NCBI RefSeq assembly: GCF_024204665.1
Contig: NZ_CP100355.1
Span: 434,001 to 498,000, forward strand
DNA: 64,000 nt
Reading direction: 5' to 3'
Source of the DNA: Natronosalvus rutilus
GTDB lineage: Archaea; Halobacteriota; Halobacteria; Halobacteriales; Natrialbaceae
Positions 1-64,000 of the stretch are shown here, piece after piece. The translations under genes and the position numbers were made by a program. Below the pieces are notes generated by a model that saw only the letters and a list, made by a program, of their open reading frames with translations, made no database searches and had not been told where the DNA came from. The stretch's first letter is position 1, and each line of letters begins with the position of its first letter.

Positions 1-689
1 ACGCGAACACCAACGCCGACGACGGCCGTGACGACCTCATCGAGTCGGTCGCGAGCGGCGAATCAGGGGAACGGGTTTCGGTCTGTGCCCTCGGCTGGCT
101 CGCCGCCGAGAGCGTCCGCGACTTCGGCTCGCGAGCACCGACCGACAAGCCGTTCTTCCAGCCCGGAAGCATGGACCCGCTCCTGGCACGTGCGGTCGCC
201 AACATCGCCGGCGCGGAACCCGGGCGAACGATCCTCGATCCGATGTGTGGAACCGGCGGCGTCCTCGTCGAGGCGGGACTGGTCGGGGCGGACGTCGTCG
301 GAACCGACGCCCAGGCGAAGATGGTCGCCGGCGCGCGGACGAACCTCGCGCACTTCCTCGACCGCGAGGATCCGTCGCCGACCGGCGTCCCGCGCGGGTC
401 GTGGCACGTCGCCCGCGGCGATGGGACCCGGCTTCCGCTCCGAGACGGCGCCATTGATGCCGTCGTCTTCGACGCGCCCTACGGCCGCCAGTCGAAGATC
501 GAGACCCACCGGTTAGCGGATCTGGTCTCGGGCGCGCTCACGGAATCTCGCCGAGTGGCCGACCGGGCCGTCGTCGTCGCCGATCGCTCGTGGGCGAACG
601 AGGCTCGAGATGCGGGCTGGACGCTCGAGGCGGCATTCGAACGCCGGGTGCACCGGTCGTTGACGCGATACGTGCTGGTTCTCTCCTGA
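1..689 (+). CDS. trmG10: tRNA (guanine(10)-N2)-dimethyltransferase, 3' part
   Basis: The reading frame is open from the left edge (phase starting at base 3), so the N-terminal THUMP part lies outside the window. The visible ~228 residues are the SAM-dependent Rossmann methyltransferase domain that modifies G10 of tRNA. Seen: the family-typical PFFQPGSMDPLLAR stretch, the SAM-binding motif DPMCGTGG, and the catalytic motif as DAPYG (general form D/N-P-P-Y-G, here with Ala in place of the first Pro). Archaeal Trm-G10 enzymes share this order of motifs. Stop is TGA at 687-689. Function is by family; the target base is inferred. Confidence 0.85.
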   Translation, partial: ANTNADDGRDDLIESVASGESGERVSVCALGWLAAESVRDFGSRAPTDKPFFQPGSMDPLLARAVANIAGAEPGRTILDPMCGTGGVLVEAGLVGADVVGTDAQAKMVAGARTNLAHFLDREDPSPTGVPRGSWHVARGDGTRLPLRDGAIDAVVFDAPYGRQSKIETHRLADLVSGALTESRRVADRAVVVADRSWANEARDAGWTLEAAFERRVHRSLTRYVLVLS

Positions 690-806
690 GGGGTGGGGTC
701 GGCTCGAGGGCGCCGAGGGTGGCTCGAGGGCCCTGGTTCCTGGTTCCGCCGGTACAGCGCCGCCACTTGAGGCGGAAGATTCCGCTTTCGGAAGCCTTGA
801 GACGGT

Positions 807-1982
807 ATGCAGAAAAGACTGACCGTGGCCCGCGCTCGTCTCTTCGGATCCCTTTGTGGACTCGTCTTTCTCATCAATCTCGCCAGAATCGTCTTCGCAC
901 CGCTGCTGAACGTGTTTATCGGCGAGTTCGGGATCGGCGAAGCGACTGCGGGCCTCATCGTCACCCTCGTGTGGGTCGGGAGCGCGTTCCCCCGTCTGCC
1001 GACCGGGTGGGTGCTCACGAAGGTCCCGAGACACCACGTCGTGCTCGCCTCGGGCGTTATTCTCGCGATTTCGTCCGGGATCGCCGCGACCGCCACCTCG
1101 ATCACCCACCTCATGGGCGGTGCCTTCCTCATGGGGATCGCTTCGGGCGTGTACTTCGTCTCGGCGAACCCGCTCTTGAGCGAACTGTACCCCGATCGCG
1201 TCGGGCGCGTCATGGGAATCCACGGGGCGGCGAATCAGGTCGCCGCGGTGATCGCCGCCCCGTTCGTGGCGCTCACCCTCTTCGTCGACTGGCGCCTGTC
1301 GCTGTGGGCGATTGCCGTCGGCGGGGCCGTGGTCACGGCCTACACGTGGCTCACCGCGAGGCGAACCGAGATGCCGGACGCGGGGCGGTCCGATCGGGCC
1401 TTCGTCGCTGGCGCGCTCTCGGAGTGGCGACTCATCGTGACCGCGTTGGCAATCGCGGGCGTCGCCGTGTTCATCTGGCAGGGCGTGTTCAACTTCTACG
1501 AACTGTACATGCAGTCGAAGGGACTCTCAGACCGAGCGGCTGGGATGATGCTCACCGTCGTCTTCGCCGCCGGCGTCCCCGCGTTCTTCTTCGGCGGCGA
1601 CCTCGCCGATCGCCTCCCGAAGATCCCGTACCTGCTCGGCATCGTCGGCACGTTCGCCGCAGGCCTGTTCGCGCTGACGCTCGTCGAGGGGTTGATCCCG
1701 CTGGTCGCGCTCACCATCGTCGTCGGGTTCGTGATCCACGCGCTGTTTCCAGCCGTCGACACGTACCTCCTCGATACGCTCCCGGATTCGACTCGAGGGA
1801 GCGCCTACGCCGTGTTCAGCTCCGTCTGGATGCTCTCACAGTCGCTCGGCTCGTACGTCCTCGGCGTCTTCGTCGAAGGGAACTACACGTACGACGACGT
1901 GTTCGCCGTCGCCGCGCTGTTTCTCGGCGCGACGGTCGTCGCCCTCGTCGTCCTCGAGCGGGTCGGAAAGCTCCCGAGTTGA
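807..1982 (+). CDS. MFS transporter
   Basis: 391 residues, about 12 hydrophobic helices in two halves, the usual size of a major facilitator superfamily carrier in the cytoplasmic membrane. The loop between helices 2 and 3 reads PTGWVLTKVPRH and the equivalent loop in the second half reads GGDLADRLPK, which are MFS motif-A-like. A central hydrophilic linker holds acidic and basic residues (RRTEMPDAGRSD). Substrate cannot be read from sequence. It stands alone, downstream of the tRNA methyltransferase and convergent with the sensor gene that follows. Confidence 0.85.
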   Translation: MQKRLTVARARLFGSLCGLVFLINLARIVFAPLLNVFIGEFGIGEATAGLIVTLVWVGSAFPRLPTGWVLTKVPRHHVVLASGVILAISSGIAATATSITHLMGGAFLMGIASGVYFVSANPLLSELYPDRVGRVMGIHGAANQVAAVIAAPFVALTLFVDWRLSLWAIAVGGAVVTAYTWLTARRTEMPDAGRSDRAFVAGALSEWRLIVTALAIAGVAVFIWQGVFNFYELYMQSKGLSDRAAGMMLTVVFAAGVPAFFFGGDLADRLPKIPYLLGIVGTFAAGLFALTLVEGLIPLVALTIVVGFVIHALFPAVDTYLLDTLPDSTRGSAYAVFSSVWMLSQSLGSYVLGVFVEGNYTYDDVFAVAALFLGATVVALVVLERVGKLPS

Positions 1983-2003
1983 GATCGCCGCCCTCGCCGG
2001 CGT

Positions 2004-3998
2004 CTAGGGGTGACGCTCGAGCGTCGTCACGTCGGACACCTCGATTCGCGTCCCGCCGTGCTGGCCGTTGGTCACCGTCAGCGACCAGCCGTGGGCGTCG
2101 GCGATCGCCCGGGCGAGAGCGAGACCGAGGCCGCGCTCCTCGTCAGTGTCCTCGCCGCGCGACTCGAGGTCGATCACCCGGTCGTGATCGGTTGGCGGGA
2201 TTTCGGCGGCGTCGTCCATGAGGAAGAAGCCGCGTTCGCTCGAGCGATGATCGTCGAAGCCGAGCAGCCCAACCTGGATCGTGACCGATCCGTCGGCACG
2301 GGCGGCCGCGTCGTCGAAGATCGTCTGGAGGAAGTGATCGAATCGCTCCCGGTCGGCCCGAAGGGTCGCGTCGGCGTCGACGACCACGGCGGGGCGCTCG
2401 AGGCGGGAGTCCTCGACCGCGTGCTCGATCGCCGACGCGAGGTCGATCCGCGTCCGGGGGCCGACCGCCGTCGCGTTTCGGGCGAACTCACGGATGTCGT
2501 CGACGAGTCGTTCCGTGCGGTCGAGCGTCGTCGAGACGGCGTCTTCGGCGAGCGGAAACTCCCACTCGCCGGGCCGGTCGGGCTCCTCCTCGAGCGCCGT
2601 CGCGACGGCCTCGAGGTGGCGATTGAGGTCGCTCGAGAGCACGTTCGCCACGCTCTCGAGGCGTTCGGTCTGGTGTTCGAGTTGAGTCGTTCGATCCTCG
2701 AGTACCTGCTCGCGGATCGCCCGGTCGAGCGCCGCACGAGTGTTCTCGGCGAGCGTCGAGAGCAACTCGACGTCGGTGCTCTCGAAGTTCGCGACCCGCT
2801 TCGAGCCCGTCATCAGGATGCCGTGAGTACCGATCGGGGCGATGATTTCGGAGCGGATCGGCGTGTCGGGATTGTAGAGGCCCTCGACCTCCTGTAGGTC
2901 CTCGATGTGTCTGGTCTCGCCGGCTTCGAAGACGTCCCAGACGAGGCCCTCGCCGGGGTGAAATCGGGGGAGCCCCCCGAATTCGTCGTGCGCGCCCGCG
3001 GTGCCGGCGACGGGATCGAGGTAGCCGTACTCGTCGTCGAGCAACCAGACGCCGCTGATCGGGAGGTCCAGGAGGTCGCTCCCGGCGTGGACGGCGATCG
3101 CACAGATCTCCTCGGGGTCGCTCGACTGCAGGAGCCAGCGCGTGACCTCGTGCAGCGAGGTCACGACCCGTTCGTACTCGCGCTGGTCGGTGACGTCGCG
3201 GGCGATGCACGCGAGGTTGGCAGAGCCGTGGTCGACGGACACCACGCTGACCTCGACGATCCGATCGGCGCCCGTCGCGTCGGTGTAGGCCAGCTCGATC
3301 GTCCGCTGAGCCGTGCTGCCGACGTCGACGTCGCTGAGCGCGCGGCCGACGCGGACGGCGTCGTCGGCGTCGACGGCGGCGAGGTCCAGGAGGGTCTCGA
3401 CGTGTTCGCCACGCAGCTCCCGCGCGTCGGTGTCGAAGGCGCGTTCGACCGTGGCGTTGACCGAGAGGATTCGGTTGTTGTCGTCGAGGGTGACCACGCC
3501 GTCCTGGATCGCCTCGACCACGGCCGTGTTCCGAGCGAGTTTCGTCTCCTGTTCCTTTCGCTTGGTGATATCGCGCATGGACACCGAGAGGCCGTTCTCG
3601 GCGGGCCAAGCCCGGGCCTCGAACCAGGTCTCGAGCGGGGTGTGGTACACCTCGAATGAGACTGGCACCTGTTCGTCCATCGCCTGGTAGAAGCCGTCTG
3701 GGAACTGGGTCTCGACTGTTTCGGGGAACTCGTCCCACATGACCTGCCCGAGGAGGTCCTCCCGGGAGCGCTCGAGGAGCGCCTCGGCGCGCTCGTTGAG
3801 GTACGTGAATCGAAAGTCCGTGTCGAGGGCGAAGAAGGCGTCGCGGACGCGGTCGATCATGGGAACGGTGCGGAGGGTCACTGGCGACCACCCGCGTTGG
3901 GGGCGACGGATCGGCGGCGAAGCGTCGTGGCTCGCGGCGCTGGCCGACTCCCCCGCCACACCGACCGAACACGCCTGTCTCTCATTCCGTTGACTCAT
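2004..3998 (-). CDS. PAS-PAS-GAF sensor with degenerate histidine-kinase core
   Basis: 664 residues. Order of domains: disordered N-terminus (1-45), PAS (about 47-150, ending in the typical RDITKRKE), second PAS (about 155-275, ending RDVTDQREYE), GAF (about 280-425), a helical dimerisation-like segment (440-510) and an HATPase_c-like domain (535-655). The G2 box GLGLALARAI (623-632) is intact. The H-box that in haloarchaeal kinases reads SHDLRNPL is SSDLNRHL here, so the phospho-acceptor His is Ser; the N-box reads IFDDAAARAD without its Asn residues; the G1 box reads DDAAEIPP without its Gly pair. No membrane segment is seen, so it is cytosolic. It may be a pseudokinase or an ATP-dependent scaffold. 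No response regulator is adjacent. Confidence 0.8.
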   Translation of the reverse strand: MSQRNERQACSVGVAGESASAASHDASPPIRRPQRGWSPVTLRTVPMIDRVRDAFFALDTDFRFTYLNERAEALLERSREDLLGQVMWDEFPETVETQFPDGFYQAMDEQVPVSFEVYHTPLETWFEARAWPAENGLSVSMRDITKRKEQETKLARNTAVVEAIQDGVVTLDDNNRILSVNATVERAFDTDARELRGEHVETLLDLAAVDADDAVRVGRALSDVDVGSTAQRTIELAYTDATGADRIVEVSVVSVDHGSANLACIARDVTDQREYERVVTSLHEVTRWLLQSSDPEEICAIAVHAGSDLLDLPISGVWLLDDEYGYLDPVAGTAGAHDEFGGLPRFHPGEGLVWDVFEAGETRHIEDLQEVEGLYNPDTPIRSEIIAPIGTHGILMTGSKRVANFESTDVELLSTLAENTRAALDRAIREQVLEDRTTQLEHQTERLESVANVLSSDLNRHLEAVATALEEEPDRPGEWEFPLAEDAVSTTLDRTERLVDDIREFARNATAVGPRTRIDLASAIEHAVEDSRLERPAVVVDADATLRADRERFDHFLQTIFDDAAARADGSVTIQVGLLGFDDHRSSERGFFLMDDAAEIPPTDHDRVIDLESRGEDTDEERGLGLALARAIADAHGWSLTVTNGQHGGTRIEVSDVTTLERHP

Positions 3999-4254
3999 AG
4001 TTACCCCACCCGGTATTTCAGTGTCGTGGCCGATGGGCGTCCAGTTCGGGCTCGAGGCGGCGTTCGGCGCTGTCGGGACTGCTATTCGGAAATACCCGAG
4101 AAACGGCCGACTGGAACAGGCGGCCGGTGGTACGTGACGGGACGTATTCTACCTGGTTCTCGTCGAGAATACCGCGGCTAACCGCGGAGGCGCTCTGCGG
4201 TGCGATGCCCGTCGTGCTGACCACAGAGCACCTCGCAGTCCGATGCTCGGCGCT

Positions 4255-4737
4255 TCACCGTTCGATCGGGAGCAGTTCCTTCACCGTCACGTAGTCGAGG
4301 GGTGTAGCGTGTTCGGTCCGGATGAGATTCTCGTCGTTGATCTCGAGGTCGAGGTCGTCGAGTTGTTCGGCAACGTGAGTGATGTCCTCGTTTTCGGCCC
4401 CGACCGCCTTGATGTGGAGGTTCTCCTGGCCGGTCATCAGTTCGGTCACTTCTGTGACCTGGGGGAGCGCCAGCGCCTTCTCGGCCACGTCGGAGCGTTC
4501 GCTGATGCGGGCCGTACAACTGAAGTGAAAGTAGAGGCGGAGGCCTGTCCGGTCGTGGTCGACGCTCGTCGTGTATCCGGTAATGACGCCGGCTTCTTCC
4601 AGCCGTTCCATCCGATTGTGAACGGTGTTGTCGGAGACCTCTAGTTCCTCGGCCAGTCCGATCGCATTGGACCGAGCGTTCTCCTGAAGCAGATTGAGCA
4701 AACGCCTGTCTACGTCGTCGAGTTCGTACTCGGTCAC
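4255..4737 (-). CDS. Lrp/AsnC family transcriptional regulator
   Basis: 160 residues: an N-terminal winged helix-turn-helix (about 5-55, with DRRLLNLLQENAR and VSDNTVHNRMERLEEAGVI) and a C-terminal RAM/AsnC ligand-binding domain (about 65-150). Lrp-type proteins form dimers to octamers and respond to amino acids or other small molecules. The gene is separated by 260 bp from the HalOD1 gene on the other strand, so it might control itself and that divergent pair; this is inference from position only. Confidence 0.85.
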   Translation of the reverse strand: MTEYELDDVDRRLLNLLQENARSNAIGLAEELEVSDNTVHNRMERLEEAGVITGYTTSVDHDRTGLRLYFHFSCTARISERSDVAEKALALPQVTEVTELMTGQENLHIKAVGAENEDITHVAEQLDDLDLEINDENLIRTEHATPLDYVTVKELLPIER

Positions 4738-4970
4738 AATCGAGCTTGTCGGGCCGCCTCCATGATACTATCGATACTCCACAGTTTCCGAGAGTGGTTT
4801 TCGAGAAGTTCGAGAAGTAGGCGTTGTCAGGGCATTATCGAAATACGTTTTCGTACATTTAAGGGGAGTGGAGAGGGCAAGAGAATATCGAATAATATAC
4901 CCAAATAACCTCGAAGTCCCACACTATATCTCACTTTCTCGGGAAGTATCGAATCACGCAACCTGGGTTT

Positions 4971-4979
4971 TTTATACGT
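4971..4979 (+). promoter_or_regulatory. TATA box for the HalOD1/zinc-finger pair
   Basis: TTTATACGT centred about 24 nt before the GTG at 4998, the spacing expected for a leaderless haloarchaeal transcript. This supports the GTG start. Confidence 0.5.
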
Positions 4980-4997
4980 AGACGCTATTGAACGACT

Positions 4998-5261
4998 GTG
5001 AAACCGGGCCTACCTGCTCCGTCCTCGACGGTGAACTCCCACGGGTCTGATACGGCCACAGCAGCCGTTGTCAGAGCCGTTGCTGAAACGGAAGGGAGGC
5101 CACTACCTGCGTCGCCACCGCTGGCCACGGTAACTGACCTGAATGCCCACCGCGCCCTCGCTCGAGCTGTCGATGATGTGACTGACGAGGGTGCCAATGG
5201 CGGCAACCAGGTGCGTGATTCCGGTGACGGGCGAGTCACGACGGGAGGGGACAATGAGTGA
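4998..5261 (+). CDS. Short HalOD1-like protein
   Basis: 87 residues from a GTG that sits where a leaderless transcript should begin. Residues about 18-58 (AAVVRAVAETEGRP then PPLATVTDLNAHRALARA) match the opening helix and the PPL-x-D-x-x-A-L pattern of the HalOD1 output domain (PF18545). The second half, which in typical members forms a small beta sheet, is missing and replaced by a hydrophilic tail, so this is a shortened member. HalOD1 proteins are haloarchaeal, often fused to receiver domains, of unproven function. The gene overlaps the next start by 8 nt, so the two are probably translated together. Confidence 0.6.
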   Translation: MKPGLPAPSSTVNSHGSDTATAAVVRAVAETEGRPLPASPPLATVTDLNAHRALARAVDDVTDEGANGGNQVRDSGDGRVTTGGDNE

Positions 5262-5418
5262 CGACAGACCGGATTTCTGGAATTATTGCGCTCAGTGCGG
5301 AATCGAATACAGCACCGCTGCCTCTCCACCAATCGTCGGCGTGGTCACGGACGACGACACCACCTCTCCGATCTCGTTCTGTAGCGACGAGTGCAGAGGG
5401 TCGTGGGCCAGCGACTAG
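5254..5418 (+). CDS. Small zinc-finger protein (CxxC ... CxxxC)
   Basis: 54 residues. The start ATG lies in ATGAGTGA, overlapping the stop of the HalOD1-like gene by 8 nt, which points to translational coupling. Seen: CAQCG near the N-terminus, a short beta-rich middle, and FCSDECRGSW near the end, i.e. four cysteines spaced as a treble-clef-like zinc ribbon. This is the pattern of haloarchaeal zinc microproteins commonly found next to HalOD1 genes (DUF7576-like; family name from memory). Likely a protein- or DNA-binding partner, function unknown. Confidence 0.7.
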   Translation: MSDDRPDFWNYCAQCGIEYSTAASPPIVGVVTDDDTTSPISFCSDECRGSWASD

Positions 5419-5592
5419 TTCAGTGTAGTTTCGCCGCCGAGAGCACCGTGGTGGCCGATTCTTCGTTCGTTCTATTCGGACGGCGTCCGCGCTGTGTGCG
5501 CGCCTTCTACTCGCACCAGTCCGACGAGCAGACACCACCCGACTTCGAGAGGGTCGACAGGGTATTCCTCGTCCGACTCGAACCGTCCGTCG

Positions 5593-6570
5593 ATGAGTGA
5601 TTCGGACCCGACACGGCTGATCGTCGACACGGACACCGCGGGAGACGACACGCAGGCGCTCGTGCTCGCGGCCTGCTCGGATCGCGTCGCCCTCGAGGGC
5701 GTGACGATCTGTGCGGGGAACGTTCCGTTCGAGTACCAGATCGAGAACGCGAAGTACACCCTCGACCTCGCTGGAGCCGACGAGGTACCGGTCTACGAGG
5801 GCGCTCGCGAACCCCTCGAGAAGGACCACGAATTCGCGGAGTACATCCACGGCGAGGGCGGCCTGGGTGGCGACCTCTTCCCCGAGACGGGAATCCCCTC
5901 GGCCGAGGCACACGCCGTCGACTTCATCGTCGAGACCGCCCGCGAGAACCCCGGCGAGATCACCCTGGCCTGCATCGCCCCGCTGACGAACGTCGCCCTG
6001 GCGTTCGAGCGCGAACCCGACCTGCCGGAGCTGCTCAACGAAGTGGTGATCATGGGCGGGGCGGTCAATACGCTCGGGAACATCACACCCGCGGCGGAGT
6101 ACAACTTCTGGGTCGACCCCGACGCCGCGGCGGTCGTGATGGACGCCTTCGAGACGACGCTGATCGACTGGGGGCTGACGCTCCGGGATTCGACGTTCGA
6201 CACCGACGTGTTCGAGGCAGTCGAGGTGATGGACACGCCGCTCGCGGACTTCTACCTGACCGTCACCGAGGCCGTCCGCGCGTTCAACCGCCAGTCCGAC
6301 CACGACGCCCTCGGCGCGGACGTGACGACCCAGCCAGATTCGCTGGCGATTGCGACGGTGCTCGAGCCCGACATCGTCGAGGCGGCGAGCACGTACTACG
6401 TGGCCGTCGACGACCGGGAGGGGATGACCCGCGGGTACAGCCTGGTCGACGAACTCAGTGTGACCGACCGCGAGGCGAAGACGCGGGTAATCGAGTCAGT
6501 CGACGGCGACCGGTTCGAGCGGCTGCTGCTCGACGCGTTCCGGCACGGTGATCCCCATCGAGCGGAGTGA
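5593..6570 (+). CDS. Nucleoside hydrolase (IUNH family)
   Basis: 325 residues counted from ATG 5593; the frame is open further upstream but only this start gives the family N-terminus. Residues 12-19 read DTDTAGDD, the calcium-binding signature (canonical DTDPGxDD), and the C-terminal half has DHDALGADV, equivalent to the catalytic His-Asp. Enzymes of this family cleave the N-glycosidic bond of ribonucleosides to base plus ribose in the cytosol. It lies 104 bp upstream of a complete nucleoside-type ABC importer on the same strand, so imported nucleosides are its likely substrate. Which nucleosides it prefers cannot be told. Confidence 0.88.
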   Translation: MSDSDPTRLIVDTDTAGDDTQALVLAACSDRVALEGVTICAGNVPFEYQIENAKYTLDLAGADEVPVYEGAREPLEKDHEFAEYIHGEGGLGGDLFPETGIPSAEAHAVDFIVETARENPGEITLACIAPLTNVALAFEREPDLPELLNEVVIMGGAVNTLGNITPAAEYNFWVDPDAAAVVMDAFETTLIDWGLTLRDSTFDTDVFEAVEVMDTPLADFYLTVTEAVRAFNRQSDHDALGADVTTQPDSLAIATVLEPDIVEAASTYYVAVDDREGMTRGYSLVDELSVTDREAKTRVIESVDGDRFERLLLDAFRHGDPHRAE

Positions 6571-6643
6571 CCGATCGGTAACTCTCTTCGACCGAACCTT
6601 CAGGTAATTCACGTAAAGTCGCTATCTCCTTTTGAAACCGAAT

Positions 6644-6670
6644 CTATAAACCGGTCGCGTGCACTTGCAC
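6644..6670 (+). promoter_or_regulatory. TATA box and palindrome before the BMP lipoprotein gene
   Basis: CTATAAACC at 6644-6652 is about 27 nt before ATG 6675, giving a leaderless transcript. Between it and the start lies the inverted repeat GTGCACTTGCAC (6659-6670), placed where a bound repressor would block initiation. The operator role is inference. Confidence 0.4.
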
Positions 6671-6674
6671 GGGT

Positions 6675-7730
6675 ATGCAACGACGGAGGTTTCTCACGAC
6701 CGCAGGTGCAGGGGTAACGGCGGGACTGGCCGGGTGTCTGGTCGGGGACGGTGGAGGCAGCGACGAGTCCGACGTCACCGTCGGCATCATCTACTCGACG
6801 GGTGGCCTGAACGACGATTCGTTCAACGACATGGCCTACAACGGCATCGAGCGGGCCGAGGAGGAACTCGGGATCTCCTATCAGGACGCCGAACCGGGCT
6901 CGCCTGCCGACATGAACCAGATGCAACAGGAGTTTGCGGGTGACGAGGAGATCGACCTCGTCTGCTGTATCGGCTTCGATCACGCGGAGGACCTCGGGGA
7001 GAACGCCGAGGAGTACAGCGATCAGCGCTTCGTGCTCGTCGACGCCGTCGTCGAGGCGGACAACGTCGCCAACTACACGTTCCGGGAACACGAGGGCTCG
7101 TTCCAGGTCGGCCACCTCGCGGGCCTGCTGACGACGCGGGAGTACGCCCACGGCGCCGGCGAGACGAACACCGAAGATACGGTCGTCGGCTTCGTCGGCG
7201 GCGAAGAGACCGCCCTCATCGACCGGTTCGAGGCGGGCTACAAAGCCGGCGTCCGTCACGTCGACGAGAATATCGAGACGCCGGCAGCCTACGCCGGGAG
7301 CTGGACCGACCCCTCGACCGGTCAGGAGATTGCCGGCGGCATGTACGACGGCGGCGCCGACGTCGTCTACCACGCCGCAGGCGGCACCGGCGGCGGGGTC
7401 TTCCAGGCCGCCCAGTCGGCCGGTCGGTTCGCCATCGGTGTCGACGACGACCAGTCGGTCAGCGCCGAGGAATTCAGTGACGTTATCGTCGCTAGCATGG
7501 TCAAACGCGTCGACAACGCCGTCTTCGACTCCGTCGAGGCCGTCGTCAACGACGAGTTCGAGTCCGGCATGAACGACCTCGGGCTTGACGACGACGGCAG
7601 CGTGAGCGCAACCATTGGCCAGGACTTCGAGGGCGAACTTCCCGAGGACATCGTCGACGCGCTCGAGGAGTCCCGCCAGGGGATCATCGACGGCGACATC
7701 GAGGTTCCCGACAATACCGACGACCTCTAA
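6675..7730 (+). CDS. BMP-family nucleoside-binding lipoprotein of ABC importer
   Basis: 351 residues. The N-terminus MQRRRFLTTAGAG...GLAGC is a twin-arginine signal with lipobox; Cys21 would carry the lipid, leaving the protein on the outer face of the membrane. The mature part is a basic-membrane-protein/PnrA fold: VTVGIIYSTGGLNDDSFND near residue 35, a VGFVGG strand in the middle and AGGTGGGVFQAA in the second lobe. Family members bind purine or pyrimidine nucleosides and deliver them to the permeases encoded next. The acidic linker after the lipobox is typical of haloarchaea. Confidence 0.9.
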   Translation: MQRRRFLTTAGAGVTAGLAGCLVGDGGGSDESDVTVGIIYSTGGLNDDSFNDMAYNGIERAEEELGISYQDAEPGSPADMNQMQQEFAGDEEIDLVCCIGFDHAEDLGENAEEYSDQRFVLVDAVVEADNVANYTFREHEGSFQVGHLAGLLTTREYAHGAGETNTEDTVVGFVGGEETALIDRFEAGYKAGVRHVDENIETPAAYAGSWTDPSTGQEIAGGMYDGGADVVYHAAGGTGGGVFQAAQSAGRFAIGVDDDQSVSAEEFSDVIVASMVKRVDNAVFDSVEAVVNDEFESGMNDLGLDDDGSVSATIGQDFEGELPEDIVDALEESRQGIIDGDIEVPDNTDDL

Positions 7731-7744
7731 CCCTTTAAGACGCA

Positions 7745-9337
7745 ATGGCTACTGACGACCGCAGGACGGACGGCGAGACACCGCCGGCGGTGGCTCTCGA
7801 GGGGATCACGAAGCGATTCCCGGGTGTCGTCGCGAACGACGATGTCGACTTCACCGTCGAACGCGGCTCGATCCACGCCCTGATCGGCGAGAACGGGGCC
7901 GGGAAGACGACGCTGATGAACGTCCTCTACGGGCTCTACGAGCCGACCGAGGGGACGATTCGTATCGACGGCCAGCCCCGGACGTTCGACGACCCCGGCG
8001 ACGCGATAGCCGTCGGCATCGGCATGATCCACCAGCACTTCATGCTCGTGGACACCATGACCGTCGCCGAGAACGTCGTCCTCGGTAACGAGCCCACCAA
8101 GTGGGGCGGACTCGCAACCGACCGGGCCAGGGCCAACGAGGAGACGCAGGCGCTGGCCGACCGCTACGGCTTCGACGTCGACCCGACCGAACGAATCGAG
8201 GACGTCAGCGTCGGCGAGCAACAGCGCGTCGAGATTCTGAAGACGCTCTATCGCGGCGCGGACGTCCTGATCCTCGACGAGCCGACGGCCGTTCTCACGC
8301 CTCAGGAGGTCGAGGCCCTGTTCGACGTCCTCGAGGAACTCATCGCCGAGGACAAGACGATCATCTTCATCACGCACAAACTCGGTGAGGCGCTCGAGGT
8401 CGCCGACGAAATCAGCGTTTTGCGAAACGGCGAACTCGTCGGGACGGTCCCGGCGGCCGACGCCACCCGCGAGGAACTCGCACGCATGATGGTCGGTCGG
8501 GACGTGCTCCTCGAGGTCGACAAACCCGCTGCCACGCGCGGAGACGTCGTCCTGGACGTCGACGGCGTGACGGTCACGGACGAGCGAGGTGTCGTCGCGG
8601 TCGACGAAGCGACGTTCCGCGTCCACGAGGGCGAGGTCTTCGGCGTCGCCGGCGTCGACGGAAACGGCCAATCGGAACTCATCGAGGCGATCACGGGTCT
8701 TCGCACGGCCGACGACGGCACGATCACGTTCGAGGGACGAGATATCACCTCGGCGCCGCGTCGCAACCGCATCTCCGCTGGCATGGCCTACGTCGCCGAA
8801 GACCGGCAAAAGCGAAGTCTGGTGATGGACTACGACCTTCGACGAAACGGTCTGCTTGGCCGTCAGCACCTCGCGCCGTTCTCGGACGGTCGAGTGATCG
8901 ACTGGGGGGCGACCGACGACTACGTCGACGAGATTATCGCGGAGTACGACGTGCGCCCGCCCGATCCCTCGGCAGACGCGCACTCGCTCTCAGGCGGGAA
9001 CCAGCAGAAGTTCATCGTCGGCCGCGAGTTCGAGCGCGACCCCTCGTTGGTCGTCGCCGCACAACCGACTCGAGGGGTCGACATCGGGAGCATCGAGTTC
9101 ATCCACAACCGACTGCTCGACCTCCGTTCGGCGGGGAAGGCCGTGTTGCTCGTCTCCTCGAAACTCGACGAGGTGACCCAGCTTTCCGATCGACTCGCGG
9201 TAATGCACGACGGTGAAATCGTCGCGGTTGTCGACCCCGACGCCGTCAGCGAGGAGGAACTCGGCCTGCTCATGGCCGGCGAACGGCCAGACGGACTCGA
9301 CGTCGACGGCGCTCGAGTTGGGAGGTCCGTCGCATGA
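7745..9337 (+). CDS. ABC transporter ATPase with two nucleotide-binding domains
   Basis: 530 residues, two fused ABC domains as in the RbsA/YufO group. First domain: Walker A GENGAGKTT, signature VSVGEQQRVEI, Walker B LILDEPTAVL, switch HKLGE. Second domain: the Walker A position reads GVDGNGQSE (Lys replaced by Gln, normal for the second domain of this group), signature LSGGNQQKFIVGRE. It powers nucleoside uptake together with the flanking genes. It begins 14 nt after the binding-protein gene and overlaps the permease gene by 4 nt (ATGA). Confidence 0.92.
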   Translation: MATDDRRTDGETPPAVALEGITKRFPGVVANDDVDFTVERGSIHALIGENGAGKTTLMNVLYGLYEPTEGTIRIDGQPRTFDDPGDAIAVGIGMIHQHFMLVDTMTVAENVVLGNEPTKWGGLATDRARANEETQALADRYGFDVDPTERIEDVSVGEQQRVEILKTLYRGADVLILDEPTAVLTPQEVEALFDVLEELIAEDKTIIFITHKLGEALEVADEISVLRNGELVGTVPAADATREELARMMVGRDVLLEVDKPAATRGDVVLDVDGVTVTDERGVVAVDEATFRVHEGEVFGVAGVDGNGQSELIEAITGLRTADDGTITFEGRDITSAPRRNRISAGMAYVAEDRQKRSLVMDYDLRRNGLLGRQHLAPFSDGRVIDWGATDDYVDEIIAEYDVRPPDPSADAHSLSGGNQQKFIVGREFERDPSLVVAAQPTRGVDIGSIEFIHNRLLDLRSAGKAVLLVSSKLDEVTQLSDRLAVMHDGEIVAVVDPDAVSEEELGLLMAGERPDGLDVDGARVGRSVA

Positions 9338-10554
9338 ACGGTGACGACAGCACGGACGGCACGGACGGCAGCTGGCGCGACCGCGGCGGCGCAACCCTCG
9401 ACCGACTCGTCGACGCCTCGGCCGCCGAGCGCATCGCGATCAGTCTCACGGCGCTGGTCTTCGCCATCGTCGTCGGCGCAGTGCTGGTGTTCGTTTCCGG
9501 CTTCGTCGCCGACTGCTCGAGTCCCTTCATCTACCTGCCGGGACTGGGGTACGGCTGTTACAACCCGCTCGAGGTCTACTGGACGATCCTTGCCGGCTCG
9601 TTCGGCTCCTTCAGCGACCTCGGACAGACGCTGTTAGAGACCACGCTATTGTTGTTCACCGGACTCTCGGTCGCAGTGGCCTTTCGAGCCGGGCTGTTCA
9701 ACATCGGCACGCAGGGACAGATGGTGCTGGGCGGGTTGGCGACGGCGATGACGGTGCTCACCGTCGGCGAGTTCCTCCCAGCGAACCTGCTGGGTTCGCT
9801 CGTCGTGATCCCGCTCGGCGTCGCCGTCGGCGCCGTCGTCGGCGGGATCTGGGGCATGATTCCCGGCCTGATGAAGGCCTACGCGGACGCTCACGAAGTG
9901 ATTACGACGATCATGCTCAACTTCGTCGCCGCGGGCGTCGCCTACTGGCTCGTCCAGGTCCACATCGGCGACCTGGCGAGCGATTCGGTCCAGACGCATT
10001 CGATCCCGGCAATCGCCAGGCTCCCGGAGTCGATCGCCGGAAGCCGGTTCTCGGTCATCGCCCTGCTCGCGGCGCTGGCCGTCGCCGTCGGTATCGCCCT
10101 CCTGTACACGCGGACCGTCCTGGGCTACGACCTGCGGACGAGCGGCATCCAGGAGACTGCCGCCGAGTACGGCGGAGTCGACGCAAAACGCAACGTTGTC
10201 ACGAGCATGACGCTCTCGGGCGCCCTGGGCGGCATCGCGGGCGCCGTCTACGTCATGATGGTCCAGTACCGCTGGCAGGCCGGCATTCCGTCGCTCGGCT
10301 TCGACGGCATCGCGGTCTCCATCCTGGCCGGAAACAATCCCATCGGCGTGATTCCGGCCGCCCTCCTGTTCGGCACGCTGAAGAGCGGGAGCCTGGCCGT
10401 GGACATCTCCCTCGGCGTTCCGAACGAACTCATCGAAGTACTCAGGGGGCTGATTATCCTCTTCATCGCGATGCCGGAGTTCTTCCGCATGATCGGCAAG
10501 CGCTACGGCTACGGCACCGACCCAGTGGCAACCGACGGAGGTGAGAGCCAGTGA
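9334..10554 (+). CDS. ABC nucleoside transporter permease, first subunit
   Basis: 406 residues with a hydrophilic N-terminal ~35 residues and about nine membrane helices. The core has the BPD_transp_2 family pattern: FRAGLFNIGTQGQMVLGG in the first third and an AGNNPIGVIPAALLFG stretch near the C-terminus. It pairs with the next permease as the YufP/YufQ or NupB/NupC type heterodimer. Start ATG overlaps the ATPase stop by 4 nt and the stop overlaps the next start by 4 nt, so it is part of a tight operon. Confidence 0.9.
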   Translation: MNGDDSTDGTDGSWRDRGGATLDRLVDASAAERIAISLTALVFAIVVGAVLVFVSGFVADCSSPFIYLPGLGYGCYNPLEVYWTILAGSFGSFSDLGQTLLETTLLLFTGLSVAVAFRAGLFNIGTQGQMVLGGLATAMTVLTVGEFLPANLLGSLVVIPLGVAVGAVVGGIWGMIPGLMKAYADAHEVITTIMLNFVAAGVAYWLVQVHIGDLASDSVQTHSIPAIARLPESIAGSRFSVIALLAALAVAVGIALLYTRTVLGYDLRTSGIQETAAEYGGVDAKRNVVTSMTLSGALGGIAGAVYVMMVQYRWQAGIPSLGFDGIAVSILAGNNPIGVIPAALLFGTLKSGSLAVDISLGVPNELIEVLRGLIILFIAMPEFFRMIGKRYGYGTDPVATDGGESQ

Positions 10555-11621
10555 GCGCGTCGACGATCACCGGGCGACAGCGACTCGCCCTCGGGGCGGT
10601 CGTCAGCGGCCTGTTCGTCCTCGCCGTCGCCCTCCTCCTCGTCGACGGCGGCCGCGAAATCGCGGTCGACGTCGCCGGCGTCTTCACCGCCTCTTACCTC
10701 GGATCGGCGCTCCGACTCACCGTCCCAATCGCCTTCGCCGCGATGGGCGGCATCTTCGCCGAAAAGTCCGGCGTCATCAACATCGGCCTCGAGGGCCTCC
10801 TCATCATCGGCGCGCTGAGTGCCATCGCGACCAACTACGCCCTCGGGCTCGAGTCTACGCCGATCGATGCAAACCCGTGGCTGGCGCTGCTGGCCGCCGT
10901 ACTCGCGAGCGCGTTCGTCGCGTTTCTGTTTGCTGCGGTCTGTATCGAGTTCAAGGCCGATCAGATCATCGCCGGACTCGCCGTCTGGCTGATCGCCCTG
11001 GGCGCCGCGCCGTTCGTCAGCGTCATCATCTGGGGGCAACGGAACAGCCCGCGAGTCGGGATGTTCTCATCGATTTCGATTCCAGGTCTCTCCGCGCTTC
11101 CTGGCATCGGTGCGATCTTTTCGATCACGCCTCCGGTGCTCCTGTTGTTGCTAGCGGTGCCGTTCTCGTGGTTCCTTCTCAACCGGACCACCTTCGGGAT
11201 GCGTCTCGAGGCCAGCGGTGAGGATCCGAAATCGCTCGATACGGCCGGCGTCGACGTCCGAAAAGTGCGCTACGCTGGCGTCATCCTGTCGGGTATTTAC
11301 TGCGGAATCGGCGGTGCCGGACTGGCGCTCAACACGGGCACGTTCGTCGGGACCGGCGACACGATGATCGACGGCCGGGGCTGGATCGGCCTGACTGCGT
11401 ACCTGATCGGGAACTACAACCCCGTCGGGGCGTTCCTCGCGTCGTTCCTCTTCGCGGGCCTCGACGCGCTCCAGCTCGAACTTCAGCAGATCTCCACGAT
11501 CACCATCTCCTCGACGCTCGTCGGCATCGTCCCCTACGTCGCCGTCCTGGTCGTGCTCACGTTCGTCGGTCGCACTCGGATGCCGTCGGCCGCGGGCGAA
11601 CACTACGACTCCGACGAGTAG
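10551..11621 (+). CDS. ABC nucleoside transporter permease, second subunit
   Basis: 356 residues, about nine helices, BPD_transp_2 family. Seen: FAEKSGVINIGLEGLLIIGA, the hallmark stretch equivalent to that in the first permease, and GRGWIGLTAYLIGNYNP further on. It completes the importer of the nucleoside operon. The ATGA overlap with the previous gene indicates coupled translation. It is the last gene of the operon; the next gene is on the opposite strand, 37 bp away. Confidence 0.9.
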   Translation: MSASTITGRQRLALGAVVSGLFVLAVALLLVDGGREIAVDVAGVFTASYLGSALRLTVPIAFAAMGGIFAEKSGVINIGLEGLLIIGALSAIATNYALGLESTPIDANPWLALLAAVLASAFVAFLFAAVCIEFKADQIIAGLAVWLIALGAAPFVSVIIWGQRNSPRVGMFSSISIPGLSALPGIGAIFSITPPVLLLLLAVPFSWFLLNRTTFGMRLEASGEDPKSLDTAGVDVRKVRYAGVILSGIYCGIGGAGLALNTGTFVGTGDTMIDGRGWIGLTAYLIGNYNPVGAFLASFLFAGLDALQLELQQISTITISSTLVGIVPYVAVLVVLTFVGRTRMPSAAGEHYDSDE

Positions 11622-11658
11622 TCGTTCTCCAACTCAAGTCTCGAGTTGCACGTTTCGG

Positions 11659-12876
11659 TCAGAACCCGTCCCGCAGGAACACCGACCGCGCGGGAAACAG
11701 CGTCTCGAGCGTCTCGAGCGTCCCCGGAGATACATCGAGACGACCCGCACGCTCGAGCGCCCGAGCCGGACGGACGCCGACGGCGAGTTGTGACAGCGTT
11801 CCAACGTCGAGCGCGATGTTTGAGTCCGGCACGGGTACGCGTTCGCAGGTACCATCGCCACTCTCGACCGAGAGTTCGAACACACCGTCGTTCCACGTAG
11901 CCAGCGGGTCGTCGACGGCGAGCGTCACGCTGGCGTCGACGGTCGGATACGAGAGCACCGACAGCGCCCGCGAGACGTCGACAATCCGGACCATCGGGCC
12001 ACCCTCGAGTTCGGTCTCGAGGTCGTCCGGATCGCTCGCGACGTCGAGAAGTGGCGTGTCGACTGGTAGGCGAAAGCGAACGGTCTGGACCTGTGAATCG
12101 TGGTCGCGACAGAACGACAGGAGCGCCAGGAACGCCTCGACGTCGGTGTAGGCGAGTTCGGCGACGTCCATCGTCCGATCGCCCCAGTCGCCGTCGATCG
12201 TGTACTCGAGGTAACCCGCCGGCTCCCCGTCGCGTTCCCAGACGGCGACGAACGGGTCCGTCTCCCAGTTCTCGAAGACGCGGTAGCGCCACCAGTCGGC
12301 GTCGCGATTGATCGAAAGGTCGTAGCGCGCGGCGTGGTGTCCGTATACCGGGTCGAGGGTCTCGTAGTCGTCGGCCTCGAGCCGACGGTATCGGCCGTTT
12401 TCGATGGTTCCCGCCTCGAGCCGCGTCCGGGCGAACGAGAGGTCCGCGGGGTCGCACTCGACTCGAAGCTGGCGGTTGGCCGTCGTCCAGCCGTACTGAC
12501 GGTAAAACCGGTGGCGAAACGGCCAGAGGGCCGCGAGCGTCGCACCCCGGTCGCGGTACTCCTCGAGCGAGGCGGCCAGCAGGTCCCGGACGTAGCCGCT
12601 CCGGCGGTGTTCCGGCGGCGAGGCGACGGAGGCGAGGCCAGCCACCGAGTGTTCGTCGCCGCGGACGTGAACGTCGAACCAGTAGTGTTTGCAGACACAG
12701 AACGGATCTCCACCCCCGTCCGGGAACAGCCCCCGTCGGTCGCCGAGGAGCGCTCGCGGCCGGTCGTGTTCCGCCGGATCGTACGCCGGCGGGCCGTCGG
12801 TGGGTGTGAATGCGTAGGAGACGTACTCGTGAAATCGATCGCGCTCGTCCTCGGAGAGTGCCCGATAGATCGTCAT
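11659..12876 (-). CDS. Eis-like GNAT N-acetyltransferase
   Basis: 405 residues from ATG 12876 (MTIYRALSEDERDRF); the frame runs further upstream but without family similarity. Architecture as in Eis proteins: an N-terminal GNAT domain with VAGLASVASPPEHRRSGYVR (acetyl-CoA pyrophosphate loop, about residues 80-105), a second GNAT-like fold, and a C-terminal SCP2-like domain. The chain ends in Phe, as usual where the C-terminal carboxylate acts as base. Eis enzymes acetylate amines such as aminoglycosides or polyamines; the haloarchaeal substrate is unknown. Confidence 0.82.
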   Translation of the reverse strand: MTIYRALSEDERDRFHEYVSYAFTPTDGPPAYDPAEHDRPRALLGDRRGLFPDGGGDPFCVCKHYWFDVHVRGDEHSVAGLASVASPPEHRRSGYVRDLLAASLEEYRDRGATLAALWPFRHRFYRQYGWTTANRQLRVECDPADLSFARTRLEAGTIENGRYRRLEADDYETLDPVYGHHAARYDLSINRDADWWRYRVFENWETDPFVAVWERDGEPAGYLEYTIDGDWGDRTMDVAELAYTDVEAFLALLSFCRDHDSQVQTVRFRLPVDTPLLDVASDPDDLETELEGGPMVRIVDVSRALSVLSYPTVDASVTLAVDDPLATWNDGVFELSVESGDGTCERVPVPDSNIALDVGTLSQLAVGVRPARALERAGRLDVSPGTLETLETLFPARSVFLRDGF

Positions 12877-13307
12877 AATCGATGAGCGAGAGGCCAGTTC
12901 GAAGAATGTTTGTGTCCCATGTGTCACGATAACACGCGATCGTTTCTGTGGTGTTACAGGTTTCCCCGGAAACCGTCCAAACGCTAATGGTTGATTACCG
13001 AGCGACCAATCAATGACCGCTTCGGGCTCGAGTACGAACCGGTTCCCCCATCCGAACGGCACGCCGCATCCCGGTTTGGTGACGCAGCGATAGGGCGATT
13101 GAAATCCGCAATCACTGTCCGCATCGTCCGACGACAGTCGTGGATCGAGGACGACACGGCCAGCGCCAGTCTCGCTCGCTCCGATTCAGGACGCGCGCTC
13201 TCGAAGAGGTACGTCTTGGTTGCTGAGTGGACGACGTCGCCGGAAACAGGATATTTCCACCGAGAGCAACGTCTAGCGTAAAGTCGGGTGGGGACCATCG
13301 TTCGGGT
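12877..13307. other. Intergenic region between divergent genes
   Basis: 431 bp between the Eis-like gene and the MscS-type gene. Open frames on both strands overlap here but none shows a recognisable fold or a promoter at the proper distance. Both flanking genes start outward, so their promoters should lie in it. Nothing else is supported. Confidence 0.4.
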
Positions 13308-14114
13308 ATGGTTCACACACAACCCGCACAGGTAACGGTTCCCGACTGGCTTCAGGATCCGATCGCCGAACTGGTGACGTTTCTGCCGCGACTCGTCGGC
13401 GCGCTGGTGATCCTAGCCATCGGCTGGATCATCGGCCGCCTCGCCGGCCGCGTCGTCATGCGAATCGCCGACGGCATCGAACTCGACCGCATGGTACTCG
13501 AGACGCCGCTCGGGCGCATTCTCGGTGGAACAGAGCAGGCCGTCTCGAGAACGTTCGGCAAACTGGCGAAGTGGTTCGTGTACGCCCTCGCGATTCTCGC
13601 GGCCGCGAACGCCCTCGCGATCGCACTCCTGTCGGAGTGGATCTCGACCGCGGTCTCGTACCTGCCGGCGTTCATCGCGGGCCTGCTCGTCATCGTCTTC
13701 GGGTTCATCGTCGCTGACTTCGTCGGCGACATGATCGAGCGGACTCGAGCAGCGACCCAGACGGTCTACACGTCCTGGTTCGCCGACGGTGCTCGGGTGT
13801 TCCTCTACTTCACGGCCATCGTGATCGGCCTCGGGACGATGGGCATCGACGTCGGCATCCTGTTAGTCTTCGCGCGAGCGCTCGCGTGGGGCCTGGCCGC
13901 AGCCGTGGCGATCGGCGCCGGCGTCGCCTTCGGCTGGGGCGGCAAGGACTACGTCGCCGAGAACATCGACGGCTGGATGCGCCGGACGAACTCGATGACG
14001 CCGTCCGATGAGTCGTCCGATCAGCGACGGAGCGAGAGTAGTGCTGGAACGGGGAGCGGGTCCAGCGCTCGAACGGACCGCGAACCCGGTCCTGGCGCGG
14101 ACTCGGACGACTGA
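13308..14114 (+). CDS. MscS-related membrane protein (conserved TM helix type)
   Basis: 268 residues from ATG 13308. About four hydrophobic helices with the Gly/Ala-rich pattern of small-conductance mechanosensitive channel relatives: GALVILAIGWIIGRLAGRVV in the first helix and the pore-like stretch ALAWGLAAAVAIGAGVAFGW followed by GGKDYVAENIDGW. It lacks the large cytoplasmic vestibule of MscS, so it fits the shorter conserved-TM-helix family (PF05552). The last 40 residues are a disordered Ser/Gly/Asp tail. Likely a pressure-sensitive or structural membrane protein; gating is not proven for this family. Confidence 0.75.
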   Translation: MVHTQPAQVTVPDWLQDPIAELVTFLPRLVGALVILAIGWIIGRLAGRVVMRIADGIELDRMVLETPLGRILGGTEQAVSRTFGKLAKWFVYALAILAAANALAIALLSEWISTAVSYLPAFIAGLLVIVFGFIVADFVGDMIERTRAATQTVYTSWFADGARVFLYFTAIVIGLGTMGIDVGILLVFARALAWGLAAAVAIGAGVAFGWGGKDYVAENIDGWMRRTNSMTPSDESSDQRRSESSAGTGSGSSARTDREPGPGADSDD

Positions 14115-14120
14115 GCTCGG

Positions 14121-14519
14121 TCACTGGACGGCCGGCCGCGCCGCTTTCGGTTCCGCCAGTTTCGAGAAGAGCGGCTTGACCGGAACGACGACGTACGTTT
14201 TTACCAATCGACCGTTAACCGAGCGCCACTTCTCCACGCGCGCGACGGCGTGGGCGTCGTACAGCGACTCGAGCGTCTCGATCACCGCGTCGAACGCGGC
14301 GGTGTCGAACGTCTCACGTGGAACGCGGTCGGTGACGACGGCGAGGCGTCGGCGCCGCGCGTAGACGTCGAGTCGACCCTCGAACGCGAACTCGGCGTCC
14401 TGGATCAGGTCGTGAAGTGCGCCCATCGTCGGTGCCGACGATTCCGTCGGCAGGGAGATGTACGCCTGATATTCGTCCGGCCGTTCCGCGACGTACCGTT
14501 TCCACAGGCGTTTCAGCAC
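14121..14519 (-). CDS. Conserved haloarchaeal hypothetical protein
   Basis: 132 residues, soluble, no motif recognised. It has an alternating beta/alpha pattern: YQAYISLP, AEFAFEGRLDVYARRRRLAVVTD, then helix FDTAAFDAVIETLESLYDAHAVARVEKW and a final strand LVKTYVVVPV. The basic cluster ARRRRL is in a predicted strand. It ends 6 bp from the stop of the convergent MscS-type gene. Coding by frame quality and lack of a competing frame; function unknown. Confidence 0.6.
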   Translation of the reverse strand: MLKRLWKRYVAERPDEYQAYISLPTESSAPTMGALHDLIQDAEFAFEGRLDVYARRRRLAVVTDRVPRETFDTAAFDAVIETLESLYDAHAVARVEKWRSVNGRLVKTYVVVPVKPLFSKLAEPKAARPAVQ

Positions 14520-14725
14520 GGTTCGGTCACCTCGAGTCCAGCGTCGGAGCCGGACCCGGCCCCATCCCTCCTCCGATCACGTACGCTCGCCATCCTTGGC
14601 CGTGACTTCTCGCCACCGGTAATACGTCCTTTGTTGTTCGTCGGTCTCGATACCCTGAAAGTCTGTTTTTCGTGATGATGGCTGATTCGAGAGAGCTATG
14701 TGTAATTGCTCACTACCGCCACGCG

Positions 14726-15175
14726 ATGCCCACTCGTCTCCTCGAGTCGACGCGGTTCGTGACTGTCATGTCGGCGACACTCGTCGCCGCTGGCGTCGCC
14801 ATCAGCAGCGGTTTGACGCCCTCGGTACGGTCGCTCGCGGCGCTGTGTCTCGTCTCGGTCGGACTCGCCGGCGTCGCGATCGAGGTGAGCGAACGCCCGC
14901 TCGAGGGCGTTCATCGGGCGGCAGTTCGCTGGTGGGCGGTCGCCTTCGTCGCCTTCCTCCCCTACGGACTCGTGGCGGCGCCCTCGAGCGAGGGAGCGAC
15001 GGCGGTCGCCAATTCCCTGTCCGGCACGATACCGCTCGTCGCGTTCGAAGTCGGTGCCGGGAGCGCGTTCCTGTGTGCGATTGCGGTAACGACGCTCTAC
15101 GCGATGGCGCGCTACGGCGTTCATCCAGGACGGCCACGGCCCGAAGAGCGGATTCTGGCCGAGGGCGACGACTGA
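14726..15175 (+). CDS. Small integral membrane protein, unknown
   Basis: 149 residues from ATG 14726; earlier ATGs exist but add a stretch without sense. Four predicted helices: VTVMSATLVAAGVAIS, LAALCLVSVGLAGVAIEV, WWAVAFVAFLPYGLVAA and AFLCAIAVTTLYAMARYGV. The tail HPGRPRPEERILAEGDD would be cytoplasmic. No family recognised. Confidence 0.6.
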   Translation: MPTRLLESTRFVTVMSATLVAAGVAISSGLTPSVRSLAALCLVSVGLAGVAIEVSERPLEGVHRAAVRWWAVAFVAFLPYGLVAAPSSEGATAVANSLSGTIPLVAFEVGAGSAFLCAIAVTTLYAMARYGVHPGRPRPEERILAEGDD

Positions 15176-15274
15176 CTCGAATTGCCGTCGCGATCCGATA
15201 GTCGGATACGAATTTTCCAAGGCGTTTCACACACTCCTCGCGCAGCTGCCAGAATGCCGTATACGAAACGGGCT

Positions 15275-16474
15275 TCAGACGTGCTCGTCAACGAACGACT
15301 CGATCCGCGCCAGCGCCTCGCGTAAGTCCTCGAGGCCCGTCGCGTACGAGACCCGGAGGTGGCCCTCGCCACCGACGCCGAAGACGTCACCGGGGACGAC
15401 CGCGACGCCGTACTCGCGGAGCAGTCGCTCGGCGAAGTCGTTCGCGCTCCCGTCCCACCCGTCGGGCACCTCGGGGAAGACGTAGAACGCCCCTTTCGCC
15501 TCGAAACACGGCGTTCCGATCTCGCGAAACCGCGAGATGACGAATCGGCGGCGGCGGCCGTACTGGTCCACCATCGCCTCGACGTCGTTCGCACAGGAGT
15601 CGAGCGCCTCGAGGGCCGCGTACTGGGCGGTCGTCGGCGCCGAGAGCATGCCGTACTGGTGGACGCGGTTCATCGCGCCGGTCGCCCCGGCGGGACCGAG
15701 CGCGTAGCCCAGTCGCAACCCGGTCATCGCATGAGCCTTCGAGAACCCGTTGCAGACGATCGTACGCTCGCGCATGCCCGGCAGCGTCGCGATGGACGCG
15801 TGGGTGGCGGCGCCGGGACTCGCGTCGGCGTCGCGCTCGTCGTAGGTCAACTCGGCGTAAATCTCGTCCGAGAGGACCGCGAGGTCGTGCTCGCGGGCGA
15901 ACTCGGCGATGGGCTCGAGATCCGCGCGCGTCATCACGGCGCCGGTCGGATTGTTCGGATAGCACATGACGAGCAGGTCCGCAGCCTCGGCCCCGGCGGC
16001 CTCGAGTGCCTCGACCGTGAGCCGAAAGTCGTCCTCCTCTCGCGTCCGTACGGGGAGTACCTCTCCGCCCGCGAAGGTCACGCCCGGTCCGTAGGAGATG
16101 TACGCCGGCTGGGCGATGGCGACGGTGTCGCCGGGGTCGACGAACGCCCGAAAGGCCAGGTCGACGGCCTCGCTCGCGCCCGCGGTGACGAGAACCTCCT
16201 CGTCGGGGCCGTACTCGAGGCCGAAGCGGTCGGCGACGTAGCTCGAGATGGCCTCGCGAAGGTCGTACATGCCGCGGTTGGCCGTGTAGGAGGTCTTCCC
16301 TCGCTCGAGCGACTGGATGGCAGCGTCCCGGGCCGCCCACGGCGCGGAGAAGTCGGGTTCGCCGACGCCCAGCGAGATAACGTCGTCGCGCTCCTCCGCG
16401 ATTTCGAAGAAGCGACGGATACCCGAGGGGCCGACCGCCTGGACGCGTTCGGCTGGCTCGAGGCTCCTGGTCAT
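15275..16474 (-). CDS. PLP-dependent aminotransferase (class I/II)
   Basis: 399 residues, usual length for fold type I aspartate/aromatic aminotransferases. Seen: VISLGVGEPDFSAPWAARDA near the start, YPNNPTGAV, the PLP-contacting LSDEIYAEL, and the Schiff-base lysine in CNGFSKAHAMTGLRLGY with the arginine that binds the substrate carboxylate later on. It transfers an amino group between an amino acid and 2-oxoglutarate in the cytosol. The gene starts inside the end of the upstream Lrp gene (4-nt overlap), so both are co-transcribed; the substrate may be an Lrp ligand. Confidence 0.9.
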   Translation of the reverse strand: MTRSLEPAERVQAVGPSGIRRFFEIAEERDDVISLGVGEPDFSAPWAARDAAIQSLERGKTSYTANRGMYDLREAISSYVADRFGLEYGPDEEVLVTAGASEAVDLAFRAFVDPGDTVAIAQPAYISYGPGVTFAGGEVLPVRTREEDDFRLTVEALEAAGAEAADLLVMCYPNNPTGAVMTRADLEPIAEFAREHDLAVLSDEIYAELTYDERDADASPGAATHASIATLPGMRERTIVCNGFSKAHAMTGLRLGYALGPAGATGAMNRVHQYGMLSAPTTAQYAALEALDSCANDVEAMVDQYGRRRRFVISRFREIGTPCFEAKGAFYVFPEVPDGWDGSANDFAERLLREYGVAVVPGDVFGVGGEGHLRVSYATGLEDLREALARIESFVDEHV

Positions 16475-16956
16475 GGCGACACAGAGAGTCGGTCGTCGTC
16501 CTCGCCGTCCCCGAGTTCGATCCCGTTCTCTTTGTAGGAGGCCATCACGTAGTGCGTGACCGTCTGAGTGATCTCGGGGACAGGGGCGACCTTCTCGCTA
16601 ATAAACCGGGAGACCTCGCGGATCGAGTCGCCCTCGACCTCCATGTCGAAGTCGTAGTCGCCGCTGATGAGCCGCAGCGCTTTCACCTGCGGGAAGCGAG
16701 CGAGTCGCTCGGCGATGTCGTCGTAGCCCGTCTCGCGGTCGAGGGTGACGTTGAGTTCGACCTCGGCACGAACGCGTTCGTCCTCGAGGCGATCCCAGTC
16801 GACGACAGCCTGGTAGCCCCGAACGATTCCGGCGGCCTCGAGCGCCTCGATAGCGTCGGCTACCTCGTCCTCGTCGAGGTCGGTCATTCGCGCGATGTCG
16901 GCCGTCTCGTATCGCGCGTTCTCACGAAGCAACTCGAGCACCTCGCGTTCGCTCAT
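16471..16956 (-). CDS. Lrp/AsnC regulator coupled to aminotransferase
   Basis: 161 residues from ATG 16956 (MSEREVLELLRENARYE). The frame is open far upstream, but that part has no similarity and would run through promoter DNA, so the short form is chosen. Winged helix (1-55) followed by a RAM domain with VKALRLISGDYDFDMEVEG. The final residues are acidic. Its stop overlaps the aminotransferase start as ATGA, an arrangement conserved in many archaea. Likely senses an amino acid and controls this operon. Confidence 0.88.
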   Translation of the reverse strand: MSEREVLELLRENARYETADIARMTDLDEDEVADAIEALEAAGIVRGYQAVVDWDRLEDERVRAEVELNVTLDRETGYDDIAERLARFPQVKALRLISGDYDFDMEVEGDSIREVSRFISEKVAPVPEITQTVTHYVMASYKENGIELGDGEDDDRLSVSP

Positions 16957-17236
16957 ATCCCTCCGAAGCGCGAGCGCCGGCAAAAGCGTTGTGCCACGTG
17001 CAACACCTGACGGCTCGACGAGTTTCGCCGAATGCGTCCTCGAGCGGGCCGGAATCAGCACTCGAGGGAAGAAAGACACATTCGTCAGCGTGTTAATAAT
17101 CCAATATTTACCCAACGTGTTTTGGGACAATGTGCATAACGACAGGACTATTTGAGTATTCCATACGCGAGACCGTTGACGATACGGCACTCTCACCGAA
17201 TCGGGCACGAAGCCCACTACATCGTCAGAGGCCACC

Positions 17237-17746
17237 ATGCTGTCAATGAAAGATACCGTACCCAAGAACGAGACGATCAAGCGAGTTGCACACCACGTCG
17301 AAACGTCGGTGCGTCGTTCCAATCCAGTCACCCTGGTGAAAGGACCCCAGCGGAGCGATTCGACGGACGACCGACCGGCCACCACCGACAGCCCGGACGG
17401 TCCACACAACGCCGGCGGACGAGTTCTGGAGACGCCACGTCAGCGAAAGACCGCCACCTGTCTGCTTGAGCACGGAACGAACGGGCCCGTGAAGATGGGG
17501 GCCCTCGCCGAACGAGTCGCCGCCCGGGAACACGAGACGGCGGTCGCCGACCTCGAGGACGGCCAGCGCAAGCGAGTGTACGTCTCGCTCTCTACGTCGG
17601 TTCTCCCGGAACTGGACCGGCTCGGGCTCCTCGAGTACGACAAATCCCGTGGGCTTGTGTACCCGACTGACCAGCTACAGCAGTTCCGTCCTCACCTCGG
17701 CGCGTCGGCAGGCGAACCGGCGGCCACCGCTAACGCGGGTCAGTAG
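17237..17746 (+). CDS. DUF7344-like winged-helix protein
   Basis: 169 residues. A poorly structured N-terminus (1-60) precedes a winged-helix segment: VLETPRQRKTATCLLEHG, VKMGALAERVAAREHET, then QRKRVYVSLSTSVLPELDRL and YDKSRGLVYPTD. This is the pattern of the haloarchaeal DUF7344 family (compare the gene at 60452-61042 in this window). Such proteins are thought to be DNA-binding; none is well characterised. Its last 7 nt overlap the end of the convergent acidic-protein gene. Confidence 0.65.
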   Translation: MLSMKDTVPKNETIKRVAHHVETSVRRSNPVTLVKGPQRSDSTDDRPATTDSPDGPHNAGGRVLETPRQRKTATCLLEHGTNGPVKMGALAERVAAREHETAVADLEDGQRKRVYVSLSTSVLPELDRLGLLEYDKSRGLVYPTDQLQQFRPHLGASAGEPAATANAGQ

Positions 17747-18498
17747 TTCTTGAACAGGAGTGCGCGCACGTCGTCTTTCGTCTGCACGTCCTCGGTGGAG
17801 TCATCGGGGAGCGTGACCCGGTAGCGATAGTCCGCGGCGGGTGATTCGTCCCACTTGTCGTCGTGGGTGTCGAGGAGGTTCATCATCTTGTTCAGCATGT
17901 CGTCGTCGTCGGCGGCGCCGCCGCTGTCGTCTGCGTCCTCGTCCTCGTTTTCGTCGTCTGCGTCTCCGTCCGCCTCGTCTTCGTTCTCGCTGGTATCCTC
18001 GTCTTCGTTCTCACCCTCGCCCTCGTCCTCGCCCGCGCTCTCACCGTCGGCCTCGTCGGTGTCGGCATCGGCTGGGTTCTCGTCGCCCCCGGTGTCGTCC
18101 TCGCTCGAGTCCCCGGTATCAGTATCCGCATCACCATCCGACTCGGGTTTCGCCGAGTCCGCATCGGCGTCGCCGTCACCCTCGTCGTCGGCAGCGCTCG
18201 TCTCCGCTTCCTCGTCGTAACTGACTTCTTCCACCCCGTCGACCTGGGAGCCCGACTCGATCGCCGACTCGACGGCCGCCGCCACGTCGTCCGTCGCCGT
18301 TCGACCCGAGGTGTCGGCCTCAAAGTCGACGTCGAGGGCGTCCTCACCATCTTCGCCTGCCTCGAGATTGTCGATCAGAAACTGGATCGCGTCGCGTTCG
18401 CGTACGAAGCCGTACCTGCCGACGACGTCCTCGGAGATGGCCGCTCGCAATCGCTGGATCACCGCGTACTGTTCGTCCGTGACCTCGACTGTCTTCAT
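17740..18498 (-). CDS. Acidic protein with ribbon-helix-like N-terminus and D/E-rich linker
   Basis: 252 residues from ATG 18498 (MKTVEVTDEQYAVIQRL). Residues 1-50 look like a compact sensor/binding head with VVGRYGFVRERDAIQFLID. A long linker (about 90-195) consists almost only of Asp, Glu, Ala, Gly, Ser and Asn. The C-terminus is again folded: MLNKMMNLLDTHDDKW and YRYRVTLPDDS followed by DDVRALLFKNY. A two-domain protein joined by a flexible polyanion. No family recognised beyond conserved haloarchaeal protein. Confidence 0.7.
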   Translation of the reverse strand: MKTVEVTDEQYAVIQRLRAAISEDVVGRYGFVRERDAIQFLIDNLEAGEDGEDALDVDFEADTSGRTATDDVAAAVESAIESGSQVDGVEEVSYDEEAETSAADDEGDGDADADSAKPESDGDADTDTGDSSEDDTGGDENPADADTDEADGESAGEDEGEGENEDEDTSENEDEADGDADDENEDEDADDSGGAADDDDMLNKMMNLLDTHDDKWDESPAADYRYRVTLPDDSTEDVQTKDDVRALLFKNY

Positions 18499-18698
18499 AC
18501 CTGACTGATGTGTCGAGGGGTACATATAGGTGGGTGCGTCTGTCGGTAGGCATATCGAGCTGTCAGGCTGACAGATCGGCAGAACGCCGGAAGATCAGGG
18601 CGCAAGGGCGCCAGCTCACCAGAACGCAAGGGTATCAACTCGCCAACTCACCAAAGCCAGGGACGCCGCGTTGGCGACCCACACATATCACGAACCGC

Positions 18699-19595
18699 CT
18701 ACTGCCGCTGGACCTCGTGTCGACCGAACCCGTACCGAAGACGGTTCGCGAGCCGCCTCGAGAACCGACCCTCGTCCGCCCGCGAGCCGTGCCGCTCGGC
18801 GAGCGCCGTGTAGATCAGCGGGAGGGGGACCTCCTGCTCGAGGGCCTCCTGGACGGTCCAGGTTCCCGTCGAGCCGCCCTCGACCCGGTCGGCGACGTCG
18901 CCCAGGTCGGATCCTTCCTCGCGGAACGCTTCCTCACAGAGTTCGAGCAGCCAGGACCGGATGACCGCGCCGTTGTTCCACACCGAGGCGACGGCCTCGA
19001 GGTCGAGGTCGAACCGACCCTCGTGGAGCAGTTCGAAGCCCTCGCCGTAGGCCTGCATCAACGCGTACTCGACGCCGTTGTGGACCATCTTCACGTAGTG
19101 ACCCGACCCCGACGGTCCCATCCGGGCGTGGCCCGCCGGCCCCGTCGCCACGGCGTCGAACGCCGGGGCGAGTTCCTCGTAGGCCCACTCGGGGCCGCCA
19201 ACCATGAGCGAGAAGCCGAGTTCGGCGCTGGCGGGACCCCCGGAGGTGCCGCAGTCGAGGTACGCCGCCGGACACGCGTCGGCGCGCCGAAGCGTGTCGT
19301 GAAAGTTCGAGTTGCCGCCGTCGACGACCACGTCCGCGGCCTCGAGGCGGGGCTCGAGCGTCTCGAGGGTCGCGTCGACGGGTGCGCCCGCGGGAACCAT
19401 CAGCCAGATCCGCTTGTCGTCGCCGAGATGGTCACACAGGTCGTCGATCGAGTCGGCGGGGCTGGCCCCCGCGGCGGCCACCGCGTCGACCGCGTCCTCG
19501 TCCAGGTCGAAGGCGACGACGTCGTGGCCCGCGGCGAGTACCCGGTCGACGACGATCCGGCCCATTCGTCCGAGTCCAATTACACCCAGTTGCAT
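18699..19595 (-). CDS. gnd: 6-phosphogluconate dehydrogenase, decarboxylating
   Basis: 298 residues from ATG 19595, the short archaeal/GndA form. N-terminal Rossmann fold MQLGVIGLGRMGR, then VVVDGGNSNFHDTLRRAD and the catalytic HYVKMVHNGVEYALMQ with Lys and the conserved Asn. It oxidises 6-phosphogluconate to ribulose 5-phosphate plus CO2, feeding pentose synthesis; haloarchaea use this oxidative branch. The short form usually prefers NAD. Start chosen because the upstream extension lacks similarity and the GLGRMG motif should be at position 7. Confidence 0.93.
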   Translation of the reverse strand: MQLGVIGLGRMGRIVVDRVLAAGHDVVAFDLDEDAVDAVAAAGASPADSIDDLCDHLGDDKRIWLMVPAGAPVDATLETLEPRLEAADVVVDGGNSNFHDTLRRADACPAAYLDCGTSGGPASAELGFSLMVGGPEWAYEELAPAFDAVATGPAGHARMGPSGSGHYVKMVHNGVEYALMQAYGEGFELLHEGRFDLDLEAVASVWNNGAVIRSWLLELCEEAFREEGSDLGDVADRVEGGSTGTWTVQEALEQEVPLPLIYTALAERHGSRADEGRFSRRLANRLRYGFGRHEVQRQ

Positions 19596-19650
19596 GGATA
19601 GCCGTGCGCGCAGGGGCGTGGTAGGGGTTGCGGTTTCCCGTCGAGCGAGG

Positions 19651-20238
19651 CTACGCGAGGTGGATCGACATCTCCTGTTCGAAGCTCTCGGCCCCGCAAA
19701 GTTCGAAGCCGACACGTTCGTACAGCGCGATGGCCGGGCCGTTCCAGCGCTCGACAGTGAGCCAGACCCACTCGACGCCGCGGTCGGCGGCCTCCCCGAG
19801 CAGGTGCTCGAGCAACTGCGTCCCGATGCCGCCGCGCTGGTAGGCCTGCAAGACGAAAATCGCCAGCTCCCACTCGATCTCGCTCAGGTCCTCGACCGTC
19901 TCCGGGTCGTCGACGTCCGGAACCAGCGTCGCGTGCCCGATCACCCCCTCTTCGTGTCGCGCGACGACGTTGATCCCGTCCTCGAGCAACGGCTCGAGCC
20001 ACTGGCGGATGCGCTCCTCGCCGGTCGGCGGGATCCCCTGGGCGCGGTCGGCGGGGTCGAACTGCACGTACATTCGGGTGAGCGCCTCGAGCGCTCCGTC
20101 GGCCGGTTCGGGTCCGGCACCGCCGTCGAGTGGCCCGATTTCAATGTCTCGCCCCTCCGGATCGGTGTAGGTCGTCGGCGGCGTCGGGAACGGGCCGGCC
20201 GGTTCGTCCGGGTACACTCGTCGTTGTCTCTCCGTCAT
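19651..20238 (-). CDS. GNAT-family N-acetyltransferase
   Basis: 195 residues. A Pro/Gly-rich N-terminal ~50 residues lead into a GNAT domain: strand with VIGHATLVPD, the acetyl-CoA binding loop as YQRGGIGTQLLEHLL (R/Q-x-x-G-x-G/A), and WNGPAIALYERVGF near the end. The substrate is unknown; in haloarchaea proteins of this type have been called protein acetyltransferases (Pat2-like), an assignment I cannot confirm. It begins 2 bp after the stop of the upstream universal stress protein gene, so the two form an operon. Confidence 0.82.
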   Translation of the reverse strand: MTERQRRVYPDEPAGPFPTPPTTYTDPEGRDIEIGPLDGGAGPEPADGALEALTRMYVQFDPADRAQGIPPTGEERIRQWLEPLLEDGINVVARHEEGVIGHATLVPDVDDPETVEDLSEIEWELAIFVLQAYQRGGIGTQLLEHLLGEAADRGVEWVWLTVERWNGPAIALYERVGFELCGAESFEQEMSIHLA

Positions 20239-20240
20239 CG

Positions 20241-20609
20241 TTATCGAACGAGTTTGACGGTCATCGTCGCGTTCAACAGGACGAACTCGGTGATCGGCCC
20301 GAGGCGAACTTTCCCCATCGGGCTCCTGGTCCCGCCGCCGATCACCAGCTGGTCGACGTCCTCGCGCTCGGCCAGGGCGACCAGCGAGCTCCCGGGATCG
20401 CCCTCGAGCGTCCGGATTTCGGCGTCGATCCCCGCCGCCACGAGTCGTTCCTGGGCGAGATCGTGCATCGCCTCGGCCGTTCGGTCCGCCTCCGGCTTGT
20501 CGAGGACGGCGACGAGCAGGTCGTCGCCCACCTCCGTGACGCGCTCGATCGTCGTGTCGAGCGTCTTCACCGACTCGTCGCTTCCGTCGAGTCCCAGCAG
20601 GACGTGCAT
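20241..20609 (-). CDS. Universal stress protein (UspA family)
   Basis: 122 residues, single Usp domain. Starts MHVLLGLDGSDESVKTL as usual for the family. The nucleotide-binding region near the C-terminus reads VIGGGTRSPMGKVRLG, close to the ATP-binding pattern G-x2-G-x9-G(S/T), followed by a hydrophobic strand ATMTVKLV. It is shorter than the ~140 residue average. Cytosolic. Co-transcribed with the GNAT gene (2-bp gap); Usp-acetyltransferase pairs suggest stress-linked protein modification, which is inference. Confidence 0.88.
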   Translation of the reverse strand: MHVLLGLDGSDESVKTLDTTIERVTEVGDDLLVAVLDKPEADRTAEAMHDLAQERLVAAGIDAEIRTLEGDPGSSLVALAEREDVDQLVIGGGTRSPMGKVRLGPITEFVLLNATMTVKLVR

Positions 20610-20666
20610 GCGTTCGTGTGCGACGCCCCGGAGGAAAACCGTTGCGCCGGTTCATCGGCGGTCCCG

Positions 20667-21227
20667 TCAGCGCGAGGGGTGTTCGCGCTCGTCGGAACCC
20701 GGCTCGAGCCGGTCCGTCACGAGGTCAAGTCCTGGATAGCCGTCCGCGCGCCAGACGACCAGGGCCGCCGCGGCGAGGACGAACTCGAGCAGGAAGTAGG
20801 GGTCGCCCAGGGAGCTGGAAAACAGCTCGAGGATGCTCGGTGCGCCCTCCTCAGGCTCGACCGGGACGATCGGCCACAACAGATACCCGTATTCTTCGGC
20901 GCCCCAGAGCGCTGGCACGGTGTCGGCGAGGAGGTGTGAGAACGCACCGATGGCGAAGACGATCGCGTAGGTCGGACGCTCGTACCGGCTCGCGACGGCC
21001 AGGACGACGAGCGAAACCGGGAGCAAGAACAGCAGGGAGTGTGCCAGCGACCGGCCCGTCGGGAGCACGGGCGCGTACCAGGCGAGCGGTTTGTCGATCA
21101 GGTCGGGAAACTGGCTGCCGACGAGGCCGCAGACGACCGCCACCGCTCCCGGGACCCGCGCCGGTTGACGGCGCGTCCAGAGCGAGTAGAGGAGGTAGGC
21201 GACGGCGGCGTGTCCGAGTGGCCACAT
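20667..21227 (-). CDS. Membrane-bound metal-dependent hydrolase (DUF457/YdjM-like)
   Basis: 186 residues from ATG 21227. Starts MWPLGHAAVAYLLYSLW, with SQFPDLIDKPLAW and RSLAHSLLFLLP later, and FSHLLADTVP, giving the conserved His/Asp residues of the YdjM/LexA-regulated family, embedded in about five helices. Enzymatic activity is not established. A close paralogue lies at 62418-62996. It shares a symmetric TATA box with the divergent metallophosphoesterase gene. Confidence 0.85.
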   Translation of the reverse strand: MWPLGHAAVAYLLYSLWTRRQPARVPGAVAVVCGLVGSQFPDLIDKPLAWYAPVLPTGRSLAHSLLFLLPVSLVVLAVASRYERPTYAIVFAIGAFSHLLADTVPALWGAEEYGYLLWPIVPVEPEEGAPSILELFSSSLGDPYFLLEFVLAAAALVVWRADGYPGLDLVTDRLEPGSDEREHPSR

Positions 21228-21257
21228 ACGTACTGTCTCGTTCGAAGGCAGGAACGA

Positions 21258-21265
21258 GTATAAAC
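21258..21265. promoter_or_regulatory. Bidirectional TATA box
   Basis: GTATAAAC reads GTTTATAC on the other strand, so one element gives a TATA box both ways. It is 28 nt before ATG 21290 on the plus strand (leaderless) and about 34 nt before ATG 21227 on the minus strand (short leader). Confidence 0.45.
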
Positions 21266-21289
21266 GATGTGACTGCACGCGTCCGGCCG

Positions 21290-21847
21290 ATGTCGAAACA
21301 GTGGTACTCTCTCGCGGCCTACCGCGTCCCGATGCTCGCCATCTTCTCCGACACGCACAGCACCGGCGGTCACCACCTCGAGGGTGCGGCACTCGAGGCC
21401 GCCCGCGAGGCCGACGCCGTGATTCACGCCGGCGACTTCACCAACGTAGAGGCTCTCGAGGCGTTTCGCTCGCTCTGTCCCGTCTTCTATCCCGTTCACG
21501 GCAACGCCGACGACGCGACCGTCACCGAACAGCTACCGCCCGTTCGAATCGTCGACTGCGAAGGAATCCGGATCGCGGTCACGCACCGTCGCGACGGCGG
21601 CGACGTTGGCCTGGCGATGTTCGGCCGCTCGCGCGAGGCGGACGTCGTCGTCTCCGGACACACGCATCGCCCGTCGGTCACCGACGCCGAGGGCGTCCTG
21701 TTGCTCAATCCCGGGAGCCACGCCCAGCCGCGCGGAAACCGGCCGGGGTTCGCGACGCTCGAGCGAGGCGAGGACGGGACGGTTCGTGGCGAACTTCGAG
21801 AGCCGGGCGGTACGCTGCTCGAGTCGTTCACGCTCGAGTCGGAGTGA
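21290..21847 (+). CDS. Metallophosphoesterase (YfcE/MJ0936 type)
   Basis: 185 residues from ATG 21290, chosen from TATA spacing; the alternative ATG 21332 (MLAIFSDTHS) gives the usual family N-terminus. Metal ligands seen: FSDTH, HAGDFTN, HGNADD, and SGHTHRPS near the C-terminus, the full calcineurin-like set. Archaeal enzymes of this group cleave phosphodiesters such as bis-pNPP and some phosphomonoesters; the physiological substrate is unknown. Divergent from the DUF457 gene. Confidence 0.88.
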   Translation: MSKQWYSLAAYRVPMLAIFSDTHSTGGHHLEGAALEAAREADAVIHAGDFTNVEALEAFRSLCPVFYPVHGNADDATVTEQLPPVRIVDCEGIRIAVTHRRDGGDVGLAMFGRSREADVVVSGHTHRPSVTDAEGVLLLNPGSHAQPRGNRPGFATLERGEDGTVRGELREPGGTLLESFTLESE

Positions 21848-22389
21848 ACGTGAGAACGGGAACAGTAGTGTGAACGGCAGTGAGGGAAGAAGCGGAAACG
21901 GGAGCGAGGGGAGAAATGAGACCGGGAGCGAGGGGAAGAACGGAAACGAAGGAAGGAGCGGGACCAGGAACTGATGAGGACGCGACGTACGTGAGAAAAC
22001 CTGAACGACCACGGGGGAGGGCACGCGACTGTAACGGATGGCGGTTCGGGCGACCGCCGAAGCATCAGAGGGGACGAGTGGGGGCCGACCGTGAGTGGTC
22101 GGTCGATCGGTTGGTCAATTGTGACTTCCGCGCTGGGGGAGAGCGCTGGGTCGGCCCCGGACGGTGGGTGGACTGTACCGGTCGCACCAGTGGATGTCAC
22201 GGGAACGTGTGCGACCGAAGTCCATCATCACCTACGTGTCGGGTATAAAAAGACTCACCGCAAGCTAAAAAATCGATTTTAGCTATCCGGTTCCTAGCCC
22301 CGAAGCCAGTTCTCGGCCTACAGATCCTCGAGTCTCACCGTCCTCGAGGCGTCGAAACGGTTTTGCGACCGCCCGTGTAACCACGACGT
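21848..22389. other. Intergenic region with homopurine tract
   Basis: 542 bp. From 21848 to about 21972 the plus strand is nearly all purine, built of imperfect repeats of CGGGAGCGAGGGGA-like units. The rest has no convincing coding frame. 22235-22280 is AT-richer (GGGTATAAAAAGACTC near 22240), a possible promoter for the small gene downstream. Confidence 0.4.
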
Positions 22390-22521
22390 ATGTTCGACCT
22401 CATCCCCGACGATCCGGTCATCATCGCGATGGTAGTCATTTTGCTGTCGCTCATCTTCTTCCTCTACCTCCTGCTCCGCCGGACCGTCCTCGAGTTTCGA
22501 GACGGGATGGAGCGACGATAG
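22390..22521 (+). CDS. Small single-helix membrane protein, 43 aa
   Basis: Starts MFDLIPDDPVIIAMVVILL and ends LRRTVLEFRDGMERR. One strong transmembrane helix (about residues 10-29) is followed by a positively charged amphipathic tail, which should be cytoplasmic. The frame has haloarchaeal codon bias and a clean stop (TAG 22519-22521). It resembles short conserved haloarchaeal membrane proteins, but I do not recognise a named family with certainty. Confidence 0.6.
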   Translation: MFDLIPDDPVIIAMVVILLSLIFFLYLLLRRTVLEFRDGMERR

Positions 22522-22640
22522 CGCCGTTTCTCACGACTGACCGGCGTCGGTAGCTGATTCGCCACGGAGATGAGACCGCGGAGCGACTGGTGCTCGAGAG
22601 TCGAGAGTGACACCGATACCGACGGATGGGTGAACGCGAC

Positions 22641-23657
22641 CTAGACGAGCGCTCCGGCAACCTGCTCGACCGCTCGCTCGACGTCCTCGCGCGATACGTC
22701 TCGATGGGTACAGCACCGAATCGTCGTCGGACCGAATGCGGTCGCCAGCACGTCGTGCTCGCGCAGGCGCTCGAGGACGCTCTCGACGTCCAGCCCCGTT
22801 CCGGCGACGTCGACGACGACGATGTTGGTCTCCGGTTCGGGCGCCGACAGGCCCGCAACGTCGTCCAGCCCCGACGCCAGGAGGCGGGCGTTCTCGTGGT
22901 CGGCCTCGAGGTCGTCGACGTTCTCGAGGGCCTGCAGGCCGGGGTCCGCGATGATCCCGGCCTGGCGCATCCCGCCGCCGAAGAGCTTTCGCGTTCGGCG
23001 CGCGCGCTCGACGAAGTCGGCGTCGCCCGCGAGCATCGATCCAACGGGTGCGCCGAGCCCCTTGGAGAGACAGAACATCACGGAGTCGACGTGCCGAGTG
23101 ACGTCGGTGACGTCGACGTCGAGGGCCGTCGCGGCGTTGAACACGCGCGCGCCGTCGAGGTGAACCGCCACGTCGCGCTCGCGAGCGGCGCTGGCGGCCT
23201 CGGCGATCCGAGCCGGTTCGATCGCCAACCCCCCGCGCGCGTTGTGGGTGTTCTCGAGGCAGAGCAGCCCGGTTTCGGGGCGATGGAGGTCCTCCGCGAC
23301 GTAGCCCGCCTCGACCTGGTCGGCGGAGGGAACGCCGCGCTCGCCGTCGACCATCCGCACCTGGACGGCGGCGTGCTGGGCCATCCCTCCGAGTTCCCAC
23401 TTGACGACGTGGCTCTCCCGGTCGGCGAGCACCTCCTGGCCGCGCTCGGTGTGTTCGCGAACGGCGATCTGGTTGCCCATCGTCCCCGTCGGCACGTAGA
23501 GGGCCGCCTCCTTGCCCACGAGGTCGGCGGCGCGTTCCTCGAGTTCGTTCACCGTTGGGTCTTCGCCGTAGACGTCGTCGCCGACGTCGGCCTCGCGGGC
23601 GGCGTCGCGCATTGCGTCGTCGGGTTTCGTGACCGTGTCCGAGCGCAGATCGATCAT
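22641..23657 (-). CDS. Low-specificity L-threonine aldolase
   Basis: 338 residues from ATG 23657 (MIDLRSDTVTKPDDAM), the typical start of the family. PLP fold type I: FCLSKGLGAPVGS carries the Schiff-base lysine; VHLDGARVFNAA and ENTHNARGG are conserved. It splits L-threonine or L-allo-threonine into glycine and acetaldehyde. It is monocistronic and divergent from the M29 peptidase gene, with 190 bp between. Confidence 0.92.
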   Translation of the reverse strand: MIDLRSDTVTKPDDAMRDAAREADVGDDVYGEDPTVNELEERAADLVGKEAALYVPTGTMGNQIAVREHTERGQEVLADRESHVVKWELGGMAQHAAVQVRMVDGERGVPSADQVEAGYVAEDLHRPETGLLCLENTHNARGGLAIEPARIAEAASAARERDVAVHLDGARVFNAATALDVDVTDVTRHVDSVMFCLSKGLGAPVGSMLAGDADFVERARRTRKLFGGGMRQAGIIADPGLQALENVDDLEADHENARLLASGLDDVAGLSAPEPETNIVVVDVAGTGLDVESVLERLREHDVLATAFGPTTIRCCTHRDVSREDVERAVEQVAGALV

Positions 23658-23847
23658 GGTAGGTGTCCGTTTCGTCTCGCCGAAGAAATAGGCGACGCTC
23701 CCGGTCGATACCGGGCGAGCGAACGCGTCACGACTCGTCGGTTTCGGCTGCCCGCGTCTCGAGTGGCGTCTCGCTGGTTCGATTATCAGTGCCTCGAGTG
23801 GCGTCCGGAACGAAAGGATATTCGACGCCGAATCGAAATAGCCGGAT

Positions 23848-24960
23848 ATGGATCCGCGAATCCGCGAGCACGCACAGATCATCGCCGACCACTCCGTGGA
23901 CCTCCAGCCCGGCGACAACGTCGTCATCGACGCCCACCCCGTCGCGGAGGACCTGGTCGTCGCCCTCCACGAGGTCGTCGGTGACGCCGGCGCGAACCCC
24001 CTCACGACGAGCAAGCGGGCGGGCAAACGTCAGCACCGGGCGTTCCTTCGCGCGGCGGCAGACGGCAACGGTGACGACCTCGAGTTCGACACCCCGTCAC
24101 ACGAACTCGCACTGATCGAGAACACGGACGTCTACATCGCGATCCGCGCGGGCGACAACGCGACCGAGACCAGCGACGTCGCTCCCGAAGTCAGCGCGGC
24201 CTACACACAGGCCTACCGTCCCGTCCAGGACGAGCGCCTCTCGAAGCGCTGGTGTCTCACGCAGTTCCCCGCGCCCGCGAACGCACAACTGGCCGAAATG
24301 TCCCGCGACGGCTACGAGAACTTCGTCTGGGATGCCGTCAACAAAGACTGGGACGCCGTGCGCGAACACCAGCAACAGATGGTCGAGATTCTCGACCCCG
24401 CCGACGAAGTCCGTATCGTCAGCGGCGACACGACGGACGTGACGATGAGCGTCGCCGGGAACACGACGCTCAACGACTACGGCGAGCACAACCTCCCCGG
24501 CGGGGAGGTGTTCACCGCGCCCGTCCCCGATAGCGTCGAGGGCGAGGTGCTCTTCGACATGCCGCTGTACCACCAGGGCAGAGAGATTACCGACGCCCAT
24601 CTCGAGTTCGAGAACGGCGAGGTCGTCTCTCACGCGGCCGAGAAGAACGAGGACCTGCTGACGGAAGTGCTCGAGACGGACGACGGCGCCCGTCGGTTGG
24701 GCGAACTCGGTATCGGCATGAATCGCGACATCGATCGCTTCACCTACAACATGCTGTTCGACGAGAAAATGGGCGATACGGTACACATGGCGGTCGGTCG
24801 CGCCTACGACGAGACGGTCGGCGAGGGCAACGAGGCGAACGAGTCGGCGGTTCACGTCGACATGATCGTCGACATGAGCGAGGAGTCGTTCATCGAAGTG
24901 GATGGCAAGATTGTTCAGCGGAACGGGACGTTCGTCTTCGAGGACGGTTTCGAGGCGTAA
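23848..24960 (+). CDS. M29-family aminopeptidase
   Basis: 370 residues, usual for thermophilic metalloprotease/AmpS-type enzymes. Begins MDPRIREHAQIIADHSVDL. Seen: NLPGGEVFTAPVPDS, the conserved metal-site stretch of the family, followed by an acidic/His region including a late VHVDMIVDM. These enzymes remove N-terminal residues using two divalent metals in the cytosol. A T-run (24967-24971) just after the stop may act as terminator. Confidence 0.9.
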   Translation: MDPRIREHAQIIADHSVDLQPGDNVVIDAHPVAEDLVVALHEVVGDAGANPLTTSKRAGKRQHRAFLRAAADGNGDDLEFDTPSHELALIENTDVYIAIRAGDNATETSDVAPEVSAAYTQAYRPVQDERLSKRWCLTQFPAPANAQLAEMSRDGYENFVWDAVNKDWDAVREHQQQMVEILDPADEVRIVSGDTTDVTMSVAGNTTLNDYGEHNLPGGEVFTAPVPDSVEGEVLFDMPLYHQGREITDAHLEFENGEVVSHAAEKNEDLLTEVLETDDGARRLGELGIGMNRDIDRFTYNMLFDEKMGDTVHMAVGRAYDETVGEGNEANESAVHVDMIVDMSEESFIEVDGKIVQRNGTFVFEDGFEA

Positions 24961-25064
24961 GCTAGCACTTTTTGGTCCAGATTTTGCGAGCGAGTCACGA
25001 AGGGACGTGCGTCGCGGGAGCGACGAGCGAAACAGAAGGCGGCTTCATTCGAGCGAGACGACCA

Positions 25065-26156
25065 TCAGTCTTCGTTCGAGACGCGCCGATAGCCCAGGTG
25101 AGCGACGATTCCGACGACGAACGCGAGTCCGATGTTCGTCGCCAGCGCCAGGAGACCGATCCCGACCGACAGCAGGAGGTGTTCGGACTGGCGAACGCTC
25201 GAGCCCAGCGTGACGGCAACGACGACCAGCAAGACCCCGAGCATCGCGAGCGGAAACGCCTCGAGCAAGGTTGCCGAGGCGAAGACGGCGGCCGCGAGGT
25301 AGAACCCGCCCAAAATGACGTTCGCCCCACCGGATCGCGCGCCGAACGTGTACTTGCCGGCGACGCCGTCACAGCCGTGACACATCGGGATGCCGCCCGC
25401 CGGAATCGCGAGGAGGTTCGTCGCCCCCATGCTCGTCGCCAGTTCGTCCGGCGAGACCGTTTCGTCGAAGAGGTCGGCGACGAGCAACGAGGTCGCCAGC
25501 GCTGCGTTGCCGATGGTCATCGCGAGCTGGGCGAACGCCCCGTCGAGCACGGCTCTCGAGACCGACTCGCCGAGCGGCGGGACGGGCGGCGGGCCGGGCC
25601 ACCGGGGCGAGGGCACGCCGGCGACGGCGAGGGCCAGTCCCAGTCCAACGATCAACACAACGAGTGCGCTGGATCGTCTGTATCCGAGCACGACGGCCGC
25701 TGCGACTATCGCCACGCCGACGCCGGCGAGGACGACGTCCTCGAGTGCGAGGTGAACGCCGGTCTCCAGGAGGAGCAACCCGACTGCGAACTGGACCCCG
25801 CGGATGACCGGTTCGCCGATCCACCGCTCGACGCTCGCTAGCGTACCCGTGACGCCGATGGCGAGCAGGACGACGCCGAGAAGCAACCCCGCGAGGGCAA
25901 TCTCGCCGTAGGTCATCGCGCCCGCGATCGCGAGCGCCGCGAGCGCTTTCATCGGTTCGACGGAGATTGGGAGGCCGTACCTGAGTCCCCAGACGATCTG
26001 GAAGACGCCGAAGGCTATCATGACGTGTGGCAACGAGATTGACGTGACGAGCGCCAGCGCGACGACCAGCGGGAGGACCGTAATCGAATCCCCTATCGCT
26101 CCCGTCACCTCGTTCGACGTGAACTCGAGTCGGGAATGACGGGCACGAACGGCCAT
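25065..26156 (-). CDS. Putative molybdate/sulfate transporter (MOT1-type)
   Basis: 363 residues, about 10-11 helices. The N-terminus EVTGAIGDSITVLPLVVAL and, in the last third, MCHGCDGVAGKYTFGARSGG are the two hallmark stretches of the MFS_MOT1 group (PF16983), which in plants takes up molybdate. Seen also: PISVEPMKALAALAI. Located alone, 100 bp from the convergent peptidase. Anion specificity cannot be read from sequence. Confidence 0.88.
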   Translation of the reverse strand: MAVRARHSRLEFTSNEVTGAIGDSITVLPLVVALALVTSISLPHVMIAFGVFQIVWGLRYGLPISVEPMKALAALAIAGAMTYGEIALAGLLLGVVLLAIGVTGTLASVERWIGEPVIRGVQFAVGLLLLETGVHLALEDVVLAGVGVAIVAAAVVLGYRRSSALVVLIVGLGLALAVAGVPSPRWPGPPPVPPLGESVSRAVLDGAFAQLAMTIGNAALATSLLVADLFDETVSPDELATSMGATNLLAIPAGGIPMCHGCDGVAGKYTFGARSGGANVILGGFYLAAAVFASATLLEAFPLAMLGVLLVVVAVTLGSSVRQSEHLLLSVGIGLLALATNIGLAFVVGIVAHLGYRRVSNED

Positions 26157-26260
26157 TTCGAGGTTGTATGGGCCCGATGTTTGTATACGTGTTCAGTAAC
26201 TCCCCGCGGTCGTCTCGGGCCGGGTAGATAACTTATTTCGGTTACATTCGCTACCGTCCG

Positions 26261-26419
26261 TTATCTCCTGCCAGCCGCACACAATGTCGGTTTCGACCAC
26301 GGGACTGACTCGAGAGAGTCCGTCGCGAGTTCGGGGTGACGGGCGTCGATGGTCTTCCTGGCCCTGCCGTCGAGTTGAGTCAGCAGTTCTAGTGTATCGA
26401 TCCAGCCAATGTTCTCCAT
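26261..26419 (-). pseudogene. Coding-like fragment, unknown
   Basis: From ATG 26419 the minus strand gives 52 residues starting MENIGWIDTLELLTQLDG and containing DARHPELATDSLESV, with TAA at 26261. The same frame stays open upstream for about 26 more sense-looking residues before an in-frame TAG. Acidic composition and mixed helices look like a real protein end, but no family is recognised. It may be the tail of a decayed gene. Confidence 0.25.
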
Positions 26420-26583
26420 TGAACGGAATCGACCCTCCACGACTACGCCATCGGAAGATGTTGCCGCAACACTGGCGGTATAGGCAGTTGGCTACGCGAG
26501 GTACTGGTGCCGCCACTGATCAGAGGCACGACACTTGACACACCGTCGCGTCACTCCCGTTCTTCTCTCCTCTCGTGGATGTT

Positions 26584-26604
26584 GGGCACGATGGGATTCG
26601 AACC
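26584..26604 (-). repeat. Duplicate of tRNA-Arg 3' end (candidate att site)
   Basis: 21 bases identical to the 3' terminal stretch (T-loop to acceptor end) of the tRNA gene whose own copy is at 26687-26707, in the same orientation, 103 bp apart. Tyrosine integrases that use tRNA genes leave exactly this kind of direct repeat. Confidence 0.55.
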
Positions 26605-26685
26605 ACAGTCGCAGCAAAGCTGCTCCCTGATTCGAATCCATCGGCGTTCGTGATTCGCTCCTCACGTCCGTTCGTCGCAGAATCA

Positions 26686-26789
26686 CGGGCACGATGGGAT
26701 TCGAACCCACGACCGTCGGATGTCTTCCCCCACCGCAACCGCGACAGGGATAGAAGTCCGACGCTCTATCCAGACTGAGCTACGTGCCC
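26686..26789 (-). tRNA. tRNA-Arg(TCT) with 29-nt intron
   Basis: Reading the minus strand: acceptor GGGCACG pairs fully with CGTGCCC, D stem GCTC/GAGC, anticodon stem TCGGA/TCCGA, T stem GTGGG/CCCAT with loop TTCGAAT, discriminator G, CCA not encoded. The mature anticodon loop is CTTCTAA, i.e. anticodon TCT (reads AGA/AGG). A 29-nt intron starting TCCCTGTCGC and ending GGGGAAGAC is inserted after position 37, the canonical archaeal site removed by the splicing endonuclease. Mature length would be 75 nt. Confidence 0.93.
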
Positions 26790-26850
26790 TCGAGTCCCTG
26801 TCGTCTGTCAACCAGTATAAGCAGTGGGGATTTCGACGGACAAAACGCGT

Positions 26851-27711
26851 CTATCGAGCCCACTTGTGACCGCCTACCGACCCTTCCGGTCGACTCTCCG
26901 ACCTCGAGTCGAGATCCGGGAGATCTGGATGATTACCCGCATCGACTCCCGTCAGGACCACCCGGTCGCGCCGACGTTGCCACCGTCGATGGCGAACGTA
27001 GACGTGAACCGGGATCGTCTCGAGTCCGAGAAACTGCGCGACGGCCAGGCGCTCGAGCCCGTCGTGAAGAATCCACCGACCGTCGCGACCGACGTCGACC
27101 CGAATCTCGCCTGTCGCGGCCGGAAACGACGGGTAGGGGTCGACGACCGACCCAGCCTCGAGAACCGTCGATCGTTCGTCGCGACGCGCGCTGATCCGCG
27201 GACACCCCCGGGTTGCGAGGTCGGCGAGGTACCACTCGAGTGCGCTCCTGTCGCCGGACGGGACTGTCCGCTCGAGCACCGGGAGTGCTCGTGGGTTCGC
27301 ACCCTGGCCGCCTCCGGGTCGGGGGCCGCCATCCGCGGCTACGGCGAGCGGTTCACCCGCGCGTGCCGACGACGGACGCCCCTCGTCAGTGAACCACTGG
27401 ACGATGCGACGATAGCGATCGATTTCCCGGACCCGAGCGCTCTCGAGGTCCCACGTCCCGGGCACGACGGCCGGCACGTGCGTCGGCGACTTCGACTCGA
27501 GTGAGCTGCGCTGGCGTGGCTCGAGCGCGTATCGTATCCGATCCGGAGCGATGTCGACGACGCGAGATGGGTCGATCGGGGCCGCGTAGTGCCGTCCGCA
27601 GGTCCACCAGGTCTGTAGACGAATGCGCTGTCGGTGGTACCGACGAACGATCGAGGTTGCAGTGTGCTCACCGACGAATCGAAAAGCGAACACCGAGTCG
27701 GCCCACCACAT
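26851..27711 (-). CDS. ParB-like N-terminal-fold protein, unknown role
   Basis: 286 residues. Basic N-terminus; the C-terminal part holds GEIRVDVGRDGRWILHDGLE followed by RLAVAQFLGLETIPVHVYV and RHRRWQ. This is the ParB/Sulfiredoxin-type nucleotide-binding pattern (usually DGRHRLA), seen in haloarchaeal proteins that sit in glycosylation gene clusters. The canonical GRHR is GLER here, so nucleotide chemistry may be lost. The start is uncertain because the frame has several ATGs. Function unknown. Confidence 0.65.
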   Translation of the reverse strand: MWWADSVFAFRFVGEHTATSIVRRYHRQRIRLQTWWTCGRHYAAPIDPSRVVDIAPDRIRYALEPRQRSSLESKSPTHVPAVVPGTWDLESARVREIDRYRRIVQWFTDEGRPSSARAGEPLAVAADGGPRPGGGQGANPRALPVLERTVPSGDRSALEWYLADLATRGCPRISARRDERSTVLEAGSVVDPYPSFPAATGEIRVDVGRDGRWILHDGLERLAVAQFLGLETIPVHVYVRHRRWQRRRDRVVLTGVDAGNHPDLPDLDSRSESRPEGSVGGHKWAR

Positions 27712-27955
27712 CGACTACATCGGCCTCGAGCAGGGGCGTAAGTAATCGGGTGATAGGCGCCGGTAGCACGTTCGTACCGTCGGGCGAGCCACACTACGAG
27801 CGTCGACGGTTAGATCGGATCGTCGGGCGCGTACTCCTCAGTTCGTTCGACGAGCCAGCACCAAACGGCGTCACTCGAGTCGGTCGTACTCGTGCCAACG
27901 GCCACATCACTGGCGTCCTTTTCTCGTGGCGACCAGACTCGCGGGAACCTGAACT

Positions 27956-27964
27956 GGTTTATCC
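27956..27964 (+). promoter_or_regulatory. TATA box of serB
   Basis: GGTTTATCC is centred about 27 nt before ATG 27987, as expected for a leaderless transcript and decisive for this start over the long upstream frame. Confidence 0.5.
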
Positions 27965-27986
27965 CGGGACTGGCAATCCAGGAGTG

Positions 27987-28637
27987 ATGCGCGAAACGAT
28001 CGTTGCGTTCGACTTCGACGGCACCCTCTCCGATTCGGAGATGACCGTCCTGCTGGGGGACCGACTCGGCGTCGCCGACGAGATGGCCGAGATTACCGAG
28101 CGAGCGATGAACGACGAGATCGGCTACGCCGAGAGCCTGCGCTCGCGAGCGGCCCTGCTCGAGGGACTCGAGCGCGACGATGTCGAGGCCGCGTACGCAA
28201 ACGTGATCCTCCGCGAGGGGGCGGCGGACCTGATACAGGATCTGAACGAAGCCGGGATCACGACGGCGATTCTCACTGGCGGCTTCCAGCGCGGCGTCGA
28301 AGCGGCGCTCGAGCGTGACGGGACGAGGGTCGATCACGTCGTGTCGAACCGATTACCGCTCGACGCCGACGGCGAGGCGCTGACCGGCGACGTCGAGGGC
28401 CCGCTGATCGAGGGGACGAAAGACGACGCGCTTGCCGATCTCGCCGAGACCGTCGACGTGCCCCTCGAGTCGACGGTCGCGGTCGGCGACGGTGCGAACG
28501 ACCTGCCGATGCTCCGGGTAGCCGGCCTCGCCATCGGCTTCGATCCCAAGCCGGCCGTCGAGCCCCACTGTGACGTCGTCGTCACGACCATGGACGGTGT
28601 TCGATCGGAACTCCGTAAGGCGGGCATACTCGAGTGA
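27987..28637 (+). CDS. serB: Phosphoserine phosphatase (HAD family)
   Basis: 216 residues from ATG 27987 (MRETIVAFDFDGTLSDSEM). HAD motif I DFDGT at 9-13, motif II in TAILTGGFQRGVE, the Lys of motif III in the EGTKDDAL region, motif IV VGDGANDLPML. It hydrolyses O-phosphoserine to serine, the last step of the phosphorylated serine pathway. The cap region is small and helical as in SerB. No other serine genes are adjacent. Confidence 0.88.
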   Translation: MRETIVAFDFDGTLSDSEMTVLLGDRLGVADEMAEITERAMNDEIGYAESLRSRAALLEGLERDDVEAAYANVILREGAADLIQDLNEAGITTAILTGGFQRGVEAALERDGTRVDHVVSNRLPLDADGEALTGDVEGPLIEGTKDDALADLAETVDVPLESTVAVGDGANDLPMLRVAGLAIGFDPKPAVEPHCDVVVTTMDGVRSELRKAGILE

Positions 28638-28810
28638 ATGTTCGGATACTCTCCCCTCGAAAGTGGGTGCAAGCGATGCGAAGATCGTTCTGACCTCGGG
28701 GAGAATACAGATTAACTCGAATGATAGTCAATTTCTCACTAACTTAATTCCAACCAGCCATTTATGATACCAACGGACTTTTACCCACTCCCGAGAGAGG
28801 ACCGGTAACG

Positions 28811-29242
28811 ATGTGGCAAGATTTGGTTTTCATGGTTGGTAGCGGCCTGTCGATATTCTTCCTCGCCCCGACGCTACGGGATGCGACGGCGCGCGTACCG
28901 CTTGGAACGAGCCTCCCCTCGATGGGAATCGGAATGGTGTACGGTCTCACGTTTTCGACGATGGGAATGACGTTCTCGGCGATGGGCGCGCTCTGTGCCG
29001 GCTCGATGTGGGCGTTAATCGCACTCTTCCGCTCTCCCGGGAGCCAGGCGGCGCCGATTACTCGCGTCGACGGTCTCGCGCTCTTCGCTCGAGATGCACA
29101 ACGCTGGCTCGAGGACCTGATGGGCGGAACGAGCGTGCGCGACCAATTCGTCGTCGACGGCGAGTACGCCGGATCGGCGTACGGGAACGGGCCTGTCGAT
29201 ACCAGTATCGGGTTCGATCACGCACACACCGCCGACGACTAA
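28811..29242 (+). CDS. Small conserved haloarchaeal membrane protein
   Basis: 143 residues. Hydrophobic segments at MWQDLVFMVGSGLSIFFLAP, MGIGMVYGLTFSTMGMTF and GALCAGSMWALIALFRSP, then a hydrophilic tail of about 70 residues rich in Asp and Gly. A short motif LRDATARVPLGTSLPS lies between helices 1 and 2. Similar proteins exist in many haloarchaea; no function known to me. The last 4 nt overlap the convergent gene. Confidence 0.65.
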   Translation: MWQDLVFMVGSGLSIFFLAPTLRDATARVPLGTSLPSMGIGMVYGLTFSTMGMTFSAMGALCAGSMWALIALFRSPGSQAAPITRVDGLALFARDAQRWLEDLMGGTSVRDQFVVDGEYAGSAYGNGPVDTSIGFDHAHTADD

Positions 29243-30279
29243 TCGTCCGACGGGCGGTACCGGTCGTGGTCGCGACCGCGGTCTCGGTTGCGATTGTGGT
29301 CATGGTCGTGGCCATCGGCAGGTTCGGTCGGCGAATCATCGGGTTTGTAGCGATTGTGATCGTGGCCCTGACCGGTTTCCGAAGGCAATTCCTTCGCGTT
29401 CTCGGATCTGGTCCCGGTGTCGTCTGGGTGCTCGTCCTTCGGTTCGACGTTCGGTACCATCGACGAAGTTCCATCCGCGATTCGTGACTGCGGAGCCAGT
29501 TCGGCTGGGTTGTCGCGTTCCGACGGTTCTTCCTCACTCGAGTCGGCATCGACCCGCGAGGACATCGTAAAGCGCGTCCAGGAGCGAACGAGGATAGCGC
29601 CCAGCGACGTAAATGCGAGAACCAGGACGATGGACGTGAGGAGAAACGACGTGTCGAGCCCGATGGCTATTGTTTCGACGTCGGTCTCCCGCCTGACGTT
29701 CGAATTGGCTGCTTCCGGCGAGTACCTCGCGAATCGGGTCAGCAACGCGAGCGCGCCGACGTACACCACACTGGCCACACTGACGGCGACGGCGGTCACG
29801 GCGGTCGTCTCTGACTCGAAGTGCCTGCCGACGACGGCGCCCGCGGTCACCAGTACGAGTATCGCGATCGGAACGAGAAGCATTGGTCCGATCTGAAGGG
29901 TCTGAATCATCAGGTAGGGCGCACCCTCTGGTTCCTGGGCGAGCGATCCACCGTAACTGACGAGCGTGACGATGCCCGCGTACACCCACGCACCCGGTTC
30001 GCCCTCGCCGGGACTCATCCCGCTTCTGGTGGCCAGAGTGAGCTGATAGGCAACGAGATACACGACGGCGAACACGGTCACGCCGGTGAGCGAACCTATT
30101 TTGACGTACTGCGGGACCCTGTCGACGAACTGTACTGCCTTGGAACGCGCCACGCCGATAACGGAAGTCGATTCATCGTGCTCGTTCGCCAACGTTCGTT
30201 GATCCGTTCCCGCTCCGTCGTTGGAGGAGTCAGGAGATGCAGAGGACCGTTCGTACTCGAGGCGGCGCTCGGGGGCCAT
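29239..30279 (-). CDS. Membrane protein with His/Asp-rich C-terminal tail
   Basis: 346 residues. N-terminal ~55 residues hydrophilic, five helices between about 58 and 240 (for example IGSLTGVTVFAVVYLVAYQL and IGPMLLVPIAILVLVTAGAV), then a ~105-residue tail with GHDHNRYKPDD and DGHDHDHNRNRDRGRDHD. The His/Asp repeats could bind metal ions such as zinc, nickel or copper; whether it is a transporter or a sensor is not clear. No family recognised. Convergent with the preceding small membrane protein gene. Confidence 0.65.
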   Translation of the reverse strand: MAPERRLEYERSSASPDSSNDGAGTDQRTLANEHDESTSVIGVARSKAVQFVDRVPQYVKIGSLTGVTVFAVVYLVAYQLTLATRSGMSPGEGEPGAWVYAGIVTLVSYGGSLAQEPEGAPYLMIQTLQIGPMLLVPIAILVLVTAGAVVGRHFESETTAVTAVAVSVASVVYVGALALLTRFARYSPEAANSNVRRETDVETIAIGLDTSFLLTSIVLVLAFTSLGAILVRSWTRFTMSSRVDADSSEEEPSERDNPAELAPQSRIADGTSSMVPNVEPKDEHPDDTGTRSENAKELPSETGQGHDHNRYKPDDSPTEPADGHDHDHNRNRDRGRDHDRYRPSDD

Positions 30280-30370
30280 ACCGGTCCGACGAACCCAACA
30301 CTAGTTAGTCTTTTGATCAGTAAGACAATCCTCACGCTGTACCCTGCGGCGAACAGGAGGACGAGCGTAC

Positions 30371-31612
30371 TCACCGCGAGAAGAGACTTGTGTGGACGGG
30401 CGCGAACGGACTCGACTCCGCCCGTTCGACGGTGTCCGTGATCGCTCGCCCCTGGAGGCCGGCCTCGAGCAGCCCCGACAGCGGCGGGCCGACCTTCTCG
30501 GGTTCGACGAGGAACGCGTCGTGGCCGTGGTCGGAGTCTACGACGTGGTGGGCGACGTCGATGCCGGCTTCTCGACAGGTCTCGGCGAGGGCTTCGGCCT
30601 GTTCGACGGTGAAGTGCCAGTCGCCGGTAAACGAGAGGAGCAACAGGTCGCCCTCGAAGGCGGCCAGCGCGTCGGCGTCGGACTCGTAGCCGGCGGCGAG
30701 GTCGAAGTCGTCCATCGCCCGGGTCAGGTAGAGGTAGCTGTTCGCGTCGAACCGGTCGACGAAGCGCTCGGCCTGGTAGTCGAGGTAGGATTCGACCTCG
30801 CGATACGGGAAGAACGCACCGGCCGGGTCCGTCGGCCCGTCTCGAGTCGCCTCGCGGCCGGCCGCTCGACGACCGAACTTTCGGTCCATGGAGGCCTTCG
30901 AGAGGTACATGATGTGGCCAATCTGGCGGGCTCGAGCCAGGCCGTTCGCCGGGCCGGCCTCGAGTGATCCGTCGCCAGCCTTGATCCCATCGTCCTCGAC
31001 CTCGTAGTAGTGGCCGCCGTTCCAGTCCGGGTCGCTCGTGATCGCCCGCCGAGCGACCGCGTCGAGGGCCAGACACTGCGGATCGAGCCGAGGTGCGGTC
31101 GCGACGGCGCCTGCACACTCGACGTCGTCGGGGTAGCGCCGGAGCCAGTCGAGGACGTTCATCCCGCCGACGGAGCCGCCGACGACCGCTCGCAGGCGAC
31201 CGACGCCGAGTTCGTCGAGCAGTCGCCGCTGGGCGCGCGTCCAGTCGCCGACCGTCACGGGCGGAAAGTCGGTTCCGTAGGGCCGTCCAGTATCGGGATT
31301 CTCGCTCGAGGGGCCGGTCGTGCCGTAGCACGACCCCGGAACGTTCGCACAGACGACGTAGTACTCCGTCGTGTCGATCGCCTTTCCGGGGCCGACGACG
31401 TCGCCCCACCAGGCGCGGGCCTGTCCGGCGGTCTCGTCGCCAGCGTCGGGACGGCGAGCGACGTGAGCGCTCCCGGTGAGTGCGTGACAGACGAGGACCG
31501 CGTTCGAGCCGTCGAACTCGCCGTAGGTCTCGTAGGCGACCTCGAGCGACGGGGTGGATTCCCCGCACTCGAAGGTGAACGACCCGAGGTCGACCGTGTC
31601 CCTGGTGGTCAT
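30371..31612 (-). CDS. metX: Homoserine O-acetyltransferase
   Basis: 413 residues, alpha/beta-hydrolase fold. Nucleophile elbow GGSVGGM, the catalytic acid in [14 protein letters not shown] and the C-terminal [13 protein letters not shown] with the catalytic His. It acetylates homoserine with acetyl-CoA, giving the substrate for the enzyme encoded directly upstream. It begins 4 bp after the metY stop, so the two form one operon. A few C-terminal residues beyond the family end (VHTSLFSR) are extra. Confidence 0.93.
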
Positions 31613-31616
31613 CAGG

Positions 31617-32966
31617 TCACTCGCCTCCTGCCGATGTCGTCGCCTGCTCGATCGCTTGCTCGAGGTCGGCCAGGATGTCCTCGGGATCTTCGATGCCGAC
31701 CGACAGACGGACGAGGTCGGGCGTGACGCCGGCGTCGGCCTGCTCCTCGGGCGTGAGCTGGCCGTGGGTCGTGCTCGCGGGGTGGATGACGAGTGTCTTC
31801 GCGTCGCCGATGTTCGCGAGGAACTGGGCGACCTCGACGGACTCGCAAAACCGCTTGCCGGCCGCGTAGCCCCCGCGCGCGTCGTCCGAATCCGGCTCCC
31901 CGGCGCCCTCGAGGCCGAACGCGATCATGCTCCCGTAATCCGCGAGGTAGGTCGCGGCGTTGTCGTGAGTGGGGTGGCTCTCGAGCCCCGGGTAGGTGAC
32001 CCAGGCCACGTCGTCGTGGTCGGCGAGGTAGTCGGCGACGATGGCGGCGTTCTCGCAGTGTTTCTCGATTCGGAGAGGAAGCGTCTCGAGTCCCTGGAGC
32101 GTCTCCCAGGCGTCGACGGGCGACTGCTGGTTGCCGAGGCTGCGCGTCGACCGGTAGCGGACGGCGGCGGCCAGCGGCGCGTCCGCGAAGTCCCGCGAGA
32201 AGTCGACGTCGTGGTAGGCGTCGTTCGGGCCGGCGACCTCCTCGTAGCCGTGGGCGCCCCAGTCGAACGACCCGCCGTCGGCGACGACGCCCCCGACCGT
32301 CGTTCCGGAGCCGTGAATCCACTTCGTCGTCGACTCCCAGACCACGTCGGCACCGTGCTCGAGCGGCCGGCACAGCGCGGGCGAGGCGAACGTGTTGTCG
32401 ACGACCAGCGGGACGCCGTTGCCGTGGGCGATGTCGGCGATCGTTTCGAAGTCGGGGGTGACGAGCGAGGGGTTGCCGACCGTCTCGACGTGAACGAAGG
32501 CCGTGTCCTCGTCGATGGCCTCGGCGTAGGCGTCCGCTTCGAGCGTCGGGACGAATCGGGTGTCGATCCCGCGCCGAGCGGCCGTCTTCGCGAAGTACGC
32601 GGTCGTCCCCCCGTAGGTGTCCGTCGAACAGACGACGTTGTCGCCGGATTCGGCGAGGACGAGGACGATGGAGTCCAGCGCGGCCATCCCGCTCGCGCTC
32701 GCGACGGCGCCGCTCGCGCCCTCGAGCGAGGCGAGGCGCTCTTCGAGAACGTTCACGGTGGGGTTGCTGATCCGCGAGTAGATGTGACCCTCGCGCTCGA
32801 GGGCGTACAGGTCGGCGGCGGTATCCGCGTCGTCGAAGGTGTAGGAGGTCGTCTGGTAGATCGGTACCGCGGCCGCACCGGTGGCCGGATCGCCGTCGTA
32901 GCCGGCGTGGACGCTCCGGGTGGCCAGCCCGGGGCTCGAGGGGCCGTCGCTCTCGTCGTTGCTCAT
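31617..32966 (-). CDS. metY: O-acetylhomoserine sulfhydrylase
   Basis: 449 residues, Cys/Met metabolism PLP family. Seen: [18 protein letters not shown] at the start, [20 protein letters not shown], and [15 protein letters not shown] with the PLP lysine. It makes homocysteine from O-acetylhomoserine and sulfide (direct sulfhydrylation), followed by MetX in the same operon. The acidic insertion near [13 protein letters not shown] is a haloarchaeal adaptation. Confidence 0.93.
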
Positions 32967-33126
32967 GTTTCATATGCATACTTCTGCGCAGACTTATGCA
33001 CAGCAGTAACGGCAAATACGGCCATCGAGTGAGAGCGATTCGCTTGCACGGAGGTCGAACGAGTGTGTTAGAGGGGACTCGAGCCGACCCGGAACTGACG
33101 GTTTCATAGGTCTCGAGTGCCAACAC

Positions 33127-34359
33127 GTGCGCGTGCACTCGAACGACCGGGATCGGATCGTCCTCGCGACGGTCGTCTTCGCCGTGCTCTTCTCTCAGCT
33201 ACTGCTCTACCCGGGCATCGCGGACCTCGTCGAGGCTCTCGGGGCGGGAGAAACCACCTCACCGTTGACGTCGACCGCACTCGACGCCAGTATGTGGTTC
33301 CTCGTCGCGGAGTTCGCCGCCTACGTCGTCTTCGTCGGACTCTGGGGAATCGCCAGCGACGCAACCGGCAAGCGGACGCCGTTCATCGTCGCGAGCGCCC
33401 TCGCCGGGAGTGCCGGCTACGCCGTCCTCGCGCTCATCGGCGCGTTCGCCTCGCTCTCCTTCGGGGGCGTTCTCCTCTTGCGCGCGTTCCAGGGAGCGAT
33501 GACCGTCGGCGCGCTCTCGCTCACTATGACGATGCTCATGGACCTCGAGGGCGGCCACGGTCGGAACATGGGCGCGGCCGGGATCGCCATCGGTCTCGGC
33601 GCCGCGATGGGTGCCCCGGTCGGCGGGCAACTCACGGCGGTCGACCCCCTCGCCCCGCTCGCGGCCGCAGCCGTCTTGCTCGGTCTGGTCGGCCTCCTCG
33701 TGACCCTCGCGACCGACCGCGCACCCAGCACGCGCCGGCGAGCGAGCGCGATCCTGGAGGGCGTCCGACGACGACCGACGCTGTCGATCCCCTACGCGTT
33801 CGGCTTCATCGACCGGCTGACGGCTGGCTTTTTCGCGCTGGTCGGGACGCTGTACTTTCAGGCGACGTTCGAGGTGGACGCCGCCACGACCGGCCTCCTG
33901 CTCGCGTGCTTTTTCGCCCCGTTCGCCCTCCTGCAGTACCCCATGGGCGCGCTCTCGGATCGCATTGGCCGGACCGTCCCCATCGTCGTCGGGTCGCTCT
34001 GTTACGGCGTCGGCATTCTCGCGGTCGGCGCCGCTCCATCGGTTACCCTCGCCGCGGCGATGATGGTCGTCGTCGGCATCCTGGGGGCGCTCATCTCGCC
34101 GGCGACGATGGCCCTCGTCACCGACCTCGCGGCCGACGGCGAGCGCGGATTGGCGATGGCCGGGTTCAACCTGGCCGGCAGCCTCGGCTTTCTCGGCGGA
34201 TTCCTCATCGGAGGCACGGTCGCCAGCCAGTACGGCTACGAGCTGGCGTTCCTCGTCGTCGGCGGCCTCGAGATCGCGATCGCCATCGTCGCCGCACCCG
34301 CGTTCGTACACCTCTCGCTCGGCCGGGGATCGCTGTCGCTCGAGGGTCGAGACGTCTAG
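33127..34359 (+). CDS. MFS transporter
   Basis: 410 residues, about 12 helices. Motif A as GIASDATGKRTPF between helices 2 and 3 and again GALSDRIGRTVP in the second half, which marks a drug:H+ antiporter-like carrier. The start is a GTG (33127 or 33133); no ATG fits. Substrate unknown. Divergent from metY with 160 bp between. Confidence 0.85.
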   Translation: MRVHSNDRDRIVLATVVFAVLFSQLLLYPGIADLVEALGAGETTSPLTSTALDASMWFLVAEFAAYVVFVGLWGIASDATGKRTPFIVASALAGSAGYAVLALIGAFASLSFGGVLLLRAFQGAMTVGALSLTMTMLMDLEGGHGRNMGAAGIAIGLGAAMGAPVGGQLTAVDPLAPLAAAAVLLGLVGLLVTLATDRAPSTRRRASAILEGVRRRPTLSIPYAFGFIDRLTAGFFALVGTLYFQATFEVDAATTGLLLACFFAPFALLQYPMGALSDRIGRTVPIVVGSLCYGVGILAVGAAPSVTLAAAMMVVVGILGALISPATMALVTDLAADGERGLAMAGFNLAGSLGFLGGFLIGGTVASQYGYELAFLVVGGLEIAIAIVAAPAFVHLSLGRGSLSLEGRDV

Positions 34360-34507
34360 GCAGACGGAACCCTCTCTAGCGGAGTGAGTTCTCGTCGTAT
34401 TACTGTCTAATAACGTCGAGATCGGCCTATTTTCGGTGCTTCAGCCGTCGAGAATCGGTCAGTTGACGTGTTGGTTCGTAACAAAAAACCGGCAGTTGCA
34501 GGTCATC

Positions 34508-34516
34508 GTTATATCC
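34508..34516 (+). promoter_or_regulatory. TATA box of the NET-repeat lipoprotein
   Basis: GTTATATCC lies 22 nt before ATG 34534 and 28 nt before ATG 34540; the second spacing fits a leaderless message best, so the true start may be six bases downstream of the one annotated. Confidence 0.45.
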
Positions 34517-34533
34517 ATCCGTTTGATGAACCG

Positions 34534-34890
34534 ATGAGTATGGGATCAAAACAACCCTACTCACGACGACGAATACTCGGTATTTCAGGCGTTGCGCTTT
34601 CGGCTGTCCTCGCTGGATGTGGCGGGCCGAGCGACGAGGAGGGTGCGCCAGAGAACGAGACCGGTATTGGCGACGACAACGAAACTGATACCGGCGCTGG
34701 CGACGAGGAGGACAACGAAACCGACATCGGCGACGATAACGAAACCGACGACAACGAAACCGACATCGGCGACGATAACGAAACCGACGACAACGAAACC
34801 GACATCGGCGACGATAACGAAACCGACGACAACGAAACCGACATCGGCGACGATAACGAAACCGACGACAACGAAACCGAAGACGAATAG
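34534..34890 (+). CDS. Tat lipoprotein made of Asn-Glu-Thr sequon repeats
   Basis: 118 residues. N-terminus with SRRRILGISG and VLAGC gives a Tat signal and lipobox with Cys29. The mature chain of about 90 residues has almost no other residues than Asp, Asn, Glu, Thr, Ile and Gly; it contains eleven N-E-T tripeptides. N-x-S/T is the sequon for archaeal AglB N-glycosylation, so every NET could carry a glycan. The repeated unit is 13 residues (DNETDIGDDNETD) from four exact 39-bp copies. A lipid-anchored, strongly negative and possibly densely glycosylated stalk without any folded domain. No family recognised. Confidence 0.7.
   Translation: MSMGSKQPYSRRRILGISGVALSAVLAGCGGPSDEEGAPENETGIGDDNETDTGAGDEEDNETDIGDDNETDDNETDIGDDNETDDNETDIGDDNETDDNETDIGDDNETDDNETEDE
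34711..34880 (+). repeat. 39-bp in-frame tandem repeat
   Basis: Four full copies (34711-34749, 34750-34788, 34789-34827, 34828-34866) plus a partial fifth. Copies look identical base for base, which points to recent expansion or to recombination keeping them alike. Not a CRISPR: no spacers and it is inside a coding frame. Confidence 0.9.
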
Positions 34891-35159
34891 CCCTTCGCGC
34901 ATCAACCGGTTTTATCGACCTGGTAGAGCACCGCTCGAGACGACGGACTGACGAGCCGCTGAGCCACGAGGCAGCGTCTCGTGGCTGCCATCCGCGGACG
35001 AAACCGGCCGTCTCGACTCCGTATAGCTGTCACGTGAACTAGTAACACGCTCACCACCATCATTGTCAAGTGTTATCACACCCCTTCGATTTGCGAGCTT
35101 CTGAGGTTCGAGAAGCGCGTATAGCAACATAGATATACGTTCGAGTCATTTGGTGGATA

Positions 35160-36194
35160 ATGACTGATACGAGAGATATCGTGCTCTTTCTCGGGCTCGC
35201 GCTCGTCTGGGGCACCTCGTTCGCGGCGATCGAGATCGGCCTGGCGACCGTGCCTCCGATCCTCTTCGCCGCGTTTCGATTCGACGTCGCGACACTCCTC
35301 TTCGTCGCCGCCGTCGCCCTCACCGGTGCGTCCTGGCGGCCGAGCGTTCGAGCCGACTGGCTCCTGATCGCCGTCGGCGGCGGCCTCCTCGTCGGCGCCC
35401 ACTTCGCGCTGCTCTTTCTCGGCCAGTCGATGGTCTCGAGCAGCGTCGCGGCGGTCGTCCTCAGCCTGACGCCCATCGTGACGCCGCCGCTGGCGCTCGC
35501 CTTGCTCCCCCGTGAGCAGATTCGCCCACAGGCCGTCGTCGGGTTGTTGCTGGGACTGGTCGGCGTCAGCACGATCGCCCTCGAGGGCGGTTCGTTCGGC
35601 GGCCAGGCCCTCGGTGTCGGCCTGTTGTTCGTCTCCGCCGTCGTCTTCGCCCTGGGTTCGGTGCTGACCGAACGTACCCGGGGAACGCTGCCGATCGTCT
35701 CCCAGCAGGCCTGGGCGATGGGCCTCGGCGCACTCGTCCTGCACACCCTCAGCGGCCTCCACCCCGCCGAGACCCTGGTCGGCCTCGAGGTGACGACCGA
35801 CGCGGTGCTCGCCCTGGCGTACCTCGCCGTCGTCGCCACCGGCGGCGGGTTCTTCGTCTACTTCGTCCTCCTCGAGCGCATCGGGGCGACGGAGCTCAGT
35901 CTCGTCAACTACGCCGTGCCGGTCGTCGCAGCGGCCGTCGGCTGGGCGGCGCTGGGCGAGTCGCTCACCGTCGGGACGGTCGCGGGGTTCACGCTGATCA
36001 TCGTCGGCTTCGCGCTGTGTAAACTCGGCGCCCTCTGGCAGACGGCCGCGCCCGCGATCGGCTACGGTCCCTACCGTCCGAGCGACACCGACGGCGTCGT
36101 CGTCGGAGGGAACGTCTACCTCGTGGACGAAGGCCAGGACCGAACCCCCGAATCGACGCGGGCGACTCGAGGCGACGCCGTCGCTGCGGACTAG
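35160..36194 (+). CDS. EamA/DMT-family transporter
   Basis: 344 residues with ten helices in two EamA repeats. First repeat: LVWGTSFAAIEIGLATVPP near the start; second: TGGGFFVYFVLLERIGATEL. After helix 10 follows a ~60-residue hydrophilic tail. DMT carriers export or import metabolites such as amino acids; substrate unknown. Intergenic DNA upstream (34891-35159) shows nothing else of note. Confidence 0.85.
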   Translation: MTDTRDIVLFLGLALVWGTSFAAIEIGLATVPPILFAAFRFDVATLLFVAAVALTGASWRPSVRADWLLIAVGGGLLVGAHFALLFLGQSMVSSSVAAVVLSLTPIVTPPLALALLPREQIRPQAVVGLLLGLVGVSTIALEGGSFGGQALGVGLLFVSAVVFALGSVLTERTRGTLPIVSQQAWAMGLGALVLHTLSGLHPAETLVGLEVTTDAVLALAYLAVVATGGGFFVYFVLLERIGATELSLVNYAVPVVAAAVGWAALGESLTVGTVAGFTLIIVGFALCKLGALWQTAAPAIGYGPYRPSDTDGVVVGGNVYLVDEGQDRTPESTRATRGDAVAAD

Positions 36195-36311
36195 CAACCG
36201 ACACGCGGCTCGAGTACCTTGTCGCGACCGTCACACCTGGTCGGCCACCCGTTGTGGAATTGTGCCATTCACAAGGACCATAGCCTCACGTGACCCAGTA
36301 CCGCCTATCAG

Positions 36312-37433
36312 GTGAGCCCCGTGACCGAGAAACGCGAATACAGAGACGACTACCCCGACAAGACGCTGTACATTCCGGGTCCGACCGAAGTGCGCGAGGA
36401 CGTCATCGAGGCGATGTGCGAGCCGATGTTCGGCCACCGGATGGACCGCATGACCGACCTCTACACGACCATCGTCGAGGACACGAAGGACTTCCTCGGC
36501 ACCGACAACAACGTGATCGTCCTCACGGGGTCGGGAACCGAGTTCATGGAGAGTTCGATCCTCAACCTCGTCGACGAGCACGTCCTCGTCACGACCTGCG
36601 GGAGCTTCAGCGAGCGCCAGGCCAATGTCGCCGAACGCCTCGGCAAGACCGTCGACACCCTCGAGTACGAGTGGGGGCAGGCGGTGAAACCAGAGGGCGT
36701 GCGCGAGCGCCTCGAGGAGAGCGACACCGACTACGACGTCGTCACCTGCGTAATGAACGAGAGTTCGACCGGCGTCCGCAATCCCGTAGAGGAAATCGGC
36801 GACGTCGTCGCCGAGTACCCTGACACCTACTTCGTCGTCGACGCCGTCTCCGCGCTGGGAGGCGATTACGTCGACATCGACGCCCACGGCATCGACGTCA
36901 TCTTCACCTCGGTCCAGAAGGCGTTCGCCATGCCGCCCGGACTCGCCGTCTGCGTCGTCAGCGAGGACGCCTACGAGCGCGAACTCGAGAGCGATTCCGC
37001 GTCCTGGTACGGCGGCTTCCAGCGAACTATCGACTACTACGACCGGAAGGGCCAGACCCACTCGACGCCTGCCATCCCGGTCATGCTCGCGTACCGAACA
37101 CAGATGAAACACATGCTCGAGGAGGGTCACGACGCACGCAACGAGCGCCACCGGGAAATGGCCGAGTACACCCAGGAGTGGGCCCGCGAGCACTTCGACA
37201 TGTTCCCCGAAGAGGGCTACGAGTCCCAGACGGTGAGCTGCATCGAGAACACCCGGGACATCGACGTCGCCGGTACCATCGAGGCCGTCTCTGAGGAGTG
37301 CGACATGGTCTTCTCGAACGGCTACGGCTCGGCACTGGGCGAGAAGACGTTCCGCATCGGTCACATGGGCGAACACGATCTCGAGTCCATCGAAGCGTTG
37401 ACCGACGCAATCGAGGACGTCGCCGGGTTGTGA
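36312..37433 (+). CDS. Alanine-glyoxylate-type (class V) aminotransferase
   Basis: 373 residues from GTG 36312, or nine bases later from GTG 36321. Fold type I class V: YIPGPTEVREDVIEAM at the start, VVDAVSALGGDYVDID with PLP-contacting Asp, and FTSVQKAFAMPPG with the Schiff-base lysine. It matches archaeal alanine-glyoxylate / serine-pyruvate aminotransferases, which move amino groups between Ala or Ser and glyoxylate or pyruvate. Exact donor unknown. Confidence 0.88.
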   Translation: MSPVTEKREYRDDYPDKTLYIPGPTEVREDVIEAMCEPMFGHRMDRMTDLYTTIVEDTKDFLGTDNNVIVLTGSGTEFMESSILNLVDEHVLVTTCGSFSERQANVAERLGKTVDTLEYEWGQAVKPEGVRERLEESDTDYDVVTCVMNESSTGVRNPVEEIGDVVAEYPDTYFVVDAVSALGGDYVDIDAHGIDVIFTSVQKAFAMPPGLAVCVVSEDAYERELESDSASWYGGFQRTIDYYDRKGQTHSTPAIPVMLAYRTQMKHMLEEGHDARNERHREMAEYTQEWAREHFDMFPEEGYESQTVSCIENTRDIDVAGTIEAVSEECDMVFSNGYGSALGEKTFRIGHMGEHDLESIEALTDAIEDVAGL

Positions 37434-37487
37434 GCCGGCGGCGGGACGGACGGCCTCGCAGCCGTCGTCTTGAGTCGCCGCGGCCGA

Positions 37488-37763
37488 TTACTGCGTGTAG
37501 GAACTCTCGCCGACGGTTTCGACGTACTCGCCGCGACCGGTCGACCCCGAGTCGTCGAAATCGGTAATGCGGACGCGGACGCGCTTTTCTACGTGCCCGG
37601 GGCTGGCCCCTTCGACGTACAGCACGGTGTCACCGATGCGGGCGACGCCGGTGTTGTTCGCGTCGAATTCCGAGAGGAAGACGTCCACCTCGGTTCCTGG
37701 GGTGAGCGTTGGCCTGGTCGTTCGGAAGTGCCACCCGCTGAGGAACTTCTCGAGGACGCTCAT
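37488..37763 (-). CDS. TRAM-domain RNA-binding protein
   Basis: 91 residues from ATG 37763. The TRAM domain (about residues 30-85) has EVDVFLSEFDANNTGVARIG, VLYVEGASPGHVEKRV and RVRITDFDD, the usual five-strand OB-like pattern. TRAM proteins bind RNA, and stand-alone archaeal ones have been described as RNA chaperones. The start overlaps the nhaC stop by 4 nt (ATGA), so it is translated from the antiporter message. Confidence 0.85.
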   Translation of the reverse strand: MSVLEKFLSGWHFRTTRPTLTPGTEVDVFLSEFDANNTGVARIGDTVLYVEGASPGHVEKRVRVRITDFDDSGSTGRGEYVETVGESSYTQ

Positions 37764-39337
37764 ACGCGGGCCACCTCCTCCGATTCGCGGTCGATGACGT
37801 ACTCCCGGCCGAAACCGGTGATCGCCGCGAGGACGAACACCGCCACCAGCAGCCAGCCGTGGAAGACGAACGGGACGACGTCGATCGGATTGACGATCAG
37901 CGACTCGCCGAACCAGTCGTACGTATCCGGCAAATCCTGCATCTCGGAGTAGCCCACCAGGACCCCGCCCGACCACGGGAAGATGTAGCCGAGTGCGGCC
38001 GTCTGAGCGTCCAGTATGTTCGCGCGCCGGTAGCCATTGATGTTGAAGCGCTCGCCGACCTTCGAGATGTAGGGACCAATCGCTACCTCGGCGGCGGTGT
38101 TGATCGTGATCGTCGCGTTGATCAGCGCGGCGGATCCAACCATCGTCAGTTCGGCGTTGCGGACGTTCGTCGCGAGCGTGTCGAGCGACCAGTCGAGTAC
38201 CGCCTGGAACGCGCCGCCGCGGATCATGATCTGGGCGGCGCCGATGATGAACAGGACGAGGATCGACAGCGTGAAGAAACCGGCGGCGCCCTCGACCAGG
38301 CTGCCGGTCACGGCCGGATCGTCGCCCTGAGCGACGATCTCGACGATCGGCAGGACCGCCAGTTGGTCCACCGCCGGTGCATCGGTGGGCGCCTCGAAGT
38401 TGACGATGGCGCTCGGCGCCGTGAGCCCGAACAGGAGGTTCGAAGCTACCGCGAAGACGATCCCCCAGGAGATGGCCTCGACGATGTGTCGCCCGGCGAC
38501 CGCCGTCACGATGACGACACCCATCGAGAGCAGGTGTACGAGTCCGAGCGGAGTGCTCTCCTCGACGAAGAGCTGTCTGGCTTCGGCCCCGTTGGTGATC
38601 TCGGCGCCTGGGAGCACGGAACTGGCGACGATGTACCCGACGAACGCGATCACCGCGGCGATGATCGCGTACTTGAACCGAGACGCGACGACGCCGCCGA
38701 TGTCAGCGTCCTGCGTGACGGCGCTGACGATCGTCGTGTCGCTGACTGGTGCAAGGTTGTCGCCGAAAATTGCGCCCGACAGGATCGCACCGAACAGCAA
38801 CACCGGGTTCGCTCCCAGGAGCACCCCGGCCGGGAAGAACAGGGCGACGAACGCGATCGTCGTCCCGTAACCCGTCCCGATGCCGGTCGCGAGGAGCGCC
38901 GCCAGCACGAACGTGATCGCGGGGAACAGTGCCGCGCCGACGCCCGTGAGGTCAGCCAGCCAGACCAGCCCCTCGACGAACCCACCGGTCTGCATCGTCT
39001 CCGCGAACATCCCGGCCCAGACCCAGGCGACGATCGCCGTTACCGCGACCGGTTGGGTCATCCCCTCGAAGATGGTGTTCGCGTACCCCTTCCAGGAGCC
39101 CTTCACGAAGAACATCCCGAGAATGAGTCCCAGGAGGATCCCGAGCACGAGCCCCTCTTCGCTCGAGATGCGCAACAACGCGGTCTGGACGATCGCCCAG
39201 AGGACGAAGAACGCGATCGGAAGCGCGCTCATTCCTCGACCGCCGTAGAACGTGATCGCCGGTTCCGTATCGCTCGGGTCTACGAACTGTTCGTCGGCCA
39301 GGCCTTCCTCGTCTGGTGGATCGTCTCTACGTGACAT
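37760..39337 (-). CDS. nhaC: Na+/H+ antiporter NhaC family
   Basis: 525 residues, about 12-13 helices. Conserved features: GYGTTIAFVALFFPAG and SGAIFGDNLAPVSDTTIVSA, the signature of NhaC-type carriers, plus the C-terminal YIFPWSGGVLVGYSEM. It exports sodium in exchange for protons and is important for pH and ion balance at high salt. A TATA element AATATAATT lies at 39371-39379. Followed by the coupled TRAM gene. Confidence 0.9.
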   Translation of the reverse strand: MSRRDDPPDEEGLADEQFVDPSDTEPAITFYGGRGMSALPIAFFVLWAIVQTALLRISSEEGLVLGILLGLILGMFFVKGSWKGYANTIFEGMTQPVAVTAIVAWVWAGMFAETMQTGGFVEGLVWLADLTGVGAALFPAITFVLAALLATGIGTGYGTTIAFVALFFPAGVLLGANPVLLFGAILSGAIFGDNLAPVSDTTIVSAVTQDADIGGVVASRFKYAIIAAVIAFVGYIVASSVLPGAEITNGAEARQLFVEESTPLGLVHLLSMGVVIVTAVAGRHIVEAISWGIVFAVASNLLFGLTAPSAIVNFEAPTDAPAVDQLAVLPIVEIVAQGDDPAVTGSLVEGAAGFFTLSILVLFIIGAAQIMIRGGAFQAVLDWSLDTLATNVRNAELTMVGSAALINATITINTAAEVAIGPYISKVGERFNINGYRRANILDAQTAALGYIFPWSGGVLVGYSEMQDLPDTYDWFGESLIVNPIDVVPFVFHGWLLVAVFVLAAITGFGREYVIDRESEEVARV

Positions 39338-39804
39338 TTCATCACCGCGCGTACGTTGTTACCAATGTACAATATAATTCACGGAGTCGTCAGTCGACAT
39401 TCAACGGGACGGGAGAGCCATAGCCGCCTTGAGCACCGAACGAACCGAGGTGTCGTCTATCGGATTTCGGACGAAACCTCGGTGCAGTGGCCGAGAACAC
39501 GACTCGAGCAACGCGAGAGGCGTGTTCCCCGGGGGAAGGCAGGCATTCCACTGACGCTCACCGCGAGGGAGGCTGACGGCCGACCGAGCGGGCCGACGAC
39601 TGACCCGGAACGAACGGAGTGAGGAGAGGGGAAGGAGGAGTGTTCTCACGAGCAACGCGAGTGAGAACTCGGAAGTCGCAGTCCGTGAGCGGAGCGAACG
39701 AAATCGTCTTCCGTAGCTTTTGGCCGAGCTTTTACCGAGTGACAGCGAACCGGACGGCAGCATTGCTGCCGTCCGTGAGCTAGAACGCAGCGTAAAAGGT
39801 CGTT
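39338..39804. other. Intergenic region with strong hairpins
   Basis: 467 bp between the nhaC promoter and the eIF1A stop. It holds a TATA box for nhaC (39371-39379), an 8-bp inverted repeat GTTCTCAC/GTGAGAAC (39642-39649 and 39661-39668), the perfect 10-bp hairpin described next, and TAAAAGGTCGTTTTA (39793-39807) at the eIF1A end. Open frames are present on both strands but are not supported. Confidence 0.5.
39752..39774 (-). terminator. Perfect 10-bp hairpin downstream of eIF1A
   Basis: GGACGGCAGC, a three-base loop, then GCTGCCGTCC. On the minus strand it lies about 30 nt past the eIF1A stop, beyond an A/T-rich inverted repeat, so it may form the 3' end of the message. There is no T-run directly after the stem, so the terminator role is tentative. 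Confidence 0.35.
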
Positions 39805-40092
39805 TTACTGGATGTGGCCTTCCCGCCTGAGCTGGTCGGCGTCGGCCTTCTCGTAGCGCCAGGTGATGTCGGCCTTCTCGTCCTGCCAGTCCCAGGGGGA
39901 AACGAGGACGACGTCGTCCTCGCGGATCCAGATCCGCTTTTGCATCTTCCCCGGAATGCGGGCCGTGCGCTCCTCGCCGTCGGCACACCGCACTTTCACG
40001 CGGTTCGCCCCGAGCATGTTCGTGACGGTCGCAAAGACCTCGTCGTCGTCGGGCATTCGGAGGTTCTTGCGCCCACCCTCGTCGTCGCTCAT
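39805..40092 (-). CDS. eif1A: Translation initiation factor eIF1A
   Basis: 95 residues, S1/OB fold. Seen: [39 protein letters not shown] and the acidic N-terminus [17 protein letters not shown]. It binds the A site of the small ribosomal subunit during initiation. Highly conserved in archaea. It is preceded by the small membrane protein gene on the same strand (43-bp gap), and a GATAAAAC element on the minus strand near 40123-40130 could be its promoter. Confidence 0.95.
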
Positions 40093-40135
40093 ATGCCGGC
40101 GTTTGCTCCCGGTACGGTTAAGGTTTTATCGTTTC

Positions 40136-40375
40136 TCACCGCCGTTCGGCCCGTACCGCGGTTCTGACGACTCGAGCCAGGCCCATCGTGATCGCGACCG
40201 AGCCGACGAGCATGAGTCCCGAAAAGAGGACGAAGCCGAGCGCTCGAGCCCCGAGTGCCGTGTACTCGAGAAAGGGTGCGGTGAAGCGGTAGCCGAAGAC
40301 GAGCACGATCACGCCGACGGCGATTCGGATGGCGGCCTGCCAGTACGCGCCGTACTCCTCGGGTGAGACCTCCAT
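40136..40375 (-). CDS. Small membrane protein, 79 aa
   Basis: Two helices: IAVGVIVLVFGYRFTAPFL and ALGFVLFSGLMLVGSVAITM, with a basic C-terminus VVRTAVRAERR that should be cytoplasmic. The N-terminal MEVSPEEYGAYWQ is acidic. Position between truA and eIF1A is shared in many haloarchaea as far as I recall. Function unknown. Confidence 0.65.
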   Translation of the reverse strand: MEVSPEEYGAYWQAAIRIAVGVIVLVFGYRFTAPFLEYTALGARALGFVLFSGLMLVGSVAITMGLARVVRTAVRAERR

Positions 40376-40443
40376 GTTCGTGTCTGTCCCTCTGGCTCGA
40401 GGTGGCGCTCACGGGTGATAACTTCCGGTGGTCGTCGACGCCG

Positions 40444-41430
40444 TTACTGTGTCGAGGGTCCGGTCTGACTCGAGTCGCCCGACGAACTCGACTCTTCCGA
40501 CCTACCCGATGCACCCGACTCTCCCAATGCACTCGACTCACCCGACGCACCTGACACACCCATCTCGAGTCCGTCCCGAAGCTGTCTCGCCACGCGAGCC
40601 CCCACTAGCTGATCTATCCGTCGGCCCTCGAGAATCTCGCGACTCCGCTGGGCGGCCTCCGCGTCGACGGCGAACTCGAGAGTCGTATTCGAGTAGTCGA
40701 CGCGCGAAAGGACCAGCGACTCCGGTGCCGCGGGGGCGATGCCCTCGTGGCCGGGGAGCGGTTCGGAGTCGAGCGCGCGGTCGATTTTCTCGAGGGGTTC
40801 CTCACCGCTCCCGACGGCGCGAGCGAGCGAGACGAGCCGGCGAACGAGTTCGCGCGCGAACCCGGGCGCGCTGACGGTGATTTCGAGGAACGGCCCGTCT
40901 CGCTGGGCCTCGAGCGTCGGCGACCGGCGGGTCCCCTCCTCGTCGGGTGTGAGGTTGTGGAAGTCGTGGGGTCCGGAGAGGGCCTCGAGGGCGGCGTGAA
41001 AGCGGTTGTCGTCGACGGATTCGGTCGTTTCGACGGTTTCGGCCGGTGCATCGAGGCCGGAGCCGGTGCCAGAACCCGCTCGAGGCGCGTACAGGTGATA
41101 GGTGTACACCCGGCGCGTGGCGTGGTGGGTCGCGTGGAAATCCGCCGACGCGTCCGCGCTGGCCCAGGCCCGTACGTCGCCCGGAAGCGCCGAGTTCAGC
41201 GCCCGCGGGGTGAGCCAGCCGGGGGCCTCGAACGCGACCGTCTGGGCGAGCGCCGAGACCCCGGCGTCCGTCCGCCCGGCCGCCGCGTACCCCGCTGGTT
41301 TGGGGTCGTCGCCGAGCACCTCGAGCTCCCGGACTGCGTCGAAGATGGCGTCCTCGACGGTCGGGACGTCGGGCTGGCGCTGGAAGCCGTAGTAGCTGGT
41401 CCCGTCGTAGGCGATCCGGTAGGCGCGCAT
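40444..41430 (-). CDS. truA: tRNA pseudouridine synthase A
   Basis: 328 residues. The N-terminus MRAYRIAYDGTSYYGFQRQP and catalytic Asp55 in AGRTDAGV are the TruA family signature. It makes pseudouridine at positions 38-40 of the anticodon stem-loop. The body ends near residue 290; the last ~38 residues are a Ser/Gly/Glu low-complexity tail (SGASGESSALGESGASG and more) that other TruA proteins lack. The haloarchaeal insertion between 125 and 145 is Thr/Glu-rich. Confidence 0.9.
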   Translation of the reverse strand: MRAYRIAYDGTSYYGFQRQPDVPTVEDAIFDAVRELEVLGDDPKPAGYAAAGRTDAGVSALAQTVAFEAPGWLTPRALNSALPGDVRAWASADASADFHATHHATRRVYTYHLYAPRAGSGTGSGLDAPAETVETTESVDDNRFHAALEALSGPHDFHNLTPDEEGTRRSPTLEAQRDGPFLEITVSAPGFARELVRRLVSLARAVGSGEEPLEKIDRALDSEPLPGHEGIAPAAPESLVLSRVDYSNTTLEFAVDAEAAQRSREILEGRRIDQLVGARVARQLRDGLEMGVSGASGESSALGESGASGRSEESSSSGDSSQTGPSTQ

Positions 41431-41537
41431 CGGTTCTCGAGCGTCGAGACGGTCCTGTGGTGGTTAGGCCCGTCGGTTCCGGTTCCAATTCCAGCACCCA
41501 GTGCCGAATCGGCCGCTCGAGCGCCAGGTGTCGACGG

Positions 41538-42248
41538 CTACTTCCAGTCGCCCGTGTTCTCGCCGTGAATTTCGCCCTTCGCCTTCCGCCTGCTCGGCCA
41601 CATTGCGAGTAACGCGATCGCGAGGTAAAACGCCCCGAGCACCCCCACGACGACGACCCCACTGGCACCCGGCAGTGCGGCCGCTTCGGTCCACTGCGTC
41701 TCCGGGGCGAAGAGCGTCACCTTCGCGATCCAGGCGAGTCCGACGATGACGAACAACAGCCCGTAGATGCGTCGTATACGGCGGGAGAGCGCCTCGAGGA
41801 GCGAGACTTTGAACGTCGGCTCGCGCAGGTCGGTGCCCAGTTCCTCGCGCCACCGCGGGTGCTCGACGCCGACCGGCTCCAGGGCGTTCGCGAAGACGTT
41901 CTCCTGGACGAACCGGACTCGAGCCCGGTACATGTCGTAGAAGCGGTAGCGTCGAACTTCGTAGGAGAGGAAGATACAGAGGACGACGAGGCCGATCAAT
42001 AGCAGGTAGGCGGGCATCTCACGGCTCGAGAACACGAGCGACAGCAGCGCCGCGATGACCGTGATCGCCCAGTTGGTCGTCTGATCGATCCGGTCCTGTG
42101 CGTTGTTGGCCTGGCTGACCTCGCCCCGGTAATAGTGCGGTAAGAGCGCGAGGAGGGAGTCGCTCTCGTCGGCGATTTCGGCGGCGATCTCCTGATCCTC
42201 CCGGTCGAGCGGGGAGTTCGCGCGATCGGCGCGATCACTGCCTCTCAT
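41538..42248 (-). CDS. DUF2270 membrane protein
   Basis: 236 residues. Family features: LLPHYYRGEVSQANNAQDRI then DQTTNWAITVIAALLSLVFS, and FLSYEVRRYRFYDMYRARVR. Four helices; hydrophilic N-terminus. Widespread in haloarchaea and some bacteria; function unknown. Independent of the neighbouring truA (107-bp gap). Confidence 0.85.
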   Translation of the reverse strand: MRGSDRADRANSPLDREDQEIAAEIADESDSLLALLPHYYRGEVSQANNAQDRIDQTTNWAITVIAALLSLVFSSREMPAYLLLIGLVVLCIFLSYEVRRYRFYDMYRARVRFVQENVFANALEPVGVEHPRWREELGTDLREPTFKVSLLEALSRRIRRIYGLLFVIVGLAWIAKVTLFAPETQWTEAAALPGASGVVVVGVLGAFYLAIALLAMWPSRRKAKGEIHGENTGDWK

Positions 42249-42332
42249 AGACGTCGTTCGATCCCCAGACGGGTAACGGGCTATTGGCCGTCGATCCGAC
42301 TATCACCTTCGACGAACGCTCACCCGGTGACA

Positions 42333-42342
42333 CCTATTTACG
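42333..42342 (+). promoter_or_regulatory. TATA box of the amphi-Trp/DUF1508 gene
   Basis: CCTATTTACG is centred 27 nt before ATG 42364 and 21 nt before ATG 42358, which favours the second ATG as leaderless start. Confidence 0.45.
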
Positions 42343-42363
42343 CAGGGTTGGTGGACGATGCGT

Positions 42364-42987
42364 ATGGACGAGGACCTCCTGACCGTGGCCGACGAGAGAT
42401 CGCTGACCGCTGTCGCGGGAACGTTGCGAGCGATCGCCGACCAGCTCGAGCGCGGTGACCGGCTTCGTCTTGAGGGAACCGATAGACAGGTAGCCGTTCC
42501 GCTTCCCGACTCGGTCGCGTTCGAGGTGGGACTGGAACTCGAGGGGGTAGACGAGAGCGAAGAGGAGGACGGAGACGAAACCGACCGTGGGAGCGAAAGC
42601 GAGGACAGCGGTGAAGCCGGGGACGAGGAGACGCACTTCGAACTCGAGATCGAACTCGAGTGGCCGGTGACCGACGCGGACGCCGCCGAGGTAGTATCGA
42701 CGGCCAAGTCGGGCGAGCAGGTGGAATCGACGGTCAAGACGGACCGGATCGACGCCGAGTGCCCCCACGAAGTGGTCGCCATCGCCTCGCCACCTGAATC
42801 ACTCGCCGAGTTCCGGTTGTTCGAGGACCGGGCCGGCGAGTGGCGCTGGCACCTCCGCCACCAGAACGGGAACATCATTGCGGACAGCGGCGAGGGATAC
42901 ACGTCGAAGCAGAGCGCCCGCAACGGCATTCGAAGCGTCGTACGGAACGCGCCGGGCGCGAGCGTGCTCGAGGAGCGCCCCGAGTAA
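42364..42987 (+). CDS. amphi-Trp / DUF1508 (YegP-like) fusion protein
   Basis: 207 residues. N-terminal amphi-Trp domain (about 1-105): LTAVAGTLRAIADQLERGD then a strand VAVPLPDSVAFEVGLELEG, with an acidic insertion (EEEDGDETDRGSESEDSGE) and IELEWP at its end. C-terminal DUF1508 repeat (about 148-200): FRLFEDRAGEWRWHLRHQN then GNIIADSGEGYTSKQSARNG and SVVRNAP. Both domains occur alone in haloarchaea; DUF1508 is linked to stress-induced bacterial YegP. Biochemical role unknown. Confidence 0.85.
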   Translation: MDEDLLTVADERSLTAVAGTLRAIADQLERGDRLRLEGTDRQVAVPLPDSVAFEVGLELEGVDESEEEDGDETDRGSESEDSGEAGDEETHFELEIELEWPVTDADAAEVVSTAKSGEQVESTVKTDRIDAECPHEVVAIASPPESLAEFRLFEDRAGEWRWHLRHQNGNIIADSGEGYTSKQSARNGIRSVVRNAPGASVLEERPE

Positions 42988-43050
42988 CCCCGGTTCGGGT
43001 GCTCAAGGACCTGCATACGCTGGCCCGATGGCCTTCCCCATCTGCGGCGC

Positions 43051-44562
43051 ATGAGTCGTATGGTAACGGGCGACGCTAACGAGCGTGATGTACAGACCCA
43101 TCGAACCGCGCGGAACGTCGTTCTCGTCGTTCTCGACACGGCGCGAAAGACGAGCGTCTCGCGGGAGACGATGCCGACGCTTACCCAGCTCGCCGAAGCG
43201 GGGACGACGTTCGAACGCGCGTTCGCGACGGCCCCCTGGACGCTCCCATCGCACGCGTCCCTGTTTACCGGCACCTACACCAGCGAACACGGCGCCCACG
43301 GCGGGCACACCTACCTCGATGAGAACCTCCGGACACTCCCGGAGGCCTTTCGAGACGCCGGCTACGAGACCGTCGGCGTCTCGAACAACACCTGGATCAC
43401 CGACGAGTTCGGCTTCGACCGGGGGTTCGACGACCTCCGTCGCGGCTGGCAGTACATCCAGTCCGATGTCGACATGGGCACCGTCGTTCGCGGCGAGGAC
43501 CTCCGCGAGAAACTCGAGGCGACGCGCGACCGCCTCTTCGAGGGAAACCCGCTGATCAACGCCGCGAACGTCCTCTACAGTGAAGTCCTCCAGCCGAGCG
43601 GCGACGACGGCGCCGACCGGACGACGGCGTGGATCGCCGACTGGCTCCACTCGCGAGAAGACGACCGGCCGTTCTTCCTGTTTTGTAACTACATCGAACC
43701 CCACATCACGTACGATCCCCCTCGAGAATTCGCCGAGCGATTCCTGCCCGACGGCTGGAACTACGAGGCGGCGACGGATATCCGCCAGGACCCCCGGGCC
43801 TACGACTGCGAGGACTACGATCTCTCCGAATCGGCGTTCGCCGCCCTCCACGGCCTCTACCGTGCCGAACTCGCCTACGTCGACAGCCAGCTCGAGCGCC
43901 TCCGGGACGCGCTCCAGTCGGCCGGCGTCTGGGAGGAGACGCTGCTGGTCGTCTGTGGCGACCACGGCGAGAACGTCGGGGACCACGGCTTCTTCGGCCA
44001 CCAGTACAACCTCTACGACACCCTGATCCACGTCCCGCTGGTCGTTCACGGCGGGGCGTTCACCGACGGCGGGCGACGGACGGACTTCGTTCAGTTGCTC
44101 GACCTGCCCGAGACGGTACTCGAGGCGACTGGCGTGTCGGATCCGGACCTCGAGGCTCAGAGCCGGGGGCGGTCGTTCCATCCCGACGCGATCACCGAGA
44201 CGAGGGACGCGGTGTTTGCCGAGTACGTCGCCCCCCAGCCGTCGATCGAACGCCTCGAGGCCCGGTTCGGATCGCTTCCAGAGCAGGTCTACACCTACGA
44301 CCGTCGGCTACGAGCGATCCGCACGGACCAGTACAAGTACGTCTGTGGCGACGACGGGTTCGAGTGCCTGCACGCTATCTCGAGCGATCCGGCCGAGACG
44401 GTCGACCTGTCCGACCAGAATCGCGACCGCGTCGGGGCGCTTCGCGAGCGACTCGAGGCACACTTCGAGGGCGTCGATACCGTTGAACACCCCGCCGAGG
44501 GAGCCGCTCCGGAGATGGCGGACTCGACGAAGGATCGACTAGCCGACCTCGGGTATCTCTAG
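43051..44562 (+). CDS. Sulfatase-fold enzyme with Thr at the catalytic position
   Basis: 503 residues, alkaline-phosphatase superfamily. Metal site residues: RNVVLVVLDTARK (Asp29), CGDHGENVGDHGFFGHQ and later conserved His. The stretch that in sulfatases is C/S-x-P-x-R, with the residue turned into formylglycine, is T64-L-P-S-H here, so it cannot be a formylglycine sulfatase. Thr as nucleophile is found in phosphotransferases such as LtaS, so a phospho-group hydrolase or transferase is likelier. No signal peptide, hence cytosolic. It ends in DRLADLGYL, like the next gene. Confidence 0.8.
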   Translation: MSRMVTGDANERDVQTHRTARNVVLVVLDTARKTSVSRETMPTLTQLAEAGTTFERAFATAPWTLPSHASLFTGTYTSEHGAHGGHTYLDENLRTLPEAFRDAGYETVGVSNNTWITDEFGFDRGFDDLRRGWQYIQSDVDMGTVVRGEDLREKLEATRDRLFEGNPLINAANVLYSEVLQPSGDDGADRTTAWIADWLHSREDDRPFFLFCNYIEPHITYDPPREFAERFLPDGWNYEAATDIRQDPRAYDCEDYDLSESAFAALHGLYRAELAYVDSQLERLRDALQSAGVWEETLLVVCGDHGENVGDHGFFGHQYNLYDTLIHVPLVVHGGAFTDGGRRTDFVQLLDLPETVLEATGVSDPDLEAQSRGRSFHPDAITETRDAVFAEYVAPQPSIERLEARFGSLPEQVYTYDRRLRAIRTDQYKYVCGDDGFECLHAISSDPAETVDLSDQNRDRVGALRERLEAHFEGVDTVEHPAEGAAPEMADSTKDRLADLGYL

Positions 44563-44835
44563 CTGGCTCGGCCCGGATCAGCGAAGGCGAGCACAAGCGC
44601 TGTTCGGCGTTTGGAGACGCATCAACCAGTGAAACAGTCAACCAGCGTGGGTGTTTAACCCGGTCGAGCTCTCGGCCAGATCGGTTTGGAGCGTGAATTT
44701 CAGGGTTTAACGCCACGATAATGAAGGGCGACCCGTGTATTGGAATCCGTATGAAGCCATTCCGAATCGACCCCTGTCCAGACTCAGTGGATGTGGACGG
44801 CCGGAAACACCAACTCATGGGGAGGCGGTGAGAGG

Positions 44836-46524
44836 ATGACAGGACGACACAATCGATCGAATGGGACATCGACGACGGACCGAACAACCGACGACTCAGG
44901 CCTCGACGTACTACTAATCGGTATCGACGCTGGCTGTCTACCGGTCTTCGAACGACTCTACGAGGAAGGACGCATTCCGAACCTCGAGCGACTCTGTACC
45001 GGGCCCGGGAACGTCTCGGCCCCGCTCGAGTCACAGATTCCGCCGTGGACGCCGAGCGCGTGGCCGTCGATTTTCACCGGCGTCAATCCCGGCAAACACG
45101 GCGTCGTCGGCTTCGTCGGTTACGACGGCTACGACTGGCACGTCTCCAGCAATGACGACGTCCAGGAACGCTCGCTCTGGTCACTCCTGGATCACCACGA
45201 TCGCTCGAGCGTCGTCGTGAACGTACCGGTGACCCACCCCCCAGACGAATTCGACGGCGCGATCATCCCCGGGTTCATCGGTCCGGAGAACCCGAAGTGT
45301 CACCCCGAAGGAACGCTCGAGGACGTTCGGGAAGCCATCGGCGAGTACCGCGTCTATCCATGCTACACTCGAGGCGACGAGTCGGTCTCCGACCGCGAGA
45401 AGATGGCCGAGTACCAGCGCCTCATTCGCATGCGCGGGGAAGCGTTCCGGTATCTCGTCGGCAAGCACGAGCCGGACTTCGGGTTCGTCCAGTTCCAGAA
45501 GACCGACACCGTCTTTCACGAGTTCGCGGGTGACCCCGACAAGGTCGAGACGGTGTACGAGGCGACGGACGACCAGATCGGGAAGATTCTGGAGGAGTGT
45601 GACCCAGACACCGTCTTCGTCGTGAGCGATCACGGGATGGGGCCGTACGAGGGCTACGAATTCCGGATCAACGAATTTCTCGAGGAGGCAGGATACCTCG
45701 AGACGACGACCAGCGGGAAGGGGATGCCCTCGTGGCAGCCCATGCGCCACCAGCTTCGAGAAGGGAAAGATTGTGACAGCTGGGAACCGACGATGGCCGA
45801 GCGAGCGGCCGCCGTCGCCGCGAGGTTCGGCATTACCGCCAGACGGGCTCGAATTGCCCTCGAGCGGGTCGGTCTCGCTGACCACGTTATCAAGTACGCC
45901 CCGCAGAACGTCGCTCGGACGGCCAACCGGCAGGTCGACTTCGCCGCCTCGCAGGCGTACGTCCGCGCTCGAACCGAACTCGGCGTTCGGATCAACCTCG
46001 AGGGGCGAGAGCCCAACGGCGTCGTCTCGCCGTCGGAGTACGACGCCCTCCGCGAGTCGTTGATGGCGGATCTTCGAAGCGTCGAGACGCCCGACGGGGA
46101 GCCAGTCTTCGAGACGGTCGCCCCTCGAGAGGAGTACTTCCACGGACCCTACGAGGAACACGCCGTCGACATCGTGACGATTCCTGCCGACTTCGAACAC
46201 GCGCTCTCGGAGGAATTGCTTGGCGAACAGTTCGGTCCCGTCGAACCGTGGAATCACAAACTCGACGGCGTCTTCGCCGCGAGCGGAGCAGGAATCGACG
46301 AGAACGCAGCGCTTGGATACCCATCCATCTACGACGTGGCACCGACCGTGCTAGCCGCACTGGGGATTCCCCAGAGCGATCGGATGGACGGGACGGTACT
46401 TCCAATCGTTGACTCGCTGGGAACCGAGGCGTATCCGACTGCCGCCGAATCGACGCCGGCAAATCGCGACGGTGCAGACGAGACGGTAACCGCTCGTCTC
46501 GCCGACCTCGGGTATATGAACTGA
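44836..46524 (+). CDS. Alkaline-phosphatase-superfamily phosphodiesterase
   Basis: 562 residues from ATG 44836, preceded by GGAGG (44821-44825), a good Shine-Dalgarno at 10 nt. Seen: VLLIGIDAGCLPVFERL (Asp31), nucleophile Thr72 in IPPWTPSAWPSIFTGVNPGK, SDHGMGP, and a later His-containing metal site. This is the type I phosphodiesterase/nucleotide pyrophosphatase branch. It is common in archaeal glycosylation clusters. No signal peptide. Ends in TARLADLGYMN, nearly the same as the upstream protein. Likely acts on a phosphorylated sugar or lipid carrier; this is inference. Confidence 0.85.
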   Translation: MTGRHNRSNGTSTTDRTTDDSGLDVLLIGIDAGCLPVFERLYEEGRIPNLERLCTGPGNVSAPLESQIPPWTPSAWPSIFTGVNPGKHGVVGFVGYDGYDWHVSSNDDVQERSLWSLLDHHDRSSVVVNVPVTHPPDEFDGAIIPGFIGPENPKCHPEGTLEDVREAIGEYRVYPCYTRGDESVSDREKMAEYQRLIRMRGEAFRYLVGKHEPDFGFVQFQKTDTVFHEFAGDPDKVETVYEATDDQIGKILEECDPDTVFVVSDHGMGPYEGYEFRINEFLEEAGYLETTTSGKGMPSWQPMRHQLREGKDCDSWEPTMAERAAAVAARFGITARRARIALERVGLADHVIKYAPQNVARTANRQVDFAASQAYVRARTELGVRINLEGREPNGVVSPSEYDALRESLMADLRSVETPDGEPVFETVAPREEYFHGPYEEHAVDIVTIPADFEHALSEELLGEQFGPVEPWNHKLDGVFAASGAGIDENAALGYPSIYDVAPTVLAALGIPQSDRMDGTVLPIVDSLGTEAYPTAAESTPANRDGADETVTARLADLGYMN

Positions 46525-46609
46525 CCGTTTCAGCCAGTGGAACAGTCGCTCGGTCTTATTTTACTCATAAGTATTGTCCCCGTCGCCAATAGGACAGGTA
46601 TACTGGCAC

Positions 46610-47269
46610 ATGGGCTTCGTAGCACACGTTTCACTGTTGCACCCGGACCTCGTTCTCGTACCCACGATACGGGCAAAGCCGGATGTGACGATACGATACG
46701 AGTACGGTGTCGTGACCGACGGGGGTGAACGGTGCTTTGTCTCGGTGTTTGGCGACGACCTCGAACGAGTCGAGGAGAGAATGGCCGACGACCACACCAT
46801 TTCGAATCCGGTCCGGGTAGCGACGTTCGAAGGGCGAGCGATTTACCAGCTATCCATCGAGACGAACCTCGAGATCGTTCCGTACCGATGTGCTGCCAGG
46901 GGCGTTTTCGTGTTCGAGACGATCAGCAACGAGAAGGGGTGGACAGTCCGGATACACGTCCCGGACCGGGAGGCGCTATCAGCGTTTCGCGAGTACTGTC
47001 GGTCCTGGTCGATCACGTTTCGAGTTAATCGGCTGTCCCAGTCGACGGCCGAGGACGACGACGACACCTACTTTCTCACAGAACAGCAACACGAGATTCT
47101 CTCGAAAGCGTACTACTCCGGATACTTCGAGATCCCGCGTCGTGCCTCCCAGAACGACCTGGCGAATCAGCTCGGAATCTCGACTTCGGCGGTCTCTCAG
47201 CGGATTCGCCGTGCCGTCGCCGAGCTGATCGAGTCGACCCTCGAGAACGATCGAACGCCCGATCGCTAA
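46610..47269 (+). CDS. Bat-type HTH_10 transcriptional regulator
   Basis: 219 residues from ATG 46610 (MGFVAHVSLLHPDLVL). N-terminal ligand-binding-like half; C-terminal HTH_10 (about 160-215): LTEQQHEILSKAYYSGYFEI, then PRRASQNDLANQLGISTSAV and SQRIRRAVAEL. Same family as bacterio-opsin activator Bat. It sits between the two phosphatase-fold genes and the beta-helix gene, so it probably controls the cluster. No receiver or PAS domain. Confidence 0.87.
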   Translation: MGFVAHVSLLHPDLVLVPTIRAKPDVTIRYEYGVVTDGGERCFVSVFGDDLERVEERMADDHTISNPVRVATFEGRAIYQLSIETNLEIVPYRCAARGVFVFETISNEKGWTVRIHVPDREALSAFREYCRSWSITFRVNRLSQSTAEDDDDTYFLTEQQHEILSKAYYSGYFEIPRRASQNDLANQLGISTSAVSQRIRRAVAELIESTLENDRTPDR

Positions 47270-47746
47270 GTCGCGAACTGACCGCCTCGTCCGCTAAATA
47301 GGCTCATCGACAACACCACCCCGACAATGTGGTGTCGCGATCCACCTTCAGTTCCAGTACCAGCGATTCTCGGCACCTGAGAACGCGCCCGTTCGTGAGC
47401 GACGCGCGCGTCTACCCGTATCTGACCGTCCCACGGGTTCCGAGCACAGAATCGCATCTCGCCTGCCCCTGCAAGTCGGTGGGACTGGGTGGGACAGTGG
47501 GTGACCCACGGTTGTTAGACGTTCCCACCCGGCAGTGACAATGGTTCGACGGTCTTCGCTCCTGAAACAGAATACGGGCCTTATAAGGACCCAGAACACC
47601 GTTTAGAGCCATGTTGCATCTGGTAAAACAATCATAACACGATATTTCCGAGATTATCACTCGGATAATCCGACCCGTCTTAAAGGCTGGATATCCGAAT
47701 CCATAGATATTGGCCCGGGACGTTACTCTAAACAAAGTGAATATCA
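47270..47746. other. AT-richer intergenic region before the beta-helix gene
   Basis: 477 bp, lower G+C from about 47560 onward. A TATA-like palindrome CCTTATAAGG lies near 47577-47588 and another CTTAAAGG near 47683. The second would give a transcript with a leader of about 40 nt before ATG 47747. Short open frames on both strands are not supported as genes. Confidence 0.4.
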
Positions 47747-49387
47747 ATGGCGAAACGAAGTGGTGCAAAATATTCGGGTACTCAACCTTTGGATTTCCAA
47801 AACGAATCCCAGGCAGGAGACGAGCACAACTCATCGAACAACGACGGACGTTCGCGGCGCGCATTTATGGGCGGGGTCGCCGCTGCCGGCGCTTCTCTCG
47901 TGGGAATGACCGCGAGTGCCAGCGCAGCAACGGGCACGTACAGTCACTATTACGACGAGTACAGCAACGTCATCGACGTCACCGACGCGGGTGCTGATAA
48001 CACGGGATCGAAATCGATCACCCCCGTGCTCGAGAAACTGCGCGCGGACGATACGCTGCTGGTCTTCCCCGAGGGCCGGTATTACATCGACGAACAGCTC
48101 CGGTTTACTGGCTTCGACAACTTCGGCATGGTTGGGGAGAACGCGACGCTCGTGCCCGCGAACTACTACAACTTCGACGGCCCGCAGTACCGGCTCTTCC
48201 GTCTCGGCGTCGGCTACAGACCAGGACGCCGTCTTCGTTTCGAGGGATTCGACATCGACCAGACGGCCCCCGACACCGGGATTCGCGTCATCGAGGCCCA
48301 CGTCTCCGATCGCCTCGAGGTGCGCGACATCAACATCAAAGGCCAGCACGACAGCGGGACGTGGGGACCAGGCCTGTTCAACGTCACTGATTCGAGCGGC
48401 TACGGCATCGTCGAGCGCTTCCGCGCCCCCCAGGGTGGCGAGTGGATCGACAACACCCCGACCGCCGGCGAACGCTGGCGCGGGCCGACCGGCATCCTGG
48501 CCAACCAGAACGCCGGCACCCTCGAGTTCAAACACTGTACGCTCGGTGCCTTCCCCGACAACGGTCTCTACGCCGCCGGCGGAAGCGGGAAAATCATCGT
48601 GAGTGGTGGCACCTACCGGAACAGTAACGGCGCGAACATCCGCGTCGGTGGCAACGGCAGCGAGATCAACTGGCCAAGCGTCAAAATCGACGACACCCGT
48701 CCGGAGGACGAGGGCCAGCGCGGAATCCGGATCGAGAACGGCAAGAACCTGCGTATCAAGGGAGCGGCCGTCGAAACCACCTCCCCGATGCCGACCAGTC
48801 ACGCGATCTCGGTGATGCCCACCTGTGACAGCACTCGAATCGAGCGCGTCCGCATTGACATGCAGGGCAACGACGTCAATCACGGCATCGTCGTCTCCCC
48901 CAACTGCGGGGAGGTCATCATCGTCGAGACGCAGATCAACCACGAAACCGCCGGCGGCTACCCGCTGTGGATCCGCAACACGAACGCGACCGACCGCGTG
49001 CTCGCCGAATACCTCACGATCACCGGCGAGGCAGGCGACGCCTCCGGATTCCGTGACGGCATCCGCGTCGAGCGAGACAACTGCCGGTTCAACGTGACCG
49101 AGGTCAACCAGTCCGCGCGCAGTGGCGCCACCCGAAACGCGATCACGTCGACCGCCGACGACCTGACGGTCTGGAAGAGTACCCTTCGCGCGAGCAAGTA
49201 CCCCTACGTCGACCTCGGAGACGACAATCTCGTCATGTCTTCCGATCTCGAATCGACCGGCGGCAAACAGGCGGCCTGCCTGTACGATTCGGTGAACGGT
49301 GTCTCGTTCAAGTACAACCGTCTCGTCAACGGCATCCGCGACTTCGGCGCGAGTAACGTCTACACCTACTCGAACACGTCATCCTGA
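47747..49387 (+). CDS. Tat-exported right-handed beta-helix protein
   Basis: 546 residues. The twin arginine (SRRAFMGGVAAAGASL, Arg37-38) and cleavage after ASASA near residue 60 give a Tat signal without lipobox, so the protein is released or held in the cell envelope. From residue 75 it begins like pectate-lyase-type folds (VIDVTDAGADNTGSKSI) followed by many short strands with Asn/Gly turns typical of a parallel beta-helix (for example IIVSGGTYRNSNGANIRVGG). A polysaccharide lyase or glycan-binding role is likely; catalytic residues are not evident. Confidence 0.85.
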   Translation: MAKRSGAKYSGTQPLDFQNESQAGDEHNSSNNDGRSRRAFMGGVAAAGASLVGMTASASAATGTYSHYYDEYSNVIDVTDAGADNTGSKSITPVLEKLRADDTLLVFPEGRYYIDEQLRFTGFDNFGMVGENATLVPANYYNFDGPQYRLFRLGVGYRPGRRLRFEGFDIDQTAPDTGIRVIEAHVSDRLEVRDINIKGQHDSGTWGPGLFNVTDSSGYGIVERFRAPQGGEWIDNTPTAGERWRGPTGILANQNAGTLEFKHCTLGAFPDNGLYAAGGSGKIIVSGGTYRNSNGANIRVGGNGSEINWPSVKIDDTRPEDEGQRGIRIENGKNLRIKGAAVETTSPMPTSHAISVMPTCDSTRIERVRIDMQGNDVNHGIVVSPNCGEVIIVETQINHETAGGYPLWIRNTNATDRVLAEYLTITGEAGDASGFRDGIRVERDNCRFNVTEVNQSARSGATRNAITSTADDLTVWKSTLRASKYPYVDLGDDNLVMSSDLESTGGKQAACLYDSVNGVSFKYNRLVNGIRDFGASNVYTYSNTSS

Positions 49388-49547
49388 ACGCCAGACGGGA
49401 GCCTGGTTCGGGCGTAATAGCTGCCGGGAAACGCTACTTAGTCCCCCTATAATAACACGCTGTCAGGCTGTTTGTCCACCCAGTGACTGTGTCGGATATC
49501 GATCGAGGTGGGGCGGTGGAACCACGTCTCAGGTTCCGGAGGCAGCC

Positions 49548-51182
49548 ATGAACCGGAGTATTGCCAGCGGTGTCCTCTCAGTCGTCAGCGGCAAGGTCGT
49601 CGTTCTCGTGGTGACGGCCATTTCGACCCCGCTTCTGTACCGACTACTCGGAGTCTCCCAGTTCGGCGAATACTCGTTCCTGCTCTCGGTGTTCGCCATC
49701 TACATGATCTTCGTGAGTTCCGGAATCACCGACGGCGTTCGAAAGTTCCTCGCCGAGGATCGAGGTGCCGATAACTGGGAAGCCCACGTCGTCGGTTTCT
49801 ACTTTCGACTCGCAATCGTGTTCGCCATTACGGGCGCCGCACTCATGGTCGTCGCAGCGAGGTTCGGCCTCGTCTCGGCAGCGTTCGGTGAGCGGTTCGT
49901 TCCGTACTTTTACGTACTTGCCCTCCTCGTCATCACGGCCCAGTTCCGCGATTACGCTCGAAAGACGCTCATGGGCTTTGGCCTCGAGCGCTACTCCGAA
50001 CCGTTGAAGGTCCTCGATACGGTCGGCTTCGTCCTCATCGCGATTCCGCTCACGGCTCTCGGATTCGGCGTGGCGGGGGCGCTCGCCGGCCACCTGATCG
50101 CGAGTCTGTCGGTCGGGCTCGCCGGGCTGTACGTGATCAATCGACGACAGTCGCTGTCGAGTGTGTTCACCACGCCGTCGTCGCGATTTCCCCGGCGCGA
50201 GATGCTCACGTTCAACTCGATGAGCATCGTCCTCGTCTTCCTCCTGATGTCGCTGTATCACGTCGACATCATCATGTTACAGCGATTCAGGGTCAGTTCG
50301 GAGGTCGGGAACTACAAAGCGGCGCTCACGCTCGCGGAGTTCCTCTGGTTCGTCCCGCTCGCCTTGCAGACGGTGTACGTTCACTCGACGTCGGAACTCT
50401 GGTCACAAAACCGGTACCAGAAGATATCGTCGCTCGCCTCCCGAACGACTCGGTACACGTTCCTCCTGACGGCCGTCATGGCCATCGGCCTCGCCGCGCT
50501 GGCAGACGTCGCCGTACCGCTCTACTTCGGGTCCGACGCGGAACCTGCCGTCGAACCACTCATACTCCTGTTGCCCGGCGCACTCGGATTCGCACTTGCA
50601 CGCCCAATCCTCGCGATTTCACAGGGGAACGGACAGCTCCGGTATCCCGTTGCTTCGACCGGCGTCGCCGCCGGAATCAACGTCGTCCTCAACTTCCTGT
50701 TGATTCCCAGATTCGGCATGCACGGCGCGGCGGTCGCGACGAGCATCGGGTACGGATCGATGTTCGCCTTCCACATCGTGAGTGCTCGAACGATCGGATT
50801 CAACCCGCTCTCGGACGCACGACTCAGTCAGGCTATGGCGACCGCCGGACTCGCAGGGCTGCCGATCTTCGCGCTCGCAACCGCCATCCAGAACCCGTGG
50901 ATCGCGCTCGTCGTGGTTCCGCCGGTCGGACTCGCCATATTCGTCGGGTTCGCGATTCTGCTCGGTGCACTCGAGCCCTCCGAACCGTTCGAAATTCTCG
51001 CGATCGCGCCAGATCCGATCGGTTCCGTCGCGGGCAAGCTCTGTCGGCGCCTCCAGACGACGCCGGGTGAGTCACCGATCGCGATGGGACAGAGTCTGCT
51101 CGTCGCGATCGGACTATCGCTGCTGGTTTCCGGCCTCGTTCTCAGCCTGGTCGGCCCGGGAATCGGGATGGCCCACCCCTGA
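49548..51182 (+). CDS. Polysaccharide/oligosaccharide flippase (Wzx/AglR-like)
   Basis: 544 residues from ATG 49548, with GGAGG at 49538-49542. About 14 helices; N-terminus GVLSVVSGKVVVLVVTAIST followed by PLLYRLLGVSQFGEYSFL, the usual opening of the MATE-like polysaccharide exporter family. It would flip lipid-linked glycans from the inner to the outer face of the membrane. It is the only flippase seen in the window. Confidence 0.9.
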   Translation: MNRSIASGVLSVVSGKVVVLVVTAISTPLLYRLLGVSQFGEYSFLLSVFAIYMIFVSSGITDGVRKFLAEDRGADNWEAHVVGFYFRLAIVFAITGAALMVVAARFGLVSAAFGERFVPYFYVLALLVITAQFRDYARKTLMGFGLERYSEPLKVLDTVGFVLIAIPLTALGFGVAGALAGHLIASLSVGLAGLYVINRRQSLSSVFTTPSSRFPRREMLTFNSMSIVLVFLLMSLYHVDIIMLQRFRVSSEVGNYKAALTLAEFLWFVPLALQTVYVHSTSELWSQNRYQKISSLASRTTRYTFLLTAVMAIGLAALADVAVPLYFGSDAEPAVEPLILLLPGALGFALARPILAISQGNGQLRYPVASTGVAAGINVVLNFLLIPRFGMHGAAVATSIGYGSMFAFHIVSARTIGFNPLSDARLSQAMATAGLAGLPIFALATAIQNPWIALVVVPPVGLAIFVGFAILLGALEPSEPFEILAIAPDPIGSVAGKLCRRLQTTPGESPIAMGQSLLVAIGLSLLVSGLVLSLVGPGIGMAHP

Positions 51183-51421
51183 TCGGCAGGCGCTCTCACA
51201 GGCCCGCGACTGCAGCCGTAGACAGCTAACACGAATATTTTTGGAAGAAGGGTTTACAAGAGGGACGTTCCTAGTTTCCACAATGGACATTCGGCTGAAG
51301 CGGCTGTGGTGCCCGTGATCGGTGGGACCACCGATCGAGACGCGACAGGGGCGGCGACTGGCGGGCCGGATCGATGGGAAGTCCCGATTACCCGCAGACG
51401 CATCACCGTGAAGAGATTGCA

Positions 51422-51865
51422 ATGAACGCTACCAGGAACGAACACACCGACGTGCTGCTGATCGAAGACAATCCTGGCGACATCCGCCTGATAGAGGAAG
51501 CCTTCGGGGCACACAGCGAGGACGTAACGCTCTCCGTCGTCCACGACGGTATCGCGGCGCTCGACTTTCTCTTTCAACGTGGGGAGTACGCCGACAGTCC
51601 CACCCCGGGGCTCGTCTTGCTCGACCTCAACCTCCCGCGGAAAAATGGCGACGAAATCCTCGAGGAGATGAAGAACGAACCGACGCTCCGGCGGATTCCG
51701 GTCGTCGTGCTCACCAGTTCACAGGCGCGCGAAGACGTGCTGCGGACGTACGACAAGTGTGCAAACGCGTTTCTCACGAAGCCGATCGACCCCAGCGCGT
51801 TCCTCGAGATTATCGAGTCAGTCAGGGAGTTCTGGCTGTCGACCGCTAGACTCCCTGACAGTTGA
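51422..51865 (+). CDS. Stand-alone response-regulator receiver
   Basis: 147 residues from ATG 51422. CheY-like: acidic pocket LLIEDN (Glu15-Asp16), phospho-acceptor Asp68 in LVLLDLNLPRKNGDE, Thr in VVVLTSSQ, Lys in NAFLTKPID. It is close to the Rcp1/phytochrome-type receivers common in haloarchaea. No output domain and no kinase nearby, so it should work by protein contact. Its presence inside the surface cluster suggests a regulatory link. Confidence 0.9.
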   Translation: MNATRNEHTDVLLIEDNPGDIRLIEEAFGAHSEDVTLSVVHDGIAALDFLFQRGEYADSPTPGLVLLDLNLPRKNGDEILEEMKNEPTLRRIPVVVLTSSQAREDVLRTYDKCANAFLTKPIDPSAFLEIIESVREFWLSTARLPDS

Positions 51866-52113
51866 GGGAGAACGCGGCAGTCACTCGATCTAGTGTTCGA
51901 GGAGTTCGTTCTCGAGCACGAGATTAGCATAAACACGAACACGAGTACGAGCACGAACACGGTGAAAATCATCGCGAACAGCACGGGTGCCGTGCCGATT
52001 GCGGTCACCAGGAGGATCGTGGTCGTGGTCGTAGTCGTGGTCGAGGTGAGATCACGCTCGCGGTCGAACTCGACGTCTCACTCCGACCCTGGACAAATGG
52101 TCCGCACCTCCCA

Positions 52114-53415
52114 TCACGCGTCACCGGACAGCTCCGAGGCCGTCACGACCTGGACGTCGGTCGAATCGACGTACTCGAGCAGGTCGACGAACGCGTCCTC
52201 GGACATCCCGTCGGCACCGCCGATCTCCTCGAAGCGGATCACGGCGAGTTGACCGTACTGGGCGGCGTAGTCGATGTACCGAGTCACTTCCGAGCCAGCC
52301 GTTCCCGAGAACGTACCGACGTTGTGCGGGTCGGTGAGCGGAAGTCCGTTCGGGCCGCCTCCGTAGCGGAACGCCACTTTGTAGTGGTCCTGGACCAGGT
52401 CGTAGGTGTTCGGTCCCATAATGTTACGCGGCGTGACGAAGTAGTTGGCTCCGTCTTCGAACCCGCGGTGCTCGAGGAACTTCTTCGTCCGTTCCATCGC
52501 GCCCTCCTGTTGCTCGCGCGTGAACTCGTTGATGTTTCTGGAGCCGGTTCGCGGGCGAGCGGCCATGTCCCAGCCGGCTTCTTCGAGGTCCTGCATCTGG
52601 TCGTGGGTGAGGCGTCCGGTCTCGCCGACTGCTTCGGGGATAACAGCCTCGACACCAGCGAAGCCGAACGACTCCATGTGCTCGAACGCGTTTACGTGGT
52701 GTGACTCGAGGGTGCCGTCGAAGAGGAACAGCACCGATCCCTGGTCCGGGCGCTCGGTCACGCGAAGGTCGTCGATCGCAAAGTCGATCGGACCCTCGTT
52801 CGAGCCGCGTCGGTGAGCGATGACCCGGAATTCGCGGACGTCCGTGAGGTCGGGCGAGGTATCGACGTTCGTCGTCCCGAAGTCGACGCGGACCCAGCGG
52901 TCGACCGGTCCGGTGAGCGTCCGACGCAACGCAACCTTGTTCCGCGCGTTCGGTGCGAGGACTTCCAGCGTGATCATCAACTGTTCTCGGCCCGAGTACT
53001 TGACGGCCATCGAGAAGGCCGCGTTGGACAGGTCCATGCTCTCGGGGAGCATGAACGAGGAACCAGCGGACTCGTTGTTCTCACCTGCGTGCAGCCGGGC
53101 GGACTGAGATCCCGCGTAGGGGTCGTCAGTCGTTGCCTCGATGGAGCCGCCGTCGAGCAACGTAGCCCAGTTGTCGAGGGATTCGAAGTCCTCGAGCGTC
53201 TCGCCCGGAAGGTGATCGAGTTCGCCGTTCGAGTTGTCCTGGGGGGACTCGGTCTCGTTACCGTTGCCGGTGTCAGAGCCGTCCGACGAGTTCGTCTCGT
53301 TGTCACTCGAGTCGGACGGAGACGAGCCCCCGTCGTTCGAGAGACAGCCCGCCAGTCCGAGTGCACCAACCGTCCCAGCAGTACGAATGAACGATCGTCG
53401 ATTTCGGTACGTCAT
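52114..53415 (-). CDS. Deacetylase-like Tat lipoprotein, catalytic motifs lost
   Basis: 433 residues from ATG 53415. Tat signal RNRRSFIRTAG with lipobox LAGC (Cys24), Asn/Asp/Ser-rich linker (25-65), a beta-sandwich (about 75-220) and a NodB-like barrel (227-430). Compared with the paralogue at 56170-57534 the active-site motifs are changed: LFDGT (231-235) for SWDDG, ARPRTGSR (286-293) without His, and IRFEE (393-397) for NFHEF. So the protein keeps fold and anchor but probably not hydrolysis; a glycan-binding or structural role is likely. Confidence 0.8.
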   Translation of the reverse strand: MTYRNRRSFIRTAGTVGALGLAGCLSNDGGSSPSDSSDNETNSSDGSDTGNGNETESPQDNSNGELDHLPGETLEDFESLDNWATLLDGGSIEATTDDPYAGSQSARLHAGENNESAGSSFMLPESMDLSNAAFSMAVKYSGREQLMITLEVLAPNARNKVALRRTLTGPVDRWVRVDFGTTNVDTSPDLTDVREFRVIAHRRGSNEGPIDFAIDDLRVTERPDQGSVLFLFDGTLESHHVNAFEHMESFGFAGVEAVIPEAVGETGRLTHDQMQDLEEAGWDMAARPRTGSRNINEFTREQQEGAMERTKKFLEHRGFEDGANYFVTPRNIMGPNTYDLVQDHYKVAFRYGGGPNGLPLTDPHNVGTFSGTAGSEVTRYIDYAAQYGQLAVIRFEEIGGADGMSEDAFVDLLEYVDSTDVQVVTASELSGDA

Positions 53416-53443
53416 CACCAGAGTCGTCAACACGTTGCGCCTT

Positions 53444-53453
53444 TCTTATAGAG
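53444..53453 (-). promoter_or_regulatory. TATA box of the catalytically degenerate deacetylase gene
   Basis: On the minus strand CTCTATAAGA, about 34 nt before ATG 53415. The expected transcript start near 53422 excludes the longer ORF start at 53433. Confidence 0.45.
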
Positions 53454-53555
53454 GTAATAGGTGGCTCGGGCGAAACACCTTATGTGGTGGAAATACGCCG
53501 TATACGGTGCTTATCCACCTGATAATAATGGACGCAGCGTCGCTATCCGGGGTAG

Positions 53556-54557
53556 ATGCCACGCGTTAGCGTTATCATCCCGACGTACAATCGGGCCGGC
53601 TCGCTCGTACGCGCGATCGACAGCGCGCTCGAGCAGACGGTCGACGACCTCGAGGTCGTCGTCGTCGACGACGGCTCGACGGACAACACCGGACTGGTCC
53701 TCGCCGACTACGACGACCCACGGGTTCGTCCGGTCGTCCACGCGACGAACCAAGGAGCGAACGTCGCTCGCAACACCGGCATCGAGCACGCTCGCGGCGA
53801 GTACGTCGCGTTCCTCGACTCTGACGACGAGTGGGACCCCACCAAACTCGAGAAACAGCTCGCGGCGATCGAGGACCGCGGCGACGACTGGATCGGTACC
53901 TACTGCGACACGGCGTTCGACCTCGAGGGGACCAGCGGCCGACTCCGGGGGGTCGCCGCGAGTCTCCTCTCGCGGACGGACGAACAGCCGACGATGGAGG
54001 GCAACGACGACCTGATCGGCGAGATCCTGTCCGACGGCGTCCAGCCAGGTGCCGGCTCGACGCTCCTCGTTCGAACCGACGTCGCCCGCGAGATCGGCGG
54101 CTTCGACGAGGACCTGGATCGCTTCCAGGATCCCGAGTTCTGTCTCCGCGTCCTCGAGCAGGGGAAACTCGCGTACGTGGACGAAAAGCTGGTCGTCCGC
54201 GAGGAGACGGGCCACCCGCCAGCGGACGTCGTCCGTCGAGCCGACCAGCAGTACCTCTCGAAACACGAGGACCTGGTCGAGCGCTACGAGGCCGAGGGCT
54301 ACGAGATTCGCTCGAGACACGAACTCGTCGTTGCGAAGCGGTACCTCGCGGAGGGGCGACTGCTCCGGGGAGCCTGGCACCTGCGAAAGGCCGCCGTCTC
54401 CGCCCGGCACTATCCTGGCCTCCTCTGGGCGACGGGATCTGGTGTCCGACGACGGCCGCTTCCAATCGTCGCCTCGCTCGCGCTAATCTTCGTTGCCAGC
54501 GCACTCGGCCGACGGACGCTCACGAACCGCGTTCTCGATCGGTCGTCGTCGCGGTAA
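53556..54557 (+). CDS. Family 2 glycosyltransferase
   Basis: 333 residues. GT-A fold: VSVIIPTYNRAGSLVRAID at the start, VVVVDDGSTDNT and the DxD metal motif as FLDSDDEWD, then the acceptor-side ED-like motif FDEDLDRFQDPEF. One hydrophobic segment near 300-320 may bind the membrane. It moves a sugar from a nucleotide donor to a lipid carrier or growing glycan. It is the only glycosyltransferase in the window and is divergent from the deacetylase-like lipoprotein gene. Confidence 0.92.
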   Translation: MPRVSVIIPTYNRAGSLVRAIDSALEQTVDDLEVVVVDDGSTDNTGLVLADYDDPRVRPVVHATNQGANVARNTGIEHARGEYVAFLDSDDEWDPTKLEKQLAAIEDRGDDWIGTYCDTAFDLEGTSGRLRGVAASLLSRTDEQPTMEGNDDLIGEILSDGVQPGAGSTLLVRTDVAREIGGFDEDLDRFQDPEFCLRVLEQGKLAYVDEKLVVREETGHPPADVVRRADQQYLSKHEDLVERYEAEGYEIRSRHELVVAKRYLAEGRLLRGAWHLRKAAVSARHYPGLLWATGSGVRRRPLPIVASLALIFVASALGRRTLTNRVLDRSSSR

Positions 54558-54715
54558 CGTCTACCGTCGAGTAGCCCACGCGTTGGGAACGATACGGCAA
54601 AGGTTTCACGAGGTAGGATTTTTCCCGGAAATGGACGTCTCGAGTGGCCTGGTCGCTCGGTAGCGTTAGCGCCTCGATTTAGGTAAAGCCAGTTCGAGCG
54701 TGAGTCCGGGCCAGC

Positions 54716-55928
54716 ATGGACCGAGGTTCACTCTCACGCCGATCGCTACTGACTGCTGCTGGCAGTTGTGCGCTGGCGAGTGCCGGCGTCGCATACGCGG
54801 AGTAAAGGTACCGCGAACGATGGAAGCACAACGACCGAGGAAACGGCTGTCACTCGAGACACCTTTCACTATCCTGTCTGGCACTGACTGGGAGACGACC
54901 GGGTACGTCGCGCAGGCGGCGGCCGACGGGCCGACGGTCGTCGTTCTCGGCGGTATACACGGGAACGAGGTTGCCGGATACACGGCCGCCGCCGAGATCG
55001 CCAACTGGGAGATTACGGCTGGAACGCTCGTGTCGATCCCCGAAGTGAACGCCGCCGCGATCGAACGCGGGACGCGAACCGACGAGGCGGGCGTCGACCT
55101 CAACCAGCAGTTCCCCGAAGGTGGGGAGCCACGAACCGACCTCGCCCGCGCGGTCTGGAACGTACTCCTCGAGTACGAACCCGACGCCCTCGTCGACCTC
55201 CACGAGTCGGTCGGGATCTACACCGGCGACGACGTCGACGGGGTCGAGCAGGCAATTTTCCACCGAGCGACGACGGGGCGGCGGCCACTACCGAGGAAGC
55301 GGCGGACCTCGTCAACCAGGACTACGTCGACGACGCCGACCTCGCGTTCCAGACGGACGGCTTCGCGGGGCCGGACGCCTCGCCGTCAGGACTGGTCGCT
55401 TAGAAGGCGGCGCGCGAACTGGAGATACCTGCGTTCCTGGTGGAGACGCTCTGGGTCGACGTCGACCTCGAGACGCGCGTCCAGTGGCATCTGGCGATCG
55501 TCGAGTCGCTCGTCGGAGACGGGCTCTTCGCTGCGGACGACGACGAAGGTGGCGAAGACGACGAGACCGACGTCGAGGACCCTGACGTCGACGAGGCGGA
55601 GGAACCCGAACCCGAACCGGAGCCCGATGCGGGCGAACCGGGTCGCGATCCGATCGACGAAATCCGAACGACGCCTGAGGATGCGACCGAGCGGACGTTC
55701 TCGGTCGACGATCCCGTCACGCTCGACGCCTCCTGTTCGCGTGCGCCGGAGGGTGAGATCGTTCGCTACGAGTGGAGTATCTACGGCGAGGGTAGCTTCG
55801 ACAAAACCGGACGAACGATCGACGTAACCATCAGCGGCGGGGGTGACTACCCAATCGTCCTCCGCGTCGATGATGACGGCGGACGAACCGATACCGCGGA
55901 GATCACGCTCTCGGCGGAGAGTTCCTGA
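54716..55928 (+). pseudogene. Broken Tat-exported M14/aspartoacylase-like gene with PKD end
   Basis: Three separate frames give one protein. Frame from ATG 54716: Tat signal SRRSLLTAAGS...SAGVAYA, ending at TAA 54803. Frame from about 54862: FTILSGTDWETTGYVAQ, zinc ligands in GGIHGNEVAGY, NQQFPEGG, LHESVG, up to ~55270. Then the frame shifts and gives TTEEAADLVNQDYVDDADL up to an in-frame TAG at 55401, after which KAARELEIPAFLVETLW, an acidic linker and a PKD-like domain run to 55928. At least two frameshifts plus one nonsense codon. The intact ancestor would be an exported succinylglutamate desuccinylase/aspartoacylase-type enzyme. Confidence 0.75.
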
Positions 55929-56169
55929 GTTCCACTCGAAGAGAGCGACTGGCTGCACCACCTCCGGTCGTGTGGTGAGGTGGCGCGGTCTGGTGCCTCG
56001 AGACGGTTCGTTCGGACGGGATAGTACTCGCTATCGAGCAGGACCCTCCACACGATAGCTCTCGGAGAACTAGGCTCTCTCACACAATCGCTCTCGACGG
56101 ACTGGTACTCGCTCGAGCGTCGTCAAACGATAAACGGCGAGACGAGTGACTCCTGGCGATTCGGTTGGA

Positions 56170-57534
56170 TCAGTTTCCGGACGTGCGCATCTTCCAGAGT
56201 TCGTCGAACGTGATGACCTCCACGTCGGACTCGTCGATGTACGCGAGCAACGCCTCGTAGTCCTCCTCGGACATGGTGTTGTTTGCGGAGAACTCGTGGA
56301 AGTTCAGGATCGTACACTGATTGTACGCGCCAGCGAGGTCCACACAGCGTTTGGCGATGTCGAGGTCGTGGCCGATCGTCCGGGGAAGTGCCAGCGGATC
56401 GAAGCCGTGGACGTTCGTGGTATTCACGTTTCCGGCCTGGTTGAAGCCGCCACAGTAGTGGTACTTCGAGATGTACTCGAGGCTGGTGGCGTCGTAGCTG
56501 TTGTGTGGGTAGACGATGAAATCCGCGCCCGTGAACTCGTGCTGGATGAGCCAGTTCTTGGCCCCCTTGAGGCGACCGTCCAGTTCGTCCTCGCTCTCGT
56601 ACTCGGCCATCCGGTCGTGTCTCCCGTGGGTAACGATCTGGTCGCCCGCTTCCTGTCGCTCTTTGAGCTGCGAGGTCGACATGATCCCCTCGCGAGCCTC
56701 CTCGGACCACCGGGGGACGACAGCCTGGACCGCATTGAACCCGTACTCGTCGTGAAGGGGGCTCGCTTTCTCGAGGAAGTCCAGGGACCCGTCGTCCCAG
56801 GATAACATCACGTATCCACTGTCTGCCGTCGGAACTGCACGCAGGTCGTCGACCCACACCTCCGCCTCCGGCATCGAGTGAAGCACCTGGATCTGGAGGG
56901 TGGCGATGTCGTTCATCATCGGCTCGATCGAGCTCTCCTCGAACACGCCGGGGCTCGAGCGGAACCACCCGACGTCGGGTGTGCGGTAGGTGATCTCCCG
57001 AAGGGAGTAGATTCGCTCGCTTCCGTAGGAGTCGACGACACGGATGTTGATGGTGATCTTGTCCGGGGTCGTCGTTCGCACGGCGAACGACAGGTCGAGA
57101 TCGGTCAGGTCGACGTCCGAGAGTTCACGTTCGACGACGATGTTTTCGCCCTCTCCCCCCGTGAGGCGGAGGCTCTGTGACCCGTCGAAGGCGATCTCCG
57201 TGTCCGCTTCGCCCGACCCCTGTACGACTTCCCACGGTCCGAGGTCCTCGAAGTCGTCGATGGAGTCGCCCGCCTGGCGGTACTCCTCGCGGCTGTTGTA
57301 CTCGGTCTCGAGCGCGGGTACGCCGTTTCCGTTCTCGTCTCCCTCGGACTCGTTACCGCCGTCTGAGTCGGAATCGGTGTCGTTACCATTGCCAGTGCTG
57401 TTCCCGTTCCCGTTCCCGTCCCCGTTACCTCTCACGGAGTTCAGGCGATTAGTACAGCCCGCGAGCCCGGCCGCCATCGCAGCCGCACCCGAGGTGGCCA
57501 GGAAGCGTCGCCGCGTCGTATTGTCTCGCGTCAT
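56170..57534 (-). CDS. Polysaccharide-deacetylase-like Tat lipoprotein
   Basis: 454 residues. Tat signal RRRFLATSGAAAM with lipobox LAGC (Cys27), Gly/Asn/Asp linker (30-75), beta-sandwich (about 95-235), NodB-type barrel (240-450). Active-site motifs present: SWDDGS (245-250), THGRHD (302-307; His-x2-His rather than the usual His-x3-His), YPHNSYD (342-348), NFHEF (411-415). It would remove N- or O-acetyl groups from an extracellular polysaccharide while anchored to the membrane. Confidence 0.85.
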   Translation of the reverse strand: MTRDNTTRRRFLATSGAAAMAAGLAGCTNRLNSVRGNGDGNGNGNSTGNGNDTDSDSDGGNESEGDENGNGVPALETEYNSREEYRQAGDSIDDFEDLGPWEVVQGSGEADTEIAFDGSQSLRLTGGEGENIVVERELSDVDLTDLDLSFAVRTTTPDKITINIRVVDSYGSERIYSLREITYRTPDVGWFRSSPGVFEESSIEPMMNDIATLQIQVLHSMPEAEVWVDDLRAVPTADSGYVMLSWDDGSLDFLEKASPLHDEYGFNAVQAVVPRWSEEAREGIMSTSQLKERQEAGDQIVTHGRHDRMAEYESEDELDGRLKGAKNWLIQHEFTGADFIVYPHNSYDATSLEYISKYHYCGGFNQAGNVNTTNVHGFDPLALPRTIGHDLDIAKRCVDLAGAYNQCTILNFHEFSANNTMSEEDYEALLAYIDESDVEVITFDELWKMRTSGN

Positions 57535-57563
57535 TGGTACCCGGCAGTACCGGCAACGGCCCC

Positions 57564-57572
57564 ATTATTATA
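57564..57572 (-). promoter_or_regulatory. TATA box of the deacetylase lipoprotein gene
   Basis: TATAATAAT on the minus strand, about 34 nt before ATG 57534, giving a short leader. Confidence 0.4.
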
Positions 57573-57813
57573 GACGCGATAGACCCCTCGAGCACCCATC
57601 CGATACCGCATCAGACCACCACAGCAGGCTCTGGCCCCAGAGTCCCCGAAATCGGGCGCGACTCGAACCGAGCCCGCCGCTCGCTCGATGCTTAATGACG
57701 CCATAGTAAACGACGCGGCGTCAGCTACTGGTAGGTACACAGGCGAACGCGCGACGGCCCCACCACGATCGTCAGGACGCCGTCGATGGTTCGTTCGAGG
57801 GAGACATTCGACG

Positions 57814-59541
57814 ATGAACAAGGAACTATTCGGCGTGTTTGGAAGCATCGAGGTGTTCGAACGCTACCGGTCGGTCGAGGCGTTCGACGACGTACTCACA
57901 GGAACGGAGATTACCGTCGGTATCAGAGACCACGATCTCGTCACTCCCGGCTGGAGCGCCCGATACGCCGACGAACGCGGTATCTGCGTCGTCTGGGGGG
58001 AAGCCTACGTTCCCGGCGACGAAACCAACGCGGCTCGCTGGCTGCTCGAGCAGTACGATTCCGAAGGCGAGGCAGCGTTCGACGTGCTGAACGGATCCTA
58101 CCTCGCCGTCGTCGACCCAGTCGATGACGACGCGTTCGTCGCGACCGACCCGGTTCGCTCGCGAGAGTGTTTCTACACCGACGAGCCCGGCGTCCGAACG
58201 TTCGGGACCGACGCGGCCAGCGTCGCTCAGACGGTCGACGCACCGTCGGTGAATCGAAACGCCGTCCTCGAGTACCTCCACCTGGGCGTGACGCTCGGGG
58301 AAAAGGCTGCCTTCGAGGAGCTCTCGCGACTGCCGATAGATAGCCGACTGACCCAATCCGGGGTAGAATCGTTCGAACGCTTCGTCTACCGACCCCACCA
58401 GTTCGATTACGTCGAAGAGCTGGCTAATCGGCTGAAACGGGCACTGGAACGCCGGTCGATCCTCCCGGGACGGAAGGGGCTGCTCCTATCAGCTGGCTAC
58501 GACTCCCGCATTTTCCTGCCGACGATACCTGACATCGAGCGCTGTTACACGGTCGGAACGTCGTCAGCCCAGGAAGTCACCGGCGCACGGCGCGTCGCGA
58601 CCCAGTACGGGGCCGACCACGTCGCCTTCGAACCCGACGAGCGATATCTGCTGGCCGACGAGTCGAAGACCCGGTACGGACAGGGGATCAAAGAGTCGCT
58701 CCACATCCACCACGCCGGGTACACCGACGAAATAAACGTCGATACGATGTATCACGGCTTACTCTGTGATACGTTCTTCCGGGGTCACTTCACCGCACAG
58801 GACACGATCGAACTCTTCGGGACGGAAGTGCCGCGAAACAGACTCGATCCGGACCCCAATCCAGTCGACTCCCTCCTCGGAAAGTTCGGGTACGACCGGG
58901 AGTCGAGTGAAGCCCTCGCCGAGCGCATCGCTTTCGACGAGGATCCCGAGCCGTTCGTCCGGGACGCGATCGCGGCGGAGTTCGACGCCGTCGGCGACCG
59001 CGCCGTGACGACCCAGAACTCGCTGACGTGCTGTGGCATCGCTAACCAGCCGTCGATCCCGTTTCACAATCACCTCGCGGACAACTTCTTCGCGTCGTTC
59101 CTCGCGGCCGACATCGAACTCGTCCGGTGGCACCTCGAGACGCCGCCGGCCCACCGAACGACCGAGACCTTCCTCGAGGCCTGCGAACGCCTCGATCCCG
59201 ACATTCTCCACCACCGTCCACCCGATCGACCACACGACGTGACCCTGCTCAACGAGGCCGAGCGGTTCGTCCGCCGGAAGACGCCGCTGCTCGAGCCGTT
59301 CGAACCGCCGTGGCCGGACCGCAGGTGGATCTTCGAACACTACGGGCTCGACCAAAAGCTCCTCCCTGATCTCGAGCACGTACACGGGCTACCGGTGAGA
59401 CACAAATTACGATTGAACGATCTCAACCGATGGATCGGCGCTTCGACCGACGACGCCAACAATGCCCGTTCGTGGCTTTACCGGGAGTCGGTCGCGGGAG
59501 ACGGGAGCGGCGACCGTTCGACGCGGCCACTCCCCCTGTAA
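57814..59541 (+). CDS. Asparagine-synthase-like protein without glutaminase Cys
   Basis: 575 residues from ATG 57814 (MNKELFGVFGSIEVFERY). N-terminal domain resembles the Ntn glutaminase fold of AsnB, but the catalytic Cys2 is Asn, so it cannot hydrolyse glutamine. The C-terminal synthetase domain keeps the PP-loop LLLSAGYDSR (223-232) that binds ATP. Members of this kind occur in surface-glycan clusters and may amidate sugars or carboxylates using ammonia. No membrane segment. Confidence 0.8.
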   Translation: MNKELFGVFGSIEVFERYRSVEAFDDVLTGTEITVGIRDHDLVTPGWSARYADERGICVVWGEAYVPGDETNAARWLLEQYDSEGEAAFDVLNGSYLAVVDPVDDDAFVATDPVRSRECFYTDEPGVRTFGTDAASVAQTVDAPSVNRNAVLEYLHLGVTLGEKAAFEELSRLPIDSRLTQSGVESFERFVYRPHQFDYVEELANRLKRALERRSILPGRKGLLLSAGYDSRIFLPTIPDIERCYTVGTSSAQEVTGARRVATQYGADHVAFEPDERYLLADESKTRYGQGIKESLHIHHAGYTDEINVDTMYHGLLCDTFFRGHFTAQDTIELFGTEVPRNRLDPDPNPVDSLLGKFGYDRESSEALAERIAFDEDPEPFVRDAIAAEFDAVGDRAVTTQNSLTCCGIANQPSIPFHNHLADNFFASFLAADIELVRWHLETPPAHRTTETFLEACERLDPDILHHRPPDRPHDVTLLNEAERFVRRKTPLLEPFEPPWPDRRWIFEHYGLDQKLLPDLEHVHGLPVRHKLRLNDLNRWIGASTDDANNARSWLYRESVAGDGSGDRSTRPLPL

Positions 59542-59777
59542 CGACGCACACGTGTGACAGTAGTGGACCGTTTCGGTGAGTAATACCCGACAGACGCTCC
59601 GCAGTCGGTTTCACATTACTCAACAATGGTTCTGTCACCGTCTTTCACACACATTCGTTCGCGAAGGTGTCCGAATTGGTGAACGTACGGAACCATGATT
59701 CATTACTCGGTTTTGCTCGTCTCAACGCTCTCTAATGGACTCGTAGTACTGTTCAGAATCGAAAAATGAGGAGAATA

Positions 59778-59786
59778 CTTATAACC
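59778..59786 (+). promoter_or_regulatory. TATA box of the tethered winged-helix gene
   Basis: CTTATAACC, about 26 nt before ATG 59808; this fixes the start at 59808 rather than the ATG at 59766. Confidence 0.5.
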
Positions 59787-59807
59787 CATCACTTGTTTGG
59801 TTGGAAT

Positions 59808-60317
59808 ATGCGTCTGACGCCGTCTTGGGTTCGTTCGTCGCGAGACGCGTCTTCGGGCAATCGGTCCGCCCCCGACGACAGCGCTTCACCCGCACCCGAG
59901 GTACCAATCTATTACGCGACCGACGAGTCGACGGATTCGTCGTCGACTCCGTCGGTCTCGGCCGCCTCGTTCGTGCCAGAATCCGATATGGCGCTCCTCG
60001 AGGAAATCGCCGAGTTAGAAGCACCTGTCACGGTCGATGAACTCGCGGACCACCTCATCTGGCCGGCTGATCCGCCGATCGAAACGTGGGCCGACGTCCA
60101 CGAACTCCTCTACGACGAACGGCTTCCCACACTCGAAGCACGTGGACTGCTGGCGTTCGATTCGGAAAAAGGAATGATCGAACACGTACGAGAGACCGAG
60201 GATCACGCCAAAGAAGTCTGGTTTTCTCGGCCGGTCCTCGGATTACTCTCGCTCGTCTTGCTCGCGACGATGCTGTTTCTCGTCTCGACCGTCGTCGTCA
60301 CGGCGACCCCGTTCTAA
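59808..60317 (+). CDS. Winged-helix-like protein with C-terminal membrane anchor
   Basis: 169 residues from ATG 59808. Ser/Asp-rich N-terminus; a helical segment with MALLEEIAELEAPVTVDELA then LPTLEARGLLAFDSEKGM, reminiscent of DUF7344-type winged helices but degenerate; and a hydrophobic helix VLGLLSLVLLATMLFLVSTV just before the C-terminus. It may be a membrane-tethered DNA- or protein-binding factor. It faces the DUF7344 gene downstream, tail to tail. Confidence 0.6.
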   Translation: MRLTPSWVRSSRDASSGNRSAPDDSASPAPEVPIYYATDESTDSSSTPSVSAASFVPESDMALLEEIAELEAPVTVDELADHLIWPADPPIETWADVHELLYDERLPTLEARGLLAFDSEKGMIEHVRETEDHAKEVWFSRPVLGLLSLVLLATMLFLVSTVVVTATPF

Positions 60318-60451
60318 CGTCCGTAGTATTCGTCGCATCTGACGGCCGCCTCAAGGTGATAGCGGCGGTCTTCTCGAGGGAAAGGAGCTGTCACAGAAAG
60401 GAGGGCCGTCGTCAGCACGGTGAGACGACCGTCGTCCGATCAACAGGGAGC

Positions 60452-61042
60452 TCAGTTAACGAATCGCCCGGCCGTGAGCACCGTGAACAACAACAAGATC
60501 AATGCGCTCAGGCCGATGCCAGAGAGCAGCGAGACGAACGGCAGTTCGAAGATCGCGCCCAGGAAGACCAGGTAACACAGCGCAGTCGCTCCCAGATAGT
60601 AATCGTCCCATCCGCCGCTCGCGGTGGGCTCTGCGGACTCCTCGTCCGTCGGTTCTCCAACCTGGAGGTACTGGTCGACGTAATCGGCCAGCGGCTCTCG
60701 CTCGACGACCCCCCGGTTCTTCTGGTAGGAGATAATACCGGCCTCGTCGAGTTTCGACAGGTGTGACTGGTAAAGCGGGATGTACACGCGCTGGCGCTGT
60801 GCGGACGTGAGCTGGTCGACAGTCGTCTCGTGTTCCCACGCGGCGACTTGCTCTGCAACGTCGCGCATGCGGACACTCCCCTCCGCATCGCGCAGATACT
60901 CAAGCACGAGCCGGCGACGTTCGTTTTGCAGCAGGTGAAAGAGTTCGTCCTTCGAAAATGGGACGTCCTCTTCCGGAGCATCGGCGCTCCCATCAGTCGA
61001 CTGCTCGTCCTCTTCTTCAGGGCTGATATATTCGGACTTCAT
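60452..61042 (-). CDS. DUF7344 winged-helix protein with two C-terminal helices
   Basis: 196 residues. Winged helix (about 30-125): HLLQNERRRLVLEYLRDAEG, MRDVAEQVAAWEHETTV, then QRQRVYIPLYQSHLSKLDEA and ISYQKNRGVV. Two hydrophobic helices follow (YLGATALCYLVFLGAIF and LSALILLLFTVLTAG). The second paralogue in this window (17237-17746) lacks the membrane part. Likely a membrane-anchored transcription factor. Confidence 0.8.
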   Translation of the reverse strand: MKSEYISPEEEDEQSTDGSADAPEEDVPFSKDELFHLLQNERRRLVLEYLRDAEGSVRMRDVAEQVAAWEHETTVDQLTSAQRQRVYIPLYQSHLSKLDEAGIISYQKNRGVVEREPLADYVDQYLQVGEPTDEESAEPTASGGWDDYYLGATALCYLVFLGAIFELPFVSLLSGIGLSALILLLFTVLTAGRFVN

Positions 61043-61433
61043 CGCACCAGTCTTCTGGAAACAGTTCCGGGTAATAAAGGATAGAAACCGTCCACCAGTG
61101 AACGATTTATTTTAGTTGAGTTCACGGGCCGTCCCAGACATTTTTTGTCGTTTCATTACCGCATTACCAGCAGCAATAGGCCCCATAACACCAGAATTGC
61201 CTTTATATTAGATATTCAACTAATTATTGATTTCATCCAGTGTAGGACGATATTAGCCACTGTTCAATACCATTTTTTGGCCATGTGAGAGGCCAGTCTC
61301 GAGAGAGGGCCGAAGATAGCAAAACAGTGTCTGGAACGTTACATTCCGGGTCACATTCCCCGTTTTTTCCGCCTGTGACCCCCGAGAATTACCGTCCAGA
61401 TAATAAATGGCCGCGAGGACCTCTCGAGAAGCA
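61043..61433. other. AT-rich divergent promoter region
   Basis: 391 bp of clearly lower G+C than the neighbours. TATA elements: GGTAATAAAG (61069-61078, serving the minus-strand gene) and GATAATAAA (61399-61407, about 30 nt before ATG 61434). A T-run at 61140-61145. No coding frame is supported. Confidence 0.5.
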
Positions 61434-62417
61434 ATGAGCGACAACAACTGGTGGTTTCTCGATCTGGCCGCCGTCGTCGCGGCGACCGGATTCCTCTCGT
61501 TCGGCCTCCTGCTCGGCGTTCCAGGCGTCGCTCGAGTGGCACTCGCCCTGCCGCTCGTGTTATTCTTGCCGGGGTACGCGCTGATCGCCGTACTGTTCCC
61601 GGACGCGCCGAGCGACGACTACCAACCGTTCGATATCGACCGTACTGGGCTTCGAAACCCGCTTTTAGTCTCTGGCGGCCTGGCGTCCACGGAGCGGATT
61701 ATCCTATCAATCGTTGCGAGTATTTTCCTCGTTCCCGTGATTGCCCTCATTGCGAGCGTAGCCCCTGGGGGTATTGCTCCGGAAACGGCCATCCTCGGTA
61801 TTGCAGGATTGACAGGATTATTGACGCTTTTCGCGATCGTCGCACGGTACCGATGCGCACCCGATCGCCGATTCGCGTTGACGGTCGGTACGTCCGGTCT
61901 CCTGTTCAGTCGACCGAGTCGATCCACTGGCGTGTCCACGCGGCCATTCAACATCGCAATCGTCATCGCACTCCTGGTTCTCGTCGCGACGACCGGCTTC
62001 GCGGTCGCCAACCCACCGACTTCGGAGTCGTTCACGGAGTTCGCGTTGGAAACCGAACCGGTCACGGCCGATAGCGACACGGTGTACCAGACCAACTACG
62101 CAGCGGGCGAGGCCTCGGACGTGACCGTTTCGATCACGAACCACGAGGGAACGGAACAAACGTACACTACCGTGGTTCTTCTCGAGCGGGTGAGCTACGG
62201 GGAGTCGAACGCAACCGTCCAAGAACGGACACAGCTCACGAGCGAATCCGTTACGGTCGCCGACGGCGAACAGCGAAACCAGACGCTCGAGATGACACCA
62301 TCGATGCAAGGAGACGACCTCCGACTGACAGTGCTGCTGTACGAGGGCGAGCCGCCGTCCAACCCCTCGACCGAAAATGCCTACCGGGCGGTGCATGCAC
62401 CGATCGTGGTGGAGTGA
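61434..62417 (+). CDS. DUF1616 membrane protein
   Basis: 327 residues from ATG 61434. N-terminal half with four helices, including ALPLVLFLPGYALIAVLFPD, the DUF1616 hallmark, followed after another helix (IAIVIALLVLVATTGFAVAN) by an extracellular Ig-like part: VTVSITNHEGTEQTYTTVVL. DUF1616 proteins occur in archaeal glycosylation and archaeosortase-related neighbourhoods; mechanism unknown. The next gene starts at the base after its stop. Confidence 0.88.
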   Translation: MSDNNWWFLDLAAVVAATGFLSFGLLLGVPGVARVALALPLVLFLPGYALIAVLFPDAPSDDYQPFDIDRTGLRNPLLVSGGLASTERIILSIVASIFLVPVIALIASVAPGGIAPETAILGIAGLTGLLTLFAIVARYRCAPDRRFALTVGTSGLLFSRPSRSTGVSTRPFNIAIVIALLVLVATTGFAVANPPTSESFTEFALETEPVTADSDTVYQTNYAAGEASDVTVSITNHEGTEQTYTTVVLLERVSYGESNATVQERTQLTSESVTVADGEQRNQTLEMTPSMQGDDLRLTVLLYEGEPPSNPSTENAYRAVHAPIVVE

Positions 62418-62996
62418 ATGTGGCCGTGGGAGCATTTGCTGTTCGCGTACCTGCTGTACTCGCTCTACACCAACGTCGTTCGGAGACGCAGTCCGTCGGG
62501 GCCTGAAACGCTCGCGGTCGCCATTGGCTCACAGCTGCCGGATCTCGTCGACAAGCCGCTGGCCTGGACGTTCGACGTCACACAGACGGGGCTCTCCGTC
62601 GCCCACTCGATTTTCGTCGTTCCGTTCGTCTGCCTGGCAGTATACGTACTCCTTCATCGCTGGGAGCGTGGATCGGTCCGACAGGCGACTGCGTTCTCGA
62701 TCGCGATTCTGTCTCACCTCGCCGGGGACATCGTCTATCCGTGGCTCACGGGTGGCCACTTGAAGCCGAGAGCCGTCACGTGGCCGGTCGCTTCACCCCC
62801 GGCGGTCGATCAGGGGAGCTTCCTCGATCACGTCGTCATCTACGGCCACCGATCTCTCGAGCTGTTTCTCAGCGGCGAGACCCCCCAGGAGTTGACGGTG
62901 CTGCTCGGTCTGTTGGCCCTCACTGTCGTCCTGTGGGTGTACGACGGGGCGCCGGTCGCCGCCGACTGCTGGCGGTGGGTGTCCCGGCGAACGTAG
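62418..62996 (+). CDS. DUF457 membrane hydrolase-like protein, second copy
   Basis: 192 residues, starts one base after the DUF1616 stop and is therefore co-transcribed. MWPWEHLLFAYLLYSLYTNV, GSQLPDLVDKPLAWTFDVTQ, SVAHSIFVVPF and ILSHLAGDIVYPW match the copy at 20667-21227 almost motif for motif. Five helices with conserved His/Asp clusters. Enzyme activity unproven; its link to DUF1616 suggests a role in envelope assembly. Confidence 0.85.
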   Translation: MWPWEHLLFAYLLYSLYTNVVRRRSPSGPETLAVAIGSQLPDLVDKPLAWTFDVTQTGLSVAHSIFVVPFVCLAVYVLLHRWERGSVRQATAFSIAILSHLAGDIVYPWLTGGHLKPRAVTWPVASPPAVDQGSFLDHVVIYGHRSLELFLSGETPQELTVLLGLLALTVVLWVYDGAPVAADCWRWVSRRT

Positions 62997-63527
62997 TTCG
63001 ATCATCCGACCACACACGCTCGGAGCGTCTTCAGTCGTCGTCCGCTCACGTTCGACACTCGTCGTCCACACAGTATAGGGACGACGGGTAAGCGCTCGAG
63101 ATGACGCCCCACGGAAACGAACGGATCCACCTTGCAACGACGTCCGATGCGTGAGGAGGTCACACTGTTCGTCTATCAGAACGAAGATCGACACCTGTAC
63201 TGGGCGAGGGAGATGGAAGCGGCCAAACGCTTCTCACGTCTCGAATGAGGTTCGTCCGAAGCCGTCCGAAGCGCTCGTGGCACGATCTGTGGGCGGGTCC
63301 ACACCAGTCATACCGTCGCTCATGGACTCGAGGATGACTCGCTCCTGGACGAGTTCCACTCGAGCAGGCTGTGCGGTTCTCTCACCCTGGGCACGTACAC
63401 ACAACACGTTTGCGCTCGCTCGAGTAGTGGTTACTCGGGCGGTAGTGACTCAGTCGAAGCGACTCGAGCGCTCGTGACGTCGTACTCGAGTGAAAAGCCG
63501 CTGCGCGCAGACGGTGTGACCGCCCCG
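62997..63527. other. Intergenic region, weak small-ORF candidates only
   Basis: 531 bp between DUF457 and the partial gene at the edge. A TATA-like AGTATAGGG (63072-63080) precedes ATG 63101 by about 26 nt. Apart from the tiny frames described separately nothing is seen; several CTCGAG-rich stretches give spurious open frames. Confidence 0.4.
63101..63248 (+). other. Two overlapping tiny ORFs, possible frameshifted small gene
   Basis: ATG 63101 opens a 17-codon frame (MTPHGNERIHLATTSDA), and ATG 63147, overlapping its end by 8 nt, opens a 33-codon frame that starts MREEVTLFVYQNEDRHLYW and ends in FSRLE. Read together with a one-base shift they would form a ~50-residue protein. Not recognised; could be chance. 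Confidence 0.2.
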
Positions 63528-64000
63528 TCAGTTCGAAGCTGGCGACGGCGTACAGAAATTGACGTCGCCGCTATCGTACACCGTCGCCTGGGTCGGACGA
63601 CAGATCTGTGCGCGGTCGACCGACTTGAGTTGCGCTTGTCCGTTCTCGTCGACGAAGTAGGCCACGGACTCTGTCTGGCTGGTCCGGTAGACCGTGTAGT
63701 CGTGGTCGGCGACGCCGTCTTCGGGTAACGTCACGTACGACGAGGACGAGTAGGCGCCCGTCCGATCGAAGACCGTGAAGTACGGATGGTCGGTGTGTAG
63801 TTGCTGGTCGGCTCGAATTTCGGAACCAGCCGGGGAGCCGGTCATCTCGCCGATCGAGGAGACGGCGGTGAGTTCCGACTCGTCGTAGGCCAATTGCTCG
63901 TGTTGCTGTTCGAAGATCGGATTCTCGGTGTTACTCTCGGCGGCGAAGGCCATTGCCCCGGGGTAGACCAGGACCACCAGGAGTATGGTGACCATCGCGA
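63528..64000 (-). CDS. C-terminal end of a membrane protein, cut by window edge
   Basis: The frame is open to the right edge, so the N-terminus lies beyond 64000. Visible: a hydrophobic helix MVTILLVVLVYPGAMAFAAE and an extracellular tail of ~135 residues with FEQQHEQLAYDESELTAVSS, FTVFDRTGAYSSSSYV and a final Cys pair ICRPTQ ... NFCTPSP. It looks like the end of a large multi-helix envelope protein of the surface cluster. Convergent with DUF457. Confidence 0.6.
   Translation of the reverse strand, partial: AMVTILLVVLVYPGAMAFAAESNTENPIFEQQHEQLAYDESELTAVSSIGEMTGSPAGSEIRADQQLHTDHPYFTVFDRTGAYSSSSYVTLPEDGVADHDYTVYRTSQTESVAYFVDENGQAQLKSVDRAQICRPTQATVYDSGDVNFCTPSPASN

Follow-up and report, generated by a model that had tools for sequence, protein, structure and literature searches.

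Mucins are Pro/Ser/Thr-rich, O-glycosylated tandem repeats. On the archaeal side, N-glycoproteins of Haloferax volcanii that carry a lipobox are reported in PMC8241124, several of them of Sec type and one of Tat type (HVO_1624); the same source gives 19 mapped glycosites for HVO_2160 and describes one N-glycan of this species that contains uronic acids. Transfer by TbSTT3A of Trypanosoma brucei is affected most by acidic residues at positions -1 and +1, as stated in PMC5724017, and human N-glycosites avoid disordered, charged stretches according to PMC7142085. Here we describe lpA, a short lipoprotein gene of the haloarchaeon Natronosalvus rutilus, for which the titles and abstracts we searched held no lpA-like lipoprotein and no description of sequon-saturated acidic linkers. 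The main interest lies less in lpA as a single lipoprotein than in a gain of sequons that is coordinated and specific to one clade.

The lpA gene, its locus and its family

All positions refer to the window, the whole 64,000-nucleotide stretch of DNA that was analysed; G000 denotes its genome and G001 to G007 seven other Natronosalvus genomes. The open reading frame as listed (34534-34890, +) begins at an upstream in-frame ATG, 34534, and its translation bears out the lipobox and the eleven N-glycosylation sequons of the preliminary description, all eleven being N-E-T. The start is probably the ATG at 34540 instead, because GTG replaces the first ATG in the G006 and G007 homologues and because a TATA-like box lies 26-31 bases upstream of ATG 34540. 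The protein then has 116 aa and its lipobox cysteine, previously numbered Cys29, becomes Cys27. A box-to-ATG spacing of 26-31 bases is the expectation for a leaderless haloarchaeal transcript, and the box is kept in G000, G006, G007, G001 and G004. The features of the locus are as follows.

33127..34359, + strand: MFS transporter (PF07690), the upstream neighbour that anchors synteny
34509..34514, + strand: TATA-like box (ttatat), 31-26 bases before ATG 34540, putative promoter element
34540..34890, + strand: lpA, short Tat lipoprotein, 116 aa from the likely start (ORF translation and homologue comparison)
34540..34617, + strand: predicted Tat signal peptide with lipobox, 0 amino acid changes among G000, G006 and G007
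34618..34890, + strand: predicted mature chain of lpA from Cys27, 90 aa, charge -45, 11 NET sequons, no fold predicted
34711..34880, + strand: tandem array of 39 bp x 4.4 exact copies (TRF), encoded unit DNETDIGDDNETD
35160..36194, + strand: EamA transporter (PF00892), downstream neighbour
36312..37433, + strand: class V aminotransferase (PF00266), conserved end of the lpA locus

The leader contains a twin arginine in SRRRILG, a hydrophobic stretch and the lipobox LAGC (SRRRILGISGVALSAVLAGC), in agreement with the Tat-lipoprotein pattern. Over the first 35 codons the pairs among G000, G006 and G007 differ by 5, 1 and 4 synonymous changes and by no nonsynonymous change, and G001 and G004 differ by 6 synonymous and 0 nonsynonymous changes; the leader is invariant at the amino acid level within close species groups. 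Judged by these codon counts the leader is under purifying selection, and the synonymous-only changes rule out a decaying pseudogene as far as the leader is concerned.

Six Natronosalvus genomes (G000, G001, G002, G004, G006 and G007) have a short acidic lipoprotein gene flanked by those for MFS and EamA. The G003 relative (L273, identical to the named locus L087) comes after the MFS gene and a cupredoxin, and G005, a 66% complete draft, gave a leader match only. By this synteny lpA is a conserved gene and not a chance expansion; the preliminary description had kept a chance repeat in reserve should relatives be absent, and that explanation falls with the presence of lpA in the MFS-EamA interval of six Natronosalvus regions and in L087/L273. 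Relatives in four other genomes stand at another locus with AzlC, ThiS-family and KaiC-like genes. The EamA sequences grouped G000, G006 and G007 with support 100/99, and we refer to these three as the clade and to G001-G005 as the sisters.

TRF returned a single array of period 39 with 4.4 copies, 100% match and a score of 340, which confirms the exact 39-bp tandem copies reported earlier. All 11 Asn of the mature chain lie within sequons, and 20,000 shuffles of the chain gave a mean of 1.5 and a maximum of 7 sequons against the 11 observed. The chain had been called almost only NET; it is NET-rich, but NET accounts for 33 of the 90 mature residues, and Asp+Glu for 50%. Searches of Pfam and NCBIfam gave no match to lpA, and the Pfam search found no PF00127 domain with its Cys/His/Met copper site. 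AlphaFold2, run on the single sequence, returned a pLDDT of 57.7 and a pTM of 0.12, so no fold is predicted.

Elsewhere in the window, a protein without a visible signal peptide (17740-18594, -) ends in an acidic low-complexity C-terminal tail in which, in contrast to lpA, the Asn residues stand in NED or NPA and none in sequons. Two more Tat lipoproteins (52114-53445, -, and 56170-57564, -) have short Asn/Ser/Thr-rich linkers before the folded part, and these linkers contain NET, NES or NDT.

Its AGCGGP lipobox region and its short, acidic tail without a domain place lpA in a Natrialbaceae family of short acidic CGGPG Tat lipoproteins that we define in this analysis. A leader profile built from ten leaders was searched against 121 Natrialbaceae genomes and matched 121 of 121, so it must take in many ordinary lipoproteins. 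The 30 leader-matched loci all encode short proteins, with mature chains of 36-110 aa and charges of -14 to -62. Sequons number 0 in 17 of them, one in 2 and 4-15 in 11; by a hand sum, 107 of 123 Asn lie in sequons in the 11 sequon-bearing tails vs 2 of 32 in the other 19. A TGNGQ motif occurs in 19 of the 30 matches, 0 of those 19 from Natronosalvus, and is absent from the lpA tail and from the other Natronosalvus members examined. It usually reads EEGTGNGQ followed by D or E, inside otherwise low-complexity acidic tails (L267, L272, L274, L276-L283, L285-L287 and L289-L293). In members of another genus (g8), the tail of the same lipoprotein family appears to have been filled with sequons independently.

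Tail charge and sequon order across Natronosalvus

The tail of lpA turns over while its charge is retained. Mature charges are -45 in G000, -51 in G006, -48 in G007, -50 in G002, -47 in G001 and -34 in G004, and this range in the six syntenic orthologues, together with the lpA sequence, supports the lipid-anchored polyanion proposed in the preliminary description. Sequons number 11, 7 and 11 in G000, G006 and G007 and 0 in the other five Natronosalvus genomes, all of which have Glu/Asp-rich tails. The tail units are NET repeats in the clade, PAEEEEEE in G002 and PEDEEEE in G001 and G004, and Asp+Glu makes up 50-56% of sequon-bearing tails vs 69-72% of the others. The lasting property of lpA, on this comparison of sequences, is a lipid-anchored polyanion and not the sequons. 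Since the relatives in five other genomes have none, the gene does not depend on the sequons and they are not its original state; given the EamA grouping they are most simply a gain in the clade. The PEDEEE tail of G001 and G004 is confined to lpA within those two genomes (6 and 4 matches), which rules out a spread over many loci like that of NET; single matches outside these lpA genes occur in G007 and G003.

The D-N-E-T-D codon pattern was found 32, 41 and 42 times in G000, G006 and G007 vs 4, 3, 0, 2 and 2 times in G001-G005; the reversed order, D-T-E-N-D, gave 5, 4 and 6 vs 1, 1, 2, 2 and 0. Three further surface proteins carry the pattern at loci unlinked to lpA. A second NET lipoprotein, lpC, has a leader unlike that of lpA (L002 / L037:6599-6937; C1:2384601-2384927 in its own genome), adjoins DUF7117 and DUF7528 genes and has orthologues in G006 and G007; a leader pattern search saw none in G001-G004. 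The next protein, which we take to be of DUF7282 type, contains, from the query domain onwards, 20, 19 and 24 sequons in G000, G006 and G007 and 2, 3, 2 and 3 in G001, G004, G003 and G002. The third, named the VTIEE protein after a motif, contains 20, 27 and 29 in the clade and 1, 5 and 5 in G001, G004 and G002. The sister linkers of the DUF7282-type and VTIEE proteins are equally acidic, with units such as PEEDE, VDDEEI, EDYADEEED and DENGVDTDDD. In the DUF7282-type protein, long species-specific acidic repeat arrays stand at the same position (L151 in G001, L152 in G004, L153 in G003, L154 in G002), which points to linker units being replaced as a whole from one species to another.

We then counted Asn in all segments with at least 45% Asp+Glu of lpA, lpC and the DUF7282-type and VTIEE proteins, the count omitting VTIEE of G003 (frame unreadable), all of G005 (no match) and lpA of G003 and G005. 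In the clade 162 of 182 Asn lie in sequons (25.0 expected from shuffles; 8 occurrences of the reversed order), vs 9 of 84 in the sisters (7.1 expected). With each nine-residue context taken once per protein and species, the counts become 134 of 153 vs 9 of 65. In the VTIEE acidic linkers alone, G001, G002 and G004 together have 7 sequons where 5.1-6.0 are expected, and the clade has 54 against 11.8. Copying of DNA between loci was not supported as the route by which NET spread: the longest DNA shared between loci was within synonymous-codon permutations in 17 of 18 pairs (one pair at 0.025, the rest at 0.14 or more), so the copying of one repeat is no evident cause. The folded control, a very large protein containing DUF7282-like domains, has 10, 9 and 7 sequons per 859-aa stretch in G000, G006 and G007, and 6 in 1115 aa in G004 and 4 in 838 in G002, a mild difference only; a G003 match (10 sequons in 397 aa) was left out, as it seems to be another protein.

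This contrast is inflated because the extra proteins were picked by likeness to the NET tail of G000, and for that reason 400 kb was taken from other positions in each of G000, G006, G002 and G001, four of the eight genomes, with crude gene calls and surface classification. In this unselected sample, sequons take in 42 of 95 Asn of surface-type acidic segments in the clade, against 13.2 expected, and 11 of 59 in the sisters, against 7.1 expected; a permutation over proteins gave p=0.03 for surface-type and 0.065 for all proteins. The G000 sample also has a sequon excess in proteins not scored as surface-type, where one protein, resembling the counterpart of a surface-scored G006 protein, gives 9 of 13 sequons. 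Over whole surface-type proteins there is no difference in sequons per 1000 residues (4.02 and 3.95 in the clade vs 4.53 and 3.27 in the sisters). Compared with the selected counts, these figures indicate a strong effect in a few proteins and a weaker one across the genome.

The G000 genome has one STT3/AglB match over the cut-off (PF02516), and lpA thus combines 11 N-X-S/T sequons on an exported-type chain with an oligosaccharyltransferase in its genome, as expected of an N-glycoprotein. AglB is also found in G001, G002 and G004, where these sequons are missing, and the search of the draft genomes G003 and G005 found none. A gain of AglB is therefore not supported as the cause of the sequons, and a change in AglB preference, in the glycan or in selection is required. 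Gene content beside AglB differs among species. Asp or Glu stands at -1 in 114 of 134 clade sequon contexts and at +1 in 129 of 134.

Cupredoxins at the locus and the competing explanations

Of 80 named loci, retained out of 140 MFS relatives, 36 have a same-strand cupredoxin after the MFS relative and 9 have two or more; PF00127 was verified on three. The short lipoprotein lies 3' of a cupredoxin in G001, G002, G004 and L087 and between two cupredoxins in L096; in the window clade the cupredoxin has been lost at the lpA locus. The L091 and L092 cupredoxins have the same CGGP start as lpA. At the lpA locus of a Halovivax (L092:6509-7204), the cupredoxin lipoprotein with this start has a long NET-rich linker that seems to have become sequon-rich independently. 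In Natrinema thermotolerans (L077:7724-8089), a third tandem cupredoxin copy consists of leader and linker in open frame, and cupredoxin-like sequence continues in another frame.

The reading we lean towards, if only modestly, is that lpA is a disordered tethered polyanion whose tail in the clade, like those of at least three other surface proteins, is saturated with D-N-E-T sequons and most likely glycosylated by AglB. We infer that lpA would be Tat-exported and lipid-tethered on the external face of the membrane beneath the S-layer, where its lasting role would be to present a surface tail that is dense, negatively charged and hydrated. Glycosylation of the tails by AglB, the most likely cause of their saturation, would make mucin-like brushes that bear glycans out of acidic tethers; the uronic acids reported in a Haloferax N-glycan suggest that glycans could offset part of the lost tail charge. 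More tentatively, several unlinked acidic linkers could have been converted jointly while the sisters kept theirs acidic and sequon-free. N-glycosylation would then have been redirected onto disordered tethers throughout the clade, either through an AglB that prefers acidic sites or because selection favoured a glycan brush, and acidic glycans would partly stand in for acidic residues. The carrier of archaeal N-glycans envisaged in the preliminary description is plausible for lpA, given AglB, sequon order above chance and acidic context, yet the sequons are absent from five genomes.

That last fact also speaks for a bare polyanion, in which charge and hydration alone matter, NET is one interchangeable acidic composition and the sequons go unused. 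lpA is sequon-free in 5 of 8 genomes of the genus and in 17 of 30 leader relatives, all of them still acidic, and the tails turn over quickly through repeat replacement. We nevertheless consider this explanation unlikely, though the most serious of the rivals, since the order of residues differs and not just their composition: the sister VTIEE linkers, which do contain Asn and Thr, are at chance and those of the clade far above it. If lpA were instead what remains of a tandem, halocyanin-like cupredoxin that lost its copper domain, with a functionless linker grown by slippage, then the cupredoxins usual at the locus, the shared CGGP starts (one with a NET linker) and the Natrinema copy cut down to leader plus linker would be expected. 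Purifying selection on the leader, the conserved promoter-like box, the absence of cupredoxin traces downstream of lpA and the many short lipoproteins elsewhere whose leaders are closer make it improbable; a search beside lpA at relaxed E found no convincing cupredoxin remnant (the best matches had E 0.075, upstream in G007, and 0.17, within the G004 interval). Taken as a statement on the origin of lpA only, separate from the functionless claim, domain loss is plausible, but similar leaders also occur in many short lipoproteins at other places. Least probable of all, and in our view very unlikely, is a surface buffer in which the Asp/Glu tail binds divalent cations or metals near neighbouring transporters or cupredoxin: charge is kept while tail sequence is not, and the neighbours are two transporters, plus a copper protein in sisters, but the tail has no metal-ligand motif, the cupredoxin is lost at the locus in the three NET species, and the relatives beside AzlC and ThiS genes stand at a different locus.

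Should the sequon-saturated tails of the clade indeed be glycosylated, haloarchaea could turn a set of surface tethers from bare polyanions into glycan brushes, or the reverse, within a short span of evolution, and close species would form a natural plus/minus pair for the role of N-glycans on disordered chains. The clade would also offer an archaeal case of acidic-sequon preference. Because human glycosites avoid disorder, as PMC7142085 describes, the pattern would be unusual if its sites are occupied, an exception to the human rule.

Comparison with known systems

lpA shares with the short acidic CGGPG lipoproteins a leader, the AGCGGP lipobox and a domain-less short acidic mature chain, but most relatives outside Natronosalvus have TGNGQ and 17 of 30 are sequon-free. 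Halocyanin-like cupredoxin lipoproteins (PF00127) likewise have a Tat leader, a lipobox and an acidic linker, and occupy the same place between MFS and EamA/aminotransferase; they differ by the copper domain, which lpA does not have. The AglB-dependent N-glycoproteins of H. volcanii resemble lpA in bearing N-X-S/T sequons on exported proteins, lipobox ones included; their sites are mapped in the published account, whereas lpA offers a 90-residue tail with 11 predicted sequons and no folded domain. TbSTT3A acceptor sites share the Asp/Glu residues at and around -1 and +1 described in PMC5724017, but T. brucei is an unrelated lineage, and an acid preference of Natronosalvus AglB would hold by analogy. 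The archaeal mucin stalk suggested in the preliminary description is partly supported, as a clade-wide change in sequon order and not as a true mucin, since the mature chain has 13 Ser+Thr and 2 Pro among 90 residues. Like mucins, lpA would have a disordered repeat chain, held by a lipid or membrane tether, that could carry many glycans; unlike the O-glycosylated, Pro/Ser/Thr-rich mucins, it has N-linked sequons on which glycans are only predicted, and its tail may work like a glycan brush.

Follow-up and report, generated by a model that had tools for sequence, protein, structure and literature searches.

The Agl N-glycosylation clusters of Haloferax volcanii combine lipid-linked assembly of a glycan with a flippase and a GT-C enzyme, and flippase-dependent clusters for haloarchaeal exopolysaccharides (EPS) are already known as a kind. 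Little is known about how haloarchaeal exopolysaccharides are synthesized (PMC9943897). The EPS of Haloferax mediterranei contains GlcNAcA, and that of Haloterrigena turkmenica, a relative of the genera discussed below, contains glucosamine and GlcA (PMC5467301). In addition, a DolP-glucuronosyltransferase of the kind resembled by the GT2b enzyme described below has been demonstrated in Haloarcula (PMC9943897).

The locus analyzed here lies in the 4.31-Mb genome of the haloarchaeon Natronosalvus rutilus. The window, that is, the whole stretch of 64,000 nucleotides that was analyzed, corresponds to positions 434001-498000, and its positions 43-64 kb are the left part of a ~31-kilobase cluster. 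Coordinates above 64000 carry the window numbering on beyond the window end. The cluster contains the following features:

43060..44562, plus strand: sulfatase-fold protein of the alkaline-phosphatase superfamily (PF00884, 1.5e-40), without a signal peptide
44836..46524, plus strand: PF01663 type I phosphodiesterase-like protein (PDE; PF01663, 8.9e-32), predicted from its sequence to be cytosolic
~46574-47269, plus strand: BAT and HTH_10 regulator (PF04967, 1.1e-18; PF15915, 1.4e-11), conserved in position
47747..49387, plus strand: Tat-exported right-handed beta-helix protein (PF13229/PF12708; signal RSRRAFMGG..ASA)
49548..51182, plus strand: Wzx/MurJ-like flippase (PF01943, PF13440, MurJ), conserved
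51422..51865, plus strand: stand-alone receiver domain (PF00072, 1.5e-16)
52114..53415, minus strand: deacA, Tat lipoprotein with a galactose-binding-like and a NodB-like domain (LAGC lipobox)
53556..54557, plus strand: GT2 glycosyltransferase, GT2a (PF00535, 6e-39)
54716..55928, plus strand: pseudogene with a Tat signal, an AstE/aspartoacylase-like part and a PKD domain (PF24827 and PKD_4 in different frames)
56170..57534, minus strand: deacB, Tat lipoprotein with a CBM-like and a NodB domain (PF01522, Polysacc_deac_1, 1.8e-7; LAGC)
57814..59541, plus strand: asparagine-synthase-like (AsnS) ATP-dependent amide ligase (TIGR01536, 6.6e-11 over 77-272)
59808..60317, plus strand: winged helix with a C-terminal membrane segment, DUF7344-like (PF24035, weak, 0.0039), conserved in position
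60452..61042, minus strand: DUF7344 winged helix with membrane segments (PF24035, 6.6e-30), conserved in position
61434..62417, plus strand: DUF1616 membrane protein (PF07760, 5.2e-81)
62418..62996, plus strand: YdjM/DUF457 membrane protein (PF04307, 9.5e-11)
63528-65507, minus strand: GT-C-fold membrane glycosyltransferase of 659 aa, running out of the window at 64000
65500-66471, minus strand: GT4, beyond the window
66477-67544, minus strand: DUF354 GT-B-like enzyme, beyond the window
67545-68588, minus strand: GT2b, a DPM-like (dolichol-phosphate-sugar-synthase-like) GT2, beyond the window
68588-69994, minus strand: nucleotide-sugar dehydrogenase (UGD), beyond the window
70666-71148: DUF7343 winged helix, beyond the window
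72108-73916: glmS, beyond the window

As a preliminary description of this region had anticipated, the cluster continues past 64 kb, where the GT-C enzyme, three glycosyltransferases, the nucleotide-sugar dehydrogenase and glmS follow up to 73.9 kb (73916). Beyond ~75 kb the genes, among them one for an RFC-type AAA protein, are housekeeping-like. glmS is itself also a housekeeping gene and may mark the edge of the cluster. Every gene named in that description is present at about the position given, and its reading of the region as a surface-glycan cluster is borne out by the glycosyltransferases downstream and by the co-occurrence of the genes in other genomes. The two findings that it had named as speaking against this reading, a lack of co-occurrence and unrelated genes beyond 64 kb, were both looked for, and neither was found.

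In the Natrialbaceae (10 genomes) the order is preserved nearly gene for gene, with identities of 35-99%, mostly >50%, and with single genes absent in some. The conserved order runs PDE, HTH_10, beta-helix, flippase, deacA, GT2a, AstE-PKD, deacB, AsnS, two winged helices, DUF1616, YdjM, GT-C, GT4, DUF354, UGD, DUF7343 and glmS, and the second GT2 adjoins either deacA or UGD, depending on the genome. Other families retain the core in rearranged form, and looser versions are present in Haloarcula, Haladaptatus, Halostella, Haloprofundus and on Haloferax plasmids. A scan of genome contigs with deacA as the query found no loci; a profile scan that used aligned GT-C proteins as the query yielded 66 named loci, which include Natrinema, Natronorubrum, Natrialba, Natronococcus, Haloterrigena, Halostagnicola, Halostella, Haloarcula, Halosimplex, Haladaptatus, Haloprofundus, Halobellus, Halovivax and others. 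Within the 10 kb inspected on each side of the GT-C gene at these 66 loci, DUF1616 was found at 55, DUF354 at 52, GT4 at 51, AsnS and UGD at 50 each, and glmS at 49. When the strong matches listed, i.e., those above a score limit, were counted across 392 genomes of the order, AsnS was present in 127 and GT-C in 136, with both present in 125 (Fisher p 2e-86, a value that ignores kinship); in 111 genomes the two genes lie <=45 kb apart, with a median distance of 5.7 kb. Because the gene order is kept in many genera, the observation is far beyond chance.

The tightest block of the cluster is the minus-strand operon UGD-GT2b-DUF354-GT4-GT-C, and among the strong matches listed there are 16 genomes in which AsnS has no GT-C gene nearby. 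Both observations would fit two units that merely lie side by side, namely the minus-strand glycan operon (63.5-70 kb) and a set of unrelated surface and regulatory genes (43-63 kb). Across families, however, the operon is accompanied by AsnS, DUF1616, GT2a, the flippase and the beta-helix gene, even where the cluster is rearranged or plasmid-borne, and we consider it very improbable that the two parts are unrelated. We instead favor, as the probable reading, that the locus encodes nearly all of a pathway for one acidic polysaccharide of the cell surface, and that this pathway extends across the haloarchaeal class. The locus brings together in one conserved place a flippase, several glycosyltransferases and a nucleotide-sugar enzyme, the combination that marks a Wzx-type lipid-linked surface polysaccharide.

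The presence of the PDE, deacA, deacB, AstE and beta-helix genes varies between families. The preliminary description had centered the cluster on phosphatase-fold enzymes, a view that does not hold because, among the loci inspected, the sulfatase-fold gene at this site is limited to the two closest relatives (G112 and G113), as expected of a lineage-specific accessory gene; the PF01663 gene, in turn, is absent from many class-wide copies. The sulfatase-fold protein lacks the formylglycine sulfatase motif C/S-x-P-S/A-R and contains T-L-P-S-H there instead. The receiver gene, too, is confined at this site to G112 and G113 in the set of loci inspected. Most Natrialbaceae copies have an orthologue of the PF01663 protein (68-95%) at the same position. 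The PF01663 gene also directly adjoins the GT-C gene in clusters of Halogranum, Haloarcula amylovorans, Halocatena and Halalkalicoccus that are without most of the other genes. It is possible that the encoded protein acts on lipid-linked or phosphorylated intermediates. A PDB sequence search with the PF01663 protein, AsnS and the GT-C protein returned no match for any of the three. The beta-helix gene is conserved in position and often duplicated in relatives.

The dehydrogenase UGD scores best with the TviB (UDP-GlcNAc 6-dehydrogenase) equivalog model, at 371 bits against a cut-off of 592, compared with 237 for the UDP-ManNAc dehydrogenase model and 178 for that of AglM; it falls under every curated equivalog cut-off, including that of TviB. 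For the GT-C enzyme, the Natrinema gari orthologue was modeled with AlphaFold2 (mean pLDDT 85); the model has a GT-C fold, with Foldseek matches to AftA, AglB, STT3 and ArnT. VIA-align superimposes the model on yeast STT3 (Z 25.2, rmsd 5.3 over 450), AglB (Z 22.3, rmsd 4.9 over 440) and ArnT (Z 19.7, rmsd 6.5 over 417). Though its fold aligns with AglB, the enzyme differs from AglB-type oligosaccharyltransferases, which pair this fold with the motif WWDxG, in that the motif occurs in 0 of 46 members; a different motif, G-x-D-x-W-[TS]-H, is present in 44 of the 46. The Pfam family touched by most members is PMT_2 (13 of 46). The GT-C fold, the missing WWDxG and the G-x-D-x-W-[TS]-H motif together suggest that the protein is probably a lipid-sugar-using transferase. 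Its most likely role would be that of the glycan's polymerase or ligase, and it could be a ligase instead of a polymerase; the fold alone gives no function. No clear Wzy polymerase was found in the cluster.

The same structural comparison bears on whether the glycan might be linked to protein, with the locus serving to N- or O-glycosylate S-layer or other surface proteins by a second pathway, in which the GT-C enzyme would act on protein as an oligosaccharyltransferase or glycosyltransferase. More than one glycosylation pathway can operate in haloarchaea, the model aligns best with the oligosaccharyltransferase STT3 and with AglB (Z 19-25), and the PMT_2 matches point the same way. Yet no member carries WWDxG, the same fold is found in ArnT and lipid-sugar transferases (Z ~20), and the exported deacetylases and beta-helix enzyme fit a free or lipid-bound polymer better. 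We therefore regard a protein-linked glycan as unlikely, and prefer a surface polysaccharide.

AsnS was described initially as lacking the glutaminase cysteine, and this proved correct: none of 70 orthologues has Cys at position 2 (some start sites were misplaced by the simple gene finder used), the residue that characterizes class II asparagine synthetase (AsnB). The SAGYDS-type nucleotide loop of the synthetase is kept. Without the glutaminase Cys, the usual way of drawing ammonia from glutamine would be closed to AsnS. The AstE/PKD gene nearby, which was overlooked in the preliminary description, is broken by frame changes and an in-frame TAG: the Tat signal, the catalytic portion and the PKD domain are read in different frames, and pieces of the intact 408-aa orthologue are matched in three frames. 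It is whole (408 aa) in the close relative G112, broken in G113 and missing in several other genomes.

These two genes raise the possibility of a wall polymer bearing amino acids or peptides, for which the glutaminylglycan of Natronococcus occultus provides a comparison; an amino acid attached by AsnS through an amide linkage would then be removed by AstE/PKD. The lack of the glutaminase Cys, the AstE-family hydrolases found alongside AsnS in both Natrialbaceae and Haloferax, and an ATP-grasp gene in the Haloferax copies are in keeping with such a polymer. No direct sign of a peptide-forming step was seen, however, and a hydrolase that is broken in N. rutilus and G113 and missing in several others argues against it, leaving this reading with a slim chance. 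The lipid-linked assembly and the amide chemistry proposed in the preliminary description are plausible; of the phosphate chemistry that it named as the other option, no direct sign was seen.

The two deacetylase-like lipoproteins form a pair, as first described, although their fates differ. deacA has no Pfam match of its own and aligns with deacB along its full length. In the deacB model (pLDDT 82), a NodB-like domain follows a galactose-binding-like (CBM) domain. Of the CE4/NodB catalytic residues (Asp pair, His ligands, motif-5 His), deacB keeps catalytic-type motifs, WDDG, HGxH and NFH, in most of its clade, with a spacing of the His pair that differs from the canonical HxxxH; one distant clade member (L132) is without the second His. 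By contrast, the Natrialbaceae deacA orthologues inspected have LFDGTLESH, ARPRTG, and FE or FD in place of these residues, with single changes (e.g., FDST or FDAT) in a few. Where the cluster occurs in other families, the deacA relatives retain FDD or WDD, SHP and H, as does the Natrialbaceae outlier G100. In the tree, the degenerate deacA clade is monophyletic (support 100/99) and stands beside these catalytic-type relatives. By its motifs, deacA is a conserved pseudo-deacetylase in the Natrialbaceae, so that the notion of paired deacetylases calls for revision. Because the replacing residues are themselves conserved, the pattern suggests that deacA took on a new binding or other role and did not simply decay. 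The conserved loss of catalytic residues in one deacetylase clade is a clear example of an enzyme that has taken on another nature.

Gene content, order and conservation, the GT-C fold and the motif loss in deacA are what the analysis demonstrates; from these we infer the identity of the sugar, each individual reaction and the final location of the product. The amino sugar would be supplied inside the cell by glmS and converted by the TviB-like dehydrogenase to a UDP-(N-acetyl)hexosaminuronic acid, and the polymer would, in this scheme, probably carry an N-acetyl-hexosaminuronic acid. GT2a, GT4, DUF354 and GT2b would assemble the repeat on a polyprenyl carrier (dolichyl (di)phosphate), the uronic acid would be amidated by the Cys-less AsnS, and the flippase would turn the unit outward. 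There, the GT-C enzyme, using a lipid-linked donor, would polymerize the unit or transfer it to an acceptor. Outside the cell, deacB may then take N-acetyl groups off, joined by deacA, catalytically dead in the Natrialbaceae, which would bind the glycan; the beta-helix protein exported by Tat could trim or epimerize the chain. Regulation would fall to HTH_10 and three membrane-tethered winged helices. As the near-complete locus has a constant order in many genera, including the genetically tractable Haloferax, its product is addressable by deletion.

The only full-length solved relative of deacA and deacB is a viral protein, the turret head protein gp31 of HFTV1 (8qpg; profile E 1.6e-44; Foldseek 3.6e-30, over the full length of the deacB model). 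Like both lipoproteins, gp31 combines a galactose-binding-like with a NodB domain; it differs from them in being a virion protein with a Zn site, in its ~25% identity and in its long branch outside both clades. We considered whether gp31 derives from deacA or deacB, but its placement in the tree does not support such descent. Its authors proposed that gp31 binds and deacetylates host glycans, and reported no homologues in other haloarchaeal viruses (PMC12494034). The published HFTV1 receptor is an S-layer glycoprotein (PMC12542753). Among the best 20 cellular matches of gp31, 13 lie near AsnS, and the HFTV1 host, Haloferax gibbonsii LR2-5, carries the cluster on plasmid pHGLR2. The turret protein gains cellular relatives encoded in surface-glycan clusters, and a specific host glycan is pointed to as a candidate turret ligand, a link that is only a lead because gp31 nests in neither the deacA nor the deacB clade. 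A bolder scenario, which we think distinctly doubtful, would be an unseen, class-wide amidated amino-uronic polymer that a CBM-deacetylase pair of the host maintains, one of the two proteins being a dead glycan receptor in the Natrialbaceae, and that viruses such as HFTV1 recognize with a family member that they captured and display on their capsid turrets.

Comparison with described systems places the locus among, and apart from, the known haloarchaeal glycan clusters. With the acidic EPS genes of Haloarcula hispanica (HAH_1661-1667, AepG/HAH_1206; PMC5467301, PMC9943897), as presented in the available parts of these sources, it shares a haloarchaeal acidic EPS as the (here probable) product, glycosyltransferases, a polysaccharide-biosynthesis protein, an arylsulfatase-fold gene and a DolP-sugar-synthase-like GT2, which in Haloarcula makes DolP-GlcA. 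An AsnS-like ligase, DUF1616, DUF354, the GT-C enzyme and a deacetylase pair are unlisted in those parts. No paper describing the present conserved locus was found in the literature searched, which mostly excludes subscription papers (e.g., the H. mediterranei EPS study), and it is within this literature that the cluster can be called undescribed, as it was at first. The locus also shares lipid-linked assembly, UGD, GT2 enzymes, a flippase and a GT-C enzyme with the Agl clusters of H. volcanii, but UGD and GT2b score far under the AglM and AglJ cut-offs and the GT-C enzyme here is without the WWDxG of its Agl counterpart.

Homologous clusters are carried on plasmids by Haloferax mediterranei (pHME505) and by two strains of H. 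gibbonsii (pHG2 and pHGLR2). These share HTH, GT2, DUF1616, YdjM, UGD, DUF354, GT-C (annotated as GT39), glmS, AsnS and AstE, with the flippase close by, and no annotated deacetylase was found in the stretches inspected. In addition, they contain a second UGD, an acyltransferase, an ATP-grasp gene and glmU, as well as glmM in H. gibbonsii, and genes for a DegT aminotransferase and a Gfo/Idh/MocA protein lie close to them. These Haloferax genes (DegT, Gfo/Idh/MocA, the acyltransferase and others) resemble the Wlb set for 2,3-diamino-uronic acids. The genes glmU, glmM, the acyltransferase and the second UGD, with DegT and Gfo/Idh nearby, are what would be expected of a cluster for amino-uronic acids.

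The exported AstE/PKD hydrolase gene (window 54716-55928) is disrupted in two of the three close relatives compared (the window's own genome, G112 and G113), and it is whole in the third, G112, as well as in other genera. The disruption would mean that the cluster has recently lost one of its functions. The conserved genes of the cluster include three for winged-helix proteins tethered to the membrane (DUF7344/DUF7343), and the trio could form a membrane-signal regulator set for the surface glycan:

Window 59808-60317, tethered winged helix
Window 60452-61042, tethered winged helix
L009 (DNA past the window end) 10666-11148, tethered winged helix

Near the Haloferax plasmid version of the cluster (L170, L192) lie genes for a DegT aminotransferase and a Gfo/Idh/MocA oxidoreductase, which suggests a diamino-uronic acid in that lineage's version. 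In a separate, compact cluster type (L141, L143, L146, L147 and L152), the GT-C glycosyltransferase gene directly adjoins the PF01663 gene; here the PF01663 proteins show 62-66% identity, the DPM-like GT2 is mostly present, and most other cluster genes are absent. Within the window's genome, the PF01663 gene has a 52% paralogue outside the cluster (L012, G000:C1:1757238), and a distant paralogue of the lipoprotein gene deacA lies ~23 kb from it, at C1:1780249.

Gordonia phages have minor tail proteins (hits H37, H41, H42 and H44-H49) that are distantly related to deacA and its pair, deacB, and thus virion use of this fold may not be limited to the HFTV1 turret protein gp31.
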